A stretch of 64,000 bases of DNA from Methylobacterium sp. C25 (GTDB lineage Bacteria; Pseudomonadota; Alphaproteobacteria; Rhizobiales; Beijerinckiaceae), in NCBI RefSeq assembly GCF_021352225.1, contig NZ_JAAUVI010000003.1, positions 496,001 to 560,000 of the forward strand, written 5' to 3'. The notes under the pieces were generated by a model, which saw only the letters and a program-made list of their open reading frames with translations, was not told where the DNA came from and did no database searches. This document shows, one piece after another, positions 1 to 64,000 of this stretch (positions are counted from its first letter, which is position 1; every line of letters begins with the position of its first letter). Both the position numbers and the translations under genes were made by a program.

Positions 1-890
1 GTGGCGCGCATCTCCTTGATGCAGTCGTCCGGCCCGTTGATCGCGGCGGTGGCGGCGACCTGGATCGGGGTGAAGGCGCCGTAATCGAGATACGACTTTA
101 CGCGCGTCAGCGCCGCGAGCAGGCGCTCGTTGCCGACCGCGAAGCCCATGCGCCAGCCGGCCATGGAATAGGTCTTCGAGAGCGAGGTGAACTCCACCGT
201 CACGTCGATGGCGCCCGGCACCTGCAGCACGGATGGCGGCGGGTTCTTCTCGTCGAAATAGACCTCCGCATAGGCGAGGTCGGAGAGCAGGATGATCTCG
301 TGCTTCTTCGCGAAGGCGACGAGGTCCGTGTAGAAATCCAGGCTCGCGACATACGAGGTCGGGTTCGACGGGTAGCAGACCACGAGCGCGACAGGCTTCG
401 GGATCGAGTGCAGCATTGCGCGTTCCAGGATCGGGAACATCGCGGGCGTGGGCTCTGCCGGCACGGAGCGCACGACGCCGCCGGCCATCAGGAAGCCGAA
501 TGCGTGGATCGGGTAACTCGGGTTCGGCACGATCACCACGTCGCCCGGCGCCGTGATCGCCTGCGCCATGTTGGCGAAGCCTTCCTTCGAGCCGAGCGTC
601 GCCACGACCTGTGTGTCCGGGTTCAGGCTCACGCCGAAACGGCGCTGGTAGTAGCCGGCTTGGGCGCGGCGCAGGCCGGCAATGCCCTTCGAAGCCGAAT
701 AGCGGTCAGTGCGTGGACGGCCGGCCGTCTCGACGAGCTTGGCGATCACGTGCTTGGGGGCATCGAGGTCCGGATTGCCCATGCCGAGATCGATGATGTC
801 GGCGCCGCGGGCTCGGGCGGCGGCCTTGATCCGGTTGACCTGCTCGAAAACGTAGGGCGGGAGGCGCTTGATGCGGTGAAAATCGGTCAT
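1..890 (-). CDS. alaC: PLP-dependent aminotransferase, AlaC-like (3' end cut by window edge)
   Basis: Fold-type I aminotransferase, probably transferring the amino group between alanine and 2-oxo acids; relatives in alphaproteobacteria are often labelled LL-diaminopimelate aminotransferase. The N-terminus (RIKRLPPYVFEQVNRIK, then DLGMGNPD) follows the AlaC pattern. The PLP lysine lies in SLSKTYSMAGWR, about residue 239, and YPSNPT is the usual asparagine motif. The ATG at 890 is the only good start: an upstream ATG at 913 is out of frame and stops at once. About 296 residues are visible and the C-terminus lies beyond position 1. The exact substrate cannot be set from this fragment. Confidence 0.85.
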   Translation of the reverse strand, partial: MTDFHRIKRLPPYVFEQVNRIKAAARARGADIIDLGMGNPDLDAPKHVIAKLVETAGRPRTDRYSASKGIAGLRRAQAGYYQRRFGVSLNPDTQVVATLGSKEGFANMAQAITAPGDVVIVPNPSYPIHAFGFLMAGGVVRSVPAEPTPAMFPILERAMLHSIPKPVALVVCYPSNPTSYVASLDFYTDLVAFAKKHEIILLSDLAYAEVYFDEKNPPPSVLQVPGAIDVTVEFTSLSKTYSMAGWRMGFAVGNERLLAALTRVKSYLDYGAFTPIQVAATAAINGPDDCIKEMRA

Positions 891-1048
891 GGCGTTCTTG
901 GCGTCCAGAGCATACGAGCCTCCGTTGCGAGGCCCGTCATCACGCACGGCGATGAATCGTTATTCCTATCACCGTCCGGCGCGAACGCCGACCCCCCGAG
1001 CCGGTGATCAATGCCTTCGATGCTCGATGGGCGGCCGGGCCAGTGCGG

Positions 1049-1405
1049 CTATTCGGCCGGCGGCTGGGCCGGTTTCAGGCCCTTGGCGACACCCTTGGCC
1101 GCGCCCTCGGCAGTCTTGCCACGGGCCTCGTTGCGCGTGCGAGCCGCTTCGAGATCCGCCTCGAGCGATTTCTGGGCCGTCGCGTTGCGGGCGCGGATCT
1201 CGCGCTTGGGCTCGTCCTTGCCCACCGGCATGTAGGTGCCCGAGCGGCGCGACGACTCGATGAACTCGGGCGCCTCGACCGCCTTCGGTCCGTAGCCGGC
1301 ACCGACCATGGCGGCCTTTATCGGATTGACGTCGCTGGAGCAGCCGGCGGCGTTCGCGGCGGCGAGCAGGACAACGGCAAATCCCAGGAGTCTGGACGAA
1401 AGCAT
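1049..1405 (-). CDS. small putative lipoprotein, unknown function
   Basis: 118-residue predicted lipoprotein. The N-terminus has a hydrophobic stretch ending in the lipobox NAAGC (Cys22), so it should be exported by Sec, lipidated and membrane anchored. The rest is charged and Ala/Lys/Glu-rich (KSLEADLEAARTRNEARGK), probably helical, with a Pro/Ala tail. The ATG at 1405 is chosen because it places the signal peptide at the start; the frame is open further upstream, but that would bury the signal. It is transcribed away from phaC, sharing a 137-bp intergenic region. No family recognised. Confidence 0.7.
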   Translation of the reverse strand: MLSSRLLGFAVVLLAAANAAGCSSDVNPIKAAMVGAGYGPKAVEAPEFIESSRRSGTYMPVGKDEPKREIRARNATAQKSLEADLEAARTRNEARGKTAEGAAKGVAKGLKPAQPPAE

Positions 1406-1542
1406 GGGGGTGCGCGATCTGGACAATGTCGGGCGGACTGGCGACATGTTCGGGTGAAGCGCTAATTTGTCCGAAACGAGGCCCACCGTCGCACGGTTGA
1501 CGTGAAGAGACGGGAGAGAGCCGACAAGGGAGGATCAAACGC

Positions 1543-3345
1543 GTGTCGGACGTTCCGAAGCCGGCCAGTCCGGATCTGGAAGCGATCTCGCGCAACGCCG
1601 CGGCCTTGGCCGAGGGGTTCGGGCGCATGTCCGCCAGCTATCTCGCCCCGCTCGACAGTAAGCCGAACGGGCGCGCATCTGGCGGCCAATCCGACGAAAT
1701 GGGCGAGATGACCCGCACGCTCACCAAGGTCGCCGAGACCTGGATGAGCGATCCGCAGCGCGCGATGCAGGCGCAGGCGCAGCTCGGCCAAGCTTTCATG
1801 TCGCTCTGGACCTCGACCCTGACCCGGATGCAGGGCAACGCCGCCGAGCCGGCCATTCCCACCGATCCGAAGGACAAGCGCTTCGCCGACCCGGAATGGT
1901 CGTCGAACCCGGTTTTCGACTTCATCAAGCAGAGCTACCTGATCACGGCCCGCTGGGCCGAGGGGCTCGTCGAGAATGCCGAGGGCATCGACGCGCATAC
2001 CCGGCACAAGGCCGAGTTCTACCTGCGCCAGTTGCTCGCCGCCTACTCGCCCTCGAACTTCGTAATGACGAATCCCGAGCTCCTGCGGCACACCCTCGCC
2101 GAGAACGGCGAAAATCTCGTGCGCGGCCTCAAGATGCTGGAGGAGGACATCCAGGCCGGCGGCGGCGAATTGCGCGTGCGCCAGACCGACGTGACCGCCT
2201 TCACCTTCGGCGTGGACGTGGCGGTGACGCCCGGCGAAGTCGTCTACCGCAACGACCTGATGGAGTTGATCCAATACGCGCCCAAGACCGAAACGGTGTT
2301 GAAGCGCCCGTTCCTGATCGTGCCACCCTGGATCAACAAGTTCTACATCCTCGATCTCAACCCGGCCAAAAGCCTGATCGGCTGGATGGTCAGCCAAGGT
2401 CTGACGGTCTTCGTGATCTCGTGGGTCAATCCCGATGAGCGTCACCGCGAAAAGGACTTCGAGTCCTATATGCGCGAAGGGATCGAGGCGGCGATCGACC
2501 AGATCGGCATCGCCACGGGCGAGACCGAGGTCTCGGCCGCCGGCTACTGTGTCGGCGGCACGCTGCTCGCGGTGACCATGGCGGCGCAGGCGGCCACCGG
2601 CAACACCCGCATCAAGAGCACGACCTTCCTGACCACGCAGGTCGACTTCACCCATGCCGGCGACCTCAAGGTCTTCGCCGACGAGGAGCAGATCCAAGCC
2701 ATCGAAGAGCGCATGAAGGAGCGCGGCTACCTCGACGGTTCGCGCATGGCGAGCGCCTTCAACATGCTGCGCCCGAGCGACCTGATCTGGAGCTACGTGG
2801 TCAACAACTACGTGAAGGGGAAGGCGCCGCTCCCCTTCGACCTACTCTACTGGAACGCCGATTCCACGCGGATGCCGGAGGCGAACCACTCGTTCTACCT
2901 GCGCAATTGCTACCTCAACAACAACCTCGCCAAGGGCAAGATGGTGCTCGGCAACGTCAAGCTCGACCTCAAGAAGGTGAAGGTGCCAATCTTCAACCTC
3001 GCTACCCGCGAGGACCACATCGCCCCCGCTCTCTCGGTGTTCGAGGGGTCCTCCAAGTTCGGTGGCAAGGTCGATTACGTGCTCGCCGGCTCGGGCCATA
3101 TCGCCGGCGTGGTCAACCCGCCGGGCAAGAAGGCGAAATACGGCTTCCGTACCGGCGGCCCCGCCAAGGGCCGGTTCGAGGATTGGCTGGCGGCTGCGAC
3201 GGAGCACGAGGGCTCGTGGTGGCCCTACTGGTTCTCCTGGCTCGAGGCCCAAGCGCCCGAGCGCGTGCCCGCCCGGGTGCCCGGCGAAGGCGCGCTGCCT
3301 TCCCTCGGGCCGGCGCCGGGAACCTATGTCCGCATGAAGTGCTGA
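1543..3345 (+). CDS. phaC: class I poly(3-hydroxyalkanoate) synthase
   Basis: Polymerises 3-hydroxyacyl-CoA (mainly 3-hydroxybutyryl-CoA) into PHB at the granule surface. The 600-residue length fits class I PhaC. The lipase-like box GYCVGG (334-339) carries nucleophile Cys336. Asp491 (REDHIAP) and His519 (GSGHIAG) complete the catalytic triad, and the PhaC N-terminal domain covers roughly residues 100-270. Translation starts at GTG 1543, preceded by GGAGG at about 9 nt. No phaA, phaB or phasin gene is adjacent, so it is probably monocistronic. A region of about 430 bp without genes follows. Confidence 0.96.
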   Translation: MSDVPKPASPDLEAISRNAAALAEGFGRMSASYLAPLDSKPNGRASGGQSDEMGEMTRTLTKVAETWMSDPQRAMQAQAQLGQAFMSLWTSTLTRMQGNAAEPAIPTDPKDKRFADPEWSSNPVFDFIKQSYLITARWAEGLVENAEGIDAHTRHKAEFYLRQLLAAYSPSNFVMTNPELLRHTLAENGENLVRGLKMLEEDIQAGGGELRVRQTDVTAFTFGVDVAVTPGEVVYRNDLMELIQYAPKTETVLKRPFLIVPPWINKFYILDLNPAKSLIGWMVSQGLTVFVISWVNPDERHREKDFESYMREGIEAAIDQIGIATGETEVSAAGYCVGGTLLAVTMAAQAATGNTRIKSTTFLTTQVDFTHAGDLKVFADEEQIQAIEERMKERGYLDGSRMASAFNMLRPSDLIWSYVVNNYVKGKAPLPFDLLYWNADSTRMPEANHSFYLRNCYLNNNLAKGKMVLGNVKLDLKKVKVPIFNLATREDHIAPALSVFEGSSKFGGKVDYVLAGSGHIAGVVNPPGKKAKYGFRTGGPAKGRFEDWLAAATEHEGSWWPYWFSWLEAQAPERVPARVPGEGALPSLGPAPGTYVRMKC

Positions 3346-3776
3346 CCAGCAGCGAGCGTTTGCCTCAGCGCGATTGAACCCGTTCCCGGAGCCCGCAGCG
3401 AAGCGGAAGGCGATCCGGGACCCGGAGGAGGCAATCACCTCCTCTGCGGGGGCATCGCTGCTTCCGCGAGGCCCTCGACGAGGGGCCGGCCCAGTCCGCT
3501 CCTGCCAAAACTCGAATGTCCGCTTCTTCACGCTGGTGCCTGAAAAACGGCCCGACAGCAGCCACTCGACCCGGCCATCGTTTGCTTGGCGCGGACGGTC
3601 GCTTGGAGGTGCCCGCTGGCTCTGGGGCCGGTCAGTCCCTCCAACTGCAGGGGAAGGCCGCCTCTATGAAGGCGAGCGGGACCAATGCTCCTGACACAGC
3701 CGATTGTTACCGGACTCAGGATCCTGATGCGCAGGATTCGAATAGCGCGGCAGAAGCTTCGATATCGTCGGCTAGC
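3346..3776. other. gene-free stretch after phaC
   Basis: I see no credible gene here. Two hairpins can form: 3425-3444 (GAGGAGG paired with CCTCCTC, 6-nt loop) and 3470-3487 (GGCCCTC paired with GAGGGGCC). Neither has a U-tract, so they may terminate or stabilise the phaC transcript without being classic intrinsic terminators. The 3' end of this stretch (3716-3776) holds out-of-frame sequence that could be the former C-terminus of the adjacent GntR gene. Confidence 0.5.
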
Positions 3777-4472
3777 CTACCCTCGCTCGCGGACGAGCTG
3801 GGCTGCATGATCGGCATCCCGATGCTCCAGAGCGGCAATGATCGCGACATAGGCAGCGCGAAGGTATTCGGGCTTCGTCTTCCGACGGAAGAACACGTCG
3901 TGGACGCTGCGAAGGTGCAGGAGAAGGTGATCGAGCATCGCCAGGATCTCGCCGGTCTGGGCGAGGATCGCGACGTGCCGGCAGAACCGCCAACGAGCCT
4001 CGAAGTAGATCTCGAACTCGGTCGGGCGATCGGTCTCGTAGAACGCGCCGAACTCATTTCGTAGGGCCCCAAGCTGTTCGTCGGTCGCCCTTTGGCAGGC
4101 CAGCCGAACCGCCATCGCCTCGAGAGCCGCGCAGGCATGGATCATGTCGACGATCTCGCCCTTGGACTTCCGGATCACATAGATGCCGCGGCGGGGTTCT
4201 GCACGAACGAAGCCCTGATGTTCGAGAATCGTCAGAGCCTCTCGAACCGGCGTCCGGCTGACACCGAGCTCCACGGAGAGCTTGCGCTCGTCGAGCCGGA
4301 TCTCATCCGGTCGGTCGTATATCTCGAGATCCGTGATGGCGCTCTTCAACGCCTTGTAGGCCAAGGAGCGAAGGCTTGGTTCGACAGTAATCGGAATCAA
4401 GTTTGCCGGGCCGCCGCGCGACGTTGCCGGGACCGAAGCCATCTCATGCTCGTCCGACGTCGGTCCGGTCAT
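3777..4472 (-). CDS. GntR/FCD-family regulator, divergent paralogue, probably C-terminally truncated
   Basis: 231-residue transcription factor with an N-terminal winged helix (SVELGVSRTPVREALTIL) and a C-terminal FCD ligand domain. It closely resembles the second GntR gene at 46135-46818: SLRSLAYKALKSAIT against SLRTLAYEALKSAIT, and EPRRGIYVIRKSKGEIVDMI against EPRRGVFVVKKTKREIVGMI. The histidines expected to bind metal in FCD domains are replaced: RFC instead of RFH, AAYVAI instead of EHVHI, and RERG instead of RDHG. Translation stops at RERG, but the next frame encodes RLADDIEAS, which aligns with the paralogue's C-terminus (LGLAVHVE), suggesting a small indel. The start may be the ATG at 4472 or at 4442. 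Confidence 0.8.
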   Translation of the reverse strand: MTGPTSDEHEMASVPATSRGGPANLIPITVEPSLRSLAYKALKSAITDLEIYDRPDEIRLDERKLSVELGVSRTPVREALTILEHQGFVRAEPRRGIYVIRKSKGEIVDMIHACAALEAMAVRLACQRATDEQLGALRNEFGAFYETDRPTEFEIYFEARWRFCRHVAILAQTGEILAMLDHLLLHLRSVHDVFFRRKTKPEYLRAAYVAIIAALEHRDADHAAQLVRERG

Positions 4473-4627
4473 AGTGATCCCGAGCTAGTTCTGGCCCGAA
4501 GCCCGGGTGAAAGCATGCTAGTCGCCTGTCATCGCTTTCCAGACGCCGAGCGTATCGATGTGCTGCTTGAAGCATCTTGGCCTCCTCGCGGCGGAGCTTT
4601 GCTTGCGTCCAGGCGCCCCCAGCTGCT

Positions 4628-5869
4628 TCAAGCGGCTTGCCGCGGCTCGTCGACCAGTTCGTCCGCCGGCCCGAAGAATTCGAACTTGATGCGTTCCGCA
4701 GGCACGCCCTGCCGCTGAAGCCCGTTGACGAGCGACGCAAGGAACGGCTTCGGCCCGCAGAGATAGTAGGTAGCGGCGTCGCCCGGCGTTTGAGCCACCA
4801 GCCAGTCGGCCGTGATGAGGCCGGCATCGTCGAAGTGGATCCCGAGCCGATCCTGGGCCTCCGGCTCAGCATAGAACGTCCGGATGCGGATGTTCTCATT
4901 GCTGCCGGCTAGAGCCTTCGCACGGCCGCGCATCGCATGGACCCGACCATTCAACGCTCCATGAACGTACCAGGTCGGCCGCCTGGATTTCTCGCCGACG
5001 ATCGCCTCCAGCATGCTCATCATCGGCGTCAGACCGACGCCCCCACTGACCAGCACGATGGGCTCGTCGGATTTTGTGTCGAGGAAGAAGTCGCCCGCCG
5101 GCGGCGCCGCCCGAAGGATCGTCCCGAGCTTGGCCCGATCATGCAGCCAGTTTGAGACGATCCCGGCCGGCTCGTTCGCTCGGCCTTCCCGCTTCACCGT
5201 GATCCGGTATGCGAAGTCGTTTGGCGCACACGAGATCGAATAGTTGCGCTTGAGAACACCCTGCCCCGGTAGATCGAACAGGAAGCCGAGATACTGTCCC
5301 GGCTCGTGCCGCAGGATCGGCCGACTGTCGACGGGCAGGAGCACGAACGAGCTGATCGTTTCGCTTTCCTGCGTGATACTTTCTACCGCGAATTCCCGCC
5401 ATCCGTTCCAGCCGCCCGGCTTCGCGGCGAGTTCCCGGTAAATCGTGGCCTCCCGCCCGATCAGAAGTTCTGCCAGGAACCAATACGCCTCTCCCCAGGC
5501 TGCGCAGATCTCGGGGGTGGCAGCTTCGCCGAGGACATCCCCGATCGCCGCGAGCAGCGCGTCGGCCACGTGCGGATAGTGCTCGGGCAGGATGTTCAAT
5601 GCGACATGCTTCTGGGCGATGCGTTCGACCGCCCCCGAAAGCGCGCCGAGATTGTCGATGTTCCGGGCATAGGCCAGCACAGCCTGCGCAAGTGCCTTCG
5701 GCTGCGAGCCGGTTTCGCCGTGATGGGATTGATTGAAGAGATCTCGGATCTCCGGGTTCCGGAACAGGCGCTCGTACATGAGCTTCGTGATGTCCAGGCC
5801 GTGTGCTTCTAGTGCCGGGACCGTGGCCTTGATGAGCGCGATGGTGGTGGGTTCGAGCGAAGCAGGCAT
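4628..5869 (-). CDS. hmp: flavohaemoglobin / nitric oxide dioxygenase
   Basis: Detoxifies nitric oxide by O2-dependent oxidation to nitrate using NAD(P)H, FAD and haem b in the cytoplasm. The globin domain spans about residues 1-140 with Tyr32 (LMYERLF) and Gln56 (distal pocket) and proximal His88 (AQKHVAL). The FAD domain contains RNYSIS and the NAD domain contains SGGVGLTPMMSML and YLCGPKPF. At 413 residues it is slightly longer than E. coli Hmp. It is divergent from nsrR, and two NsrR-like palindromes lie in the 93-bp gap, so NO-dependent derepression is likely. Confidence 0.96.
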   Translation of the reverse strand: MPASLEPTTIALIKATVPALEAHGLDITKLMYERLFRNPEIRDLFNQSHHGETGSQPKALAQAVLAYARNIDNLGALSGAVERIAQKHVALNILPEHYPHVADALLAAIGDVLGEAATPEICAAWGEAYWFLAELLIGREATIYRELAAKPGGWNGWREFAVESITQESETISSFVLLPVDSRPILRHEPGQYLGFLFDLPGQGVLKRNYSISCAPNDFAYRITVKREGRANEPAGIVSNWLHDRAKLGTILRAAPPAGDFFLDTKSDEPIVLVSGGVGLTPMMSMLEAIVGEKSRRPTWYVHGALNGRVHAMRGRAKALAGSNENIRIRTFYAEPEAQDRLGIHFDDAGLITADWLVAQTPGDAATYYLCGPKPFLASLVNGLQRQGVPAERIKFEFFGPADELVDEPRQAA

Positions 5870-5880
5870 CGGGAGGCCTT

Positions 5881-5907
5881 AAAAGGTGCATCAATCATGC
5901 ATCTTTT
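5881..5907. promoter_or_regulatory. NsrR-like operator 1 (hmp side)
   Basis: Inverted repeat AAAAGGTGCAT, 5-nt spacer, ATGCATCTTTT. The arms differ at one position. It lies 12 bp upstream of the hmp start codon and resembles the AAGRTGCA-type NsrR motif known from proteobacteria. Binding by the adjacent NsrR is inferred. Confidence 0.75.
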
Positions 5908-5922
5908 AAGAGGGTGGCTCAT

Positions 5923-5945
5923 AAGGTGCAAGTGGAATATACCTT
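5923..5945. promoter_or_regulatory. NsrR-like operator 2 (nsrR side)
   Basis: AAGGTGCA, 7-nt spacer, TATACCTT. It has the same half-site and the same spacing as operator 1 (AAGGTGCA-N7-TGCATCTT), but the second arm is weaker. It lies 17 bp before the nsrR start, suggesting autoregulation. Confidence 0.55.
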
Positions 5946-5962
5946 CTCGGGTAGGATCTTTG

Positions 5963-6418
5963 ATGCGCCTGACCCGCTACACCGATTACGCGTTGAGAAC
6001 GCTGATCTATCTTGGGCTGAACGAGCCGCGGCTGAGCTCGATCGCTGACGTCGCGCAGGCCTACGGCATCTCCGAAAGCCATCTGACGAAGGTGGTTCAC
6101 CAACTCGGAAAGCTCGGGCTGGTCCATACGATGAGGGGTCGGGGCGGCGGTCTGCGACTCGGTAAGCAGCCTGAGGACATCGTCATTGGAGCCGTCGTCC
6201 GTCAGACGGAGGACGACCTTGCATTGGTGGAGTGCTTTGCGTCCGGCGCCTGCGCGATCACGGCGCCATGCCGCCTACGGAAAGCTCTTGGAGAGGCTCT
6301 GGCAGCTTTCCTGGACGTGCTCGACGGCTACACCTTGGCAGATCTGTTGGGCGACGGAGCCGGAGCCGAGATTGCAAGGCTGCTGCATCTTCCTCCGGCA
6401 ACCGAGATCACCTCCTAG
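5963..6418 (+). CDS. nsrR: Rrf2-family nitric oxide sensor NsrR
   Basis: Iron-sulphur repressor that releases DNA when its cluster reacts with NO. It has 151 residues with the typical opening MRLTRYTDYALRTLIYLG, a winged helix (residues 25-60) and three cluster-ligand candidates, Cys91, Cys97 and Cys103. The first spacing is one residue longer than in E. coli NsrR. The ATG at 5963 is chosen because it matches the family N-terminus; the longer frame from 5897 would run through the operators. Divergent from hmp, its presumed target. Confidence 0.9.
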   Translation: MRLTRYTDYALRTLIYLGLNEPRLSSIADVAQAYGISESHLTKVVHQLGKLGLVHTMRGRGGGLRLGKQPEDIVIGAVVRQTEDDLALVECFASGACAITAPCRLRKALGEALAAFLDVLDGYTLADLLGDGAGAEIARLLHLPPATEITS

Positions 6419-6470
6419 ACTGGCATTTCGCGGCAACAGAACTCACGAAAGCGTAAGCGATGTGACCCGA

Positions 6471-7208
6471 CTATTTGTTCAGCATCTCGAGCGTTTCGTC
6501 GGTGGTCCAGATCGCATGGGCGATGAAGCGGAAGTTGATCATAGCCGCGAGATAGCCATCACCTTCGGGGACGCGCGGTCCAGCCGTGGCGTCACGCACA
6601 ACGACGACTTCGAAACCCTGCTCGACGAGTTCGCGCAGGTGCGATTCGATGCAAAGATTTGCGGCCATCCCAGCCAGAATTACCTGGGAAACCCCATGCT
6701 TACGCAATTGGAGCGCCAAATCGTTTGTTTCAGGCCCAAAAACCTTGTGCGGCGACGCAATGATTGTGCGGCCGTCAAGAATGTATTCCTTATAAGCCGG
6801 TAGAAAATCGGCGCCCGAACCTTCGAAGTTCTCGAGAGTTACGGAGCCCTTCCGATCGAACATCTTTATTTGATGCATGGCCAGTTCAAGCGGGCCGCCG
6901 AAATGCCAATGATGATCGCAGGGGTAATAATAGTGTGGCGAGATTGCCACTGCGATGTCAGCTGCCTTGGCGCCCGCGAAGAGTCTTCCGATGTTTGAAA
7001 CCGTGTTGTTCTCGGTAATGCTCTCGCCGAAGAACGGCCAGCTGACACCGTCGGGACTCAAGAAATCGTTCTGTGGATCTACGACGACGAGAGCTGCGGC
7101 TTTGAGATCTAGCTTGAATGCAGGTTTTGGAAGAGCGCCATCTCCAGCTGACTCATAGAGTTGATGCGCGAGGTCGTCCCGTCGAGTGGATTCTGCGTTG
7201 TTGGACAT
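6471..7208 (-). CDS. isochorismatase-family cysteine hydrolase
   Basis: 245-residue cytoplasmic hydrolase of the isochorismatase superfamily (nicotinamidase, amidohydrolase or isochorismatase-like). The catalytic triad is visible: Asp44 in VVDPQNDF, Lys155 in SPHK and Cys186 in ANLCIESH. The His-rich stretch SPHYYYPCDHHWHFGG may form part of the substrate pocket. A copy of a GACCGGTC operator sits 43 bp upstream of its ATG and another in front of the tetR gene 72 bp further up. The pair therefore looks like an inducible detoxification or catabolic unit. The substrate is unknown. Confidence 0.85.
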   Translation of the reverse strand: MSNNAESTRRDDLAHQLYESAGDGALPKPAFKLDLKAAALVVVDPQNDFLSPDGVSWPFFGESITENNTVSNIGRLFAGAKAADIAVAISPHYYYPCDHHWHFGGPLELAMHQIKMFDRKGSVTLENFEGSGADFLPAYKEYILDGRTIIASPHKVFGPETNDLALQLRKHGVSQVILAGMAANLCIESHLRELVEQGFEVVVVRDATAGPRVPEGDGYLAAMINFRFIAHAIWTTDETLEMLNK

Positions 7209-7250
7209 TTCCTACTCCCGATTTGGTTGCCGCGGATGACAAACATAAAC

Positions 7251-7264
7251 GACCGGTCAGCTAT
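7251..7264. promoter_or_regulatory. TetR operator candidate, hydrolase promoter
   Basis: GACCGGTC, an 8-bp perfect palindrome, followed by AGCTAT. It lies in the 71-bp gap between tetR and the hydrolase gene. The same sequence, with GGCTAT, occurs in front of tetR at 7882-7895. Confidence 0.65.
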
Positions 7265-7279
7265 AAATGAGACACGAGA

Positions 7280-7870
7280 TCAGGCGAGAAGCCGCGGCAG
7301 GGACTGCTCCTGAAAGCGGAGGAGAGCCCGATCGGTTCTCTCGACCTTCGCGCGCATCACTGCTCCTTCGAAGGCGTCGATCAGCGATGCCGCGAGTTCG
7401 CTCGCGCTATCCTGCGATGCGATCTCGCCGCGAACCTGAGCATCCCCGATGCAGTCCGCGAGAAGCCGTGTCCATTCATCGAACAGGCCGAACAGGCGCC
7501 GTCGCATCGGCTCGCTCGAAAAAGATACCTCGAGCGCGAGATTTCCGATCAGACAGCCGATAGCGAACCCGTGATCTCGATGGTAATCCACAAGCCCTTC
7601 GAAGTGCAGACAAATTCTCCGATAAGGATTGATGTTTTTATCTTCTAGGAATTTTCCGTAATTATTCGAGATCTCAAACCAATATTCTGAGGCAATCTCT
7701 GTTCCGAAAGCATCTTTGCTGTCAAAGTAACTGTAGAACGACCCTTTGGGGACCGAGGCAGCTAAGGCGATATCCTGGACGCCGGTCGCATTGAATCCGT
7801 GGCGCTGGACAAGATCAGCGCCCTTGGCAAGGAGGCGAGAACGCACCGCTGGATTGGCTGGCCTGGGCAT
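7280..7870 (-). CDS. TetR-family transcriptional regulator
   Basis: 196-residue repressor. The N-terminal helix-turn-helix includes GVQDIALAASVPKGSFYSYF (about residues 30-49). The C-terminal half is a helical ligand domain of the type seen in AcuR/NemR-like regulators (CLIGNLALEVS). It lies upstream of and in line with the isochorismatase-family gene. Two GACCGGTC palindromes, one in each promoter, argue that it controls both itself and the hydrolase. Inducer unknown; electrophile-type inducers are known for related TetR proteins. Confidence 0.9.
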   Translation of the reverse strand: MPRPANPAVRSRLLAKGADLVQRHGFNATGVQDIALAASVPKGSFYSYFDSKDAFGTEIASEYWFEISNNYGKFLEDKNINPYRRICLHFEGLVDYHRDHGFAIGCLIGNLALEVSFSSEPMRRRLFGLFDEWTRLLADCIGDAQVRGEIASQDSASELAASLIDAFEGAVMRAKVERTDRALLRFQEQSLPRLLA

Positions 7871-7881
7871 GAAAAATAGAT

Positions 7882-7895
7882 GACCGGTCGGCTAT
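7882..7895. promoter_or_regulatory. TetR operator candidate, autoregulatory
   Basis: GACCGGTC followed by GGCTAT, 11 bp upstream of the tetR start codon. It matches 13 of 14 positions of the site at 7251-7264. Confidence 0.65.
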
Positions 7896-7901
7896 CGAAT
7901 G

Positions 7902-8093
7902 TCAACGAGCTTCTGATACCTGGAGTCGCATTGAGGAGAGGGCCCTCAATTCGACACTCAGGACGTCCTCGTCGTCCGAGGCGCCGATGCTATGGGAATT
8001 CGCGATGACGCTCCAACCCTCTCGCCAACAGGCGTCGACGATCGCTGCACCGAGGCCCTGAGAACCGCCCCAAGCCAGATTCGATCCTCCCAT
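7902..8093 (-). pseudogene. relic of a short-chain dehydrogenase N-terminus
   Basis: The translation has the NAD-binding start of an SDR enzyme (GGSQGLGAAIVDACWREG, then WSVIANSHSI and SDDEDVLSVE). It then loses resemblance and stops after about 64 residues, whereas SDR proteins have about 250. The residues just before the glycine motif (NLAWGGSQ) look shortened relative to the usual hydrophobic strand ending VTGGSQ. It lies upstream of tetR in the same direction, so a TetR-SDR pair may once have existed here. A short ORF with another function cannot be excluded. Confidence 0.5.
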
Positions 8094-8111
8094 GTGCGCC
8101 AACACACGTGA

Positions 8112-8131
8112 ATAGATTGTGCGCAATCTAT
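8112..8131. promoter_or_regulatory. OhrR/MarR-like operator upstream of ohr
   Basis: ATAGATTG, 4-nt centre, CAATCTAT: a perfect 8-bp inverted repeat 85 bp before the ohr start codon. It resembles known OhrR operators in proteobacteria. No ohrR gene is present in the window, so the regulator would act from elsewhere. Confidence 0.6.
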
Positions 8132-8216
8132 ATGCCTGTCAGTAACGGCAGCCGAAGACGAGATGGTCCCGGCGGCCGCGCAAACATCCGAGCTGGATCC
8201 AACCCAGGAGATCCCC

Positions 8217-8642
8217 ATGAGCGTCGACGTGAAGTACCGCACCTCCGCCACTGCCACCGGCGGCCGTGACGGCTCTGCAAAGACCGATGACGGCAGCTTC
8301 CAGGTGAAGCTCTCGACCCCGAAGGAGCTCGGCGGTGCGGGGGGTGACGGCGCCAACCCGGAGCAGCTCTTCGCCTCCGGCTATTCGGCCTGCTTCCTCG
8401 GCGCGCTCAAGGTCGCCGGTGCCCAGGCCAAGGTGAAGATCCCGGCCGAGACCACCGTGAACGCCAAGGTGGGCATCGGCCCACGCTCGGAAGGCGGCTT
8501 CGGCATCACGGCCGATCTCACCATTACCCTTCCGGGCATCGACAAGGCCGAGGCGCAGAAACTCGTCGAGGCTGCACACCAGATCTGCCCGTATTCCAAC
8601 GCCACCCGCGGCAACGTGGATGTCGGCTTGACGGTCGCCTGA
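8217..8642 (+). CDS. ohr: organic hydroperoxide resistance peroxidase Ohr
   Basis: Thiol-dependent peroxidase that reduces organic and fatty-acid hydroperoxides. It has 141 residues in the OsmC/Ohr fold with the two reactive cysteines in YSACFLGAL and HQICPYSNA and the Ohr-typical opening VKYRTSATATGGRDG. The ATG at 8217 has a CAGGAG ribosome site 6 nt upstream and matches the family N-terminus; the longer frame from 8163 is not needed. A MarR/OhrR-like palindrome lies upstream. It is convergent with aspA. Confidence 0.93.
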   Translation: MSVDVKYRTSATATGGRDGSAKTDDGSFQVKLSTPKELGGAGGDGANPEQLFASGYSACFLGALKVAGAQAKVKIPAETTVNAKVGIGPRSEGGFGITADLTITLPGIDKAEAQKLVEAAHQICPYSNATRGNVDVGLTVA

Positions 8643-8675
8643 GGCGTCTACGGCAGGCCATTATCGCCATAGGGG

Positions 8676-8701
8676 TTCCTCTCTCGCATGCGGGAGGGGA
8701 A
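8676..8701. terminator. hairpin between convergent ohr and aspA
   Basis: A 26-nt near-perfect palindrome centred on CGCATGCG, with two G-U-compatible mismatches. It sits midway between the two converging stop codons. There is no clear U-tract, so it is a possible bidirectional terminator. Confidence 0.5.
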
Positions 8702-8718
8702 CTGGCGCGCGTGCTCCG

Positions 8719-10254
8719 TTAGATCGTGCCCTTCTTCTGCCGGCGCGTCGGATGGGTCATCGCCTCCAACTCCAGCAATTGGTTGAGCTGGGCCTCGGTC
8801 AGAAGGCCTTCCTCCAGCACGAGTTCGGCGACGGAGCGGTTTTCCTTGAGCGCGCGCTGCGCGATGCGAGAACTCGCCTCGTAGCCGAGTGTCGGCGCCA
8901 GCGCCGTAACGAGCCCGATCGAGCCCTGGACCAGGGCGCGGCAGCGCTCCCTGTCGGCTTCGACACCCTCGACGCAGCGCTTCGTCAGGGTCTCGATCGC
9001 TGCCGTCAGCATGCGGATCGACGAGAGCACGCAATAGCCGATGGTCGGCTCGAAGGCGTTGAGCTGGAGTTGGCCGCCCTCGGCGCAGAGCGTGACCGTG
9101 AGATCCTGCCCGATCACCATGTAGGCGACCTGATTCACCACCTCGGGGATCACCGGATTGACCTTGCCGGGCATGATCGAGGAGCCGGCCTGCACGGCGG
9201 GCAGCCGGATCTCGCCGAAGCCCGTGCGCGGCCCAGACGAAAGCAGCCGCAGGTCGTTGCAGATCTTAGAAAGCTTCACGGCCACGCGTTTCAGCACGCC
9301 CGAGAACAGCACGAAGGCGCCGAGATCCGAGGTCGCCTCGATGAGGTTTCCAGCAAGCACCATCGGCTGGCCCGAGACCCGCGACAGTTCCTCGACCGCG
9401 AGCGCTGCGTAGCGCGGATCGGCGTTGATCCCGGTACCGATGGCGGTGGCGCCAAGATTGACCTCTCGGAACAGCGCGCTGGTTTCCGTGAGCCGGCCGA
9501 CATCCTCCTTGATGGTGGCGTGGAAACCGTCGAATTCCTGGCCGAGCGTCATCGGCACGGCGTCCTGGAGCTGCGTACGGCCCATCTTGAGCACGTCGGC
9601 GAATTCCACCGCCTTGCCCTTGAAGGCGTAGGCGAGGTCGTCGAGCGCCCGCGTCAGCGGCTGCGTCGCGATGATCACCGCCAGCCGCAGAGCCGTCGGA
9701 TAGGCGTCGTTGGTCGACTGCGCCATGTTGACGTCGTCGTTTGGATGCAGCTTCCCGTAGGTACCGGGGGCGTGGCCCATCAGCCCTAGGGCGACGTTAG
9801 CGATCACCTCGTTGGTGTTCATGTTGGTCGAGGTGCCTGCACCGCCCTGGATGGCATCGACCACGAAAGCCTCGGCATAGGCCTTGTCGGTAGCGACCAG
9901 GGTGCAGGCCCGGTCGATGGCATCGGCCTTGACCGCGTCGAGATAGCCGAGCCGTTTGTTGGCCCGCGCCGCGGCCTGTTTCACCAGAGCCAGGGCTTGC
10001 ACGAACTCCGGAAAATGCCCGACCGGCACGCCAGTGATGGGGAAGTTCGTCACCGCGCGCTTGGTGTGGATGCCCCAGAGTGCATTCGCCGGCACCTCGT
10101 CATAGCCGAGCAGGTCATGCTCGGTGCGGCTCTTGGCGGTCTCCATCTCGACAGTGCGGACCGTTGCGACGGCAATGTCGTCGGAGGTCGTGCTGTCGTC
10201 GACCGGCGCCGCCTTGCCCGTCTTGCCCTTGGCCGATGCTTTTGCCCTGGTCAT
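8719..10254 (-). CDS. aspA: aspartate ammonia-lyase
   Basis: Reversibly deaminates L-aspartate to fumarate and ammonium in the cytoplasm. The fumarase/aspartase superfamily signature GSSIMPGKVNP lies at 357-367, and the substrate-binding segments GGAGTSTNMNTNEV and QSTNDAYPTA are present. The ORF has 511 residues. The first 36-40 are an extra Lys/Ala/Asp-rich segment, and Met37 (METAKSRTEHDLLG, start at 10146) aligns with the usual aspartase N-terminus, so the real start may be there. Monocistronic by position. Confidence 0.92.
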   Translation of the reverse strand: MTRAKASAKGKTGKAAPVDDSTTSDDIAVATVRTVEMETAKSRTEHDLLGYDEVPANALWGIHTKRAVTNFPITGVPVGHFPEFVQALALVKQAAARANKRLGYLDAVKADAIDRACTLVATDKAYAEAFVVDAIQGGAGTSTNMNTNEVIANVALGLMGHAPGTYGKLHPNDDVNMAQSTNDAYPTALRLAVIIATQPLTRALDDLAYAFKGKAVEFADVLKMGRTQLQDAVPMTLGQEFDGFHATIKEDVGRLTETSALFREVNLGATAIGTGINADPRYAALAVEELSRVSGQPMVLAGNLIEATSDLGAFVLFSGVLKRVAVKLSKICNDLRLLSSGPRTGFGEIRLPAVQAGSSIMPGKVNPVIPEVVNQVAYMVIGQDLTVTLCAEGGQLQLNAFEPTIGYCVLSSIRMLTAAIETLTKRCVEGVEADRERCRALVQGSIGLVTALAPTLGYEASSRIAQRALKENRSVAELVLEEGLLTEAQLNQLLELEAMTHPTRRQKKGTI

Positions 10255-10366
10255 CGCTGGCCTCCGTCCGTCGCCGAAGGCGGAAGGCTAGGCTAAGGCC
10301 GCGCCAATGCACGCGGATTCTGTCCGTGCACGCCGTCGGCTCACGAAAGAATGATCCTGACGGCGC

Positions 10367-11254
10367 TCAGCTCAACGCCAACGCCCGCAACGTCTCGGCG
10401 ACGCGCGCCCGAACCTCTTGCGGCAATGGCAGGATCGGACGGGGCAGCTCGGCGTCGGTCAGGCCGAGAATCGCGGCCGCCGCGTAGACGACGCGCAGGC
10501 TCGAATGCTCGCGAAACAGGCCCCAGAGCGGTTCGAGCGCGGCATTGAGGCGGCGCGCCTCCTCGGCATCCCCGTGTTCGGCAGCGCGCACGATCGCAAG
10601 GCACGCCTTCGGAAACAGCCCGGCCGCGACGCTGTACCAGGCATCGGCGCCTGCAATCAGCGCTTCAGTGACGTGCCAGTCGCCGCTGCAGCCGACGGAG
10701 AAGCCGTCGGGCACGGCGTGACGCAGGCGGTCGAGATGCGGCGCCACGGCCGGCGCGGCCGGAGCGGGGCTCTTGATCGCGATCACCCCCGGCAGCCGAC
10801 TGACGCGGGCGACCAGGTCCAGGCCAAAGCTGAAATGCGTGGTGCCGGGATTGTCGTAGATCACGAGCGGCAGCCCGCTTTCGCGCGCCACCACGGAGAA
10901 GTGCTCGAACACCTCGTCATCCGTGAGAGGCGTGTAGGAGACCGGCGCAAGCAGCCCGGCCGTCGCTCCGATCGCTCTGGCATCCTGGGCGAGCCGAACC
11001 GTCTCGTCGGTGCGCAACGCCCCGATCCCGACGAGAATCGGCATGCGGCCCGAGACCTCGTCGATCGCCGCTTCGAGCGCTCGGCGGCGCTCCTCGCGGC
11101 ACAGATAGGCATAGGTGCCGGTGCTGCCGAGCAGCCCGATGGAATCGACACCAGCGTCCCGCAGCGGCGCGAGCAGGCTGCGCAGGGCCGCTACGTCGAC
11201 GCGGCCCTCGGCGCTGCAGGGCGTGATCGGAAAGGCAGAGAGCTTCTTGCCCAT
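10367..11254 (-). CDS. DHDPS/NAL-family class I aldolase
   Basis: 295-residue member of the dihydrodipicolinate synthase family, forming a Schiff base with a 2-oxo acid. Lys161 (AIKSP) and Tyr133 (VIYDNPGTT) are the expected catalytic residues. The usual GTTGE pyruvate-carboxylate loop is GSTGTY here, a variation that argues against true DapA and for another aldolase or lyase of the family. Its ATG overlaps the rlmE stop (ATGA at 11251-11254), implying translational coupling. Substrate unknown. Confidence 0.82.
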   Translation of the reverse strand: MGKKLSAFPITPCSAEGRVDVAALRSLLAPLRDAGVDSIGLLGSTGTYAYLCREERRRALEAAIDEVSGRMPILVGIGALRTDETVRLAQDARAIGATAGLLAPVSYTPLTDDEVFEHFSVVARESGLPLVIYDNPGTTHFSFGLDLVARVSRLPGVIAIKSPAPAAPAVAPHLDRLRHAVPDGFSVGCSGDWHVTEALIAGADAWYSVAAGLFPKACLAIVRAAEHGDAEEARRLNAALEPLWGLFREHSSLRVVYAAAAILGLTDAELPRPILPLPQEVRARVAETLRALALS

Positions 11255-11967
11255 CAGGCTTCCGATTCTGTCGGCTGGGCTGCCCGTCCGCGAAAGCCGG
11301 TCGCCAGAACATAGAGCTCGCTCGAATCCGCGCGGCTCGCATTGGGCTTCACATGACGCACGGTGGCGAAGTCGCGCTTGAGGTCCGTGAGGAGTTCGCC
11401 CTCGGTGCCGCCCTGGAACACCTTGGCGAGGTAGCTGCCGCCGGGCGCCAGGATCTCGCGGGCGAAGTGCGCGGCGACCTCGGCCAGCCCGATGATGCGC
11501 AGGTGGTCGGTCTTCTTGTGGCCCGTCGTGTTGGCGGCCATGTCCGACATCACGAAATCAGCCGGTCCGCCGAGCATCTCGGTGAGAATGCCGGGGGCGG
11601 TCGGGTCGAGGAAGTCGAGGGTGATGAATTCGACGCCGGTCATCGGCTCGATCTCGAGGAGGTCGATGCCAACCACCTTGCCCTCTGCCCCGATCTTCTT
11701 CGCAGCGACCTGCGACCAGCCACCAGGCGCCGCTCCGAGATCGACGATCTTCTGCCCCGGCTTGAGCAGATTGAAGCGCTCGTCGATCTCGATGAGCTTG
11801 AAGGCGGCGCGCGAGCGGTAGCCCTCGCGCTTGGCCCGCGCCACATAAGGGTCGTTGAGCTGGCGCTCGAGCCAGCGCTTCTGGGACAGGGTGCGCCCGC
11901 GCCCGGTCTTCACCCGCTGCTTCAGGTCGCCCCGCAGGCCGCCGCTGGCACCGCGCCGGTCGGTCAT
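11254..11967 (-). CDS. rlmE: 23S rRNA (uridine-2'-O)-methyltransferase
   Basis: FtsJ/RrmJ-type SAM-dependent methyltransferase that modifies U2552 in the A loop of 23S rRNA and aids 50S maturation. The Rossmann motif VDLGAAPGGWSQVA and the segments MSDMAANTTGH, YLAKVFQGG and SRADSSELYVLA carry the family's Lys-Asp-Lys-Glu catalytic set. The basic N-terminal extension (LKQRVKTGRGRT) is normal in alphaproteobacteria. I chose Met14 of the open frame (MTDRRG) as start; an upstream GTG at 12006 is less likely. The stop overlaps the downstream aldolase start. Confidence 0.93.
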   Translation of the reverse strand: MTDRRGASGGLRGDLKQRVKTGRGRTLSQKRWLERQLNDPYVARAKREGYRSRAAFKLIEIDERFNLLKPGQKIVDLGAAPGGWSQVAAKKIGAEGKVVGIDLLEIEPMTGVEFITLDFLDPTAPGILTEMLGGPADFVMSDMAANTTGHKKTDHLRIIGLAEVAAHFAREILAPGGSYLAKVFQGGTEGELLTDLKRDFATVRHVKPNASRADSSELYVLATGFRGRAAQPTESEA

Positions 11968-12095
11968 CCCAAGTCCTTCTCGAATGATGCGGCCCATGGT
12001 CCGCACGGGTCAGCCCTGCGGACGGAACGGCCCACCCGGCGCCGACCGGGCTTAAAGGCTACACCAGCAACCCGCCAATATCGCAAGGTGCGATC

Positions 12096-13352
12096 GTGAC
12101 AGCACCCATTCGGCCAGACACCGTCGCCGTTCCCGAAGCGGACCGCCCCGGCTTCCGCGAGTTCGTCGGCATCGTCGCGCTGATGATGGCCGTCACCGCG
12201 ATGTCGATCGACAACCTGCTGCCGGCCTTTCCCGTGATCCAGGATCGCTTCGCCGTCGCGGACCCGAACCGGCTGCAGCTCCTGATCTACGTCTACATGG
12301 TCGGGTTCGGCGTCGGGCAGATCCTTTATGGGCCGCTCTCCGACTCGCTCGGACGGCGCAAGACGCTACTGGCGAGCCTCGTCATCTATCTCGCCGCGAC
12401 GGTGATCGCGATGTTCAGCCCGAGCTTCGGCTGGCTACTCGCCGCCCGCTTCATACAGGGGACCGGTGCCGCCGGCGGGCGCGTGCTGTCGCTGGCCATC
12501 GTGCGTGATCGCTATGCCGGCCGCGCCATGGCGCGCGTCATGTCGCTGATCATGATGGTCTTCCTGATCACGCCGATGCTCGCGCCGGCCGTCGGCCAGA
12601 CCATGTTGCTGCTGGGTTCATGGATCTGGGTCTTCGTCTCGATGCTGGCTCTCGGCAGCATCCTCACGGTCTGGTTCACGCTGCGGATGCCGGAGACGCT
12701 GCATCCGGAATACCGCCGCCCACTCTCGCTCGGCGCCATGGCACAGGCGCTGCGCCTGACCGTGACCAGCCGCGCGACGATCGGCTACGGCACAGCGCTC
12801 GGTCTGATGGTCGGCTGCATCATGGGCTATGTCGGCTCGGCCCAGCAGGTCTTCGATTCGGGCCTGTACCATCTCGGCGGCTGGTTTCCGCTGGCCTTCG
12901 CCGTGGTGGCCGGCGCCATGGGCACCTCGACGCTGATCAATTCGCGCCTCGTCGAGCGGCTCGGCATGCACTGGCTTTCGCATGCCGGCCTGATAGCCTT
13001 CCTCGCCGTTGCTCTCGCGCAGGTCGGAATCGGGCTCGCCTGGGAGGGGCAGCCGCCCCTTTGGCTGTTTCTCGCGGCTTTGTGCCTCAACCAGTTCCTG
13101 ATCAGCTTCACCATGCCGAACTTCCAGGCGCTCTCGATGCAACCCGTCGGCGAGGTTGCGGGTACGGCCTCCTCCTTCCTCGGCTTCTACACGACGTTGC
13201 TCGGCGCGGCCTTCGGTGCGCTGATCGGCCAGAGCTTCGACGGCACCGTGCTACCGGTGGCGATCGGCTATGCCGGGTTGTCTGCGCTAGCCCTGCTGGT
13301 CGTCGTCTGGACCGAAAGCGGTCGGCTGTTTCGCGCCGGAGCGTCGGGATAG
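12096..13352 (+). CDS. Bcr/CflA-type MFS drug exporter
   Basis: 418-residue, 12-helix major facilitator of the DHA1 Bcr/CflA subfamily, an inner-membrane proton antiporter for drugs or other small molecules. Helix 1 starts near residue 24 (EFVGIVALMMAVTAMSIDNL). The loop 2-3 motif YGPLSDSLGRRK and the motif C region (FLITPMLAPAVGQ) are clear. Translation starts at GTG 12096. It is divergent from rlmE, with only about 130 bp between the starts. Confidence 0.88.
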   Translation: MTAPIRPDTVAVPEADRPGFREFVGIVALMMAVTAMSIDNLLPAFPVIQDRFAVADPNRLQLLIYVYMVGFGVGQILYGPLSDSLGRRKTLLASLVIYLAATVIAMFSPSFGWLLAARFIQGTGAAGGRVLSLAIVRDRYAGRAMARVMSLIMMVFLITPMLAPAVGQTMLLLGSWIWVFVSMLALGSILTVWFTLRMPETLHPEYRRPLSLGAMAQALRLTVTSRATIGYGTALGLMVGCIMGYVGSAQQVFDSGLYHLGGWFPLAFAVVAGAMGTSTLINSRLVERLGMHWLSHAGLIAFLAVALAQVGIGLAWEGQPPLWLFLAALCLNQFLISFTMPNFQALSMQPVGEVAGTASSFLGFYTTLLGAAFGALIGQSFDGTVLPVAIGYAGLSALALLVVVWTESGRLFRAGASG

Positions 13353-13528
13353 CGCGCCTCCGCCTCCTGGAGGTGCCGCGCGATCATGTCGGCTGAGGCG
13401 TCCCGCCGCAGTTCGATCGGGATCCGTATCCGTAACCCGCGCGTCTCTCTCGGCGAAGAGCTTGGCGATCGGCCGGTCAGGCCGGCGATCGACGCTCCGC
13501 TTCAGAAAAAGCCAATCAGGACAACGAT

Positions 13529-14203
13529 ATGCTTCGCTTCACCATGATCGCCGCGCTGGCAGCACTGTCGACGGCCGCCGTCGCGGCGCCGGTCGAAAGG
13601 GTCCGCGGCACGATCGAAAGCGCCAATGGGACGACCTTCACGCTCAAGCAGGATGATGGCAGCTCGAAGAGCATCAGCCTCGGCTCCGACACCACCTACG
13701 CCTCCGTGGTGAAGTCGAGCCTCGATCAGATCAAGGACGGCGTCTTCGTCGGCACGGCGACCAAGGGCGACAATCCTCCGACGGCCCTCGAGGTGGTGCT
13801 GTTCCCCGAAAAGATGCGCGGCACGGGCGAAGGTCACTACGATTGGGACGAGATCCAGGACACCACGACGGGGGGCTCCAAGGTCAAGAGTTCGATGACC
13901 AACGGGACCGTGAAGGCCGCGACCGGCGGGATGCCGAAGGTCAAGAGTTCCATGACCAACGGCACGGTTGCGAAGAGCACCGGCGCGACCGGCGCCAAGA
14001 CCCTCACCGTCACCTACGGAAAGGATGGGGGCACCCAGACGATCACCGTGCCGCCTTCCGCCCCGATCGTGACTTTTGAGCCAGCGGATGCGGCCATAAT
14101 GAAGCCGGGCGCGAAGGTGTTCGTCATCGCCGGCAACGAGGACGGCAAGCTCAGCGCCAAGCGCGTCGCGGTCGGCAAGGACGGTCTGCGGCCGCCGATG
14201 TGA
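13529..14203 (+). CDS. secreted protein of unknown function with an internal 19-residue repeat
   Basis: 224-residue protein with a clear Sec signal (MIAALAALSTAAVAA, cleavage near residue 20), so probably periplasmic. The mature part is beta-rich (VRGTIESANGTTFTLKQDDG), like DUF5666-type OB-fold domains that bind small ions or cofactors. That assignment is tentative. The central segment carries KVKSSMTNGTV twice with a 19-residue period (DNA 13880-13909 and 13937-13966), a recent-looking duplication. It may precede the DoxX gene in one transcript (87-bp gap). Confidence 0.7.
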   Translation: MLRFTMIAALAALSTAAVAAPVERVRGTIESANGTTFTLKQDDGSSKSISLGSDTTYASVVKSSLDQIKDGVFVGTATKGDNPPTALEVVLFPEKMRGTGEGHYDWDEIQDTTTGGSKVKSSMTNGTVKAATGGMPKVKSSMTNGTVAKSTGATGAKTLTVTYGKDGGTQTITVPPSAPIVTFEPADAAIMKPGAKVFVIAGNEDGKLSAKRVAVGKDGLRPPM

Positions 14204-14290
14204 ATCGCGTATCCGGAGGCTGATGCTTAACCGGACCTTCAGGCGAACGTCGGAAGCTGGGCCGTCTCGCCCGCTTCCGGAGTTCCCGCC

Positions 14291-14803
14291 GTGACCGATC
14301 GTGCCCGCAACGGTGCCTTTCTGACGGCCCGGCTGCTCATGGCCGCAGCCCTGCTGCCGACGGGGATTGCACGGGCGCTCAACGTCTCGGGCTTCGCCGT
14401 TACCCTGGCCAGCGCAGGCCTGCCCGCGCCGAATGCGCTCGCCACCGCGACCGTGATCATCCAGGTCTTCGGTCCGCTCGCCCTGATCCTCGGCGTGATG
14501 CCACGGGTCACGGGGCTTGCGATGGCCACGTTCGTGGCGGCCTTCGCAGTCCTGCTGCACCCGTTTTGGCTCTTCTCCGGAGCGGCTGCCGTCACCGAGC
14601 GGACTTTCCTGCTGTCCGATCTCGGCCTCGCCGGCGCCTTCCTGATCTACGCCATGGCCGGCCCCGGCGGCTGGAGCTGGCAAGGCTGGCGCTCGGGCAA
14701 CGCCGCTCCAGCCAAGCCGCGGGCGAGCGCGGCCAAGGCCCCTGCGAAAAAGGCTCCGGTCAAGCGCTCGGGCGGCCGGGCTCCGATGCGTGAAGCGGCG
14801 TGA
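14291..14803 (+). CDS. DoxX-family membrane protein with a Lys/Ala-rich tail
   Basis: 170-residue inner-membrane protein with four predicted helices (RLLMAAALLPTGIARAL, ATVIIQVFGPLALILGVMP, LAMATFVAAFAVLLHPFW, LGLAGAFLIYAMAG), matching the DoxX/DoxD family. From about residue 137 a basic Ala/Pro/Lys/Arg tail (KPRASAAKAPAKKAPVKR) follows, as in histone H1-like peptides, presumably cytoplasmic. Start is GTG 14291. Its last 44 bp overlap the 3' end of the converging MFS gene. Confidence 0.78.
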   Translation: MTDRARNGAFLTARLLMAAALLPTGIARALNVSGFAVTLASAGLPAPNALATATVIIQVFGPLALILGVMPRVTGLAMATFVAAFAVLLHPFWLFSGAAAVTERTFLLSDLGLAGAFLIYAMAGPGGWSWQGWRSGNAAPAKPRASAAKAPAKKAPVKRSGGRAPMREAA

Positions 14804-16232
14804 TCGGACCCAGGGTCTGAGGTGATCCGTCGCCCGGCTTCGTTGCCAGGACCTTCTGACCCGACACCTCCGCCCCCGCATCCGGTGCAAGGCGCGCGAA
14901 AGAGAAAATCGCCGCGGCCGAGATCAGCGCCACCGTGAAGAAGGCCGGCGTGAAATCCGACGCCGTGATGTTCGTGTGTCCCTGCACCCTGGCCGAGGTC
15001 TCGAGCGCCAGCGCGCCGATGGTGACGCCGAGGCTGAGCGAGATCTGCTGCGCCACGCTGGCGAGGCTGGTCGCAGCGCTCATCTCGCGGCTGTCGAGAT
15101 CGGCATAGGCGATGGCGTTCACGCAGGTGAATTGCAGCGAACGGCAGCAGCCGCCGAGCAGCAGCGCGCAGACGATCAGCCAATGCGGCGTGCCGGCGGT
15201 GAACAGACCGTTGAGCGCCAGGAAGGCCGAGGCGATCAGGGCATTCGTGAGCATGACCCGGCGGAAGCCGTAGAGGCGTAGGATGCGCGGGCCGATGATC
15301 TTGATGAGCAGCGCCCCCACCGCCGAGGCGAAGGTGATCAGTCCCGAGCGCAGCGGATCGAGCCCGAAGCCGATCTGCAGCATCAGCGGCAGCAGGAACG
15401 GAATCGCCCCGGTGCCGATGCGAAACAGACTGCCGCCGGTGACGGAGGCGCGGAATGTGCCGTGCTTCAGGAGGTCGAGCCGGATCACCGGATTCGCCAC
15501 GCCACGCGAGTGACGGAAATACACGACGAGCAACACAGCTCCGAGCGCGACGCTGCCCCAGGACAACCAATCCGGCAACAGGTGCCGCCCCGTCGAGGCG
15601 AGTCCGAGCATCAGCAGGGCCAAGCCGGCACCGGAAAGAAGGAAGCCCAGCACATCGAGCGGCGGCCGCTCGGGCTCTCTGACGTTCTCGAAGAAGATCG
15701 TCGCGAGCGCGATGCCGGCAAGCCCGATCGGGATGTTGATGAAGAAGATCCAGCGCCAATCGAAATAGGTCGTGATGAAGCCGCCCACCGGGGGCCCCAG
15801 CACAGGCCCGATCAGCGCGGGGATCGTGAGATAAGCGAGAGCGCCGACGAGCTCGTTCTTCGGCACGCTGCGCAGGATCACCAGACGCCCGACGGGCACC
15901 ATCATCGCCCCGCCCATGCCCTGCAGGAAGCGCGCGGCGACGAAGCCGGCCAGCGAACTCGATCCGGCGCAGGCGAGCGAGCCCGCCATGAAGACACAGA
16001 GGGCGGCGCGAAACACCGTGCGCGCGCCGTAGCGATCGGCGGCCCAGCCCGAGACGGGAATGAAGATCGCGAGGCTGACCAGGTATGACGTCAGCGCGAG
16101 CTTCAGCGCGATCGGATCCTCACCGAGGCTCTTCGCGATCACCGGGAGCGCCGTGGCGATCACCGTGGAATCGGTGTTCTCCATGAAGAGCGCCGTGGCG
16201 ACGACGAGGGGGACGATCTGGGAGGGACGCAT
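14760..16232 (-). CDS. DHA2-type (EmrB/QacA) MFS exporter
   Basis: 490-residue transporter of the 14-helix drug:proton antiporter family. Helix 1 carries the family signature VVATALFMENTDSTVIATALP; GWAADRYGARTVF is the loop 2-3 motif and GPVLGPPVGGFI is motif C. The ATG at 16232 puts helix 1 at the N-terminus; a TTG 21 bp upstream is unlikely. The C-terminal tail overlaps the 3' end of the DoxX gene on the other strand by 44 bp. Substrate unknown. Confidence 0.9.
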   Translation of the reverse strand: MRPSQIVPLVVATALFMENTDSTVIATALPVIAKSLGEDPIALKLALTSYLVSLAIFIPVSGWAADRYGARTVFRAALCVFMAGSLACAGSSSLAGFVAARFLQGMGGAMMVPVGRLVILRSVPKNELVGALAYLTIPALIGPVLGPPVGGFITTYFDWRWIFFINIPIGLAGIALATIFFENVREPERPPLDVLGFLLSGAGLALLMLGLASTGRHLLPDWLSWGSVALGAVLLVVYFRHSRGVANPVIRLDLLKHGTFRASVTGGSLFRIGTGAIPFLLPLMLQIGFGLDPLRSGLITFASAVGALLIKIIGPRILRLYGFRRVMLTNALIASAFLALNGLFTAGTPHWLIVCALLLGGCCRSLQFTCVNAIAYADLDSREMSAATSLASVAQQISLSLGVTIGALALETSARVQGHTNITASDFTPAFFTVALISAAAIFSFARLAPDAGAEVSGQKVLATKPGDGSPQTLGPITPLHASEPGRPSA

Positions 16233-16492
16233 TGTTGCCCGAAATAGCGCCAACTGGCCCCTCGTGGATTCCCTGGGGATGAATTCGCCGCGTGAATCGT
16301 GTTTCGGAATCGTGTCTGACGGGCCACAGGAGTCCCCGCTTGAGCGGCCCGCGACGCCGTTAGCCCTTCGCAGGGACCAAGCTCGGCCTTAAGTTCAGAA
16401 ACAATTCGCGGTGGCGTGGGCGGCGTCGCGGCTCCGCATGATCGTCCCGATCGATCGAGGACGATTGCAAGACGATCCATGAAAGGCATCGG

Positions 16493-17380
16493 ATGCCATC
16501 CCGGCACGATAAGCCACGTTTTGCCCTTCGCCTCGCCCTGGCTTCCGCCATGCTCGCGTTGGTCGCCGGCTGCGGCCAGGTCGTCCTCACCGACGGCCAG
16601 TCGCTGACGCGTCGCGACCGCCTGTCCGGCAGCGACGCCGTCGCTTCGGATTCGCGCCTGTTCGTCGATCAGGCCGCGCTGTCGCGCACGCGCACCGTGC
16701 GCATCATCCCGACTTCCTTCCCGGCCAACGCCTTCGGCGCGTCGGTGCTGACACCGGAACAGCGCGCCCTCGCTGCGAACGCCGCCGACCGCGCCATGTG
16801 CTACGAGCTGTCGCTGAAATACGACGTCGTCTCGACGCCCGATGCCGACCTCACGGTGCGCTCGCGGATCACCCGCGTCGATCCCACGGACCTGCTCGGC
16901 GCCGGCTCGACCATCGGCCTGTCGGCGGCGATCTCGATTGCAGGACAGCTCGGCGTCAGTGCGGCCGAGGGTCTCGGTCGCATCCCGGTACCGCGCATCC
17001 CGATCGGACTGGGCAGCCTGACCGTCGAGGCCGAGGCGATCGACCGCCATCGCCAGCAACGCGCCGCGATGATCTGGGGCGGCGCGGCCAACTCCTTCAC
17101 CAGCCAGCCGCGCTTCTCGAAAGACAGCGACGCCTACGACCTCGCCGGCGAGTTCGGGCAGGATTTCGGTTTCTTCGTCGCGACCGGCAAGGACCCGTTC
17201 AAGTCCGAGCTGTTCATCCCGAACTGGAACCGCATCCGCATCACCGTGCTCGGCGAGGCGCCCCTCGACCCGGATTGCGCGCGCTTCGGCCGGGCTCCCG
17301 GCGTCGATGGCATCCTGACCGACTATATCGGCCTGCCGCCGGAATACGGTGACAAGGGAACGGCCGGGCGGAGCGAGTGA
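16493..17380 (+). CDS. DUF3313-like lipoprotein
   Basis: 295-residue predicted lipoprotein. The signal peptide ends in the lipobox LVAGC (Cys27), so it is membrane anchored in the envelope. The body resembles DUF3313 proteins: an opening of the type VLTDGQSLTRRDRLSGSDA, a central AADRAMCYELSLKYDVV segment, and a Gly/Ser-rich helix. Function unknown. It is divergent from the DHA2 exporter and 231 bp upstream of guaB; the gap shows no clear terminator, so cotranscription is possible but not shown. Confidence 0.7.
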   Translation: MPSRHDKPRFALRLALASAMLALVAGCGQVVLTDGQSLTRRDRLSGSDAVASDSRLFVDQAALSRTRTVRIIPTSFPANAFGASVLTPEQRALAANAADRAMCYELSLKYDVVSTPDADLTVRSRITRVDPTDLLGAGSTIGLSAAISIAGQLGVSAAEGLGRIPVPRIPIGLGSLTVEAEAIDRHRQQRAAMIWGGAANSFTSQPRFSKDSDAYDLAGEFGQDFGFFVATGKDPFKSELFIPNWNRIRITVLGEAPLDPDCARFGRAPGVDGILTDYIGLPPEYGDKGTAGRSE

Positions 17381-19102
<1,722 letters not shown>

Positions 19103-19113
19103 GGGCTTCCAGT

Positions 19114-19147
19114 CCGTCCGGCGACCGGGTTTCCGACTGCCGGACGG
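19114..19147 (+). terminator. hairpin after guaB
   Basis: CCGTCCGGC pairs with GCCGGACGG across a 16-nt loop, starting 12 bp after the guaB stop. It lacks a strong U-tract, so it is a probable but not certain terminator. It also lies just beyond the 3' end of the converging lipoprotein gene. Confidence 0.45.
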
Positions 19148-19158
19148 TGTGACGGCGC

Positions 19159-19422
19159 CTACTTCACCGTCTTGAGCAACTCGTCATAGGCCTGACAGGC
19201 CTGGGCATTGTTGCCTGCCGCCTGGAACTTCGCGCCGACCTCCTGGAACTTCTTCATCAGCTCCTGACCGCTCGCCGGGTCGGCGGTGATCTTCTGCTGA
19301 ATTGCGGTCATCAGCTCCTGCGATTTCTTGGTGATCATATCGGGAGTGCACTCGTTGCTCTTCGAGCAAGCAGCCACCCCGCCGGCCAAAGCTACCGCAA
19401 CGATCAAGTTCACGATCTTCAA
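19159..19422 (-). CDS. small lipoprotein, unknown function
   Basis: 87-residue protein with a signal peptide ending in the lipobox VAACS (Cys19). The mature part is helical and Lys/Gln-rich (MTAIQQKITADPASGQELMKKF) with two further cysteines (NECTPD, AQACQAY) that could form a disulphide. It may be a small periplasmic helical lipoprotein. Convergent with guaB and apparently monocistronic. Confidence 0.75.
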   Translation of the reverse strand: MKIVNLIVAVALAGGVAACSKSNECTPDMITKKSQELMTAIQQKITADPASGQELMKKFQEVGAKFQAAGNNAQACQAYDELLKTVK

Positions 19423-19821
19423 CGCTCAGTCCTCCCTGTCATTCGGACAGCCAAGACGGCGGGCCGAACGGCCCGTTGCCTGAAGCCATCTCGAATTCTT
19501 CAAATGCGACCTCCCTTCACCTCTCCGGATATTGATAATCCGCAAGCAGGAGAATCGCAGGGACTTTCCCTATAGGGGGCGCCCTCTGTGAGAGCGAACG
19601 CTTTGTCGCACATATGAAGCTTCGCCGTGCCGTTGCTCACACGTGACCGGTGCGGGGTTCAGACCCCCCGCCATTCGAGAGTGTCGAAAGCGAACCCGCA
19701 ATCCGCCCTCGATGCGCGGCTTCCGAACGCCGTCGTGCTATCGCCGCCCCGGAATGATGAGGCGTTGTTGCGCCGGGGGCCGAAGGCTGCATAGAGACGC
19801 GGAAACAGGCGGAGGATGACG
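19423..19821. other. 399-bp intergenic region upstream of panE
   Basis: No gene seen. It holds the palindromes CCCTATAGGG (19568-19577) and GGGCGCCC (19577-19584) side by side. A hairpin at 19652-19671 (GCGGGG paired with CCCCGC around TTCAGAC) resembles a tRNA T-arm, but the rest of a tRNA is absent. The region should contain promoters for the flanking divergent genes, but I cannot place them with confidence. Confidence 0.4.
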
Positions 19822-20766
19822 ATGCGGGTTCTCGTAGTCGGCGCAGGTGCAACCGGCGGATATTTCGGCGCACGGCTTGTCGAGGCCGGGCGCGACGTCA
19901 CCTTCCTGGTCCGGAAAGCGCGGGCCGAGAAGCTTGCGGCAGAGGGCCTCCAGATCCGAAGCCCGGTCGGCGACTATAAGATCGATGCCCCGCAGACCGT
20001 CACTGCCGACACGCTCGCGAGTGCCGGGCCGTTCGATCTCGTGCTCCTGTCCTGCAAGGCCTACGACCTCGATAACGCCATCGCGGATGCCGCGCCGGCT
20101 GTCGGACCGCAGACCGCGGTGCTGCCGATCCTGAACGGCATGAACCACCTCGACGCCCTCGACGCGAAATTCGGCGCAGAGCGCGTGCTCGGCGGCAGCT
20201 GCGCCATCGTCGGGACGATGACCAAGGCCGGCGAGATCCGCCAGATGACCGACCTGCATTCGCTGACCTACGGCGAGCGCGACGGCTCACGGTCCGCGCG
20301 CATCCAGGCCATCGAGGCGCTGATGGAGGGCGTGCGCTTCCAGGCCCGGTCGAGCGACAAGGTGCTGCTCGAGATGTGGGAGAAGTGGGTTTTTCTGGCG
20401 ACGCTCGCAGGCAGCACCACCCTGATGCGCGCCGCGATTGGCGACATTCTCGCCGCTCCCGGGGGCAAGGCCCTCATCGAAGGGCTGCATGACGAATGCC
20501 GGGCGGTGGCCGTCGGCTCCGGCTACGGTCCGCGCGAGAAGGTGTTCGAGGGCGCGCGCAAGACACTGACCACCGAAGGCGCGCCGATGACCGCGTCGAT
20601 GCTGCGCGACATCGAGGGCGGCGCCCGCGTCGAGGCCGACCACATCATCGGCGACCTGATCGCTCGCGGCGTCAAGGTCGCGCCGGGTTCGCCCCGACCG
20701 TTGCTGGAGATGGCCTATACGGGGCTGCGCAGCTACCAGAACCGCCGCGCGCGCGAGGCCTCCTGA
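19822..20766 (+). CDS. panE: PanE/ApbA-family 2-dehydropantoate reductase-like enzyme
   Basis: NAD(P)H-dependent 2-oxoacid reductase family. Annotated role: 2-dehydropantoate to pantoate in CoA biosynthesis. The nucleotide-binding motif GAGATGGYFGARL is at the N-terminus, LPILNGMNH carries the conserved Asn, and EKWVFLATLAGSTT carries the catalytic Lys segment. The ATG at 19822 is preferred because GGAGG lies 6 nt before it; the ATG at 19816 abuts the GGAGG. In M. extorquens a PanE-family enzyme (PanE2) reduces oxalyl-CoA, so a role in oxalate assimilation is possible, but sequence alone does not decide. Confidence 0.85.
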   Translation: MRVLVVGAGATGGYFGARLVEAGRDVTFLVRKARAEKLAAEGLQIRSPVGDYKIDAPQTVTADTLASAGPFDLVLLSCKAYDLDNAIADAAPAVGPQTAVLPILNGMNHLDALDAKFGAERVLGGSCAIVGTMTKAGEIRQMTDLHSLTYGERDGSRSARIQAIEALMEGVRFQARSSDKVLLEMWEKWVFLATLAGSTTLMRAAIGDILAAPGGKALIEGLHDECRAVAVGSGYGPREKVFEGARKTLTTEGAPMTASMLRDIEGGARVEADHIIGDLIARGVKVAPGSPRPLLEMAYTGLRSYQNRRAREAS

Positions 20767-21009
20767 GCACTTCGGCGCTCGCTTTGGCGGCAAAGGAAGC
20801 AATGACCGCCGCTCACGACAGGCGTGGCGCTCGTTGCGCCCGTAGTGGCGCCTCGCCGGCCCCGGCGAGATACACCGATTACGGCTGCGCGAGCCTCTAC
20901 GCGAAGAAATGACCGTCCGGCGGCGGTTTGCCAAGCTTCGGCAACCCGTTAGGGTGCGGGGCAACGTTCGGCGCTCGTCCGGCACACGCGACCTGGGATT
21001 GCCGACACC

Positions 21010-21294
21010 ATGACCAAGGCAGACTGCATCGAGACTCTGCGCGCGCTGATCGAGCGCAGCGATCGAAACGAATTGGCGGAAGTTCAGGCCACGATCATCC
21101 AGTTCGCGCTGGCTTCGGCCGACCTGAAGAGCCGCACCGAGGCGATGGCAGACCTGCAGACGTCCCTCGAAACCGAGATGCTGGCGGCCAAGCTCGCCCC
21201 CGACCAGGCCGCCTACTACGCGGTCGTCGAGGCGATGATCGACCGCACGCGGGATGCGGTCTTGAACTATTCGAGCCGGCCAGCGACAGCCTAA
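21010..21294 (+). CDS. hypothetical helical protein, 94 aa
   Basis: A 94-residue, largely alpha-helical, acidic, soluble protein with no signal peptide or membrane segment (ATIIQFALASADLKSRTEAMADL). It has no recognised family. The start ATG at 21010 directly follows a 243-bp gene-free stretch after panE. It converges with a small lipoprotein gene 10 bp downstream. Codon use is like that of its neighbours, which supports it being real. Confidence 0.6.
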   Translation: MTKADCIETLRALIERSDRNELAEVQATIIQFALASADLKSRTEAMADLQTSLETEMLAAKLAPDQAAYYAVVEAMIDRTRDAVLNYSSRPATA

Positions 21295-21304
21295 GGCGCG
21301 CGAT

Positions 21305-21493
21305 TCAATAGCGCTGAGGCGGCGCCACGGGGCGCGGATCGCCGTATTCGAGCTGCGTCTTCGCGTCGTAGGGACGGCGCGGCGGCGGCACCGGGTCCGC
21401 GATCGGTTCCGCAGGAGCGCGCGAGCAGGCTGCGGCGGCCAGGGCGAACAGGCAGGCTGCGGCCAGGGGGTACAGGGGCGATCTGGGCTTCAT
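21305..21493 (-). CDS. small Pro-rich lipoprotein, 62 aa
   Basis: The signal peptide ends in the lipobox AAAAC (ALAAAACSRAP), followed by a short Pro/Arg-rich mature part (DPVPPPRRPYDAKTQ). The ATG at 21493 is chosen because it starts the signal; the frame from 21544 is longer by 17 residues. Short Pro-rich lipoproteins of this kind are common and uncharacterised in Rhizobiales. Confidence 0.6.
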   Translation of the reverse strand: MKPRSPLYPLAAACLFALAAAACSRAPAEPIADPVPPPRRPYDAKTQLEYGDPRPVAPPQRY

Positions 21494-21691
21494 CGGATAC
21501 TCCCGCTCGAACTCATACGGGAACCGTTGACGAAAACGGCTCATCGCATGTCTTGAGGGACGAACGCGCTTTTAGCTCGGCCGTATCGTGACCAAGCCTA
21601 GGGTTAAGCGTGGCCGTATCGTGGCAGAGTCAACGAGATCTTTCCGGAGCCGATCCTGACCCCTTCCGCTCGCCTTTCTGCCGCCATCGAG

Positions 21692-22957
21692 GTGCTCGCC
21701 GACATCGCCGCGCGCCGCCGGCCGGCCGCCGATGCCCTCAAGGATTGGGGCCTCGCTCACCGTTTCGCCGGCTCGGGCGACCGGGCCGCCATCGCGAGCC
21801 TGGTCTATGACGGGCTGCGCCGCCGCGCCTCTGCGGCCTGGATCATGGGCGAGGACACGCCGCGCGCGGTGATGATCGGCATGCTGCGCCTGCAGCGGGG
21901 GCTCGCCGCGCCGACCATCGGCGGATTGTTCGACGGGTCGCGCTTCGCGCCGGAGCCGCTGAGCGGCCACGAGCAGGAGCGCCTCGCGAATGGAACCCTC
22001 GACGATGCGCCGCCGGCGATCGCGGGCGACGCGCCGGATTGGGTGCTGCCCTCGCTACAGGGACTTTTCGGCGACGACCTTCTGCCGGAGTTGCGCGCTC
22101 TGGGCCGGCGTGCGCCGCTCGACATCCGCATCAACGGCTTGAAGCTCGATCGCGACGCCGCGCTGAGCCGACTCGCCCACCTCTCGCCCGAGCCGACGCC
22201 GCATGCGCCGATGGGTCTGCGCATCCCGCTCGGCGAGGATGGGCGGGGGCCGGCACTCCATGTCGAGCCGGAATTCATCGAGGGCCTCTACGAAATCCAG
22301 GACGAGGGCTCGCAGCTCGCAACGCGACTTTCCGGGGCGCAGCCGGGAGAGACGGTGGTCGACCTCTGTGCCGGCGGCGGCGGGAAGACTCTGGGCTTGG
22401 CCGCGCTCATGCGGAACCAGGGCCGCATCATCGCCACCGATGCCGATCCGCGTCGACTGGCGCCGATCCACGAGCGACTGCGCCGGTCGGGCGCCGAGGC
22501 CGAGATCCGCACGCCGCGCGTGGGCCGCGCTCGGGCGGACGTGCTGGAGGATCTCGATGGTACCGTCGACCGGGTACTGGTCGACGCGCCCTGTACCGGC
22601 ACCGGGACATGGCGGCGCAATCCGGACGCCAAGTGGCGCCTGCGCCCGAACAGCCTCGCCTTGCGCGTCTCCGAACAGGCGCAGGTGCTCGACCGGGCGG
22701 CACAGCTGGTGCGGCCGGGTGGGCGCATCGTCTACATCACCTGTTCGCTGCTTCCCGAAGAAAACGACGACGCCGTCGCAAGCCTGCTGAAGCGCCGGCT
22801 GGGGAATCTCACCGTCATCGACTCCTCCACCGTTCTGGCGGAGGGCGCATCAGCGCTGGCGCCTTTCGTGCGCCTGACGCGTCACGGCGTGCAGATGAGC
22901 CCCGTGCTCACAGGAACCGACGGCTTCTACGTCTCCATGATCGAGCGCGCAGGCTGA
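21692..22957 (+). CDS. rsmB: RsmB-like 16S rRNA cytosine-C5 methyltransferase
   Basis: SAM-dependent RNA (cytosine-5) methyltransferase of the NOP2/RsmB family. The N-terminal about 140 residues are NusB-like. The SAM motif VDLCAGGGGKTLGLAALM is typical, DAPCTGTGTWRRNPD carries the PCT cysteine and YITCSLLPEEN carries the nucleophile cysteine. GTG 21692 is the first standard start, but in-frame sequence just upstream (from CTG 21656, TPSARLSAAIE) looks homologous to family N-termini, so a non-standard earlier start is possible. Confidence 0.88.
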   Translation: MLADIAARRRPAADALKDWGLAHRFAGSGDRAAIASLVYDGLRRRASAAWIMGEDTPRAVMIGMLRLQRGLAAPTIGGLFDGSRFAPEPLSGHEQERLANGTLDDAPPAIAGDAPDWVLPSLQGLFGDDLLPELRALGRRAPLDIRINGLKLDRDAALSRLAHLSPEPTPHAPMGLRIPLGEDGRGPALHVEPEFIEGLYEIQDEGSQLATRLSGAQPGETVVDLCAGGGGKTLGLAALMRNQGRIIATDADPRRLAPIHERLRRSGAEAEIRTPRVGRARADVLEDLDGTVDRVLVDAPCTGTGTWRRNPDAKWRLRPNSLALRVSEQAQVLDRAAQLVRPGGRIVYITCSLLPEENDDAVASLLKRRLGNLTVIDSSTVLAEGASALAPFVRLTRHGVQMSPVLTGTDGFYVSMIERAG

Positions 22958-23095
22958 CGCGTCGCGAGACTCGCCTTATCAGTCATGCTGCCCCCCGATG
23001 CTGGCAACGGACCAGTTCGGCAAGGATCACAAGCGCTTCTGAGCCGTTTGTCAGGAAGAGCCTCGCGCCTTCGGAGATTCTCGGATGCTTCGCTC

Positions 23096-24172
23096 ATGAC
23101 GCTCGATCGCAGGGCCCTGATGGCGGCCGCGGCAGCGCTGCTGACGGCGGAGCGGGTGAAAGCTCAGGAGAATCCGGGAGAACCAACGGTTCGGGCCCTT
23201 CGGCCGATCGGCGATCCTGCGATGCAAGCCCTTCCGCAGGTCCCGACGCAGCCGCCTGTTCGGGAGACCGTGCAGGCCCTGCCGAAATCGGCACCGGGCT
23301 CCGAACTCGAAGTCATCGACCTCTGGCCCGGCCTGCCGCCTGGCGGTGGCGGTCCGTTTCGCAGTGATTACCGCTTCGACGAGACCCTGGGAGGTGTGAT
23401 CACTGGCGTAACGCGGCCATGCCTCATGGTCGTCCGGCCGGAGCGGCCGAATGGCGGCGCCTTCCTCGTTGCGGCGGGCGGCGGCTACCGCCGGATCGAC
23501 ATCAGTGGTGAAGGCCTGCCTGTGGCAGCCTGGCTCGCCAAAGCCGGCTTCCACGTCTTCGTGCTGATCTACCGCCTGCCGAGCGAGAAATGGGGCGACG
23601 GACCCGATGCGCCGCGCCAGGACGCGCAGCGAGCGGTGCGCCTGATCCGCGCCAACGCGGCGCAGTACGGCATCGACTCGGAGCGGATCGGTCTGCTCGG
23701 CTTTTCTGCCGGCGGCCATCTGATGGGAGAGACGGCGGTCGATTCCGAAGTCGATCTCTACGACGACGTCGATGAGGCGGACCAGCAGAGCGCGCATGTG
23801 GCGCTGGCTGGCCTGATCTACCCGATCATCACGCTGAAGGCGCCGTTCGACCGGACGATCTCCAGCCGCGTCGTGCTCGTGGGCGAGAACCCGTCGGAGG
23901 CGCAAAGGCGCGCCTATTCGGTTGATTCGCAGGTGACGAAGCGAGCGCCCCCGATCTTCCTGGCGCAAGCCGCGGACGATCCGGTCGGGACGGTCGATCA
24001 TCCCTTGCGGATGTACAATGCCCTGCGCGCGGTCGGCGTGCCGGTGGAGATGCACCTATTCGAGCGCGGCGGCCATGGGTTTGGCCTCGGCGTGCCCGGC
24101 ATGCCGGCGGCGGCCTGGGCCAACCTGTTCCTGAGCTGGATCCGCGCCCGCGGCTTCATGCGCAATGTCTGA
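23096..24172 (+). CDS. secreted alpha/beta-hydrolase (acetylesterase-like)
   Basis: 358-residue predicted exported esterase. The N-terminus MTLDRRALMAAAAALL has a twin-arginine-like or Sec signal. The nucleophile elbow is GFSAGGHL, the acid is probably in AADDPVGTVDHPL, and the histidine is in GGHGFGLG; the oxyanion motif is AAGGGYRR rather than HGGG. Related proteins are acetylxylan-esterase-like or BD-FAE hydrolases. The ATG at 23096 is chosen for the signal; the frame opens at 22985. The stop codon lies inside the 78-bp tandem duplication. Confidence 0.82.
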   Translation: MTLDRRALMAAAAALLTAERVKAQENPGEPTVRALRPIGDPAMQALPQVPTQPPVRETVQALPKSAPGSELEVIDLWPGLPPGGGGPFRSDYRFDETLGGVITGVTRPCLMVVRPERPNGGAFLVAAGGGYRRIDISGEGLPVAAWLAKAGFHVFVLIYRLPSEKWGDGPDAPRQDAQRAVRLIRANAAQYGIDSERIGLLGFSAGGHLMGETAVDSEVDLYDDVDEADQQSAHVALAGLIYPIITLKAPFDRTISSRVVLVGENPSEAQRRAYSVDSQVTKRAPPIFLAQAADDPVGTVDHPLRMYNALRAVGVPVEMHLFERGGHGFGLGVPGMPAAAWANLFLSWIRARGFMRNV

Positions 24173-24322
24173 GCCGCGAGCGCTGTCCTCTTCACGCTAC
24201 TGGGAAGAGAAAGATCGTCGGTCGATCAGAAGCACTGACGCTTGGTCTGAGCCGCGAGCGCTGTCCTCTTCACGCTACTGGGAAGAGAAAGATCGTCGGT
24301 CGATCAGAAGCACTGACGCTTG
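24167..24322. repeat. exact tandem duplication, 2 x 78 bp
   Basis: 24167-24244 is repeated without mismatch at 24245-24322. The first copy contains the stop codon of the upstream esterase gene and the second contains the stop codon (24304-24306) of the converging small gene. Each copy has a hairpin (CTCTTC paired with GAAGAG) that could act as a terminator, so the duplication doubles the shared 3' region of two convergent genes. Perfect identity implies a recent event. Confidence 0.97.
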
Positions 24323-24534
24323 CGCACGATCACGACGCGGCCCATGGGCCCACGGCGCTTGGTGACGACGGTCCGGCAGCGCGGACCGCGGATCACCGTA
24401 CGGGACACGACCCGAGCCTGCTCGATGCTGCTGCCGGGCGCGATGCCACCGGCGAGCGGCATGGCCGAAGCGGGCGCAGCAGCGACGAGGCTGCCGAAGG
24501 CGAGGGCGGCGATACCGAGGAGAGATGATCTCAT
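24304..24534 (-). CDS. small secreted basic protein, 76 aa
   Basis: Signal peptide MRSSLLGIAALAFGSLVAAAPASA, then about 52 residues rich in Arg and Val with two cysteines (GPRCRTVV and KRQCF at the C-terminus) that may pair. This pattern recurs in small periplasmic proteins of Methylobacterium and Bradyrhizobium with no known role. Its last residues lie in the second copy of the 78-bp duplication. Confidence 0.65.
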   Translation of the reverse strand: MRSSLLGIAALAFGSLVAAAPASAMPLAGGIAPGSSIEQARVVSRTVIRGPRCRTVVTKRRGPMGRVVIVRKRQCF

Positions 24535-24745
24535 GGTGCTAGGCTCCTTGCTTTTTGTGGGGCGGGCGCTGTCGCAGGCATGGCATGAATGTGCAGTTAA
24601 TGCTCAGCTTACAAACCGAAACCAAAGCGAGGAACAAGCCGGCAAAGTTTTTGATCGATGCTTGTCGGGCACGCGTGTGTACCCGCATGGCTTCGCTCGC
24701 GGGTAAATCGATCGACCCGCGTACGGATCACAGATCCAGAGCCGG

Positions 24746-26038
24746 CTATCCGGCGAGGGACGCCGCAACCTGCTTCAGCGCCGGCAGCTTGCGGATCGGC
24801 CCGATCGCCGCGAGCGTCGGCGCACCGGCGATGACGGCGCGGCCGGCCGCACGGACGTCGTCCACCGTCACCGCATCGACCTTGGCGATGACTTCGCCCG
24901 AGGGGATCACGCGGCCCCAGGCCAGGAGCTGCCGGGCATTGCGCTCGATGCGGCCACCGGGCGTCTCCAGGGCCGAGAGCAGCGAGACCTTGAGCTGCGC
25001 CTTGGCCCGGGCCAGCTCCGCTTCGTCGAGCTCTTCCGTCGCTGTGCGGGTGGTAGCGATGGCCACGTCGACGAGTTCGGGCAGATCCGCGCCGGAGGTG
25101 CCCGCGCCGATGCCGAACAGGCCGCAATCCGAAAAAGGCCAGTGGAAGGCCTGGATGTCGTAGGCGAGCCCGCGGGTCTCGCGCACCTCATGCCAAAGCC
25201 GCGAGGTCAGGCCACCGCCGAGGATCTGCGCGAAGAGGTGCAGCGCGTAGTAGCCGTCGTCGCGGAACGACAGACCGGGCAGGCCGAGGACGAGGTTGGC
25301 CTGTTCGAGCTTACGCTGCATGCGCCGCTCGCCGCCGCCGTAGAGGCCCGGCACGACAGCCGGCACCGAAGCCGGCTTCATGCCGCCGAACAGCCGCTCG
25401 CCGGCCTCGACGATCTCCTCGTGCGACACGGCGCCGGCGGCGGCCAGCACCATGCGCTCGGGGACGTATTCGCGGGCGATGAAAGCCTCGATCCCGGCAC
25501 GGTCGAAGCTCGTAATGGTCTCGGGCCGGCCCAGGATAGGACGGCCGATCGGCTGGTCAGGAAAGGCCGTCTCGACGAAGGCGTCGTAGACCACGTCGTC
25601 CGGCGTATCCTCGACCGCGGCGTATTCCTGCAGGATCACGCCCTTCTCGCGGGCGAGCTCGCCGGCCTCGAAGGTCGAACGGGTCAGGATGTCACCGAGC
25701 ACGTCGAGGGCGACGCCGACATCCTCGCCGAGCATGCGAGCGGTGTAGCTGGTGCTCTCGGTGGAGGTCGCGGCGTTGATCTCGCCGCCGACATTCTCGA
25801 TGTCCTCGGCGATCTTGCGCGCCGAGCGGGTTTGCGTGCCCTTGAAGGCCATGTGCTCGATGAGATGGCTGAGGCCATGCTCTTCGGGCCGCTCATGGCG
25901 CGAGCCGGCGCCGACATAGACGCCGAGTGAGGCCGTCGCCACGCCGGGAATCGCTTCCGTCGCGATGGTCAGGCCGTTGGAGAGCCGCGCGATCTTAAGG
26001 TCGGGCGAGGCGCCGAAGGTCGTGAAATGCTCGTTCAT
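24746..26038 (-). CDS. M16-family (pitrilysin-type) zinc peptidase
   Basis: 430-residue M16B processing-peptidase-like protein. The inverted zinc motif HLIEH is at residues 58-62, and the third ligand Glu138 (VILQEYAAVEDTPDD) has the expected spacing of 76, so the active site is complete. The R/Y motif region (GGGLTSRLWHEVRETRGLAY) is intact. No signal peptide is seen. The ATG at 26038 lies 8 bp after the thrC stop, so the two genes form an operon, an arrangement common in Rhizobiales. Confidence 0.92.
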   Translation of the reverse strand: MNEHFTTFGASPDLKIARLSNGLTIATEAIPGVATASLGVYVGAGSRHERPEEHGLSHLIEHMAFKGTQTRSARKIAEDIENVGGEINAATSTESTSYTARMLGEDVGVALDVLGDILTRSTFEAGELAREKGVILQEYAAVEDTPDDVVYDAFVETAFPDQPIGRPILGRPETITSFDRAGIEAFIAREYVPERMVLAAAGAVSHEEIVEAGERLFGGMKPASVPAVVPGLYGGGERRMQRKLEQANLVLGLPGLSFRDDGYYALHLFAQILGGGLTSRLWHEVRETRGLAYDIQAFHWPFSDCGLFGIGAGTSGADLPELVDVAIATTRTATEELDEAELARAKAQLKVSLLSALETPGGRIERNARQLLAWGRVIPSGEVIAKVDAVTVDDVRAAGRAVIAGAPTLAAIGPIRKLPALKQVAASLAG

Positions 26039-26045
26039 GACCGGA

Positions 26046-27458
26046 TCAAGCACCTGCCGTGATGCGGGCGCGCTCGCGGATGTAGCGCTCCACGGCGGCC
26101 TGATCATTCGGGAGATTGGCAACCAGCTCCGGCCGGTCGAGGAGATCGGCGAGATGCGGCGGCAGCGCCGGGCGGCCGGCGCCGGTGGCCAACGAGACCG
26201 CGTCCGGGAACTTGGCTGGATGCGCCGTGGCGAGCGCCACGACCGGCGTCGCGGAATCCTTCTCGAGCAACTTGCGGCCAGCCCGCACGCCGATCGCACT
26301 GTGCGGATCGAGCACCACGCCGGTCTTGCGGTAGGTGCCGGCGATCTCTTCCACCACCTCCGGTTCCGGGACGGCGGTGGCATCGAACTCGTCGCGCACG
26401 GTCTGCAGGACGGCCGGATCGAGGCTGAAGCCGCCGGATTGCTTCAGCCCGTCCATCAGCCGGCTGAGTGAGGACGAATCGCGGCCGAGCGCCTCGAAGA
26501 GCAGCCGCTCGAAATTCGAGGAGATCTGGATGTCCATCGAGGGCGAGGTGGTCGGCTGTACGCCGCGCAGCTCATAGGAGCCGTGCTCCAGGGTCCGCGC
26601 CAAAATGTCGTTAGCGTTGGTGCCGATCATCAGGCGATCGATCGGCAGGCCCATGCGCTTAGCGACCCAGCCAGCGAGGATGTCGCCGAAATTGCCGGTC
26701 GGCACCGCGAAGGAGATTGGGCGATGCGGCCCGCCCAGCGCCACGGCGCTGGTGAAGTAATAGACCGCCTGTGCCGCGACGCGCGCCCAGTTGATCGAGT
26801 TCACGCCCGAGAGGTGCACGTCACGCGCGAAGTCGCCGTGCTGGAACATCGATTTCACGATGTTCTGGCAGTCGTCGAAGGTGCCGTCGATGGCGAGCGC
26901 ATGGACGTTCGGCGAGGACACCGTCGTCATCTGGCGGCGCTGCACTTCGGACACGCGGCCGTGCGGATACAGGATGAACACGTCGACCTGATCGAGGCCC
27001 TTGAAGGCCTCGACTGCCGCCGAGCCGGTATCGCCCGAGGTCGCGCCGACGATGGTCGCCCGCGAGCCGCGTTTGCGAAGGACATGGTCCATCAGCCGCC
27101 CGAGCAGTTGCATCGCCACGTCCTTGAACGCGAGCGTGGGGCCGTGGAAAAGCTCGAGCAGGAAGAGATTGTCGTCGAGCTGGGTCAACGGGCAGATCGC
27201 CGGGTGACGGAAGCTCGCATAGGCATCCTCGATCATGCGATCGAGGGCCTTGTCCTCGATCTCGCCGTCGATGAGCGGGCGCAGCACGCGCTTGGCTGCC
27301 TCGGCGTAGCGCACGCCGCTCAGGGCCGCGATTTCGGATTTCGCAATCTGAGGCCAGTTTTCCGGCACGTAGAGACCGCCGTCGCGGGCGAGGCCAGCGA
27401 GGAGGGCATCGGAAAAGCTCAAGGGCGCAGCGGCGCCGCGGGTCGAGACGTGCAGCAA
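26046..27458 (-). CDS. thrC: threonine synthase
   Basis: PLP enzyme converting O-phospho-L-homoserine to L-threonine. It has 470 residues, typical of the long proteobacterial form. PLP lysine Lys112 lies in HGPTLAFKDVAMQ, and the phosphate-binding loop is GATSGDTGSAAVEA. The N-terminus has the usual STRG motif. First gene of a two-gene operon with the M16 peptidase. Confidence 0.96.
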   Translation of the reverse strand: MLHVSTRGAAAPLSFSDALLAGLARDGGLYVPENWPQIAKSEIAALSGVRYAEAAKRVLRPLIDGEIEDKALDRMIEDAYASFRHPAICPLTQLDDNLFLLELFHGPTLAFKDVAMQLLGRLMDHVLRKRGSRATIVGATSGDTGSAAVEAFKGLDQVDVFILYPHGRVSEVQRRQMTTVSSPNVHALAIDGTFDDCQNIVKSMFQHGDFARDVHLSGVNSINWARVAAQAVYYFTSAVALGGPHRPISFAVPTGNFGDILAGWVAKRMGLPIDRLMIGTNANDILARTLEHGSYELRGVQPTTSPSMDIQISSNFERLLFEALGRDSSSLSRLMDGLKQSGGFSLDPAVLQTVRDEFDATAVPEPEVVEEIAGTYRKTGVVLDPHSAIGVRAGRKLLEKDSATPVVALATAHPAKFPDAVSLATGAGRPALPPHLADLLDRPELVANLPNDQAAVERYIRERARITAGA

Positions 27459-27515
27459 AGGGGCCTCCGGGAAGGCGCCCGCTCTACACGATCGGAGTTC
27501 GGCTGTCGAAGCGGA

Positions 27516-27932
27516 TCAGGCGCTGGTGCCCGGCGCCTTCTTCAAGTGGCAGCCGGTGATGCGCCACTGACCGTCCGCCTGCTTCTGGAGAAGGTAGAGG
27601 GCCATCCAGTCGACGCCCTCGTCGTCCTGCAACGTCACCGCCTGCGCAAGCTGATCGCCATCAGCGTCCTCGGTCTTGTCGAAGCTATAGCTGCGCGGGT
27701 GCAGGACCGGCTTGTAGCCCTGCTCGACCATGGCGATGAACGTCTCGGGCGACGAGAACATGCTCTGGATCTGCGGGGCGGCCTGGGCATAGGCGGTCGC
27801 CGGGTCGTTTTTCTTGAAGGCTTCGAGCTGCCGCTCGATGGTGGCGCGCGCCGCGCTCCGGTCTCCGTCGTCGACGGCCCAGGCGGCCGTGCCCACCATC
27901 ACCAGTAAGAGACCACCAACGAGACTGCGCAT
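27516..27932 (-). CDS. DUF4864-family exported protein
   Basis: 138-residue protein with an N-terminal signal (VGGLLLVMVGTAAWA) and the DUF4864 pattern: AFKKNDPATAYAQAAPQIQSMFSSPETFIAMVEQGYKPVLHP, then WRITGCHLKK. The fold is probably NTF2-like/SnoaL-like and the location periplasmic. Function unknown. It lies upstream of thrC with a 57-bp gap and downstream of SURF1, all on the same strand, so readthrough is possible. Confidence 0.78.
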   Translation of the reverse strand: MRSLVGGLLLVMVGTAAWAVDDGDRSAARATIERQLEAFKKNDPATAYAQAAPQIQSMFSSPETFIAMVEQGYKPVLHPRSYSFDKTEDADGDQLAQAVTLQDDEGVDWMALYLLQKQADGQWRITGCHLKKAPGTSA

Positions 27933-28030
27933 CGTCGCTACCCTCCAAGGCCAGCCGATACAAAGGTATCGCGCCGCCTAAGAAGGACAAGCAGGGGTCA
28001 TGCCGCAGGGTTGCCGCTGACCCTCCTCCG

Positions 28031-28789
28031 TCATTCCGCCGGATCGTACAGCCGTCGCCAGGCGAACACCGAAAATACGCCCACGAGGCACGCCGCGATG
28101 CCGAACCAGGTGAAGGCGTATTGCAGGTGGTTATTCGGGAGATCGACGCGGAGCTGCCCTCCCCGCGGCCAGCCACCGGGATTGGCCGTTGCGTCGACCT
28201 CGATCATGTAGGGCGGCACATCGCCGAGCCCCTTCGCTGCGGCGATGCCGGCGATGTCGCGGTTGAACCACTCGCCGCGGGCCGGATCGGGGGCTGGCAC
28301 GAACATGGTGCGCGGCTCCGAGGCACGCAGGATCCCGATGACGGTGGTCTCGCCCGCGATCTGGCCGGCTTGTCGGTCCGCGGGGTTCTTCAGCTCGGTC
28401 GGGATGAAGCCACGATTGACCAGGATCGTCGGGCCATCGGAGCGGGCGAGGGGCGTGATCACGTAAAAACCCTGGAGGGCGCGGCCGGGCGAATCGCCGG
28501 GGGCAAGGCCGTGGACGAGGGTCTCCCTGTCGTTCTGAAAGGTGCCGCTAACACGGACTCGGCGAAATTCGTCGGCCTTCGGATCCCAGGCTCCGGGCGC
28601 GGGCAGCGCGCCCGGTGGATCCTCGTGCGAGCGCTCGATGATCCGGGCAATGAGCGCTTCTTTCTCGCCCTTGCGCTCGATCTGCCAGATGCCGAGCCCG
28701 ATCAGGATCACGAGGCAAACGAGCGAGGCGAGGCCGGGAGCGATCAAGCCGCGCCAGCGGCGATCCGGGGGTGAAGCCGAGGCACTCAC
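28031..28789 (-). CDS. SURF1-family cytochrome oxidase assembly factor
   Basis: 252-residue inner-membrane protein that helps insert haem a into subunit I of aa3-type oxidase. Two membrane helices flank a periplasmic domain: an N-terminal one (PGLASLVCLVILIGLGIWQIERK) and a C-terminal one (FTWFGIAACLVGVFSVFAWRR). WQIERK, NRGFIP and NNHLQYAFTWF are SURF1 signatures. It starts at GTG 28789, whose last two bases form the TGA of the DUF983 gene, so translation is coupled. Confidence 0.9.
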   Translation of the reverse strand: MSASASPPDRRWRGLIAPGLASLVCLVILIGLGIWQIERKGEKEALIARIIERSHEDPPGALPAPGAWDPKADEFRRVRVSGTFQNDRETLVHGLAPGDSPGRALQGFYVITPLARSDGPTILVNRGFIPTELKNPADRQAGQIAGETTVIGILRASEPRTMFVPAPDPARGEWFNRDIAGIAAAKGLGDVPPYMIEVDATANPGGWPRGGQLRVDLPNNHLQYAFTWFGIAACLVGVFSVFAWRRLYDPAE

Positions 28790-29157
28790 GACCGGAAACG
28801 TCCCTGCTCGGCCTTGTTGTGGTACTGTAGGGCGGCGAGCATCCCCTTGAGCGGACGCACCAGCGCCAGGCTCAGGCCGATCGAGAGCGATCCGGCGACG
28901 ACGGCATGGACCCAGATCGGCGGCTCGAAGGTGATCTCCATCCAGAGCGCGAGGCCAACCACCACGACGCCGACGATGGACATCACGAAGAAGGCCGGTC
29001 CGTCGGCCGAGTCGAAGGCCGAAAAATCCTGGCCGCAGACCTCGCAAGTCGGCCGGAAGCTCAGGAAGCCGTTGAACATGTGACCCTCGCCGCAGCGCGG
29101 GCAGCGGCCTCTGAGGCCTGTCGGGATCGGCGGTGGAGCGTTGCTCGATACGGGCAC
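28786..29157 (-). CDS. DUF983-family membrane protein
   Basis: 123-residue protein with two CxxC pairs (GRCPRCGEG and CEVCGQD), probably a zinc ribbon, followed by two hydrophobic helices (FFVMSIVGVVVVGLALWM and AVVAGSLSIGLSLALV). DUF983 genes lie in cytochrome oxidase clusters across alphaproteobacteria and are presumed assembly factors; the biochemical role is not known. GTG start at 29157. It overlaps SURF1 and is separated from ctaE by an intrinsic terminator. Confidence 0.85.
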   Translation of the reverse strand: MPVSSNAPPPIPTGLRGRCPRCGEGHMFNGFLSFRPTCEVCGQDFSAFDSADGPAFFVMSIVGVVVVGLALWMEITFEPPIWVHAVVAGSLSIGLSLALVRPLKGMLAALQYHNKAEQGRFRS

Positions 29158-29214
29158 GGAGGGGACCTTCTTCGGCTCGCCCCTGATATGGGCAACGCCC
29201 CGCCTTCGGGCATG

Positions 29215-29239
29215 AAAAAGGGCGGCTCGCGCCGCCCTT
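29215..29239 (-). terminator. intrinsic terminator of the cox operon
   Basis: On the minus strand AAGGGCGGC pairs with GCCGCCCTT over a 4-nt loop, followed by a T-run. It lies 46 bp after the ctaE stop and separates the cox genes from DUF983-SURF1. Confidence 0.8.
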
Positions 29240-29284
29240 CAGGGTTGTCCGCCGCGCAAGGCGGGGACGGGTCTGCGCGACGCC

Positions 29285-30148
29285 TCAGCCGTGAGCGGCA
29301 GCGTGGCCGAAGCCGGAACCCCACACGTAGATGGCGGCGAAGAGGAACAGCCACACCACATCGACGAAGTGCCAGTACCAAGCGGCGAACTCGAAGCCGA
29401 GGTGCTGCTTGACGGTGAAGTCGCCGGCATAGGCGCGCATCAGGCAGATCGCGAGGAAGATCGTACCGATGATGACGTGAGCGCCATGGAAGCCCGTCGC
29501 CATGAAGAAGGTCGACGAGTAGATGCTGCCCGAGAAGCCGAAATGCGCGTGGCTGTACTCATAGGCCTGGCACGCGGTAAACAGCACGCCGAGGATGATG
29601 GTCAACCAGAGGCCGTATTTGAGGCCCTTGCGATCGTCATGCAGCAGAGCGTGGTGCGCCCAGGTGATTGTGGTGCCCGAGGTCAGCAGGATCAGGGTGT
29701 TGAGCAGCGGCAGGTGCCAGGGGTCGAAGGCTTCGATGCCCTTCGGCGGCCAGGTGCCACCCGTGAACTCGACGCGCTGCGTCTGGATCGGGTCGGCCGT
29801 GTAGAGCGCGGCCTCGAAATAGGCCCAGAACCACGCGACGAAGAACATCACCTCGGAGGCGATGAACATCATCATGCCGTAGCGGTGATGGAGCTGGACG
29901 ACGCGGGTGTGATCGCCCGTATTGGCCTCGTGCGCGACGTCCTTCCACCAGGAGAGCATGGTGTAGAGGATGCCGAGGAAGCCGGCGCCGAACATGTACG
30001 GGCCGACCGCGAGGCCGCCGAGCGTCAGGCTCTTCATCCAAAAGACCGCGCCGGTCGTGGTGATGAAGCCGGAGAAGGCACCGATCAGCGGCCACGGGCT
30101 CGGATTGAGGATGTGGTAGTCGTGATTCTTGGCGTGCGCCTCGGCCAT
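29285..30148 (-). CDS. ctaE: cytochrome c oxidase subunit III
   Basis: 287-residue membrane subunit of aa3-type oxidase with seven predicted helices, stabilising subunit I. Characteristic segments are [17 protein letters not shown] at the start, [17 protein letters not shown], and [12 protein letters not shown] with the family Glu and His residues, ending in [20 protein letters not shown]. Last gene of the cta cluster, followed by an intrinsic terminator. Confidence 0.96.
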
Positions 30149-30306
30149 CGAAAAGCTCTCCTCTCCCCGGCCTTCGCCGCCACCGGCTGGCCCCGTTTCA
30201 CCTTGTCGACGATCGGCTTAGCACCGGCCTTCGAACTTGAAGCTCTATCTTGGGCCTCGGCCCATTGTCACGCTTGCGCGTGGAAGAAAGTCGTCCGCGT
30301 CCCCGC

Positions 30307-30897
30307 TCAGCCGCCCTTCTTGCCGTCGGCCGCCGCCACGGGCGTGCCGTTGCGGGAAGGGAAATAGGTGTAGGACAGGGTCATCTCGCCGAGATCGCCG
30401 ATATCGGGATCCTTCCGAAGACCCTGGTCGACGTAGAAGACCAGCGGATAATCGGCACTCTCACCCGGCTGCAGCGTGTGCTCGCTGAAGCAGAAGCACT
30501 CGACCTTCACGAAATAGCTGCCCATCAGCCCGGGCTGCACGTTGAAGGCCGCGATCCCCGTCGCGGGCTTCGAGCCCGTGTTGGTCACCTTGAAGAACAC
30601 GGTCTTGGTTTCGCCCGGCACGGCGTCGACGCTCGTCACCTCGGGCTGGAAGCGCCAGGTGAGGGTCGGGGCAACATTGGTGTCGAAGTGGACCCGCAGG
30701 GGCTTGGAGGTCGCATCCGCAGAGGCAGTCGGCGCGGCGCCTGTCCGCGGCGTGCCGTCATAGCCCGTCGCCTTGCAGAACATGTTGTAGAGCGGCACCG
30801 AGGCGAAGGCGAGCCCGGTCATCCCTGCGACCACACCGGCACAGGCGAGCGCCGTCCAGCGCGCTCCATTCTGCGGAGGCCGGCCCGTGGCGCTCAC
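30307..30897 (-). CDS. ctaG: cytochrome oxidase assembly protein CtaG (Cox11), CuB delivery
   Basis: 196-residue copper chaperone that helps build the CuB centre of subunit I. One N-terminal helix (WTALACAGVVAGMTGLAFASVPLYNMFC) anchors a periplasmic domain. The copper motif CFCF (VECFCFSEHTL) is present, as is the conserved cysteine in PLYNMFCKATGYDG. GTG start at 30897 overlaps the TGA of the short gene upstream (GTGA), implying coupling. Confidence 0.95.
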   Translation of the reverse strand: MSATGRPPQNGARWTALACAGVVAGMTGLAFASVPLYNMFCKATGYDGTPRTGAAPTASADATSKPLRVHFDTNVAPTLTWRFQPEVTSVDAVPGETKTVFFKVTNTGSKPATGIAAFNVQPGLMGSYFVKVECFCFSEHTLQPGESADYPLVFYVDQGLRKDPDIGDLGEMTLSYTYFPSRNGTPVAAADGKKGG

Positions 30898-31058
30898 AGC
30901 GGGCGCTCCAGGATCTGGGGGCCGAGCTTGGCGATCGTCAGCACGAAGAACAGGATCACCAGGGCGCCGAGCGTCAGCGCGATGGCGACGGAGCGCTTGC
31001 GGCGCGCCTTCTCCTCTTCGGGCGTCAGCGCTCTGACCTGAAACTTCGGTTCCATCAT
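30894..31058 (-). CDS. short CoxF-like membrane protein, 54 aa
   Basis: Short gene between ctaB and ctaG. The product has a charged cytoplasmic start (MMEPKFQVRALTPEEEKARR), then one helix (SVAIALTLGALVILFFVLTI) and a short tail ending ILERPL. Position and design match the small CoxF proteins found between ctaB and ctaG in Rhizobiales. The start may be either of two adjacent ATG codons (31058 or 31055). It sits 6 bp after the ctaB stop and overlaps the ctaG start by 4 bp. Confidence 0.82.
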   Translation of the reverse strand: MMEPKFQVRALTPEEEKARRKRSVAIALTLGALVILFFVLTIAKLGPQILERPL

Positions 31059-31064
31059 GGCGCG

Positions 31065-32021
31065 TCAGGCGATGACGGCGCGGAACAGGCCGAAGCCGTG
31101 TTCCACCAGAAGCCCCGCGAAGAGCAGGAGCAGGTACAGGATCGAGAAGCCAAACAGGCCCATTGCTGCCCGACGCTCGGCCTCGCCCTCGCGCAGGCGG
31201 AAGACCTGCATGGCGCCCGCGAGCATGCCGAGGCCGCCGAAAGCCGCGATCACCGCATAGAGCCAGCCGCCGAAGCCCATGGCGACGGGGACGAGGCCGA
31301 GCGGGGCGAGCAGCAGCGTGTACCAGACGATCTGGCGGCGGGTGGAGTCAGGACCGGCCACGTTCGGCATCATCGGGATGCCGGCCTTGGCGTAGTCGCC
31401 GCTCTTCACGAGCGCCAGCGCCCAGAAATGCGGCGGCGTCCAGATGAAGATGATCAGAAACAGGACAACGGAGTCGAGGCTGACATGGCCCGTCACCGCG
31501 GCCTGCCCGACGATAGGCGGGAGTGCTCCGGCAGCGCCGCCGATGACGATGTTCTGAGCGGTCGCCCGCTTCAGCCACATCGAATAGACGACGGCGTAGA
31601 ACACGATGGTGAAAGCGAGAAGCCCTGCGGCGAGCCAGTTCGAGGCGAGGCCGAGGATCAGCACAGAACCGACCGAGAGGACCATCCCGAAGGCGAGCGC
31701 CTCGTTCGGCAGAATGCGGCCGTCGGGGATCGGACGCTTGGCGGTGCGCGTCATCAGCGCGTCGATGTCGGCATCCCACCACATGTTGAGACAGCCCGAC
31801 GCGCCAGCGCCCACGGCGATCATCAGCAGCGAGATGGCGGCGATGATCGGGCTGACCTGCGGGTGCGAGATCACCATGCCGACCAGCGCGGTGAAGATGA
31901 CGAGCACCATCACCCGCGGCTTCAGCAGGGCGAAGAAGTCCGAGACCTCACCGCCGGCCGCGCTGGCGGTCGGATTGAAGGCTTGCGCCTCGCCGGAGAG
32001 GCTGTTCGACAGGCTCGACAT
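31065..32021 (-). CDS. ctaB: protohaem IX farnesyltransferase (haem O synthase)
   Basis: Converts haem b and farnesyl diphosphate to haem O, the first step of haem A synthesis. It is a 318-residue UbiA-family prenyltransferase with about nine helices. The Asp-rich motif [15 protein letters not shown] binds the diphosphate via Mg2+, and [12 protein letters not shown] carries the second conserved region. The ATG at 32021 (MSSLSNSL) gives the usual length; the frame is open well upstream. It follows ctaD after 169 bp containing strong hairpins. Confidence 0.95.
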
Positions 32022-32092
32022 GAAAACCGCGTTTCGGATCGGTTGAACCAAAGTCCTTTCAGGCTCGCGCGGCCCTCGGGGGCCGAACCGCC

Positions 32093-32164
32093 CTTTCCGG
32101 GATGCCGTCGCCGCGAGGGCCTGGGGCATCCGGGAAAGAGCGAGGACCGCCGCAGCGGTCCTCG
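32093..32164 (-). terminator. double hairpin between ctaD and ctaB
   Basis: Two stems lie here: 32093-32106 with 32125-32138 (14 bp, one mismatch), and 32141-32150 with 32155-32164 (10 bp perfect, CGCA loop). On the minus strand the second hairpin comes first, 27 bp after the ctaD stop, and is followed by CTCTTTCCC. They could attenuate or process the transcript so that ctaD is expressed above the assembly genes. Confidence 0.6.
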
Positions 32165-32190
32165 CGATGTTTCGTCGTCGTCTGAGCGGC

Positions 32191-33816
32191 TTAGTGGGCC
32201 GGCTCGTCGACGATCTGCGGAAGCGTCTCGTACTGGTGGAAGGGAGGCGGCGACGACAGGGTCCATTCCAGCGTCGTGGCGCCCTCGCCCCACGGATTGT
32301 CGGCAGCGCGAGTCTTCGAACGGAAGGCCAGGATGATGCCGATGAAGAACACCACCATGCCGAGCGCGAAGATGTGGCCGCCCCAGGTCGCGACCTTGTG
32401 CCAGGGCGCGAAGGCTTCCGGATAGTCCGCGTAGCGGCGCGGCATGCCGGCGAGGCCGAGGAAGTGCATCGGGAAGAACAGGACGTTCGCACCGATGAAG
32501 GCCAGCCAGAAGTGCAGCTTACCGGCCCATTCCGGGATGACGTGGCCGGTCATCTTCGGGAACCAGTAGTAGACACCGGCGAAGATGATGAACACGGCGC
32601 CGAGCGAGAGCACGTAGTGGAAGTGCGCGACGACGTAGTAGGTGTCGTGCAGGTACTTATCGACTGCCGAGTTCGCGAGCACGACGCCGGTGACGCCGCC
32701 GACCGTGAACAGGAAGATGAAGCCGACTGCCCAGTGCATCGCAGCGGTGAAGCGGATCGAACCGCCCCACATCGTCGCGATCCAGGAGAAGATCTTCACG
32801 CCAGTCGGGACCGCGATCACCATCGTGGCGAACACGAAGTAGGACTGCGTCTGGAGCGACAGGCCGACCGTGTACATGTGGTGCGCCCACACAACGAAGC
32901 CGACGACGCCGATCGCGACCATGGCATAGGCCATCGCGAGGTAGCCGAAGACCGGCTTCTTCGAGAAGGTCGCGATGATGTGCGAGACGATGCCGAAGGC
33001 CGGCAGGATCATCACGTACACCTCGGGGTGACCGAAGAACCAGAACAGGTGCTGGTAGAGAACCGGGTCACCACCGCCCTCGGGCGCGAAGAAGGTCGTG
33101 CCGAAGTTGCGGTCCGTGAGCAGCATGGTGATCGCGCCGGCGAGCACCGGGAGCGAGAGCAGCAGCAGGAAGGCGGTGACCAGCTCGGCCCAAGCGAAGA
33201 GCGGCATCTTGTGCAGCGTCATGCCCGGGGCGCGCATGTTCAGGATCGTGGTGATGAAGTTGATCGCGCCGAGGATCGAGCCGGCACCGGCGAGGTGCAG
33301 CGAGAAGATCGCAAAATCGACGGCCGGACCAGGATGGCCAGCAGATGACAGCGGCGGATAGACGGTCCAGCCCGTACCCGCGCCGGCGGCGCCGGGTGCG
33401 CCCTCGACGAAGAGCGAGCAGACCAGGCTGCAGAAGCCTGCGACGGTCAGCCAGAACGAGATGTTGTTCATGCGCGGGAACGCCATGTCCGGCGCGCCAA
33501 TCATCAAGGGCACGAACCAGTTGCCGAAGCCGCCGATCAGTGCCGGCATCACCATGAAGAACACCATGATGAGGCCGTGACCCGTGACGAACACGTTATA
33601 GGTCTGCGGATTGGTGAAATACTGGAGCCCCGGCTCCTCCATCTCCATGCGGATGCCGAAGGAAAGGAACGCGCCTACGCAGCCCGCGAAGAACGCGAAC
33701 AGCAGGTAGAGCGTGCCGATGTCCTTGTGGTTGGTCGACAGGAACCAACGGGCGAAGAAGGACGGCTTGTGATCGTCGTGGGCATCATGCCCGGCATGTG
33801 CTGCGGCGGTTGCCAT
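32191..33816 (-). CDS. ctaD: cytochrome c oxidase subunit I
   Basis: 541-residue catalytic subunit of aa3-type oxidase, with 12 helices carrying haem a and the haem a3-CuB centre. The [17 protein letters not shown] segment holds the CuB His and the His-Tyr crosslink, [10 protein letters not shown] carries the paired CuB histidines, and [10 protein letters not shown] has the haem ligands. The Asp of the D-channel region is in [20 protein letters not shown]. In an operon downstream of ctaC. Confidence 0.97.
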
Positions 33817-33894
33817 CGGGTCTGACCTTAAATCGGGTATCGTATGATCAGGCGAATGGGATCGGGCGGATGGCCGCCCGTCCCGCGTGCGTCC

Positions 33895-34731
33895 TTACTT
33901 GGCCGAAGCGAGCCGTGAGCCACCGTCGATCGCGGCGTACTTGGTCTTCGCTTCCTTGAGCCAGGCCGCATAGGCCTCATCGCTGACCACCTTCACGACG
34001 ATCGGCATGTAGGCGTGGCGCATGCCACAGAGCTCCGAGCACTGGCCGTGATAGGTGCCCTCGCGCTCGGCCTTGAACCATGTCTCGTTGAGGCGGCCAG
34101 GGATCGCGTCGATCTTGCCGCCGAAGGAGGGCATCGCCCAGGAATGGATCACGTCGGTCGAGGTCACCTGGACCCTCACGACCTTGTTCACCGGGACGAC
34201 CATCTCGTTGTCGGTCTGGAGGAGCTTGGGCTCCTTATCCTCGTCGATATTGGCGTCGAAGGTGAAGCCGCCATCCTCGCCGACCTTCGGGTACTCGTAG
34301 GTCCAGTACCAGGCATGGCCGGTGACCTTCACGGTCACGTCCGAATTCGGCACGATCAGCTGAGTGCGCAGCATGCGGAACGAGGGAATGGCGACGGCGA
34401 CGAGGATCAGGACCGGGATGATGGTCCAGGCAATCTCGATCGCGGTGTTGTGCGTCGTGCGGGAAGGCGTCGGGTTGGCCTTCTCGTTGAAGCGGACGAT
34501 GCAGTAGATCAGCAGCCCCAGCACGAAGACCGAGATCACGGCGGCCAGCACGTGGAGCCAGCCCTCGAACGAGGCGAGCTGGGCGGCTTCGGCCGTCACC
34601 GGCGTCTGGCGATCCATCTGCCACGGCACCGGCACGCCGGGCTCCGCGAAGGCAGAGGTGGTGGTGACGAGCAGGGCGCCGAGCGCGGCGAATCCCCATT
34701 TAGACCGATGTTTCGCCTGCGCCGTCCGCAT
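33895..34731 (-). CDS. ctaC: cytochrome c oxidase subunit II
   Basis: 278-residue subunit with a cleavable signal (ALGALLVTTTSAFA), two helices (WLHVLAAVISVFVLGLLIY and WTIIPVLILVAVAIPSF) and a periplasmic cupredoxin domain. The CuA site is complete: the His in VIHSWAMPSFG, and QCSELCGMRHAYMPI with two Cys, Met and His. It accepts electrons from cytochrome c. First gene of the minus-strand cluster; divergent from fdhD across 284 bp. Confidence 0.97.
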   Translation of the reverse strand: MRTAQAKHRSKWGFAALGALLVTTTSAFAEPGVPVPWQMDRQTPVTAEAAQLASFEGWLHVLAAVISVFVLGLLIYCIVRFNEKANPTPSRTTHNTAIEIAWTIIPVLILVAVAIPSFRMLRTQLIVPNSDVTVKVTGHAWYWTYEYPKVGEDGGFTFDANIDEDKEPKLLQTDNEMVVPVNKVVRVQVTSTDVIHSWAMPSFGGKIDAIPGRLNETWFKAEREGTYHGQCSELCGMRHAYMPIVVKVVSDEAYAAWLKEAKTKYAAIDGGSRLASAK

Positions 34732-35015
34732 GTGCCTTCCCTGGCTCCCCGTTATTCTCTTGATTTCGCGACCGCCCGTTCGCAGATAGCGACTGTGCAG
34801 TGCGAGGTCCTGTCACGCGGGGAGAGCCCAAGGCGAGGCTATCACTGCGAGATCGTCGGACCGCGACGTAGAACCATACTGATCACAATCACGCAACCGC
34901 CAAGAGTGCCGCACGGCCAAGTTCCGCGCATGACTTAAGGCGAACGCTGCATGCCGCCCCAACACTCGTTAGTATTTTGTTGGGTTTTGCGCTCTGGGAT
35001 GCGAGCCTGACGCCG

Positions 35016-35876
35016 ATGGCAACGACCGAATTGGCCGCCCCCGATTCCGAAGGCTGCGACACAACGTTGCCGGGTACCAGCCTGTGCGTGTCGGTGCTCG
35101 TTGTCGCCTATGACGATCCCGAGCCGCGCGCGGACAGCCGGCCGCTCGCGGTCGAGATGCCGGTCAACATCGTCTATGGCAGCGTGCCCTACGCGGTGAT
35201 GATGACGAGCCCGGCGGATCTCGAGGATTTCGCCTACGGTTTCAGCCTGACCGAGGGCATCGTCGAGGCTGCGGACGAGATCCGCTCGGCCCTCGTCGAG
35301 CAGGGTGACGGCGGCTTGCGGCTCCTCGTCGATCTCGCGCCGGGACGTCTGCGCGAACACCTCGCCCGCAAGCGCGCGATCAGCGGCCGGACCGGCTGCG
35401 GCGTCTGCGGCATCGACGACCTCGCCGCCCTGCCCCTTGCCTCACCACGCAGTGGCAAGGGCCCGGATGTCGCGATCTCGGCCATCAAGACGGCGCTCGA
35501 CGGGCTTCACGAGAAACAGAGGCTCAACCGCGAGACGCGCGCGGTTCATGCCGCAGCCTGGGCGCGGCTCGACGGGAGCGTCTTTGCGGTCCGCGAGGAT
35601 GTCGGTCGCCACAATGCCCTCGACAAGCTGATCGGGGCGCTGATGCGGGCAGGCGAGGATCCGGACCAGGGCTTCCTCATCATCACGAGCCGCTGCTCGT
35701 TCGAGATGGCCGAGAAGGCGGCGACCTTCGGCGCCTCCGTCATCGTGGCAATCTCGGCGCCGACTTCGCTGGCGATCGAGCGAGCCCGGCGCCACGACCT
35801 GACGCTCTGCGCCATAGCCCGCTCCGACACGTTGACGGTTTTTTCCGGCCGCGAGCGGCTGCTGCTCGGGGCATAG
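35016..35876 (+). CDS. fdhD: formate dehydrogenase accessory sulphurtransferase FdhD
   Basis: Transfers sulphur from the cysteine desulphurase to the molybdenum/tungsten cofactor of formate dehydrogenases. It has 286 residues. The CxxC motif GRTGCGVCG is present, with the family segments YGFSLTEGIV, VGRHNALDKLIG and SRCSFEMAEKAA. The ATG at 35016 gives the family length. Formate is the end product of oxalate breakdown and of methylotrophy, so the gene fits the wider metabolism, though no fdh subunit gene is in the window. Confidence 0.94.
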   Translation: MATTELAAPDSEGCDTTLPGTSLCVSVLVVAYDDPEPRADSRPLAVEMPVNIVYGSVPYAVMMTSPADLEDFAYGFSLTEGIVEAADEIRSALVEQGDGGLRLLVDLAPGRLREHLARKRAISGRTGCGVCGIDDLAALPLASPRSGKGPDVAISAIKTALDGLHEKQRLNRETRAVHAAAWARLDGSVFAVREDVGRHNALDKLIGALMRAGEDPDQGFLIITSRCSFEMAEKAATFGASVIVAISAPTSLAIERARRHDLTLCAIARSDTLTVFSGRERLLLGA

Positions 35877-35949
35877 GCCAGACATCTTTCCGGCATTCCC
35901 GGACGCCGACGGCGAACCCGGAATGCCGGCGCTGGAACCGGGAGTTCCG

Positions 35950-37194
35950 TCAGTTGGCCGCTGGCGGTGGCGTGTCGCCGCTCGGTGCAGGGCTGGCACC
36001 CGGCACCGTCGACGTCCCACCGATGATGCGGACCTTGCGCTTGGCATCGCCGCTCGGCGGGTCCTGCCACTGCTGATTCGCGGCTTCCTTGGCCTCCGGT
36101 TTCGGAGCCTCGGCGGCGGAGGGCACAGCCGTCGACTTGGCTTCGGAAGGCTTGGCTTCGGTCGAGCCTCCCTCGGCCGCTGGCTTGTCGACGACCTGCG
36201 GCACGGCGGGGGCCTCGGGAGGCTTCTCCGCTGCCTGGGCCGGTGCCGGAACCTCGGCTGGCTTCTCGGAAACCGGGGGCGCAGCCAGTTTCTCCGCGGG
36301 AGCAGGCTCGGCCGGCTTCTCGGCTGCCTTCTCCTCGTGCACAGGCAGCTTCGCGGCCGGCAGCAGCGGCGCGGCTTCGCCCTTCGGCAGGCCGACATCA
36401 GCCTTGGCCGGATCGGGCGCATTGGCGACGTCGGGTACCTTCGCGGGCTCGGGCGTTGCGGCGGTATTCGGGGCGGCCTGCTCGGTCGGCGCCACCGGCG
36501 GGACCGGCGCCTCCGGAGCCACGCGCGGCGCGGCGGGCTTTGCCGGCGGGGTGAGCTTAGCGGTTTTGCGCTGTGCAGCCTTTTCGGCCTTCCGAGCATC
36601 CGATTTGGCGCTCGGGCGGCCATCGGGATTCACGCCGAAGGTGTCGGGATTACCGGCTCCAGGTCGCGCGGCGAGCCTCGGAGCCCGCTCGACCTCGGTG
36701 TGCAATGACGGGCGTGGCAGCGGGATGTCCCCCGGCGGCAGCATCGCGTCGGGATCGCGGGAACGGTGGCGTGCGGCAACATCGTCCTCGGTCCAGCCAT
36801 AGCCAGGGGCAGCCCGTGCTACCCGGTTCGGCGGTGCATCGAGGCGCTGGCGACCGAAGATCGCGCCGTCCCCGGCATCGACATAGAGCCGGACGCGGTT
36901 GCCGGCCGGATTCGTCGCATCGACGACATAGGCGCGTCCGTCGAACCGGGGCCGGCCGATTTCGCTGAAGCCGCGATCCTGCAGCCGGTAGACGACGGCG
37001 CGTGGCGGAATTGGGGCCATCTCGTCCTCGTAGACCGGCGCCCGGTAGGTCCCGACATAGCCGTAGGCGTACTGGGCGGAGGCCTCGCGTGCGCCCAGGA
37101 GCGACAGGACGGTCGCTCCGAGCATCGCGGCGCGAAGGACACGGGTGTGGCGGGAAATCGTGCGGAACGTCCGCGTACGGCGCATGGATGCCAT
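35950..37194 (-). CDS. secreted Pro/Ala/Lys-rich protein of unknown function
   Basis: About 414 residues. An N-terminal signal (AAMLGATVLSLLGAREASA) is followed by a short ordered region (YVGTYRAPVYEDEMAPIPPRAVVYRLQDRGFSEIGRPRFDG, split here as two motifs: AVVYRLQDRGF and DGRAYVVDATNPAGNRVRL) resembling PepSY-like or property-poor rhizobial envelope proteins. From about residue 200 onward it is low complexity, with repeated Pro-Ala-Glu-Lys units, probably disordered and spanning the periplasm. The ATG at 37194 is one of two close options (37185). Confidence 0.72.
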   Translation of the reverse strand: MASMRRTRTFRTISRHTRVLRAAMLGATVLSLLGAREASAQYAYGYVGTYRAPVYEDEMAPIPPRAVVYRLQDRGFSEIGRPRFDGRAYVVDATNPAGNRVRLYVDAGDGAIFGRQRLDAPPNRVARAAPGYGWTEDDVAARHRSRDPDAMLPPGDIPLPRPSLHTEVERAPRLAARPGAGNPDTFGVNPDGRPSAKSDARKAEKAAQRKTAKLTPPAKPAAPRVAPEAPVPPVAPTEQAAPNTAATPEPAKVPDVANAPDPAKADVGLPKGEAAPLLPAAKLPVHEEKAAEKPAEPAPAEKLAAPPVSEKPAEVPAPAQAAEKPPEAPAVPQVVDKPAAEGGSTEAKPSEAKSTAVPSAAEAPKPEAKEAANQQWQDPPSGDAKRKVRIIGGTSTVPGASPAPSGDTPPPAAN

Positions 37195-37502
37195 GTGGCT
37201 TCTCTTTCGCCCCCTCATCGTTGCTCGTCTCAGCCTCGACCGGCGGCGGATCTTGAAGACCCTGTTGCCTCCGGTCCGATCAGCGGAGCCGTTACTCCGC
37301 ATTCCCCTCGTGATCGGCAGACTCGCTTCAAGCAGCCGATCGGGGCAGAAATGCGGGACGAAAGTGGCAAGCGGTCTCGGCGCTCGATTCACGATTTGCC
37401 AAGGCTGATGCGCAGCCCCGGCCGCGCCCCTTGGCGGAAGCGTGTTTGCCGTTGCGATCGGGCTCTTGCTGGAGTTGATAAAATCTGGCAACGTCACCTT
37501 AT

Positions 37503-37524
37503 AGGACAGTGAGACTGTCCTTTT
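37503..37524 (+). terminator. hairpin with T-run, gltB leader
   Basis: AGGACAGT pairs perfectly with ACTGTCCT around a GAG loop and is followed by TTTC. It has the form of an intrinsic terminator, but no plus-strand gene ends here. It may instead be an operator or a 5'-end structure, since a possible -10 box overlaps its first bases. Confidence 0.5.
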
Positions 37525-37558
37525 CTCGAACTGCCGAAGGCCGGCAGGAGCGGTTGGC

Positions 37559-37630
37559 GTGAACGACACGACGTCGAAACGAACCGAGATGCCGATTGCC
37601 GACGTGGCGATCTGGGCGAACGCCGGCTGA
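37559..37630 (+). CDS. possible 23-residue leader peptide or small protein
   Basis: GTG-initiated ORF with AGGAG 8 nt upstream. The product is MNDTTSKRTEMPIADVAIW followed by ANAG. It is enclosed between two terminator-like hairpins (37503-37524 and 37647-37673), the arrangement of a self-contained small gene or of a leader peptide ahead of gltB. No family recognised; it is not PqqA-like. No run of regulatory codons (for example Gln or Glu) is obvious. Confidence 0.4.
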   Translation: MNDTTSKRTEMPIADVAIWANAG

Positions 37631-37646
37631 GCGAGACAGCCGGTGT

Positions 37647-37673
37647 GGCGCCCGCGGGTTGCGGGCGCCCTTT
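37647..37673 (+). terminator. strong hairpin 128 bp before the gltB start
   Basis: GGCGCCCGC pairs with GCGGGCGCC over a 5-nt loop, followed by CTTT. It lies 16 bp after the 23-codon ORF stop. It could terminate that small transcript or attenuate transcription into gltB. Confidence 0.6.
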
Positions 37674-37800
37674 CGAGATGGTGCCGAGCCGACCCGATCG
37701 CGACGACTGAACGATCCCCGACCGCTTCTCTGGCGTTCGGGCACGAAACATGCTCGCATCCTCGCCGGATCCGGCGGGACGATCGGAGAACGGTTTGGAC

Positions 37801-42528
<4,728 letters not shown>

Positions 42529-42537
42529 GATCATCTG

Positions 42538-42560
42538 CGCTGCCGGACCATCCGGCAGCG
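42538..42560. terminator. perfect hairpin between gltB and gltD
   Basis: A 10-bp perfect stem (CGCTGCCGGA with TCCGGCAGCG) and a CCA loop lie 10 bp after the gltB stop. No U-tract follows, so it is more likely a transcript stabiliser or partial attenuator that sets the gltB:gltD ratio than a full terminator. Confidence 0.55.
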
Positions 42561-42622
42561 TTGGCTACGAAACGGACGCGGCAAGCCGCGCCATGGGCGC
42601 GCGTTCCGCGAAGGGCTGATCG

Positions 42623-44056
42623 ATGGGTAAGATCACGGGTTTCCTCGAATTCGACCGGCAGGAGCAGAAGTATCAGCTCGCCGCCGACCGCGTTCGCCAT
42701 TTCCGCGAATTCACGCTGCCGCTCGACGAGCACGACCTCGCCAAGCAGGCCGCACGCTGCATGGATTGCGGCATCCCGTTCTGCCACGGCCCGACCGGCT
42801 GCCCGGTGCACAACCAGATCCCGGACTGGAACGACCTCGTGTTCCAGTCGGACTGGGAGGAAGCTGCGCGCAACCTCCACTCCACCAACAACTTTCCGGA
42901 GTTCACCGGTCGCGTCTGCCCCGCGCCCTGCGAGGAGGCCTGCACGCTGAACCTCGAGAATCAGCCGGTGGCTATCAAGACCATCGAGCAGGCCATCGCG
43001 GACCGCGCCTGGAACATGGGCTGGATCAAGCCCGAACCGTCCGCCACCAAGACCGGCAAGCGCGTCGCCGTGATCGGATCGGGACCGGCGGGTATGGCAG
43101 CGGCCCAACAGCTCGCCCGCGTCGGCCACGACGTCCACGTTTTCGAGCGCGAGCCGAAGGCCGGCGGCTTGCTCCGCTACGGCATCCCTGACTTCAAGAT
43201 GGAGAAGCGCCATATCGACCGGCGCGTGAAGCAGATGGAGGCCGAGGGCGTCCAGTTTCACTACAAGGTCAATGTCGGCGTCGATAAGACCGTTGACGAG
43301 TTGGAGGCCGAATTCGACGCCGTGCTCTTCGCCGGCGGCGCCGAGGAGCCGCGCAACCCGCAACTGCCGGGACAGGAACTCGACGGCGTCCACTACGCCA
43401 TGCCCTACCTCGTACAGTCGAACCGTCGCGTCGGCGCCGAGCCGATGCCCGGCAACGGCGAGCTTCCGATCATCGCCGCAAGCAAGAACGTCGTCGTCAT
43501 CGGCGGCGGTGACACGGCGTCGGACTGCGTCGGCACGGCCTTCCGCCAGGGTGCGCTCTCGGTGACGCAGCTCGACATCCGGCCGCGTCCGCCCGAGCGC
43601 GAGGACAAGCTGACGGTATGGCCCTATTGGCCGACCAAGATGCGCACTTCCTCGAGCCAGGCCGAGGGCGCCGAGCGCGAGTTCCAGGCGGCGACACTCG
43701 GTCTCGAAGGCGACCGCAAGGGCCGGCTGACCGGCGTCCTCTGCGCGCGCGTCGACGAGAAGCGCCAGCCTATCGCTGGCACCGAGTTCACTCTGCCGGC
43801 CGATCTCGTCTTCATGGCGATTGGCTTCGCAAGCCCCCTGCACAAGGGCCTGGTCGAAGAGTCCGGCGTGACACTCGACAAGCGTGGCAATGTGCTCGCC
43901 AACGAGGACGACTACCGCACGTCACGCGAAAAAGTTTACGCGGCCGGCGATATGCGGCGCGGCCAGTCTCTCGTCGTCTGGGCGATCCGCGAAGGCCGTC
44001 AGGCAGCCCGCTCGATCGACGAGATGCTGATGGGCGAGAGCATCCTGCCGCGCTGA
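42623..44056 (+). CDS. gltD: glutamate synthase (NADPH) small subunit
   Basis: 477-residue FAD/NADPH subunit that feeds electrons to GltB. The N-terminal [4Fe-4S] cysteines are in [19 protein letters not shown] and [12 protein letters not shown]. The FAD-binding motif [18 protein letters not shown] and the NADPH motif [15 protein letters not shown] are present, with the closing [16 protein letters not shown]. Start ATG 42623. In operon with gltB, 94-bp gap. Confidence 0.97.
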
Positions 44057-44111
44057 GTCGACTGAGCGAGCTTACCGGAGCAGGTCCAGGCGTCGCGTAC
44101 GCCGCGATCGG

Positions 44112-44318
44112 TCAGCCGGGCTTCCGGCCGCCGGCCTGATTGCGGGTGCCCGCAGTCCGGACTTGACCTACGCGCCCTCCACGGAAGCGATCGGCTGCGC
44201 GAAAAAAGGCGGCGAAGTTCGCCGCCTCATCCTCGCAGAGTCCGCCCAACAGGATCGTGCGGCCGCTATAGACCGCTTGGCCGCCGCGCTGATCTTCGCG
44301 AATGCTGATCTTCGGCAT
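44112..44318 (-). CDS. small hypothetical protein, 68 aa
   Basis: MPKISIREDQRGGQAVYSG continues with RTILLGGLCEDEAANFAAFF and a Gly/Arg-rich tail. A GGGAG ribosome site lies 8 nt before the ATG. The compact, mixed composition of the first 48 residues looks protein-like; the tail looks disordered. No family recognised. It stands alone, converging with gltD, with structured DNA upstream (44335-44440). Confidence 0.45.
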   Translation of the reverse strand: MPKISIREDQRGGQAVYSGRTILLGGLCEDEAANFAAFFRAADRFRGGRVGQVRTAGTRNQAGGRKPG

Positions 44319-44598
44319 GCCAGCGCTCCCGCACTTCGCGTGAATATTTCACTGATTCGGGCCCAACATTCGCAGTGCCGGGTTTTGGGGTAAAGCTGCA
44401 ACTTTAGGCAGCTTACCCCGCCGTTAAGACTTCACGCGAATGTTGAGGCAAATGCGTCGCGCAATCGGCTCTAGCGGCATGGCTGCCGCTGACATCGGCT
44501 CGGCAATGAGAGCTGCTCTTGGCCCGAACCTCGCTGGTGACCGCCTTAGAGCCAGACGCATTTCGCCCGTCCCGAGGAGGGGCGTCGGAAAGCCGATG
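44319..44598. other. structured intergenic region with nested inverted repeats
   Basis: A hairpin at 44387-44419 pairs GGGGTAAAGCTGC with GCAGCTTACCCC (one bulged A, 8-nt loop). It is flanked by a wider inverted repeat, TTCGCGTGAA (44335-44344) and TTCACGCGAA (44431-44440). No ORF fits. It could be the 5' region of the 68-aa gene, a regulatory RNA or a double operator; I cannot tell which. Confidence 0.45.
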
Positions 44599-45966
44599 CT
44601 ATCCTGGCGGCCACTTGAAGTCGTCGGCGCGGCCAGGCTGCGGCATCGGGGCGGTTCCACGCTGGAGCGTGCGCTCGACGGTGCCGGCGGCGTCTCCCTC
44701 GCGGGGGCGGCCCGTGGCGAGCGCGCCGCCAGGCGAGATCTCGGCGCGGCCGAGTGGGATGACAGGGCCGGCAGCCGGTTTCACCGGCAGGCTCGGGATA
44801 CCGGGTGGCTCGGGCAAGCTCGGTAGCATCGCCGTGATCTTGCGATCGATTGCCGAGCTGTCGTCGAGGCTCGGACCAGCATCTGCGGGCAAGCCTGAGG
44901 GCACCGTCGCGACGGTCGGCTGCTCCGGTTGCAGCGTACCGTTCGCCCCCATCAGACGCTTCAGTTCAATGTCGGCGAAATGCGCGGCCTTGCGTGCGCC
45001 GGGGAAGGTGAAGTGGATGCCGTCCGCCGTGCGCAACGTGGCGCGCTGGCCGTCGAGGTCAGGGCCGGTCGCGGTGTAGCGGTTGCGGTCGTCGACGAAG
45101 CCCGGCCAGATGTCGACATAGGTCTGCCCGGCTTTCTGGACGCGCTCGCGCGCGATGTCGTTGATCGTGGCGAGATCCTTGGTCAGCATCTCGAAACGCA
45201 CGGGAGGCACACCGACCCAGACCAGCGGAATCTTGTGGTCGGTGAATACCTTGATCACCGCGTCGATCCGCGCAGCGTAGACCTCGCGCCATTTGTCGGT
45301 GAGCGGCTCGAAGCTGTCTCCGCCCTCGCGGATCGCCTGGCGGTCGTTCACGCCAACCATGAAAAGGGCATAGGCGACCTTCGGGTTGGTCTTGAGGTAG
45401 TCCTCGACGGCCTTCGGCCAATCGACCACATCCTTGCGCACGATTCCGCTATCGCCACGCGAGCGATCGACCACCGCGACGTCCGCATTTTCGCGGAAGG
45501 CGTCATCGAGCCCCTTGGCGAGATAGGAGGCGAGCGAGTCGCCGAACACGGCGACCTGGACGTTTGGCGAGATCTTGGTGGGGGCCGGCGGCGCCTGCCG
45601 AGCGACGCTCGGTGCGGCTGCCGGCGTACGTCGCCGGACGGTCTGCCCCTCTTGCCCGCCGCGTGATCCGATCGACGGCGCGCGCGGGTGAGAGGGCCGA
45701 ACATAGGTCCGCGGAGGCCGCTGCGGCTGCGGCTGCACCTGCTGCTGGGGACGCTCCTCCCAAGGCCAGTAGAACTGGCGAGGCGCCTCTTGCTGCGGGG
45801 CGTAGCGGCGATCCTCGCGGGCGGCGCGACGGCGCGGGGCGTAGTAGGAATCGCGCGGCACATCGTAACTGTCGCCCCACTGCGCCCTCGCCTCCTGCAA
45901 AGGCGTCAGGCATGCGGCCAGCGCGAAAAGCGCGAGTACGGCGATCTGTTTCGGCGCGAAGGCCAT
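44599..45966 (-). CDS. SGNH-hydrolase (DUF459-type) periplasmic protein
   Basis: 455-residue exported protein with a signal (KQIAVLALFALAACL) and a Pro/Gln/Arg-rich linker (residues about 40-130). The SGNH hydrolase domain has the Ser block VFGDSLASYLAKGL, the Asn block MVGVNDRQA and the Asp-His block DGIHFTFPGARKAA. A second Pro-rich tail follows. DUF459 proteins resemble acyl- or acetyl-esterases acting on cell-envelope polymers; the substrate is unknown. The ATG at 45966 has CAGGAG just upstream. Confidence 0.85.
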   Translation of the reverse strand: MAFAPKQIAVLALFALAACLTPLQEARAQWGDSYDVPRDSYYAPRRRAAREDRRYAPQQEAPRQFYWPWEERPQQQVQPQPQRPPRTYVRPSHPRAPSIGSRGGQEGQTVRRRTPAAAPSVARQAPPAPTKISPNVQVAVFGDSLASYLAKGLDDAFRENADVAVVDRSRGDSGIVRKDVVDWPKAVEDYLKTNPKVAYALFMVGVNDRQAIREGGDSFEPLTDKWREVYAARIDAVIKVFTDHKIPLVWVGVPPVRFEMLTKDLATINDIARERVQKAGQTYVDIWPGFVDDRNRYTATGPDLDGQRATLRTADGIHFTFPGARKAAHFADIELKRLMGANGTLQPEQPTVATVPSGLPADAGPSLDDSSAIDRKITAMLPSLPEPPGIPSLPVKPAAGPVIPLGRAEISPGGALATGRPREGDAAGTVERTLQRGTAPMPQPGRADDFKWPPG

Positions 45967-46098
45967 CGGGCTCCTGAATGCCGGCCGCCGGGGCAAGGAC
46001 GGCTCGTCCCGGCACAGGGCGCGATCATAGCGGGGAACCGCGACGTGTCGAATGCCGGGCGGAACGTCTTTCGAGATCGAGCCGAGGTGTCGTTCCGG

Positions 46099-46142
46099 GC
46101 TCCGGAGCGAGATCAGTTCAGCTCCGGAGCGAGATCAGTTCA
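46099..46142. repeat. exact tandem duplication, 2 x 22 bp
   Basis: 46099-46120 is repeated perfectly at 46121-46142, each copy containing the palindrome GCTCCGGAGC. The second copy contains the stop codon of the GntR gene (46135-46137), so the duplication extends the 3' untranslated side and leaves the protein intact. Confidence 0.95.
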
Positions 46143-46818
46143 GGTGGTGACCGTAGCGCTCGACATGGACGGCGAGGCCGAGACCATGGTCACGCACGAG
46201 GCGTTCGGCGAGGTCTGCGTTGCGCGCCTCCAGCGCCTCGATGATGTGGACATGCTCGGCGATGGAGGTCGAGGCGCGGTCGCCCTCGCGCAGGGCAATG
46301 TTGCGCACGCCCTTCACGTGCATCAGCAGGTTGCTGCACAGGTCCTGGATCACCTCGCAATGGCCGAGGGAGATGATCTTCTGGTGGAAGCGGATGTTGG
46401 CCTCCGAATACTCGGCCAGATGGTCTGCCGGCTTCCCCTCGAAAAACTCGGGAAACATCTTGCGCATGCACTGGAGGTCTTCGTCCGAGGCGCGCGTGCA
46501 GGCGAGCCGCGCCGCCATGCTCTCCAGGGCCGCCCAGGCCTGGATCATCCCGACGATCTCGCGCTTTGTCTTCTTGACGACGAAGACCCCGCGCCGCGGC
46601 TCGTTGCGCACGAAGCCTTCCTGCTCCAGCACGGTCAGCGCTTCGCGGATCGGTGTCCGGCTAACGCCAAGCGTCTGTGACAGGCCACGCTCGTCCAGAC
46701 GGATATCGCCGCTCTGGCCGTAGATATCCATATTGGTGATGGCCGACTTCAACGCTTCGTAGGCCAGAGTCCGCAGACTCGTCGCCGGAACGAGCGGCTT
46801 GATCGTGAAGTTCTGCAT
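46135..46818 (-). CDS. GntR/FCD-family regulator, inferred controller of the oxalate locus
   Basis: 227-residue DNA-binding protein: winged helix with SQTLGVSRTPIREALTVLEQ (about residues 45-64) and an FCD ligand domain with the metal-type histidines kept (NIRFHQKI, EHVHII, RDHGLGL). It is divergent from the CoA-transferase gene at 47178, and a 17-bp inverted repeat lies between them. The same repeat recurs at five other promoters of the locus, so this protein is the best candidate for the regulon regulator. The ATG at 46818 (MQNFTIKPL) is chosen; the longer frame has no typical start. A diverged paralogue lies at 3777-4472. Confidence 0.88.
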   Translation of the reverse strand: MQNFTIKPLVPATSLRTLAYEALKSAITNMDIYGQSGDIRLDERGLSQTLGVSRTPIREALTVLEQEGFVRNEPRRGVFVVKKTKREIVGMIQAWAALESMAARLACTRASDEDLQCMRKMFPEFFEGKPADHLAEYSEANIRFHQKIISLGHCEVIQDLCSNLLMHVKGVRNIALREGDRASTSIAEHVHIIEALEARNADLAERLVRDHGLGLAVHVERYGHHLN

Positions 46819-47002
46819 GGCGTCAGTATCGGTCTGGTACTGGCTACGGATCGGTGATGTCGACGTCGTTTCCCGGCGCGGACCTTGGCGATTCGGCTTG
46901 GGAAACACAAGACGCGCGTCAAGCATAGCCGGGTATAGCCTCGTTCTGGCTCGACGCCGCGGATTGGCGCAACGCCGGGTTTCAGCCGGCAAAATTGACC
47001 GC

Positions 47003-47019
47003 TGGTATTTGGTATGCCA
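47003..47019. promoter_or_regulatory. operator (a) of the oxalate regulon: gntR / frc1
   Basis: TGGTAT-TTGGT-ATGCCA. It fits the consensus TGGYAT-N5-ATRCCW shared by six sites. It lies in the 359-bp region between the divergent gntR gene and the first frc gene, which otherwise shows no ORF of note. Confidence 0.75.
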
Positions 47020-47177
47020 ATATTGCGCCGTCGTCAAAAGCGAATCCATCGCCCCGCGCCGCGCCTGTCGAGACGCAGGCCGTTAGGGCTCCCCGCTTCC
47101 GGGCGGCGCATGGCTCGGCACGGGATCGCTGAAATCCCGGCCGGAGAATCGTAGAAGTATCTCCCTGGGAGGAGAGG

Positions 47178-48458
47178 ATGACGAGCACGCCACTCCACGG
47201 AGTGAGGATCTTGGACTTTACGCACGTCCAGTCCGGTCCGACCTGTACGCAGCTTCTCGCCTGGTTCGGCGCCGACGTCATCAAGATCGAGCGGCCGGGC
47301 ACGGGCGACGCCACGCGCCAGCAGCTTCAGGATCTTCCGGGCGTGGACAGCCTCTATTTCACGATGCTGAACCACAACAAGCGCTCGATCACGATCGACG
47401 CGAAGAACGCTCACGGCAAAGAGGTGCTTTGGCGGCTCATCCGGGAATGCGATGTGCTCGTCGAGAACTTCGCCCCCGGCGCGCTCGACCGCATGGGCTT
47501 CACCTGGGAGAAGCTTCAGCAAGCCAATCCAGGCCTGATCCTCGCCTCGGTGAAGGGTTTTGGACCGGGCCGCTACCAGGATTGCAAGGTCTACGAGAAC
47601 GTCGCGCAATGCGCGGGCGGCGCCGCCTCGACCACCGGTTGGCGCGACGGCGTGCCGATGGTGACCGGTGCCCAGATCGGCGATTCTGGCACCGGTCTGC
47701 ATTTGGCACTCGGCATCGTCACAGCGCTCTACCACCGCACCCAGACTGGCCAGGGCCAGCGCGTGGACTGCTCCATGCAGGACGGCGTGCTCAATCTCTG
47801 CCGTGTGAAGCTGCGCGACCAGCAGCGCCTCGAACAGGGGCCGCTCAAGGAATACAGCCAGTTCGGCGAGGGCGTGGAGTTCGGCGAGTCCGTACCGCGT
47901 GCCGGCAACGATTCAGGCGGGGGCCAGCCTGGCCGCATCCTGAAGTGCAAGGGCTGGGAACAGGATCCGAACGCCTACATCTACTTCATCACGCAAGGAG
48001 CGGTGTGGGACCCGATCTGCGACATCATCGGTGAGCCCGGCTGGAAGACCGATCCGGACTACATGACGCCGAAAGCGCGCCTGCCGCACTTGAACGAGAT
48101 CTTCACGCGCATCGAGGCGTGGACGATGAAGCACGACAAGTTCGAGGCGATGGACATCCTCAACGAGTACGACATCCCTTGCGGGCCAATCCTCTCGATG
48201 AAGGAGATTGCCGAGGATGAGGCTTTGCGTGCCAGCGGCACGGTCGTCGAGGTCGAGCATCCGGCCCGAGGCAGCTATCTGACCGTCGGCAATCCGATCA
48301 AGCTCTCGGCGAACCCGGTGGAGATCAAGCGCTCCCCCCTACTCGGCGAGCATACCGACGAGATCCTGCGCGAGGTGTTGGGCTGCTCAGCCGTCGAGGT
48401 CGACCAGATCCTCGGATCGGGCGCAACGGGACCGGTTCAGCGAGCTGCAGCCGAATAA
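47178..48458 (+). CDS. frc: formyl-CoA:oxalate CoA-transferase family protein, copy 1
   Basis: 426-residue class III (CaiB/BaiF) CoA-transferase, expected to move CoA from formyl-CoA or another donor to oxalate. The catalytic Asp169 (AQIGDSGTG) occupies the same position as in Oxalobacter Frc. The family's tetra-glycine active-site loop (GGGGQ in copy 2) is DSGGGQ here, so one glycine is replaced by serine and donor preference may differ. A strong ribosome site (GGGAGGAG) precedes ATG 47178. Operator (a) lies upstream and operator (b) follows the gene. Confidence 0.9.
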
Positions 48459-48508
48459 TAGCGCAACCAGTCAACGAACTGGCTGCACAATATTGACAAT
48501 CCCAGCGC

Positions 48509-48525
48509 TGGCATGCCATATACCA
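48509..48525. promoter_or_regulatory. operator (b) of the oxalate regulon: 61-aa ORF
   Basis: TGGCAT-GCCAT-ATACCA, with an overlapping perfect palindrome TGGCATGCCA. It lies 51 bp after the frc1 stop and 74 bp before the small ORF at 48599. Confidence 0.72.
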
Positions 48526-48598
48526 GAATGCCGCATCGGCGCCGACGGTGAGACCGTCGCGCAGCTCGGGCTACTTGGGCAACCATCAGGGGACGGCG

Positions 48599-48784
48599 AT
48601 GATCGACTTCGCTCTCGACGAACCGCTGGCCCTACTGGCCGAGGCCTTCGGGCATGAGCCGGATAGCGTGAGCTTGCTCGCTCCAAACGGAGAAATCGCC
48701 GCACCGATGATGGTGCCGAACGCGGCCGTCATCCCCGTCGCGGCGCTCGGCGAAATCGGCGTCTCCGCCACCCACGCAGACTAG
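48599..48784 (+). CDS. small protein of unknown function, 61 aa
   Basis: ATG 48599 with AGGGGA 6 nt upstream. The product is soluble, acidic and rich in Ala, Val and Pro (MIDFALDEPLALLAEAFGH at the start, VSLLAPNGEIAAPMMVP in the middle). There is no signal peptide and no recognised family. It is directly downstream of operator (b), so it is likely induced with the oxalate genes. The frame is open further upstream but lacks a better start. Confidence 0.6.
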   Translation: MIDFALDEPLALLAEAFGHEPDSVSLLAPNGEIAAPMMVPNAAVIPVAALGEIGVSATHAD

Positions 48785-48818
48785 CTGCCCGGCAGCCGCC
48801 ATAGGCGGCTGGTGTGCT

Positions 48819-48980
48819 TTAGGCGGCGAGCTGCGCGTAGCGGCCAGCGCCCTGCAGATTGCCGTTGCGGCCGTCCTGGCTGGTCGCGGCGTCGGCGGTC
48901 AGCTTGTCGGCGACCTTGACCACCAGCAGCGCCTGGAGAGCAAACAGAAGAACGAGAGCGAAGAGTGCGGTGCCGAGCAT
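48819..48980 (-). CDS. single-helix membrane peptide, 53 aa
   Basis: ATG 48980 with AGAGAGG 5 nt upstream. The product begins MLGTALFALVLLFALQALLV, a membrane helix, then a polar tail (KLTADAATSQDGRNG and LQGAGRYAQLAA). No family recognised. It converges with the 61-aa ORF, and its upstream region carries a degenerate operator-like element (49049-49065, only the right half well kept). Confidence 0.6.
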   Translation of the reverse strand: MLGTALFALVLLFALQALLVVKVADKLTADAATSQDGRNGNLQGAGRYAQLAA

Positions 48981-49162
48981 GGTAGCCTCTCTGGGGACAA
49001 TGTTGCGTTGCGACAGAGATAGACCCAGCGTTTTTGGATATGAAGTACAAAATACCAGATACCGTTATGCGCATAACGCATGACGTAGCACTTTTATGCA
49101 GATTTTAATCCTTTTTTGAGCCAGCCTGGCTGAACCATGCATTGCAGTGCAACATAACCCCG

Positions 49163-50935
49163 TCACGAGGCGTCGCCACCCCACAGGCCAAGTGTCGAGG
49201 TTTCGGAACAGCGCAGGGTCTCTTCGATCGGCGGCACATCCGGCCAACCCGGATCGAGCCCGGCGGCCAACAGGGCGGCGCGCATTTCATCGTCCTCGCA
49301 GACCCGGTCGAGGATGACCCGATCGAGCCCGATCAGCCGCTTGTGCTCAAAACGGGCGAAGACGCGTCCCGTCCGCTGCTCCGCAAAACGCACGCTCGAT
49401 AGGCGCGCAAGGCATTCACGCAGAAAGCCGGCGTTGCGCTCCGGCGCGAGGTCGGCGCCATCGTAAACCTCATCGGGCGAACGGGCGTGAATGTTGATCC
49501 GCCGGAATCGATCGACGTCGAGCAGTCGGCGGGGATCGAGAATGGTGATGGCACCATTGCTGCCGAAGGCGATCGTGCGCGGTGTCTCGCCCAGGGCCAC
49601 GGTGTTGTCGAGGAACTCGAACACCACCGCCTTGTCGGTTCGCAGTGCCCAGAGGAAGAATAGGCGCGGCATGCCGGCAAAGGCCTCAACGTTGTGCGCG
49701 AGCAGGTCCTCGACCGCCTTGTAGCGGCCGAACTGCTCACCACGCTTCCAGGCGCGCTCCACGGTCGCCTCGGGCGGCGTCACCATGAATTGCAGGTAGA
49801 TGCGGTGGCCGAAGCGGGTCAGGAGCTGGCTGGTCCCGTCGCCGCGGGAATCGGCGGAGAAACTGTCGAAGCGGAAGCGATCGATCAGCAGGTGTGAGAT
49901 GCGCCCCTCGGCCGCCTTCCGCGTCATGTAACGGTCGAGCTTGGAATCGACGACCTCAACCTCGTGGCCTGTCAGCGGGCCGGCATAACGCCGCGCCGGA
50001 CCGAGACTGTCATAGTCGAGCAGAAACTTGCGCCAGACGTCGGGTGTGATCACGGCAAAGTCGGACCAGTCGGTGCCGTTCCGCTCGGCGAGGCCACGCT
50101 GGTACGGACGAATCGTGCTCTTGCCGGAGGCCGAGGCCCCCTTGACGTTCATCACCACGGGATGGCTCTGGGCACCGACACGACGGTAGCCCTCGCGGGC
50201 GACGATCTCAGCGATCCACGGGTCGATCGTCTCGCCGATCCGCCGGCTGCCATGGGCGTTCGAGACCAGAATGGCGGCAAGCTTGGCCAGCAACGCCCTG
50301 TCGCGGATCAGAAAGCCCTGACGGCCTATCAGCCCGGCGGCGACGCAGCGCAACGCCTCGCGAACCTCCTGCTCGAGGCTGCCCACCGGGCCCGCCGGCT
50401 CGTTGAGCCGGCGGCAGGCGCGCGTCTGCCAATCCTCGACAGGTTTCGATGCTTCTCGTCGTTGAAATGGCCACAGGCCCCGGCTGCGGGCCGGGACGGC
50501 CACAGGCTCGTCGAGGAGGACGGCGATCTCGCGCTCGATGAGAGCAGCCGCTTCGGCGCGAACGTTGTGCAAGGTCTCGGCGACCTGCGGCATGCGGTCC
50601 CCGATCCCGTCACGCAGGATCGTCGTCACGATGCGCCGGAAATTGACGCCGAGATCCGCGTACACTGCGCCGAGCGGCACCGAGAGATCGGCCATCACGC
50701 GGATCAGCACCGCATGGACGACTAGGCGCTCGGGGCGGAACAGGGCCAGTTGGGTGGCCTGGAGTCCACTGAAGTCGCTGAGCTCCTGGATCTCCGCGTA
50801 GGAGTTCTCGATGTTCTCGGCGCGGAAGATCGTGGCGAGCGGCCGGACATGGCGCGGCAGTCCGGAGACGATGCCCGGGTTCCAAGCGTGGAACCCTGCA
50901 TCCTCGTCCTCAAAGTCAGGGTCGGGCGCCGGCAT
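49163..50935 (-). CDS. P-loop NTPase / kinase-like protein of unknown function
   Basis: 590-residue soluble protein. A Walker A motif GASASGKST lies at residues 266-274, after the strand VVMNVK. Further on, FAVITPDVWRKFLLDY, HLLIDRFRFDSF and LQFMVTPPEATVERAWKRGEQFGRYKAV look like the nucleotide and lid parts of a zeta-toxin/chloramphenicol-phosphotransferase-like kinase. The first 250 residues are helical with no recognised domain. It is last in a coupled cassette with an ABM-like and a CBS protein (30-bp gap) behind operator (d), which ties it to oxalate-responsive expression. Function unknown. Confidence 0.75.
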   Translation of the reverse strand: MPAPDPDFEDEDAGFHAWNPGIVSGLPRHVRPLATIFRAENIENSYAEIQELSDFSGLQATQLALFRPERLVVHAVLIRVMADLSVPLGAVYADLGVNFRRIVTTILRDGIGDRMPQVAETLHNVRAEAAALIEREIAVLLDEPVAVPARSRGLWPFQRREASKPVEDWQTRACRRLNEPAGPVGSLEQEVREALRCVAAGLIGRQGFLIRDRALLAKLAAILVSNAHGSRRIGETIDPWIAEIVAREGYRRVGAQSHPVVMNVKGASASGKSTIRPYQRGLAERNGTDWSDFAVITPDVWRKFLLDYDSLGPARRYAGPLTGHEVEVVDSKLDRYMTRKAAEGRISHLLIDRFRFDSFSADSRGDGTSQLLTRFGHRIYLQFMVTPPEATVERAWKRGEQFGRYKAVEDLLAHNVEAFAGMPRLFFLWALRTDKAVVFEFLDNTVALGETPRTIAFGSNGAITILDPRRLLDVDRFRRINIHARSPDEVYDGADLAPERNAGFLRECLARLSSVRFAEQRTGRVFARFEHKRLIGLDRVILDRVCEDDEMRAALLAAGLDPGWPDVPPIEETLRCSETSTLGLWGGDAS

Positions 50936-50965
50936 CGTCGTACCAGCTCCCAGGCCCCGACCGGA

Positions 50966-51292
50966 TCAGGCCGCCGAAGCGTCGTCGATCGGCTCGAAGC
51001 GAGTCTGGTAGGCGTCGCCCCAGACGTCGTCGGCCTTCTTGTGCCAGTCCTTGTCGAAGAACCGCTTGGCCAGGAACTCGCTGTTCCAGATGCAGACCGC
51101 GGTGATGCGGTTGTCCAGCACTCGCACGTGCCGGCTCTCCAGGCCGGCGGTGACACCCGCACGGGGCAGCATGTCCTTGCTCGAAAATCCGTGTTCGTTC
51201 TCGGCCGGGAACACCACCGGGCATTCCACGACGGTCAGATACTTCATCGGGCGCTCTTCCGGCTCTCTCGATTGATCGGTTGGGTCGGTCAT
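50966..51292 (-). CDS. small alpha/beta-barrel (ABM-like) protein, 108 aa
   Basis: The core MKYLTVVECPVVFPAENEHG, VRVLDNRITAVCIWNSEFL and KRFFDKDWHKKADDVWG has the beta-alpha-beta pattern of small dimeric ferredoxin-like barrels (antibiotic-monooxygenase or stress-responsive type), a tentative assignment. The ATG at 51292 overlaps the stop of the CBS gene (ATGA), so this start is favoured over the internal Met at 51247. Middle gene of the cassette. Confidence 0.65.
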   Translation of the reverse strand: MTDPTDQSREPEERPMKYLTVVECPVVFPAENEHGFSSKDMLPRAGVTAGLESRHVRVLDNRITAVCIWNSEFLAKRFFDKDWHKKADDVWGDAYQTRFEPIDDASAA

Positions 51293-51738
51293 GCACTTAG
51301 GTCCGCGCAGGCGCAGTCCCAGATACTAAGGACACTGCTAACCCGAAATCCATCCATCAGTGCGATATGATCGACCTTTCGGTCACAGAAGGCCTGCAGG
51401 CGGTCCCGGGGGGAGGCGGTCACGTCGATCGCCGGGAAATCGTGCTCGGTGATGAGCCAAACGCAGTGGCCGTAGACGTCCGGTCCGCGGGCGGAGAGCG
51501 CTCGGAATATGTCACGCTCCGTCAGCAGCCCGACGACGCTTGCCTCCGGCTCATGGCCATCGACTACGAGCAGTGCGCCCACACCCGACCGTGCGAGCAG
51601 CCGGGCCGCATCCCCCACGGAGCTGTCCATGTGAATACGCGGTACGCCGACAGCGTCGCGCGCTTGGCCCGTCCGTCGGTCCACGGCGCTTCTCCCAATG
51701 GCCGCCATCATAACGTGGGGACGATCCATGCCTTTCAT
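51289..51738 (-). CDS. CBS-domain protein
   Basis: About 149 residues. A CBS-type module is visible (IHMDSSVGDAARLLARSGVGALLVVDG, then SVVGLLTERDIFRALSARG), with a second, weaker repeat after residue 95 (FPAIDVTASPRDRL and VDHIALMDG). Such modules bind adenosine nucleotides and sense energy charge. The start is ATG 51738 or 51729; longer starts would lie inside operator (d). First gene of the three-gene cassette, stop overlapping the next start. Confidence 0.8.
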   Translation of the reverse strand: MKGMDRPHVMMAAIGRSAVDRRTGQARDAVGVPRIHMDSSVGDAARLLARSGVGALLVVDGHEPEASVVGLLTERDIFRALSARGPDVYGHCVWLITEHDFPAIDVTASPRDRLQAFCDRKVDHIALMDGFRVSSVLSIWDCACADLSA

Positions 51739-51740
51739 CC

Positions 51741-51757
51741 TGGTATACAACATACCT
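51741..51757. promoter_or_regulatory. operator (d) of the oxalate regulon: CBS cassette
   Basis: TGGTAT-ACAAC-ATACCT, immediately upstream (2 bp) of the CBS gene's ATG 51738, where a bound repressor would block transcription or initiation. The remaining 343 bp to the oxlT1 start on the other side show no ORF I can support; the same site could also act on oxlT1. Confidence 0.72.
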
Positions 51758-52100
51758 GTTGTCAATTCTGGATTTTGAATTATGGTGCCAGAGTCGGTCA
51801 ACGCAAGCGGAAGAATACAGCCGCCGGCGATGATCGAAGCATTCATGTGTTTCGGTGTGGTCCGAAAGATTGATCGGGCCTAACCCTCGTTCTTCGTCAT
51901 GCTGGCGAAGACGATCATGGAAGACGCAGGAGTGGTTAGAGAAGTTCAGCTTGAAACCGGCTTTCTGCCCGAGGCGATTGCGCAGAGGTGAAGCCGTCCA
52001 ACACGATTACAGGCCTTCGACGATTAACGATCGAAGCCAAAGAACACAAAAATATCGGCCCAGTAACGCCAGACATCCCAAAGGCCTACGGAGAAAAGCA

Positions 52101-53384
52101 ATGGCTACCCCTTCTGTAACAGCAAGCTCGCCGCCGAGCAGCCGATGGCTGCAACTGATCTTCGGCGTCATCTGCATGTGCATGATTGCGAACATGCAGT
52201 ACGGCTGGACTTTCTTCGTGAACCCGATCCAGGAGCGCCACGGCTGGGACCGCGCTGCGATCCAGGTCGCCTTCACGATGTTCGTTGTCACCGAGACCTG
52301 GCTTGTCCCGATCGAGGGCTGGTTCGTCGATAAATACGGCCCGCGTATCGTCGCACTGGTCGGCGGCCTGCTCTGCGCCATCGGCTGGGTGATGAACTCC
52401 TACGCAGACTCGCTGACGATGCTCTACATCGCCGCTGCTGTCGGTGGTACGGGCGCCGGCGCCGTCTACGGCACCTGCGTCGGCAACTCGCTCAAGTGGT
52501 TCCCGGATCGTCGTGGTCTCGCCGCCGGCATCACTGCGATGGGCTTCGGTGCAGGCTCGGCTCTGACCGTCGTGCCGATCCAGGCCATGATCAGGAACTA
52601 CGGCTACGAGTCGGCCTTCTTCTACTTCGGCATCGGCCAGGGCGTGATCGTCATGCTGCTGGCGCTGTTCCTCGTCGCCCCGAAGAAGGGTCAGGTTCCG
52701 GAAGTTGCCAAGGTCAGCCAGAGCAAGCGCGACTTCACGCCTGGCGAGATGGTGCGTACGCCGATTTTCTGGATCATGTACGCGATGTTCGTGATGATGG
52801 CGGCTGGCGGCCTGATGGCTACCGCGCAGCTTGGCCCGATCGCCAAGGACTTCCACATCATCGACACGCCGGTGAGCCTGCTCGGCATCACCCTGCCGGC
52901 GCTGACCTTCGCGGCGACGATCGACCGCGTGCTCAACGGTGTCACGCGTCCGTTCTTCGGCTGGGTCTCCGACCATATCGGTCGCGAGAACACGATGTTC
53001 CTCTCCTTCGCCATCGAAGGTGTCGGCATCTACCTGCTGAGCGTGTTCGGCAACGACCCGTTCATGTTCGTGATCCTGACCGGTCTCGTGTTCTTCGCCT
53101 GGGGTGAGATCTACTCGCTGTTCCCGGCGACCTGCGGTGATACCTTCGGTTCGAAGTATGCCGCGACGAATGCGGGCCTGCTCTACACGGCCAAGGGAAC
53201 GGCGGCTCTGATCGTGCCCTTCACCAGCGTCCTGACGACGATGACGGGCTCGTGGCACGCAGTGTTCCTTGCCGCCGCCGGATTGAACATCCTCGCTGCG
53301 ATCATGGCACTCTTCGTGCTCAAGCCGATGCGGGCCTCCTACACCAAGGAGCCGGCTGCGGTGGGTGCAGTCCAGACCGCGTAA
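52101..53384 (+). CDS. oxlT: oxalate:formate antiporter OxlT, copy 1
   Basis: 427-residue, 12-helix MFS exchanger that imports oxalate and exports formate. The two charged residues needed in Oxalobacter OxlT are present: Arg283 (VTRPFFGW, equivalent to Arg272) and Lys365 (YTAKGTAAL, equivalent to Lys355). Other family segments include GCICMxx-type NMQYGWTFFVNPIQ and GTCVGNSLKWFPDRRGLAAG. ATG 52101 sits after GGAGAAAAGCA. Very similar to the next gene, implying tandem duplication. Confidence 0.93.
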   Translation: MATPSVTASSPPSSRWLQLIFGVICMCMIANMQYGWTFFVNPIQERHGWDRAAIQVAFTMFVVTETWLVPIEGWFVDKYGPRIVALVGGLLCAIGWVMNSYADSLTMLYIAAAVGGTGAGAVYGTCVGNSLKWFPDRRGLAAGITAMGFGAGSALTVVPIQAMIRNYGYESAFFYFGIGQGVIVMLLALFLVAPKKGQVPEVAKVSQSKRDFTPGEMVRTPIFWIMYAMFVMMAAGGLMATAQLGPIAKDFHIIDTPVSLLGITLPALTFAATIDRVLNGVTRPFFGWVSDHIGRENTMFLSFAIEGVGIYLLSVFGNDPFMFVILTGLVFFAWGEIYSLFPATCGDTFGSKYAATNAGLLYTAKGTAALIVPFTSVLTTMTGSWHAVFLAAAGLNILAAIMALFVLKPMRASYTKEPAAVGAVQTA

Positions 53385-53400
53385 GCGGCTCTCGAGAACC

Positions 53401-53425
53401 GGCGCCGGTCCATCAGACCGGCGCC
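53401..53425. terminator. hairpin after oxlT copy 1
   Basis: GGCGCCGGTC pairs perfectly with GACCGGCGCC over a CATCA loop, 17 bp after the stop. There is no T-run, so terminator strength is uncertain. Confidence 0.55.
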
Positions 53426-53599
53426 CGATATCCGACACAGACGCGCGCTGCGGCAGAGACGCCCGGCGCGCGTATTCGTTCGAGCGGTCGGCTCACGCTT
53501 GCTGATTCGTCGATCAGCCGATGAGAGCTTGCGGGGAGCCCTGCAAAAAATCATCAATCAGCAATGCAGGATATTACGTCCGAACAACAAACTTAATCC

Positions 53600-53616
53600 T
53601 GGTATATTGCATACCT
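53600..53616. promoter_or_regulatory. operator (e) of the oxalate regulon: oxlT copy 2
   Basis: TGGTAT-ATTGC-ATACCT, 63 bp before the ATG of the second antiporter. It matches site (d) in both half-sites, including the terminal T. Confidence 0.72.
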
Positions 53617-53679
53617 AGCAATCCCGTGCATGATGCGCCGCCAAGGGCTCGAAAAGACCCTCAACGGAAGGAATCCGGG

Positions 53680-55008
53680 ATGGAACGTCAGGACGGGCTG
53701 ACCTCAGCCGCTACTCCCGCGGCCACGCCGCACGATGCACCCTCGGCCAAGTGGTGGCAGCTCGCCTTCGGCGTGCTCTGCATGGCGATGATCGCCAACC
53801 TCCAGTACGGCTGGACACTCTTCGTCGATCCGATCGACCAGAAATTTCACTGGGGCCGCGCGGCCATCCAGTTCGCCTTTACGCTCTTCGTCGCCACCGA
53901 GACCTGGCTCGTTCCAGTCGAGACCTGGTTCGTCGACCGCTACGGCCCGCGCGTCGTCGTGTTCTTCGGCGGTATCATGATCGGGCTCGCCTGGTTCCTG
54001 AACGCGCACGCCGATTCGCTGGCCCTGCTGTATCTCGCTGCCGTGATCGGCGGCATCGGCGCCGGCTCGGTTTACGGCACCTGCGTCGGTAACGCCCTGA
54101 AGTGGTTCCCCCACCGCCGCGGCCTCGCCGCCGGCGCCACGGCGGCCGGCTTCGGCGCGGGCGCTGCCATCACCGTCGTGCCGATCGCCAAGATGATCGC
54201 CACCAGCGGCTACCAGGATGCCTTCCTGTATTTCGGCCTCGGCCAGGGCATCGTCGTAGTCTTTCTCTCGCTGCTGCTGCGCAAGCCGTCGGTCGCCGTG
54301 CCGGTCCAGCGTAAGAGCCTGCGCCTGCCCCAGACCAAGGTCGACCGCACTCCGAAGGAAGCCGTGCGCACACCCGTGTTCTGGGTGATGTACGCCATGT
54401 TCGTCATGGTCGCTTCGGGTGGCCTGATGGCCGCCGCGCAGATCGCCCCGATCGCCCACGACTACAAGGTCGCGGATGTGCCGGTGAGCCTGTTCGGGCT
54501 GCAGATGGCGGCTCTGACCTTCGCGATCTCGCTTGACCGCATCTTCGACGGCTTCGGTCGCCCGTTCTTCGGCTGGGTCTCGGACAATATCGGCCGTGAG
54601 AACACGATGTTCATCGCTTTCTCGACGGCGGCGATCGCCATCATCGCGATGCTGAACTTCGGCACCAACCCCTACGTCTTCGTCTTCGCGACGGCGGTGT
54701 ATTTCGGCGTGTTCGGCGAGATCTACTCGCTGTTCCCGGCAACCTGCGGCGATACGTTCGGCTCGAAGTTCGCAGCCAGCAACGCCGGCCTGCTCTACAC
54801 GGCAAAGGGTACCGCGGCCTTCCTCGTGCCCTTCGCCAGCATGCTCTCGGCGGCCTATGGCTGGTCGGCGGTCTTCGCGCTGATCATCGTCCTCAACGCC
54901 ATCGCGGCCTCGCTCGCGATCTTCGTCCTGAAGCCGCTGCGTCGCCGCTACCTCACCGAGGGTGAGCAGGCGAGCGACGGCAAGGTCAGCTCCCTGACCC
55001 TGGCCTGA
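53680..55008 (+). CDS. oxlT: oxalate:formate antiporter OxlT, copy 2
   Basis: 442-residue paralogue of the preceding antiporter with a longer Thr/Ala/Pro-rich N-terminus. The OxlT determinants are kept: Arg294 (FGRPFFGW) and Lys376 (YTAKGTAAF). FPATCGDTFGSKF and GTCVGNALKWFPHRRGLAAG match copy 1. The ATG at 53680 has a GGAAGG ribosome site. It is followed by a strong intrinsic terminator, so oxc has its own promoter and operator. Confidence 0.93.
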   Translation: MERQDGLTSAATPAATPHDAPSAKWWQLAFGVLCMAMIANLQYGWTLFVDPIDQKFHWGRAAIQFAFTLFVATETWLVPVETWFVDRYGPRVVVFFGGIMIGLAWFLNAHADSLALLYLAAVIGGIGAGSVYGTCVGNALKWFPHRRGLAAGATAAGFGAGAAITVVPIAKMIATSGYQDAFLYFGLGQGIVVVFLSLLLRKPSVAVPVQRKSLRLPQTKVDRTPKEAVRTPVFWVMYAMFVMVASGGLMAAAQIAPIAHDYKVADVPVSLFGLQMAALTFAISLDRIFDGFGRPFFGWVSDNIGRENTMFIAFSTAAIAIIAMLNFGTNPYVFVFATAVYFGVFGEIYSLFPATCGDTFGSKFAASNAGLLYTAKGTAAFLVPFASMLSAAYGWSAVFALIIVLNAIAASLAIFVLKPLRRRYLTEGEQASDGKVSSLTLA

Positions 55009-55030
55009 CCACGCCACCCACATGTTATGA

Positions 55031-55062
55031 CGCCGGCCGGATCAAATCCGGCCGGCGTTTTC
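55031..55062 (+). terminator. intrinsic terminator after oxlT copy 2
   Basis: A 12-bp perfect stem (CGCCGGCCGGAT with ATCCGGCCGGCG) and a CAA loop are followed by TTTTC. It separates the antiporter from oxc. Confidence 0.92.
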
Positions 55063-55075
55063 ATTGACCCCTATT

Positions 55076-55092
55076 TGGTATCTGGTATACCA
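55076..55092. promoter_or_regulatory. operator (c) of the oxalate regulon: oxc
   Basis: TGGTAT-CTGGT-ATACCA, overlapping the perfect palindrome TCTGGTATACCAGA. It lies 91 bp before the oxc ATG, just past the terminator of the upstream gene. Confidence 0.8.
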
Positions 55093-55183
55093 GATGCTCG
55101 GTTGAAGCGCCGCCTACGCCGATTCGGTGTCCACCGGTCCGGAGAGCGCGGTACGCCGATAAAATCACTCGGGAGGAATAGAA

Positions 55184-56923
55184 ATGTCCGCAGTGGCACA
55201 GCTCGTTGATACGTCCGCCGACACCGAAGCCGAACAGACCGATGGCTTCCACCTCGTCATCGATGCTCTGAAGCTCAACGGCATCGAGACCATCTACGGC
55301 GTGCCCGGCATTCCGATTACCGATCTCGGGCGCATGTGCCAGGCCGAAGGCATCCGTGTCGTGTCGTTCCGCCACGAGCAGAATGCCGGCAACGCCGCCG
55401 CCATCGCCGGCTTCCTCACCAAGAAGCCGGGCATCTGCCTCACCGTCTCGGCGCCTGGCTTCCTGAACGGCCTGACCGCCCTCGCCAACGCCACCACCAA
55501 CTGCTTCCCGATGATCCTGATCTCGGGCTCCTCCGAGCGTGAGATCGTCGACCTGCAGCAGGGCGACTACGAGGAGATGGACCAACTCGCCATCGCCAAG
55601 CCTCTCTGCAAGGCCGCCTTCCGCGTGCTGCACGCCTGCGACATCGGCATCGGCGTCGCCCGCGCCATCCGCGCTGCCGTGTCCGGCCGTCCCGGTGGCG
55701 TCTATCTCGACCTGCCCGCCAAGCTGTTCTCCCAGGTGATGGACGCCGAAGCCGGCGCCAAGTCGCTGGTGAAGGTGATCGATGCGGCCCCGGCCCAGAT
55801 CCCGGCTCCGAGCGCCATTGCCCGCGCCCTCGAGGAACTCAAGAACGCCAAGCGTCCGCTGATCGTGCTCGGCAAGGGCGCCGCTTACGCCCAGGCCGAC
55901 GACCTCGTGCGCGACCTCGTCGAGAAGAGCGGCATCCCCTACGTGCCGATGAGCATGGCAAAGGGCCTGCTGCCGGACACCCACCCGCTGTCGGCCGGTG
56001 CCGCCCGCTCGACCGCGCTCAAGGATTCCGACGTCGTCCTGCTCGTCGGCGCCCGACTGAACTGGCTGCTCTCGCACGGCAAGGGCAAGACCTGGGGTGA
56101 GCCCGGCTCCAAGCGCTTCATCCAGATCGACATCGAACCGCGCGAGATGGATTCGAATGTCGAGATCGTCGCTCCGGTGGTTGGCGACATCGGCTCCTGC
56201 GTCGCTGCCCTGCTCGATGGCATGAACAAGGGCTGGAAGGCCCCGCCGGCCGACTGGATCGAGACGCTGCGCACGAAGCGCGAGGCGAACGTCGCCAAGA
56301 TGGCGCCGAAGCTCATGAAGAACACCTCGCCGATGGACTTCCATTCGGCTCTCGGCGCCCTGCGCACCGTGATCAAGGAGCGTCCGGACGCCATCCTCGT
56401 CAACGAAGGCGCCAACACCCTCGATCTCGCCCGCGGCGTCATCGACATGTACCAGCCGCGCAAGCGCTTGGACGTCGGTACCTGGGGCGTGATGGGCATT
56501 GGCATGGGCTTCGCCGTCGCCGCCGCCATCGAGACCGGCAAGCCGGTTCTCGCCGTCGAGGGTGACTCGGCCTTCGGCTTCTCGGGCATGGAGGTCGAAA
56601 CGATCTGCCGGTACAACCTGCCGGTCTGCATCGTGATCTTCAACAACAACGGCATCTATCGCGGCACCGACACCGACCCGACCGGTCGCGATCCGGGCAC
56701 CACGGTGTTTGTGCCGGGCTCGCGCTACGACAAGATGATGGAGGCCTTCGGCGGCGTCGGCGTGAACGTCACGACCCCGGACGAGTTGAAGCGCGCAGTC
56801 GACGCCGCGATGGATTCGGGCAAGCCGACCCTCATCAACGCCGAGATCGACCCGGCAGCCGGCAGCGAGAGCGGCAATATCGGCAGCCTCAACCCGCAGA
56901 GCGTGGTCAAGAAGAAGAAGTAA
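55184..56923 (+). CDS. oxc: oxalyl-CoA decarboxylase
   Basis: ThDP-dependent enzyme converting oxalyl-CoA to formyl-CoA and CO2 in the cytoplasm. It has 579 residues, close to the Oxalobacter enzyme. Glu65 ([10 protein letters not shown]) activates ThDP, and the ThDP/Mg motif [14 protein letters not shown] runs to FNNNGIYRG (about residues 461-491). The C-terminus [15 protein letters not shown] is the CoA-closing segment of the family. GGGAGG precedes ATG 55184, with operator (c) and an intrinsic terminator upstream and another terminator downstream. Confidence 0.97.
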
Positions 56924-56950
56924 GGCGGCGCATCAACGACGCCTGAACCG

Positions 56951-56980
56951 GGGCCGCAGCGTCACGCGCTGCGGCCCTTT
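56951..56980 (+). terminator. intrinsic terminator after oxc
   Basis: GGGCCGCAGCG pairs with CGCTGCGGCCC over a 5-nt loop, followed by TTTCC. It lies 28 bp after the oxc stop and 31 bp before the next gene. Confidence 0.85.
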
Positions 56981-57010
56981 CCATTTCACTCACCAGCGCA
57001 AGGGACGGCC

Positions 57011-57733
57011 ATGAGCTCCACTGCGACGGACACCCCTCCCCTCGATCCTCATCTCGCCGGACGCCTCAGCTTTCTACACCGGCTACCGACCGCTGAGCCC
57101 ATCCCTCCGGGACGTCACGAGCTCGGGCTTTTCACCGAGCGAGACGCGGTCCTCGTCGTTCCCGAGGGCATCGACGCACGTAAGCCCGTGCCGCTCGTCG
57201 TTCTGTTTCACGGTGGCGGTGGCAGCGCGGAAAAGATCCTTCCGATGCTGCAGGGGCAAGCCGAGGCGCGCGGCTTCCTGTTGTTGGCCCCGCAATCGAT
57301 GCATCCGACATGGGATCTGGTCATCGCCGGCAACGGGCCGGACCGCGCGCGCCTCGACCTCACACTGGCCGTGGTCGCCCGCCACTTCCTGCTCGACCCT
57401 GCGCGCTTCGCCTTCGCGGGCCATTCGGACGGTGGCAGCTATGCCATGTCGATCGGCATCACCAATGGCGACATCGTCAGCCACGTGATCGTGTCGTCGG
57501 CCGGCTTCATGTCCGTTCAGGCCCAAGCTGGGTCGCCGCGCATCTTCATCTCGCACGGAACCCAGGACGAGCAGATCCCGATCGACCGGAGCGGCCGGAC
57601 GCATTCCCGCGTGCTGCGCGAGGCGGGCTACGACGTCACCTACGTCGAATATGACGGTCCGCACGCCTACAATCCGGGCGTGGTGCGCCAGGCCGTCGAC
57701 TTCTTCCTGCAGGATCCGCCGACGGCGGGCTGA
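57011..57733 (+). CDS. alpha/beta-hydrolase, phospholipase/carboxylesterase-like
   Basis: 240-residue hydrolase with no signal peptide. HGGGGS forms the oxyanion loop, nucleophile Ser139 lies in GHSDGGS, and the acid and His are in SHGTQDEQIPI and YDGPHAYN. It could be an esterase or a thioesterase; in this position a CoA-thioester clean-up role is conceivable but not shown. It follows oxc behind a terminator and converges with the HPP-CBS gene (4-bp gap). Confidence 0.85.
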   Translation: MSSTATDTPPLDPHLAGRLSFLHRLPTAEPIPPGRHELGLFTERDAVLVVPEGIDARKPVPLVVLFHGGGGSAEKILPMLQGQAEARGFLLLAPQSMHPTWDLVIAGNGPDRARLDLTLAVVARHFLLDPARFAFAGHSDGGSYAMSIGITNGDIVSHVIVSSAGFMSVQAQAGSPRIFISHGTQDEQIPIDRSGRTHSRVLREAGYDVTYVEYDGPHAYNPGVVRQAVDFFLQDPPTAG

Positions 57734-57737
57734 TCGC

Positions 57738-58919
57738 TCAGCTGGCGGCGGAGAACAGCGTCGCGTCGTTGTCGCCGTGGCTCGCCATATCGGCTAGCAT
57801 CGCCCCGACGAGATCCGTCTGGGCGACGACGCCAATCAGGCGGCCATCCGGCGCGACGACGGGCGCGTGATGGAAGCCCGCCTGGGTCATCTCCAGAACT
57901 GCCTCGCTGGCGACGGTCTCAGGACGCAGTCTGGCGAAATGTCTCGTCATCACGTCTGCCACCGAGCCGTGAGGCGCGCGGCCTCGCTCGAGGGTAAGTT
58001 GGACACGGCGATCGAAGGCCAGGCGAGGGCCGCGCTTGTCCCAAACCGCCTTGTCGATCAGGTCGGTCTGCGTGACGACGCCGAGCACCCTCGCCTTCTC
58101 GTCGGTCACTGGCAGCATGGTGACGCGGTAGCGCCGTAAGGTATCGAGTGCCTCGCGGAGCTTCGTCTCGGGAGCGATGGCGCGCACTTCCAGAGACATC
58201 ACGGCGGCGCAGGTCGTCTGCCCCGAGCGGCGAAGGGACGCGTGGATTTGCGCGCGCCGCAAGATCGCCCGCAGATCTGCACGGCTGATATCGAGGACCT
58301 CGTCGACCTCGCTCAGGGCGGCGTCGACGTCAGCCGCCGTCAGGCCTCCCGCTGAAGCGGGCCCGGCGCCGACGTCGTTCGCCGGCTGGCTCGGAGCCAC
58401 GTGCGGGTATGAGCGTCCGGTCAGGTTGTTGAAGACCAGTGCGGAGAGCAGCAGCAGAACCGAGTTCACGCCGACGGGCCAGAGCACGAACCCATATCCG
58501 AGGTCGTGGACCACCGGGCCTCCGAGCACGGCCGTGAGCGCCACGGCCCCGCTCGGCGGGTGAAGGCAGCCGAGCAGCATCATCGATGCGATCGCGACGG
58601 AGCCCGCAACGGCACACGCGATCACCGGATCGGCGATGCTCGCCGCGGCAGTGACGCCGACGATCGCCGACACGAGATTGCCGCCCAGAATCGACCAAGG
58701 TTGAGCGAGCGGGCTCGAGGGTACTGCGAAGAGAAGGACGGCGGAGGCGCCCATCGGGGCGATCAGGGTCGGCAAGGCCGCTCCCGAGCCGATAGCGAAA
58801 TGCGAGATCAGGCCGGTCAGAAACAGCCCGATCATGGCCCCGCAAGCGGAGCGGACACGCTCACGCGGACTGATGGAGGGCAGTTCCGGCACGAAACGGC
58901 GCAGGAAGGAGCTCTGCAT
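57738..58919 (-). CDS. HPP-family membrane protein fused to two CBS domains
   Basis: 393 residues. The N-terminal HPP region has four helices with LIAPMGASAVLLFAVPSSPLAQPW and GCLHPPSGAVALTAVLGG, the His-Pro-Pro signature. A linker leads to two CBS modules (VMSLEVRAIAPETKLREAL and VMTRHFARLRPETVASEAV), each with a TDL ending. HPP proteins are linked to nitrite or small-anion transport in chloroplasts and cyanobacteria; here the ligand is unknown and the CBS pair probably senses adenine nucleotides. The ATG at 58919 gives a compact N-terminus. Confidence 0.87.
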   Translation of the reverse strand: MQSSFLRRFVPELPSISPRERVRSACGAMIGLFLTGLISHFAIGSGAALPTLIAPMGASAVLLFAVPSSPLAQPWSILGGNLVSAIVGVTAAASIADPVIACAVAGSVAIASMMLLGCLHPPSGAVALTAVLGGPVVHDLGYGFVLWPVGVNSVLLLLSALVFNNLTGRSYPHVAPSQPANDVGAGPASAGGLTAADVDAALSEVDEVLDISRADLRAILRRAQIHASLRRSGQTTCAAVMSLEVRAIAPETKLREALDTLRRYRVTMLPVTDEKARVLGVVTQTDLIDKAVWDKRGPRLAFDRRVQLTLERGRAPHGSVADVMTRHFARLRPETVASEAVLEMTQAGFHHAPVVAPDGRLIGVVAQTDLVGAMLADMASHGDNDATLFSAAS

Positions 58920-59130
58920 CGGCAGGACCTCGGTGTGGCGGTGACGATCCTGAAACGGAACCGCGCAGCTCGTCATGCGTGCGCCGGCGGAGCGGAAAGC
59001 GCTAAGGTTGCATCGTTGGGTAAAGAAAAGCCGGGCCGACGAATCGGCCCGGAGTTGAAAAGACGCGCCTTGGGCTCTCCCCACCGGCGCACCCTTCCTG
59101 GGAGAGGAAGATCCAGGATGGTCCGAACTG

Positions 59131-59153
59131 AGGGCGGCGCGCTTCGCCGCCCT
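59131..59153 (-). terminator. hairpin after frc copy 2
   Basis: AGGGCGGCG pairs with CGCCGCCCT over a 5-nt loop, 24 bp beyond the frc2 stop. There is only a weak T content after it on the minus strand. The rest of the 258-bp gap to the HPP gene shows nothing I can name. Confidence 0.5.
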
Positions 59154-59177
59154 CTCGCCGGGCTTCAGACCGTCGCG

Positions 59178-60428
59178 TCAGACGGCCTTCGCGTCATGCA
59201 GTTCTGCGATCTGCTGCTGGGTGTAGCCCAGATCCTTCAGAACCTCGTTGGTGTGCTCGCCGAGAAGCGGCGAAGCCTTGATGTTGACCTTCAGGTCCGA
59301 GAACTTGATCGGGCTTCCGACGGTCAGGTACGAGCCGAGCTTCGGGTGCGACACCTCGGCGATGGTGCCGCTCTCGCGCAGCGACTTGTCCGCAGCGATT
59401 TCCTTCATCGACAGGACCGGCGAGCACGGGATGTCGAACTTGCGCAGGATGTCGACGGCCTCGAACTTGGTCTTGTCGGCCAGCCACTCTTCGATCGTCT
59501 TGAAGATGTCGAAGATCTTGTCCTGGCGAGCGCGGGCGGTGTTGTAGGCCGGATCGTCGATCCACTCCTCGCGGCCGAGAGCCTTGCAGATCGGCGCCCA
59601 GGCATGGCCCTGGATCGTGAAGTAGATGTAGGCGTTCGGGTCGGTCTCCCAGCCCTTGCACTTCAGCACCCAGCCCGGCTGACCGCCGCCGCCCGCGTTA
59701 CCGCCGCGCGGCACCACGTCCGTGAACTCGCCGTGCGGGTACTGCGGGTACTCTTCGAGGTAACCGACAGCGTCGAGGCGCTGCTGGTCGCGCAGCTTCA
59801 CGCGGCAGAGGTTGATCACGGAGTCCTGCATCGACACGGCGACCTTCTGGCCCTTGCCGGTCTTGTCCTTGTGGCGGAGCGCCGTGAGGATGCCGATGGC
59901 GAGGTGCATACCGGTGTTCGAGTCACCGAGAGCGGCAGCCGACACGGTGGGCGGGCCATCCCAGAAACCGGTGGTCGAAGCGGCACCGCCGGCGCACTGG
60001 GCGACGTTCTCGTAGACCTTCAGGTCCTCGTAGTGGTGGCCATCCGAGAAGCCCTTCACCGAGGCGAGGATCATGCCCGGGTTCAGTTCCTGAATGCGTG
60101 CCCAGGAGAAGCCCATGCGGTCGAGGGCGCCGGGGCCGAAATTCTCGACCATGACGTCCGACTCGCGGATCAGCTTCTCGAGCACTTCCTTGCCCTTGGG
60201 GGTCTTGGTGTCGAGCGTGAGCGAACGCTTGTTCGAGTTCAGCATCGTGAAGTAGAGCGCGTCGGCATCTTCCACGTGACGCAGCTGGCTGCGGGTGACG
60301 TCGCCGGCGCCGGGGCGCTCGACCTTGATCACGTCCGCGCCGAACCAGGCGAGGAGCTGCGTGCAGGCGGGACCGGCCTGGACGTGCGTGAAGTCGATGA
60401 TCTTGATGCCTTCCAACGGCTGGGTCAT
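59178..60428 (-). CDS. frc: formyl-CoA:oxalate CoA-transferase, copy 2
   Basis: 416-residue class III CoA-transferase that makes oxalyl-CoA from oxalate and formyl-CoA. Catalytic Asp169 (AALGDSNTG) and the intact tetra-glycine loop ([10 protein letters not shown]) match Oxalobacter Frc, as do [15 protein letters not shown] and [10 protein letters not shown]. This is the canonical copy. It lies 84 bp downstream of the PAS gene on the same strand with no operator of its own, so it is probably read from the promoter next to operator (g). Confidence 0.95.
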
Positions 60429-60512
60429 TCTCGTCTTCTCCCTTACTTCGATCTCTTTGCCGGTCTCGGTGAACTGTTGCAGAAACTGCCGAGAAAGGCG
60501 GCTTCTACGGAT

Positions 60513-60953
60513 CTAGACTGAAGCTGGCTTCAGCTCTGCCTCGAGGTCGGAGACCCGGCGCCGCAGGCGCCGCTCCTCCTCCCAGCGTGCGGTCTCGTCG
60601 CGGATGATCGCGGCGATGCCCGTGACGTCCCCATCGTCACCGCGGAGCATTCCGACGGTGAAAGCGATCGAGAGTTGATGCCCGTCCTTGTGCAGGGCGG
60701 GGACCTTCAGCACGTCGGCGCCATACTTCGTGGTGCCGGTGCTCATGCTCTTGTGGTAGCCGTCCCAATGGCGACGGCGGTGGCGATCTGGCGTGATCAG
60801 GTCGAGGCTCTGACCGAGCGCTTCGGCTTCGGAAAAGCCGAAGATCCGCTCCGCGGCCGGATTCCAGACGACGATCAAACCTTCTCGATCGGAAATGACG
60901 ACCGCATCGCCGATCGCATCGACCAGTCCCGAAACGTCGAAATTCGACGGCAT
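60513..60953 (-). CDS. PAS-domain protein, 146 aa
   Basis: A single PAS domain (DAVVISDREGLIVVWNPAAERIFGFSEAEALGQ, given as the motifs VVWNPAAERIFGF and SLDLITPDRHRRRHWDGY) is followed by a coiled-coil-like tail (EERRLRRRVSDLEAEL). There is no kinase, cyclase or DNA-binding output domain, so it may act by protein contact. The HRRRHWDGYHKSM block resembles sensor PAS domains of the FixL/oxygen-redox type. It heads a probable operon with frc copy 2, with operator (g) upstream. Confidence 0.85.
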   Translation of the reverse strand: MPSNFDVSGLVDAIGDAVVISDREGLIVVWNPAAERIFGFSEAEALGQSLDLITPDRHRRRHWDGYHKSMSTGTTKYGADVLKVPALHKDGHQLSIAFTVGMLRGDDGDVTGIAAIIRDETARWEEERRLRRRVSDLEAELKPASV

Positions 60954-61063
60954 GTCAGACCGAGTGCCGCGCGCGCCGATGGGCTGGGCAAGGATCGGTC
61001 ATGGCGTTTGTCCTCCCGTTTGCCGAGACGAGGGCTCTCCCCAACGTCCGGTGACTCGGTGAT

Positions 61064-61080
61064 TGGCATTTGGTATACCA
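61064..61080. promoter_or_regulatory. operator (g) of the oxalate regulon: PAS-frc2 and osmC
   Basis: TGGCAT-TTGGT-ATACCA, overlapping the perfect palindrome TGGTATACCA. It lies in the 256-bp region between the divergent PAS and OsmC genes, so it may control both directions. Confidence 0.78.
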
Positions 61081-61209
61081 GACCCAGAAGAGCGGTCAAG
61101 GCCGCCATTCGAGCGGGCTAGACCAACGCTGGGGATACCGGCGGCGCGACCGATCGTTGTCCCACCGACGATCGCACGCTGGACCGGGATCGGGAGGAGA
61201 TGAGCCGGG

Positions 61210-61653
61210 ATGGCGTCGAAGCCGAGTATCATCATCACCCAGGTCGAGGGCTTCAAGTTCCTGATCGATTTCGGCGAGGCCTTTCCGGCTCTCGTCTCGG
61301 ACGAGCCCGAGCCGATTGGCCGGGAAGCCGGTCCATCACCGGAGCAACTGATGATCGCTGGTGTGAGCAATTGCCTCTGCGCCAGCCTCGCCTTCGCGCT
61401 GGGCAAGTTCCGGCAAGAAAGTGGCGGCGTCTCGGCCAAGGCCTCGGCCCAGGTCGCCCGAAACGCGGAGCAGCGCCTGCGCATCGTCGGGATCGACGTG
61501 GAGATCAGCCTCGGTGCCGAGGCCGCGCAGATGCCGCGGATCGAGCAGGTGCTCGCTCAATTCGAGCGATTCTGCACCGTCTCGGAGAGCGTGAAGATGG
61601 GCATCCCCGTTGCGGTCTCGGTCACGGATTCTCGGGGCGAACGCCTGAAATAG
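61210..61653 (+). CDS. OsmC-family protein
   Basis: 147-residue OsmC/Ohr-fold protein, probably a thiol peroxidase or a relative. The reactive cysteines are in VSNCLCASLAFAL and FERFCTVSESVKMG; the extra cysteine two residues after the first is unusual. It has the generic OsmC pattern GPSPEQLMIAGVSNC rather than the Ohr pattern at 8217. GGGAGGAGATGAGCCGGG precedes ATG 61210. It shares the operator (g) region and is 16 bp upstream of the SnoaL-like gene. Confidence 0.82.
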   Translation: MASKPSIIITQVEGFKFLIDFGEAFPALVSDEPEPIGREAGPSPEQLMIAGVSNCLCASLAFALGKFRQESGGVSAKASAQVARNAEQRLRIVGIDVEISLGAEAAQMPRIEQVLAQFERFCTVSESVKMGIPVAVSVTDSRGERLK

Positions 61654-61669
61654 AGAGAGGAGACACCTG

Positions 61670-62032
61670 ATGCAGGACGATCATCGCAAGGGTGCGCAAC
61701 AGCCCAACGAACTGGCCGGGCTCTTCAACGCCCGCGCCAATGCGGGCGACGCCGAAGGGCTCGTGGCCCTTTACGAGCCGACTGCCATCGTCGCCGCCGG
61801 CCGGGTCGTCGCGACAGGACACGAGGAGATCCGACGCTTCTACACCGACCTGCTCGCCAAGAAATCCGACTTCCCGATGGCCGAGGAGTTGGAACCGATC
61901 GTCAACGGAGACCTCGCGCTCACCTTCGCGCGCCTGCCGAACGGCAACCTGTCCGTCGAGCTGGCCCGCAAGCAGGGAGACGGCTCCTGGCGCTGGGCGA
62001 TAGACCAGCTGAAGATCAAGCCGCAGGGTTGA
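61670..62032 (+). CDS. SnoaL-like / DUF4440-type protein
   Basis: 120-residue NTF2-fold protein. The pattern NARANAGDAEGLVALYEPTA, then ATGHEEIRRFYTDLL and WRWAIDQ, is typical of SnoaL-like (ketosteroid-isomerase superfamily) proteins, which often protect against reactive small molecules or are of unknown function. GAGGAG lies upstream of ATG 61670. In an operon with the OsmC gene. Confidence 0.8.
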   Translation: MQDDHRKGAQQPNELAGLFNARANAGDAEGLVALYEPTAIVAAGRVVATGHEEIRRFYTDLLAKKSDFPMAEELEPIVNGDLALTFARLPNGNLSVELARKQGDGSWRWAIDQLKIKPQG

Positions 62033-62039
62033 GCGGGGG

Positions 62040-63290
62040 TCAGCGGCCACCGCTCACATGGGCGAGGAGTGCCGGGCTGGCATAGCCGTCGGCCGGCAGC
62101 CCGGCCTTGATCTGGTATTGCCGAACGGCCTCGCGCAGCTTCGGCCCGGCGCGGCCGTCGAAATCGCCCTTGTAGAAGCCGGCTGCCGCCAGCCCTTCCT
62201 GCAGCGATTTCAGACCGGCATTATCGAGCCGCGCAGCATTGGTCGGCCATGGGGCCGCCAGAGGGGGGGCGCCCGAGAGCCGGTCAGCGAGATGACCGAC
62301 GGCGAGAGCGTAGGAATCGCTCGTGTTGTAGACCCGGATCACCTCGAAATTGTCGGTGATCAGGAAGACCGGAGCGCCGAGGCCACCGGGCAGGAACAGA
62401 CTTCCGGACCCCGTCGCGGGCAGCGGCTTGCCATCGGTGCGCTTGACGCCGCGCCGGCCGAACTCGGCGAGATCGCCCTTGTAGCGGGTCAGATCAAAAT
62501 CCTGCGGCAGCCGCACCTCGTAGCCCCAGGAATAGGCCGGATTCCAGCCGATCTGTTGCAGGTAATGCCCGATCGAGGCGAGCGAATCCGTCTGTGACCC
62601 CCAGATGTCGCGATGCCCGTCGCCATCGAAGTCCACCGCGTATTTCAGGAAGACCGAGGGCAGGAACTGCACCTGCCCCATGGCACCGGCCCAGGAGCCC
62701 TTCATCTTCTCGGGCGTGATATCGCCCCGCTGAAGGATCTCGAGGGCAGCGAGCAATTCGGGGCGAAAGTAGTCGCCGCGGTGCCGGGCATAGGCGAGGC
62801 TTGCCAGCGAGCGCACGATCGGCAGCGTGCCGGGGCTGGTGCCGAAATCCGATTCGATCCCCCAGAAGCCCAGCATGACCCAGCGGGGGACGCCGTAGGC
62901 TTTCTCGATCCTGCCGAGCGTGTCGGAGAGCCGTGCGGCATGGGCACGGCCCCGGTCGAGCCGGCCAGGTGAGATCGCGCCAACGAGATACTCCCAGACC
63001 GGCCTGCTGAACTCACCCTGTTTCTTGGTGCGTCCAATGACATCGGTATCGGGAGCGGTGACGTCGCGGAAAGCGGCATCGAAGGTCGCCTGAGAGATGC
63101 CGCGGGCCTGAGCCTCGGGGCGCACGCCCTCGATGAAGGCTCGGAAATCTGCGTCGGCCGCGAGGGCACGGCGCGTGCTCCCGCAGGCGGCGAGAGCAAG
63201 AGCGGCCGTCAGGAGGGAGCGACGATCAAGCCGATCTTCTCCCCCCTCTACGGGGGGAGGGATAGGTTTACGTACCATCCCTGCCCCCAT
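62040..63290 (-). CDS. MltB-type lytic murein transglycosylase with peptidoglycan-binding domain
   Basis: About 416 residues. The signal region ([17 protein letters not shown]) may be a lipobox (LAAC) or a Tat/Sec signal. The SLT domain contains the catalytic Glu in [13 protein letters not shown] and the MGQVQFLPS segment, and a C-terminal PG_binding_1 domain ([20 protein letters not shown]) follows. It cleaves glycan strands to anhydro-muropeptides. The ATG at 63290 overlaps the galE stop (TGATG), favouring this start; ATG 63278 is the alternative. Confidence 0.9.
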
Positions 63291-64000
63291 CACGTCCGGT
63301 TCCGCTTTCCCAGCGCATCCTCCCAATCGAGCGCCTGACGCACGATGCCGTCGAGATCGTCATGCTTCGGCGTCCAGCCGAGCTCGTTCCGGATGCGATC
63401 CGCCTTGGCGACGATCCGGGCCGGGTCGCCGGCACGACGCGGCGAGAGCCGCACTTCGAAATCCTTGCCCGAGACGCGCTTGACCACGTCGATCACCTCG
63501 AGGACCGAGTAGCCCTGGCCGTAGCCGCAATTGAGCGTCAGGCTCTCGCCGCCGTTCCGCAGGTAGTTCAGCGCCACGAGATGCGCCTCGGCGAGATCGG
63601 AGACCTGGATGTAGTCGCGCAGGCAGGAGCCGTCCGGCGTCGGATAGTCGGTGCCGTAGACGTCGAGATGCGAGCGCTGGCCGAGGGCAGCCTGGGTCGC
63701 GACCTTAATCAGGTGCGTGGCGTTCGGCGTCGACTGGCCGGAGCGCCCGCGCGGATCGGCCCCGGCGACGTTGAAGTAGCGCAGGATCACGTAACTGAAG
63801 CCGTGCGCCTTCGCGGCGTCAGCGATCATCCACTCGCTCATCAGCTTGGAGCGGCCGTAGGGGTTGATCGGGTTGGTCGTCAGGTTCTCCGGCACTGGCA
63901 CGATTTCCGGCTCGCCATAGACTGCCGCGGTCGAGGAGAAGATGACGTGCTTCACTCCCTCCTTAACCGCGGTCTCGATCAGCGCCCGCGTCTTCACGGT
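63290..64000 (-). CDS. galE: UDP-glucose 4-epimerase (5' end beyond window)
   Basis: C-terminal 236 residues of an SDR-type nucleotide-sugar epimerase that interconverts UDP-glucose and UDP-galactose for surface polysaccharides. The visible parts are the catalytic Ser region FSSTAAVYG, the YGRSK catalytic Tyr-Lys, [12 protein letters not shown], the substrate loop GSCLRDYI and [13 protein letters not shown]. The N-terminal NAD-binding motif lies beyond position 64000. The stop overlaps the start of the transglycosylase gene. Confidence 0.92.

Follow-up and report, generated by a model that had tools for sequence, protein, structure and literature searches.

Leaf and soil bacteria consume oxalate, an acid common in plants. 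The question raised by this locus of Methylobacterium sp. C25 is which regulator, acting through which DNA element, controls the oxalate genes gathered in it. For the window (the whole stretch of DNA analyzed, 64,000 nucleotides), a first-pass annotation had proposed an oxalate regulon defined by six copies of a 17-bp inverted repeat, TGGYAT-N5-ATRCCW, and had named the GntR protein encoded at 46135-46818 as the natural candidate regulator. The features of the locus are collected in Table 1.

Table 1. Genes and operator sites of the oxalate cluster, with positions in the window
Feature	Position	Strand	Remarks
gntR	46135..46818	-	227 aa; FCD/VanR-group; candidate repressor of the regulon
Operator 1	47003..47019	+	gntR/frc1 intergenic; TGGTAT-T-TGGTAT.GCCA; TTGACC at 46995-47000, two bases upstream
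frc1, formyl-CoA:oxalate CoA-transferase	47178..48458	+	TIGR03253 703.3 bits, cut-off 504.2
Operator 2	48509..48525	-	3′ of frc1, ahead of small ORF; TGGTAT-A-TGGCAT.GCCA
Small ORF after operator 2	48600..48784	+	61 aa from ATG 48600; longer GTG start 48548
53-aa ORF	48819..48980	-	Hydrophobic N-terminus; no Pfam match
Partial site	49052..49064	-	CGGTAT-C-TGGTAT (CGGTATCTGGTAT); direct repeat without inverted arm; upstream of 53-aa ORF
590-aa protein	49163..50935	-	No Pfam match; retained in cluster of many relatives
108-aa protein	50966..51292	-	No Pfam match; retained in cluster of many relatives
cbs, CBS-domain protein	51289..51729	-	PF00571
Operator 3	51741..51757	-	cbs/oxlT1; AGGTAT-G-TTGTAT.ACCA; 11 bp from assigned cbs start; TTGACA at 51760-51765 (-)
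oxlT1, oxalate/formate MFS antiporter	52101..53384	+	TIGR04259 701.7 bits, cut-off 335
Operator 4	53600..53616	+	Upstream of oxlT2; TGGTAT-A-TTGCAT.ACCT
oxlT2, MFS transporter, second antiporter-like copy	53681..55008	+	PF07690; counterparts in relatives match oxlT1 at ~60%
Operator 5	55076..55092	+	Upstream of oxc; TGGTAT-C-TGGTAT.ACCA; TTGACC at 55064-55069
oxc, oxalyl-CoA decarboxylase	55184..56923	+	TIGR03254 1019.1 bits, cut-off 739.4
Hydrolase/esterase-like protein	57011..57733	+	Downstream of oxc; adjoins oxc in many relatives
HPP-family membrane protein with CBS domains	57738..58895	-	PF04982, PF00571
frc2, formyl-CoA:oxalate CoA-transferase	59178..60428	-	3′ of pas; TIGR03253 713.8 bits, cut-off 504.2
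pas, PAS-domain protein	60513..60953	-	PF00989
Operator 6	61064..61080	+	pas/osmC; TGGCAT-T-TGGTAT.ACCA
osmC, OsmC/Ohr-like	61210..61653	+	TIGR03561 29.2 bits, below cut-off 88.85
SnoaL-like protein	61670..62032	+	3′ of osmC; PF12680 24.3 bits, below cut-off 27

Putative operator sites and their genomic context

The pattern TGGYATNNNNNATRCCW gave 10 strand-matches at six places in the whole window (operators 1 to 6), exactly where the annotation had put them and nowhere else in the 64 kb; dinucleotide shuffles of the window gave a mean of 0.02 matches. In a count over the genome (5,187,454 bases, 34 contigs), of the kind the annotation had called for, the exact pattern occurred only at these six places, all in the window, and a backwards control pattern occurred once. 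At up to three mismatches, no excess was seen elsewhere in the genome (61 versus 63 strand-matches in the backwards control). Four sites (47003, 48509, 55076 and 61064) contain the exact core TGGYATRCCA, as had been claimed; the inner core of site 51741 is off by one base (TTGTATACCA) and that of site 53600 by two (TTGCATACCT). Distances from operator to assigned start codon ranged from 11 to 184 bp, with the exception of oxlT1 (343 bp).

Two points of context required amendment. All sites had been described as lying outside genes, but 51741 and 53600 fall within the longest possible ORFs of cbs and oxlT2, and count as intergenic only on the assumption of nearer start codons. What follows site 48509 is a small ORF, not a named gene, and this ORF was added to the set; inspection by eye of the longest ORFs at 21 loci showed ORFs with L[AV][ED]AFG 3′ of frc1 in 13, the window included. 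The partial site at 49052 was left out of the operator count, its matrix score being just 8.8; TGGTATTTTGTACTTCA was exact in 13 of 19 upstream regions, the window's among them, and this weak site may belong to another system. In the genus, 94 of 142 sites had the word TTGAC, -35-like in sequence, 8-20 bp from the operator end, as did 12 of 31 sites at order level; a -10 box sought 3′ of it in the pooled alignment gave no clear consensus partner.

Genes of the cluster and the GntR protein

The operators adjoin frc (twice), oxc and antiporter genes that scored above curated cut-offs (TIGR03253 for both frc genes, TIGR03254 for oxc and TIGR04259 for oxlT1). Both product matches of the gene at 57011..57733 were below cut-off (PHA-depolymerase-type, 47.2 versus 150; esterase, 27.1 versus 191); no operator of its own was found for this gene, and its orthologous upstream regions yielded a different motif in the de novo search.

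The regulator had been called a GntR protein of FCD type, and both domains were found (PF00392, 41.8 bits, cut-off 27; PF07729/FCD, 84.1 bits, cut-off 24.3). Its AlphaFold model (mean pLDDT 85.9) has its first helix beginning at residue 15 and six C-terminal FCD helices (residues 85-109, 112-121, 134-151, 155-175, 181-197 and 201-222). The helix count of the FCD domain, six versus seven, separates VanR from FadR proteins. Fold matches in a Foldseek search of the PDB included PmiR, Atu1419/VanR and AlkR, with VanR proteins among the best. Four pocket residues were conserved (N141 in 48/49 sequences, H145 in 49/49, H189 in 47/49 and H211 in 48/49). The protein is assigned to the VanR group of FCD proteins, with a conserved Asn-His-His-His pocket as a putative metal site. 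Identity as NanR was rejected at 64.4 bits versus an NCBIfam NanR cut-off of 260, an inverted half-site being present in all window operators; identity as TIGR03338 phnR_burk was rejected at 114.8 bits versus a curated cut-off of 271.5.

Architecture of the putative operator

The operator had been drawn as a simple inverted repeat, TGGYAT-N5-ATRCCW. The sites are real, but the layout that they share consists of three half-sites, TGGYAT-N-TGGYAT.RCCA. This layout is asymmetric and common to the window operators: A (TGGYAT), N, B (TGGYAT) and C (RCCA, inverted). By sequence, B and C together are a 10-bp palindrome of VanR type, to which A adds a direct half-site that precedes B by 7 bp. Exact TGGYATRCCA was present in 4/6 window sites and in 26/40 order-level gntR upstream regions. 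Within the genus the conservation of A was similar to that of B and C, at sites picked by a matrix that includes A; the six window sites served as the seed of this matrix and the same upstream regions as its training set, which biases its information content towards A. The test independent of A was made at offset -7 from palindromes chosen by the inner core alone. At order level TGGY stood at -7 in 26 of 32 (runner-up offset 3), and 24 of the 32 had the direct half-site at 7 bp on one side only; among genus palindromes, TGGY was at -7 in 31/34 for gntR, 22/22 for oxc and 17/17 for pas. Across the order A was variable (TGGTGT, TGGTCT), and B and C were constant.

Conservation in the genus and across the order

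When the same promoters were compared in related Methylobacterium genomes, as had been suggested, the sites recurred. In a de novo search whose start words were drawn at every second base of the window's own upstream regions (first row), 15 orthologous upstream sets were covered, and the motif ranked first in 7 of them (gntR, cbs, oxlT1, oxlT2, oxc, pas and osmC), representing five separate window promoter regions, and second in frc1. GntR matches at E ≤ 1e-30 were found in 93 of 111 genus genomes; these averaged 8.6 motif strand-matches, versus 1.17 in the 18 genomes without GntR (p = 2e-10; control pattern 0.56 and 0.39, respectively). Independence is overstated in the Fisher and rank tests, because the genomes within the genus set and within the order set are related to one another. 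At least one motif match was present in 92/93 genomes with GntR but also in 11/18 without, and a single match in the genus is weak evidence alone. Extra off-cluster sites in the genus adjoin unrelated genes (histone-deacetylase family, NMT1-like, formaldehyde-activating family). Four oxc upstream regions in the genus-level set had no matrix match, perhaps because the gntR-oxc regions there are long compared with the 450-bp upstream cut.

Many other families of the same bacterial order have a near-identical operator next to oxalate genes. A stricter motif was present in 81/397 order genomes (backwards control, 0), with a GntR relative in 79/81 versus 25/316 genomes without the motif, and oxc in 66/81 versus 15/316; outside the genus, the corresponding figures were 71/73 versus 25/315 for the GntR relative and 58/73 versus 15/315 for oxc. 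The exact motif was absent in 25 of the 104 order genomes that have a GntR relative, and 9/40 fetched order-level gntR upstream regions scored below 15. Among 125 listed non-genus sites, at least 45 lay within 15 kb of oxc or gntR, with about 1 expected by a rough estimate; 45 is a minimum because some second gntR copies were missing from the anchors, and 80 of the 125 were not found within this distance. Some order sites front genes without a clear oxalate link (Hsp33, universal stress protein), and others front frc, a NuoE/F-type protein gene, fdhE-selA, pntAB and CoA ligases; the loci covered part of the order-level sites, and neighbor ORFs were chosen by a mechanical rule (length or base composition), with a Pfam match in 13 of 20 scanned.

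In the GntR tree (window clade support 89/77; L217 entered twice at different lengths; long-branch rows unsure), most order-level GntR relatives fell in a sister clade to that of the window, and for window-clade members outside the genus (L182 and relatives, L217), their own upstream regions matched weakly or not at all. In one other family, three fetched loci (L285, L286 and L290) had an operator at the transhydrogenase genes pntAB. Transhydrogenase was not assigned to the Methylobacterium regulon: in the window's genome and in eight more from the genus, one with a 46% match that may not be pntA, the pntA neighborhoods held no site above 13 (best, 12.3).

Relation to known GntR systems

Atu1419 of Agrobacterium fabrum is a tetrameric VanR-group FCD repressor of hydroxycinnamate genes that responds to methylene-tetrahydrofolate and has a zinc site formed by Asn137, His141, His192 and His214 (PMC7797058). 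The GntR protein resembles it in FCD domain, with six C-terminal helices in the model, in fold match and in its Asn-His-His-His residues, and the operators of both have a 10-bp palindrome with GT-N2-AC (ATGTATACAT in the Atu1419 system, TGGTATACCA here); the added half-site 7 bp away is absent from the description in PMC7797058. NanR of E. coli, also GntR/FCD, is described as binding GGTATA half-sites in direct repeat with up to three dimers side by side, cooperativity coming from a 32-residue N-terminal extension (PMC8012715). Directly repeated half-sites are shared with NanR, whereas its repeat operator is described without the inverted half-site present here, and the first helix at residue 15 in the GntR model contrasts with the 32-residue extension (PMC8012715). 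Extra half-sites near GntR operators are already known: they are reported 7-12 nt from the palindrome center in 13 FadR-subfamily groups (PMC4494728). A likewise lies ~9-10 nt from the palindrome center. Those boxes are described as weaker, with about half the score (PMC4494728); in the genus, by contrast, A roughly equals B and C in conservation under a matrix that includes it, and its register is fixed at 7 bp. In the papers searched, no published account of this regulon or pathway switch was found.

Model and alternative explanations

Co-occurrence of motif and GntR, recurrence in the same promoters of relatives and the tracking of oxc by the motif favor the proposed oxalate regulon, with this GntR protein as its likely regulator. 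Taken as a whole, the six sites are very probably three-half-site operators through which the GntR protein represses the oxalate genes and its own gene until oxalate or a close metabolite releases it. From the layout and the protein family we infer that, without oxalate, this VanR-group protein would keep these genes off, a dimer binding the palindrome B+C and a second dimer, or the other arm of a tetramer, probably contacting A. With the operator often located close behind TTGAC, RNA polymerase would be blocked by bound protein. The ligand predicted to bind the Asn141-His145-His189-His211 site, and thereby to release the protein from DNA, is oxalate or a close metabolite.

A single GntR dimer on the outer inverted repeat TGGYAT-N5-ATRCCW, with the inner core as a by-product, is an unlikely arrangement. 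Every window site has an intact outer pair, even where the core is degraded (51741 and 53600), and the relatives L091, L092 and L103 have TGGCAT-T-TGGAAT.GCCA, with a weakened middle half-site; against this, the palindrome bound by Atu1419, a VanR protein of solved structure, is 10 bp long and has the inner spacing (PMC7797058), some relatives (L097, L101 and L254) have the inner palindrome without A, and it is A that varies across the order. Binding of the sites by another regulator, such as a paralogue of this GntR protein, is equally improbable. Two or three members at E ≤ 1e-30 occur in 20 of the 93 genus genomes with GntR, the best non-genus sites front sister-clade genes, and a second copy in the window's genome (3777-4472, minus strand) has a very similar DNA-reading helix and keeps the SRTPVREALT recognition region. 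That copy, however, is ~15 residues shorter at its end, and its four pocket positions are occupied by Trp, Cys, Tyr and Arg; the same pocket residues are lost in its homologue in genome G018. Moreover, 73/93 genomes have a single GntR match, and in three of these (G007, G014 and G022) the fetched cluster contains six sites. Genus genomes without GntR are poor in motif matches (1.17 versus 8.6).

Only slightly less doubtful is a role for the GntR protein mainly as an oxalate-dependent activator: oxalate genes would need induction, and the sites say nothing direct about sign, but the cbs operator is 11 bp from its assigned start codon, TTGAC words lie close upstream of many operators, and Atu1419 and NanR are both described as repressors. 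Chance, or a dispersed repeat family without a regulatory role, is exceedingly improbable given 0.02 matches expected per window, no other exact copy in the genome and a backwards control of 0 for the stricter pattern in 397 order genomes; it is also contradicted by the de novo motif of orthologous promoters and the co-occurrence with GntR.

Returning to repression through three half-sites, a wider reading is offered tentatively, as plausible though not the expected outcome: the element would be obligate and directional, with two or more dimers of a VanR-type protein assembling on it (direct pairing as in NanR, combined with the VanR palindrome) in one register order-wide, and in Methylobacterium one paralogue would have taken the whole oxalate regulon from its sister paralogue with the operator grammar unchanged. 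What extra half-sites do in GntR operators is a question raised in PMC4494728, and the fixed third half-site opens it to direct test. Given a candidate regulator and a precise operator, the regulon can be predicted in many genomes; the operators form a candidate set of oxalate-responsive promoters and link small proteins without an assigned role to oxalate use.

Further sites in the genome

Two further sites in the genome, both outside the window and kept as leads, are one mismatch from the stricter pattern. One lies upstream of a paralogue of the HPP/CBS protein on another contig, and the other 236 bp upstream of an HD-domain protein gene.

Operator Sites and Half-Site Layout

The pattern TGGYATNNNNNATRCCW matched the window at exactly the six positions claimed in the first-pass annotation (operators 1–6 in the table), against an expectation of 0.02 matches in shuffled sequence, and a count over the 5.19-Mb genome returned no further place. 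The gene names were likewise borne out: the two formyl-CoA transferases (frc), the oxalyl-CoA decarboxylase (oxc) and an oxalate/formate antiporter (oxlT1) passed curated cut-offs, and the GntR protein was of the FCD type. Two one-mismatch operators were located on contig C1 of the same genome: one precedes an HPP/CBS paralogue (L007:4033-4056), and the other, which lies 236 bp ahead of an HD-domain protein (L008:3641-3657), has a perfect counterpart in a close relative (L257).

Positions of operators and cluster features in the window
Feature	Position	Strand	Remark
gntR	46135-46818	-	candidate regulator
Operator 1	47003
Operator 2	48509
Operator 3	51741
Operator 4	53600
Operator 5	55076
Operator 6	61064
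Small ORF	48600-48784	+	61 aa, behind operator 2
53-aa ORF	48819-48980	-	hydrophobic N-terminus
TGGTATTTTGTACTTCA region	49030-49070		upstream of 53-aa ORF
590-aa and 108-aa protein genes	49163-51292	-	no Pfam match
Second GntR/FCD copy	3777-4472	-	49% identical
ORF behind second copy	4628-5869	-	flavohaemoprotein-like by eye

Read in a single orientation, all six sites conform to [T/A]GG[T/C]AT-N-T[G/T]G[T/C]AT-[A/G]CC[A/T], that is, three half-sites, of which A and B, spaced 7 bp apart, form a direct repeat, with C inverted relative to B. The outer inverted repeat originally described, TGGYAT-N5-ATRCCW, is present as A plus C, and its layout is to be revised to three half-sites including B; the palindromic core reported for four sites corresponds to B plus C, the 10-bp TGGYATRCCA being exact in 4 of 6. 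Because overlapping half-sites in six sites could be a fluke, the layout was tested in 40 gntR upstreams from across the order, 31 of which contained a site with a matrix score ≥17. To avoid bias, sites were chosen on the inner palindrome alone, giving 32 sites in 26 loci. TGGY occurred at exactly -7 on a single side of 24 sites and on both sides of 2; 6 had it on neither side, and no other offset was seen more than 3 times. For genus palindromes chosen in the same way, TGGY was at -7 in 31/34 gntR, 22/22 oxc and 17/17 pas (PAS-domain gene) sites, with an additional TGGY at -19 in eight pas sites. A takes the form TGGTGT or TGGTCT in several relatives at order level, where B and C are unchanged, and the gntR upstreams of two genus loci, L097 and L101, contain the inner palindrome without A. 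Given this register and the variation of A against steady B and C, A is, on sequence grounds, a genuine element held in one fixed register; B+C is the core that varies less.

According to PMC4494728, many GntR operators carry extra half-sites that are weaker and lie 7-12 nt away from the operator centre, with their function left open; PMC8012715 describes direct GGTATA repeats and several dimers for NanR. The third half-site of the predicted oxalate operator is unusually strong and fixed. Among the literature matches listed, consisting of titles and abstract openings with subscription journals thinly covered, none described a GntR-type regulator or an operator controlling oxalate genes.

Conservation and Promoter Context

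Forty gntR neighbourhoods were compared within the genus. The window gene order (gntR, frc1, kin, nip, cbs, two oxlT, oxc) was kept in 15, oxc adjoined or lay near gntR in a rearranged cluster in 10, and the remainder were shortened or cut by contig ends. Motif searches were seeded with words along the first row's upstream, the operator not serving as seed. The operator was the top motif in 7 of 15 upstream sets (gntR, cbs, oxlT1, oxlT2, oxc, pas and osmC), which represent five separate promoter regions in the window because cbs/oxlT1 and pas/osmC are divergent pairs. It ranked second for frc1, whose upstream region is in many relatives also that of gntR, and other motifs led in the sml, frc2, est, kin, hpp, ntf and nip sets; that of sml was GGTATTTTGTACTTCATAT, with one GGTAT in common. 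Matrix sites scoring >12 were present in 39/41 gntR (the exceptions being L097 and L101), 27/27 cbs, 15/17 oxlT2, 22/26 oxc and 18/18 pas upstreams.

TTGAC was located 8-20 bp from an operator end at 94/142 genus and 12/31 order-level sites, and its commonest start, at 54 genus sites, was 8 bp ahead of A; in the window it accompanies operators 1, 2, 3 and 5. From its sequence and placement this word looks like a -35 box; no clear -10 consensus was found with it at the genus and order-level sites. Scanning the region with a simple promoter search gave 3 candidates versus 1.7 expected; operator 1 falls within one of the three.

Co-occurrence with GntR and oxc

GntR was detected at E≤1e-30 in 93 of 111 genus genomes, 73 of them with a single match. 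Mean strand-matches of the pattern were 8.6 in the 93 GntR-positive versus 1.17 in the 18 GntR-negative genomes (rank test p=2e-10, a value that is too small because the genomes are related; control pattern means 0.56 and 0.39). Presence alone separated less, with at least one match in 92/93 and 11/18. A stricter pattern, TGGYATNTGGYATRCCA, was present in 81 of 397 genomes from the order and its backwards control in 0; GntR relatives (E≤1e-50) were present in 104 and oxc in 81. A GntR relative accompanied 79/81 motif-positive versus 25/316 motif-negative genomes, and oxc 66/81 versus 15/316; leaving out the genus, the figures were 71/73 versus 25/315 and 58/73 versus 15/315. This agreement spans many families. 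In the class outside the order, the motif occurred in 5/285 genomes (control pattern, 1 match), and 2 of 6 loci read adjoin oxlT or gntR. The sequence is a real, conserved, predicted oxalate operator, and the GntR encoded in the window is very probably its regulator.

GntR Protein and its Second Copy

The AlphaFold model of GntR (mean pLDDT 85.9) contains six C-terminal helices; PmiR, Atu1419/VanR and AlkR are among its top PDB matches. N141, H145, H189 and H211 are nearly invariant among 49 aligned proteins; the same Asn-His-His-His set forms the zinc site of Atu1419, a repressor on the 10-bp palindrome ATGTATACAT, according to PMC7797058. By analogy, the shared pocket residues and palindrome length support a predicted GntR dimer on B+C whose metal would bind a small carboxylate as effector, with oxalate as a first guess.

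Binding of the operators by another regulator is unlikely, though rated slightly higher because of the second GntR copy in the window. This copy keeps the DNA-reading region and could in principle bind the same DNA; it has lost the four metal-pocket residues and ends ~15 residues early, and its homologue in G018, another genus genome, is without the same pocket residues. The gntR product remains the favored regulator. In a tree of 61 rows it groups with the oxlT-linked copies found in Ancylobacter and relatives, at a support of 89/77, which falls short of the customary threshold. A separate sister group comprises 37 rows (96/90), and many of these adjoin oxc. Eight named loci of Ancylobacter and relatives contain both copies, and in all eight a perfect site precedes the second, oxc-linked gntR gene. 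Takeover of the oxalate regulon by one paralogue is possible.

Other Operator-Fronted and Small Genes

In other families of the order, the operator also precedes pas-frc with a sigma factor opposite, fdhE-selA, pntAB, a NuoE/F-type protein gene and ADP-forming CoA-ligase genes (L195, L200, L213, L215, L275, L297, L298), some of which adjoin oxc or TctC genes. The ligases are candidates for an oxalate:CoA ligase, and several of these genes fit oxalate and formate use; others with the operator in front, for Hsp33 and a universal stress protein, do not. Among the matches listed, 80/125 non-genus order sites had neither oxc nor gntR within 15 kb, and 7/20 scanned ORFs near order-level sites had no Pfam match. 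PMC13344952, citing other work, states that oxalate strongly raises transhydrogenase expression in M. extorquens AM1; no good operator site was found at pntA in nine genus genomes checked. At L288 and L303, in another family, the operator lies between pas-frc and a divergent sigma-70-type (ECF-like) factor gene.

ORFs encoding L[AV][ED]AFG follow frc1 in 13/21 loci, the window included. The element TGGTATTTTGTACTTCA was exact in 13/19 upstreams of the 53-aa ORF and may be a site of something else. In many genomes of the genus, the interval between frc1 and cbs holds the 590-aa and 108-aa protein genes.
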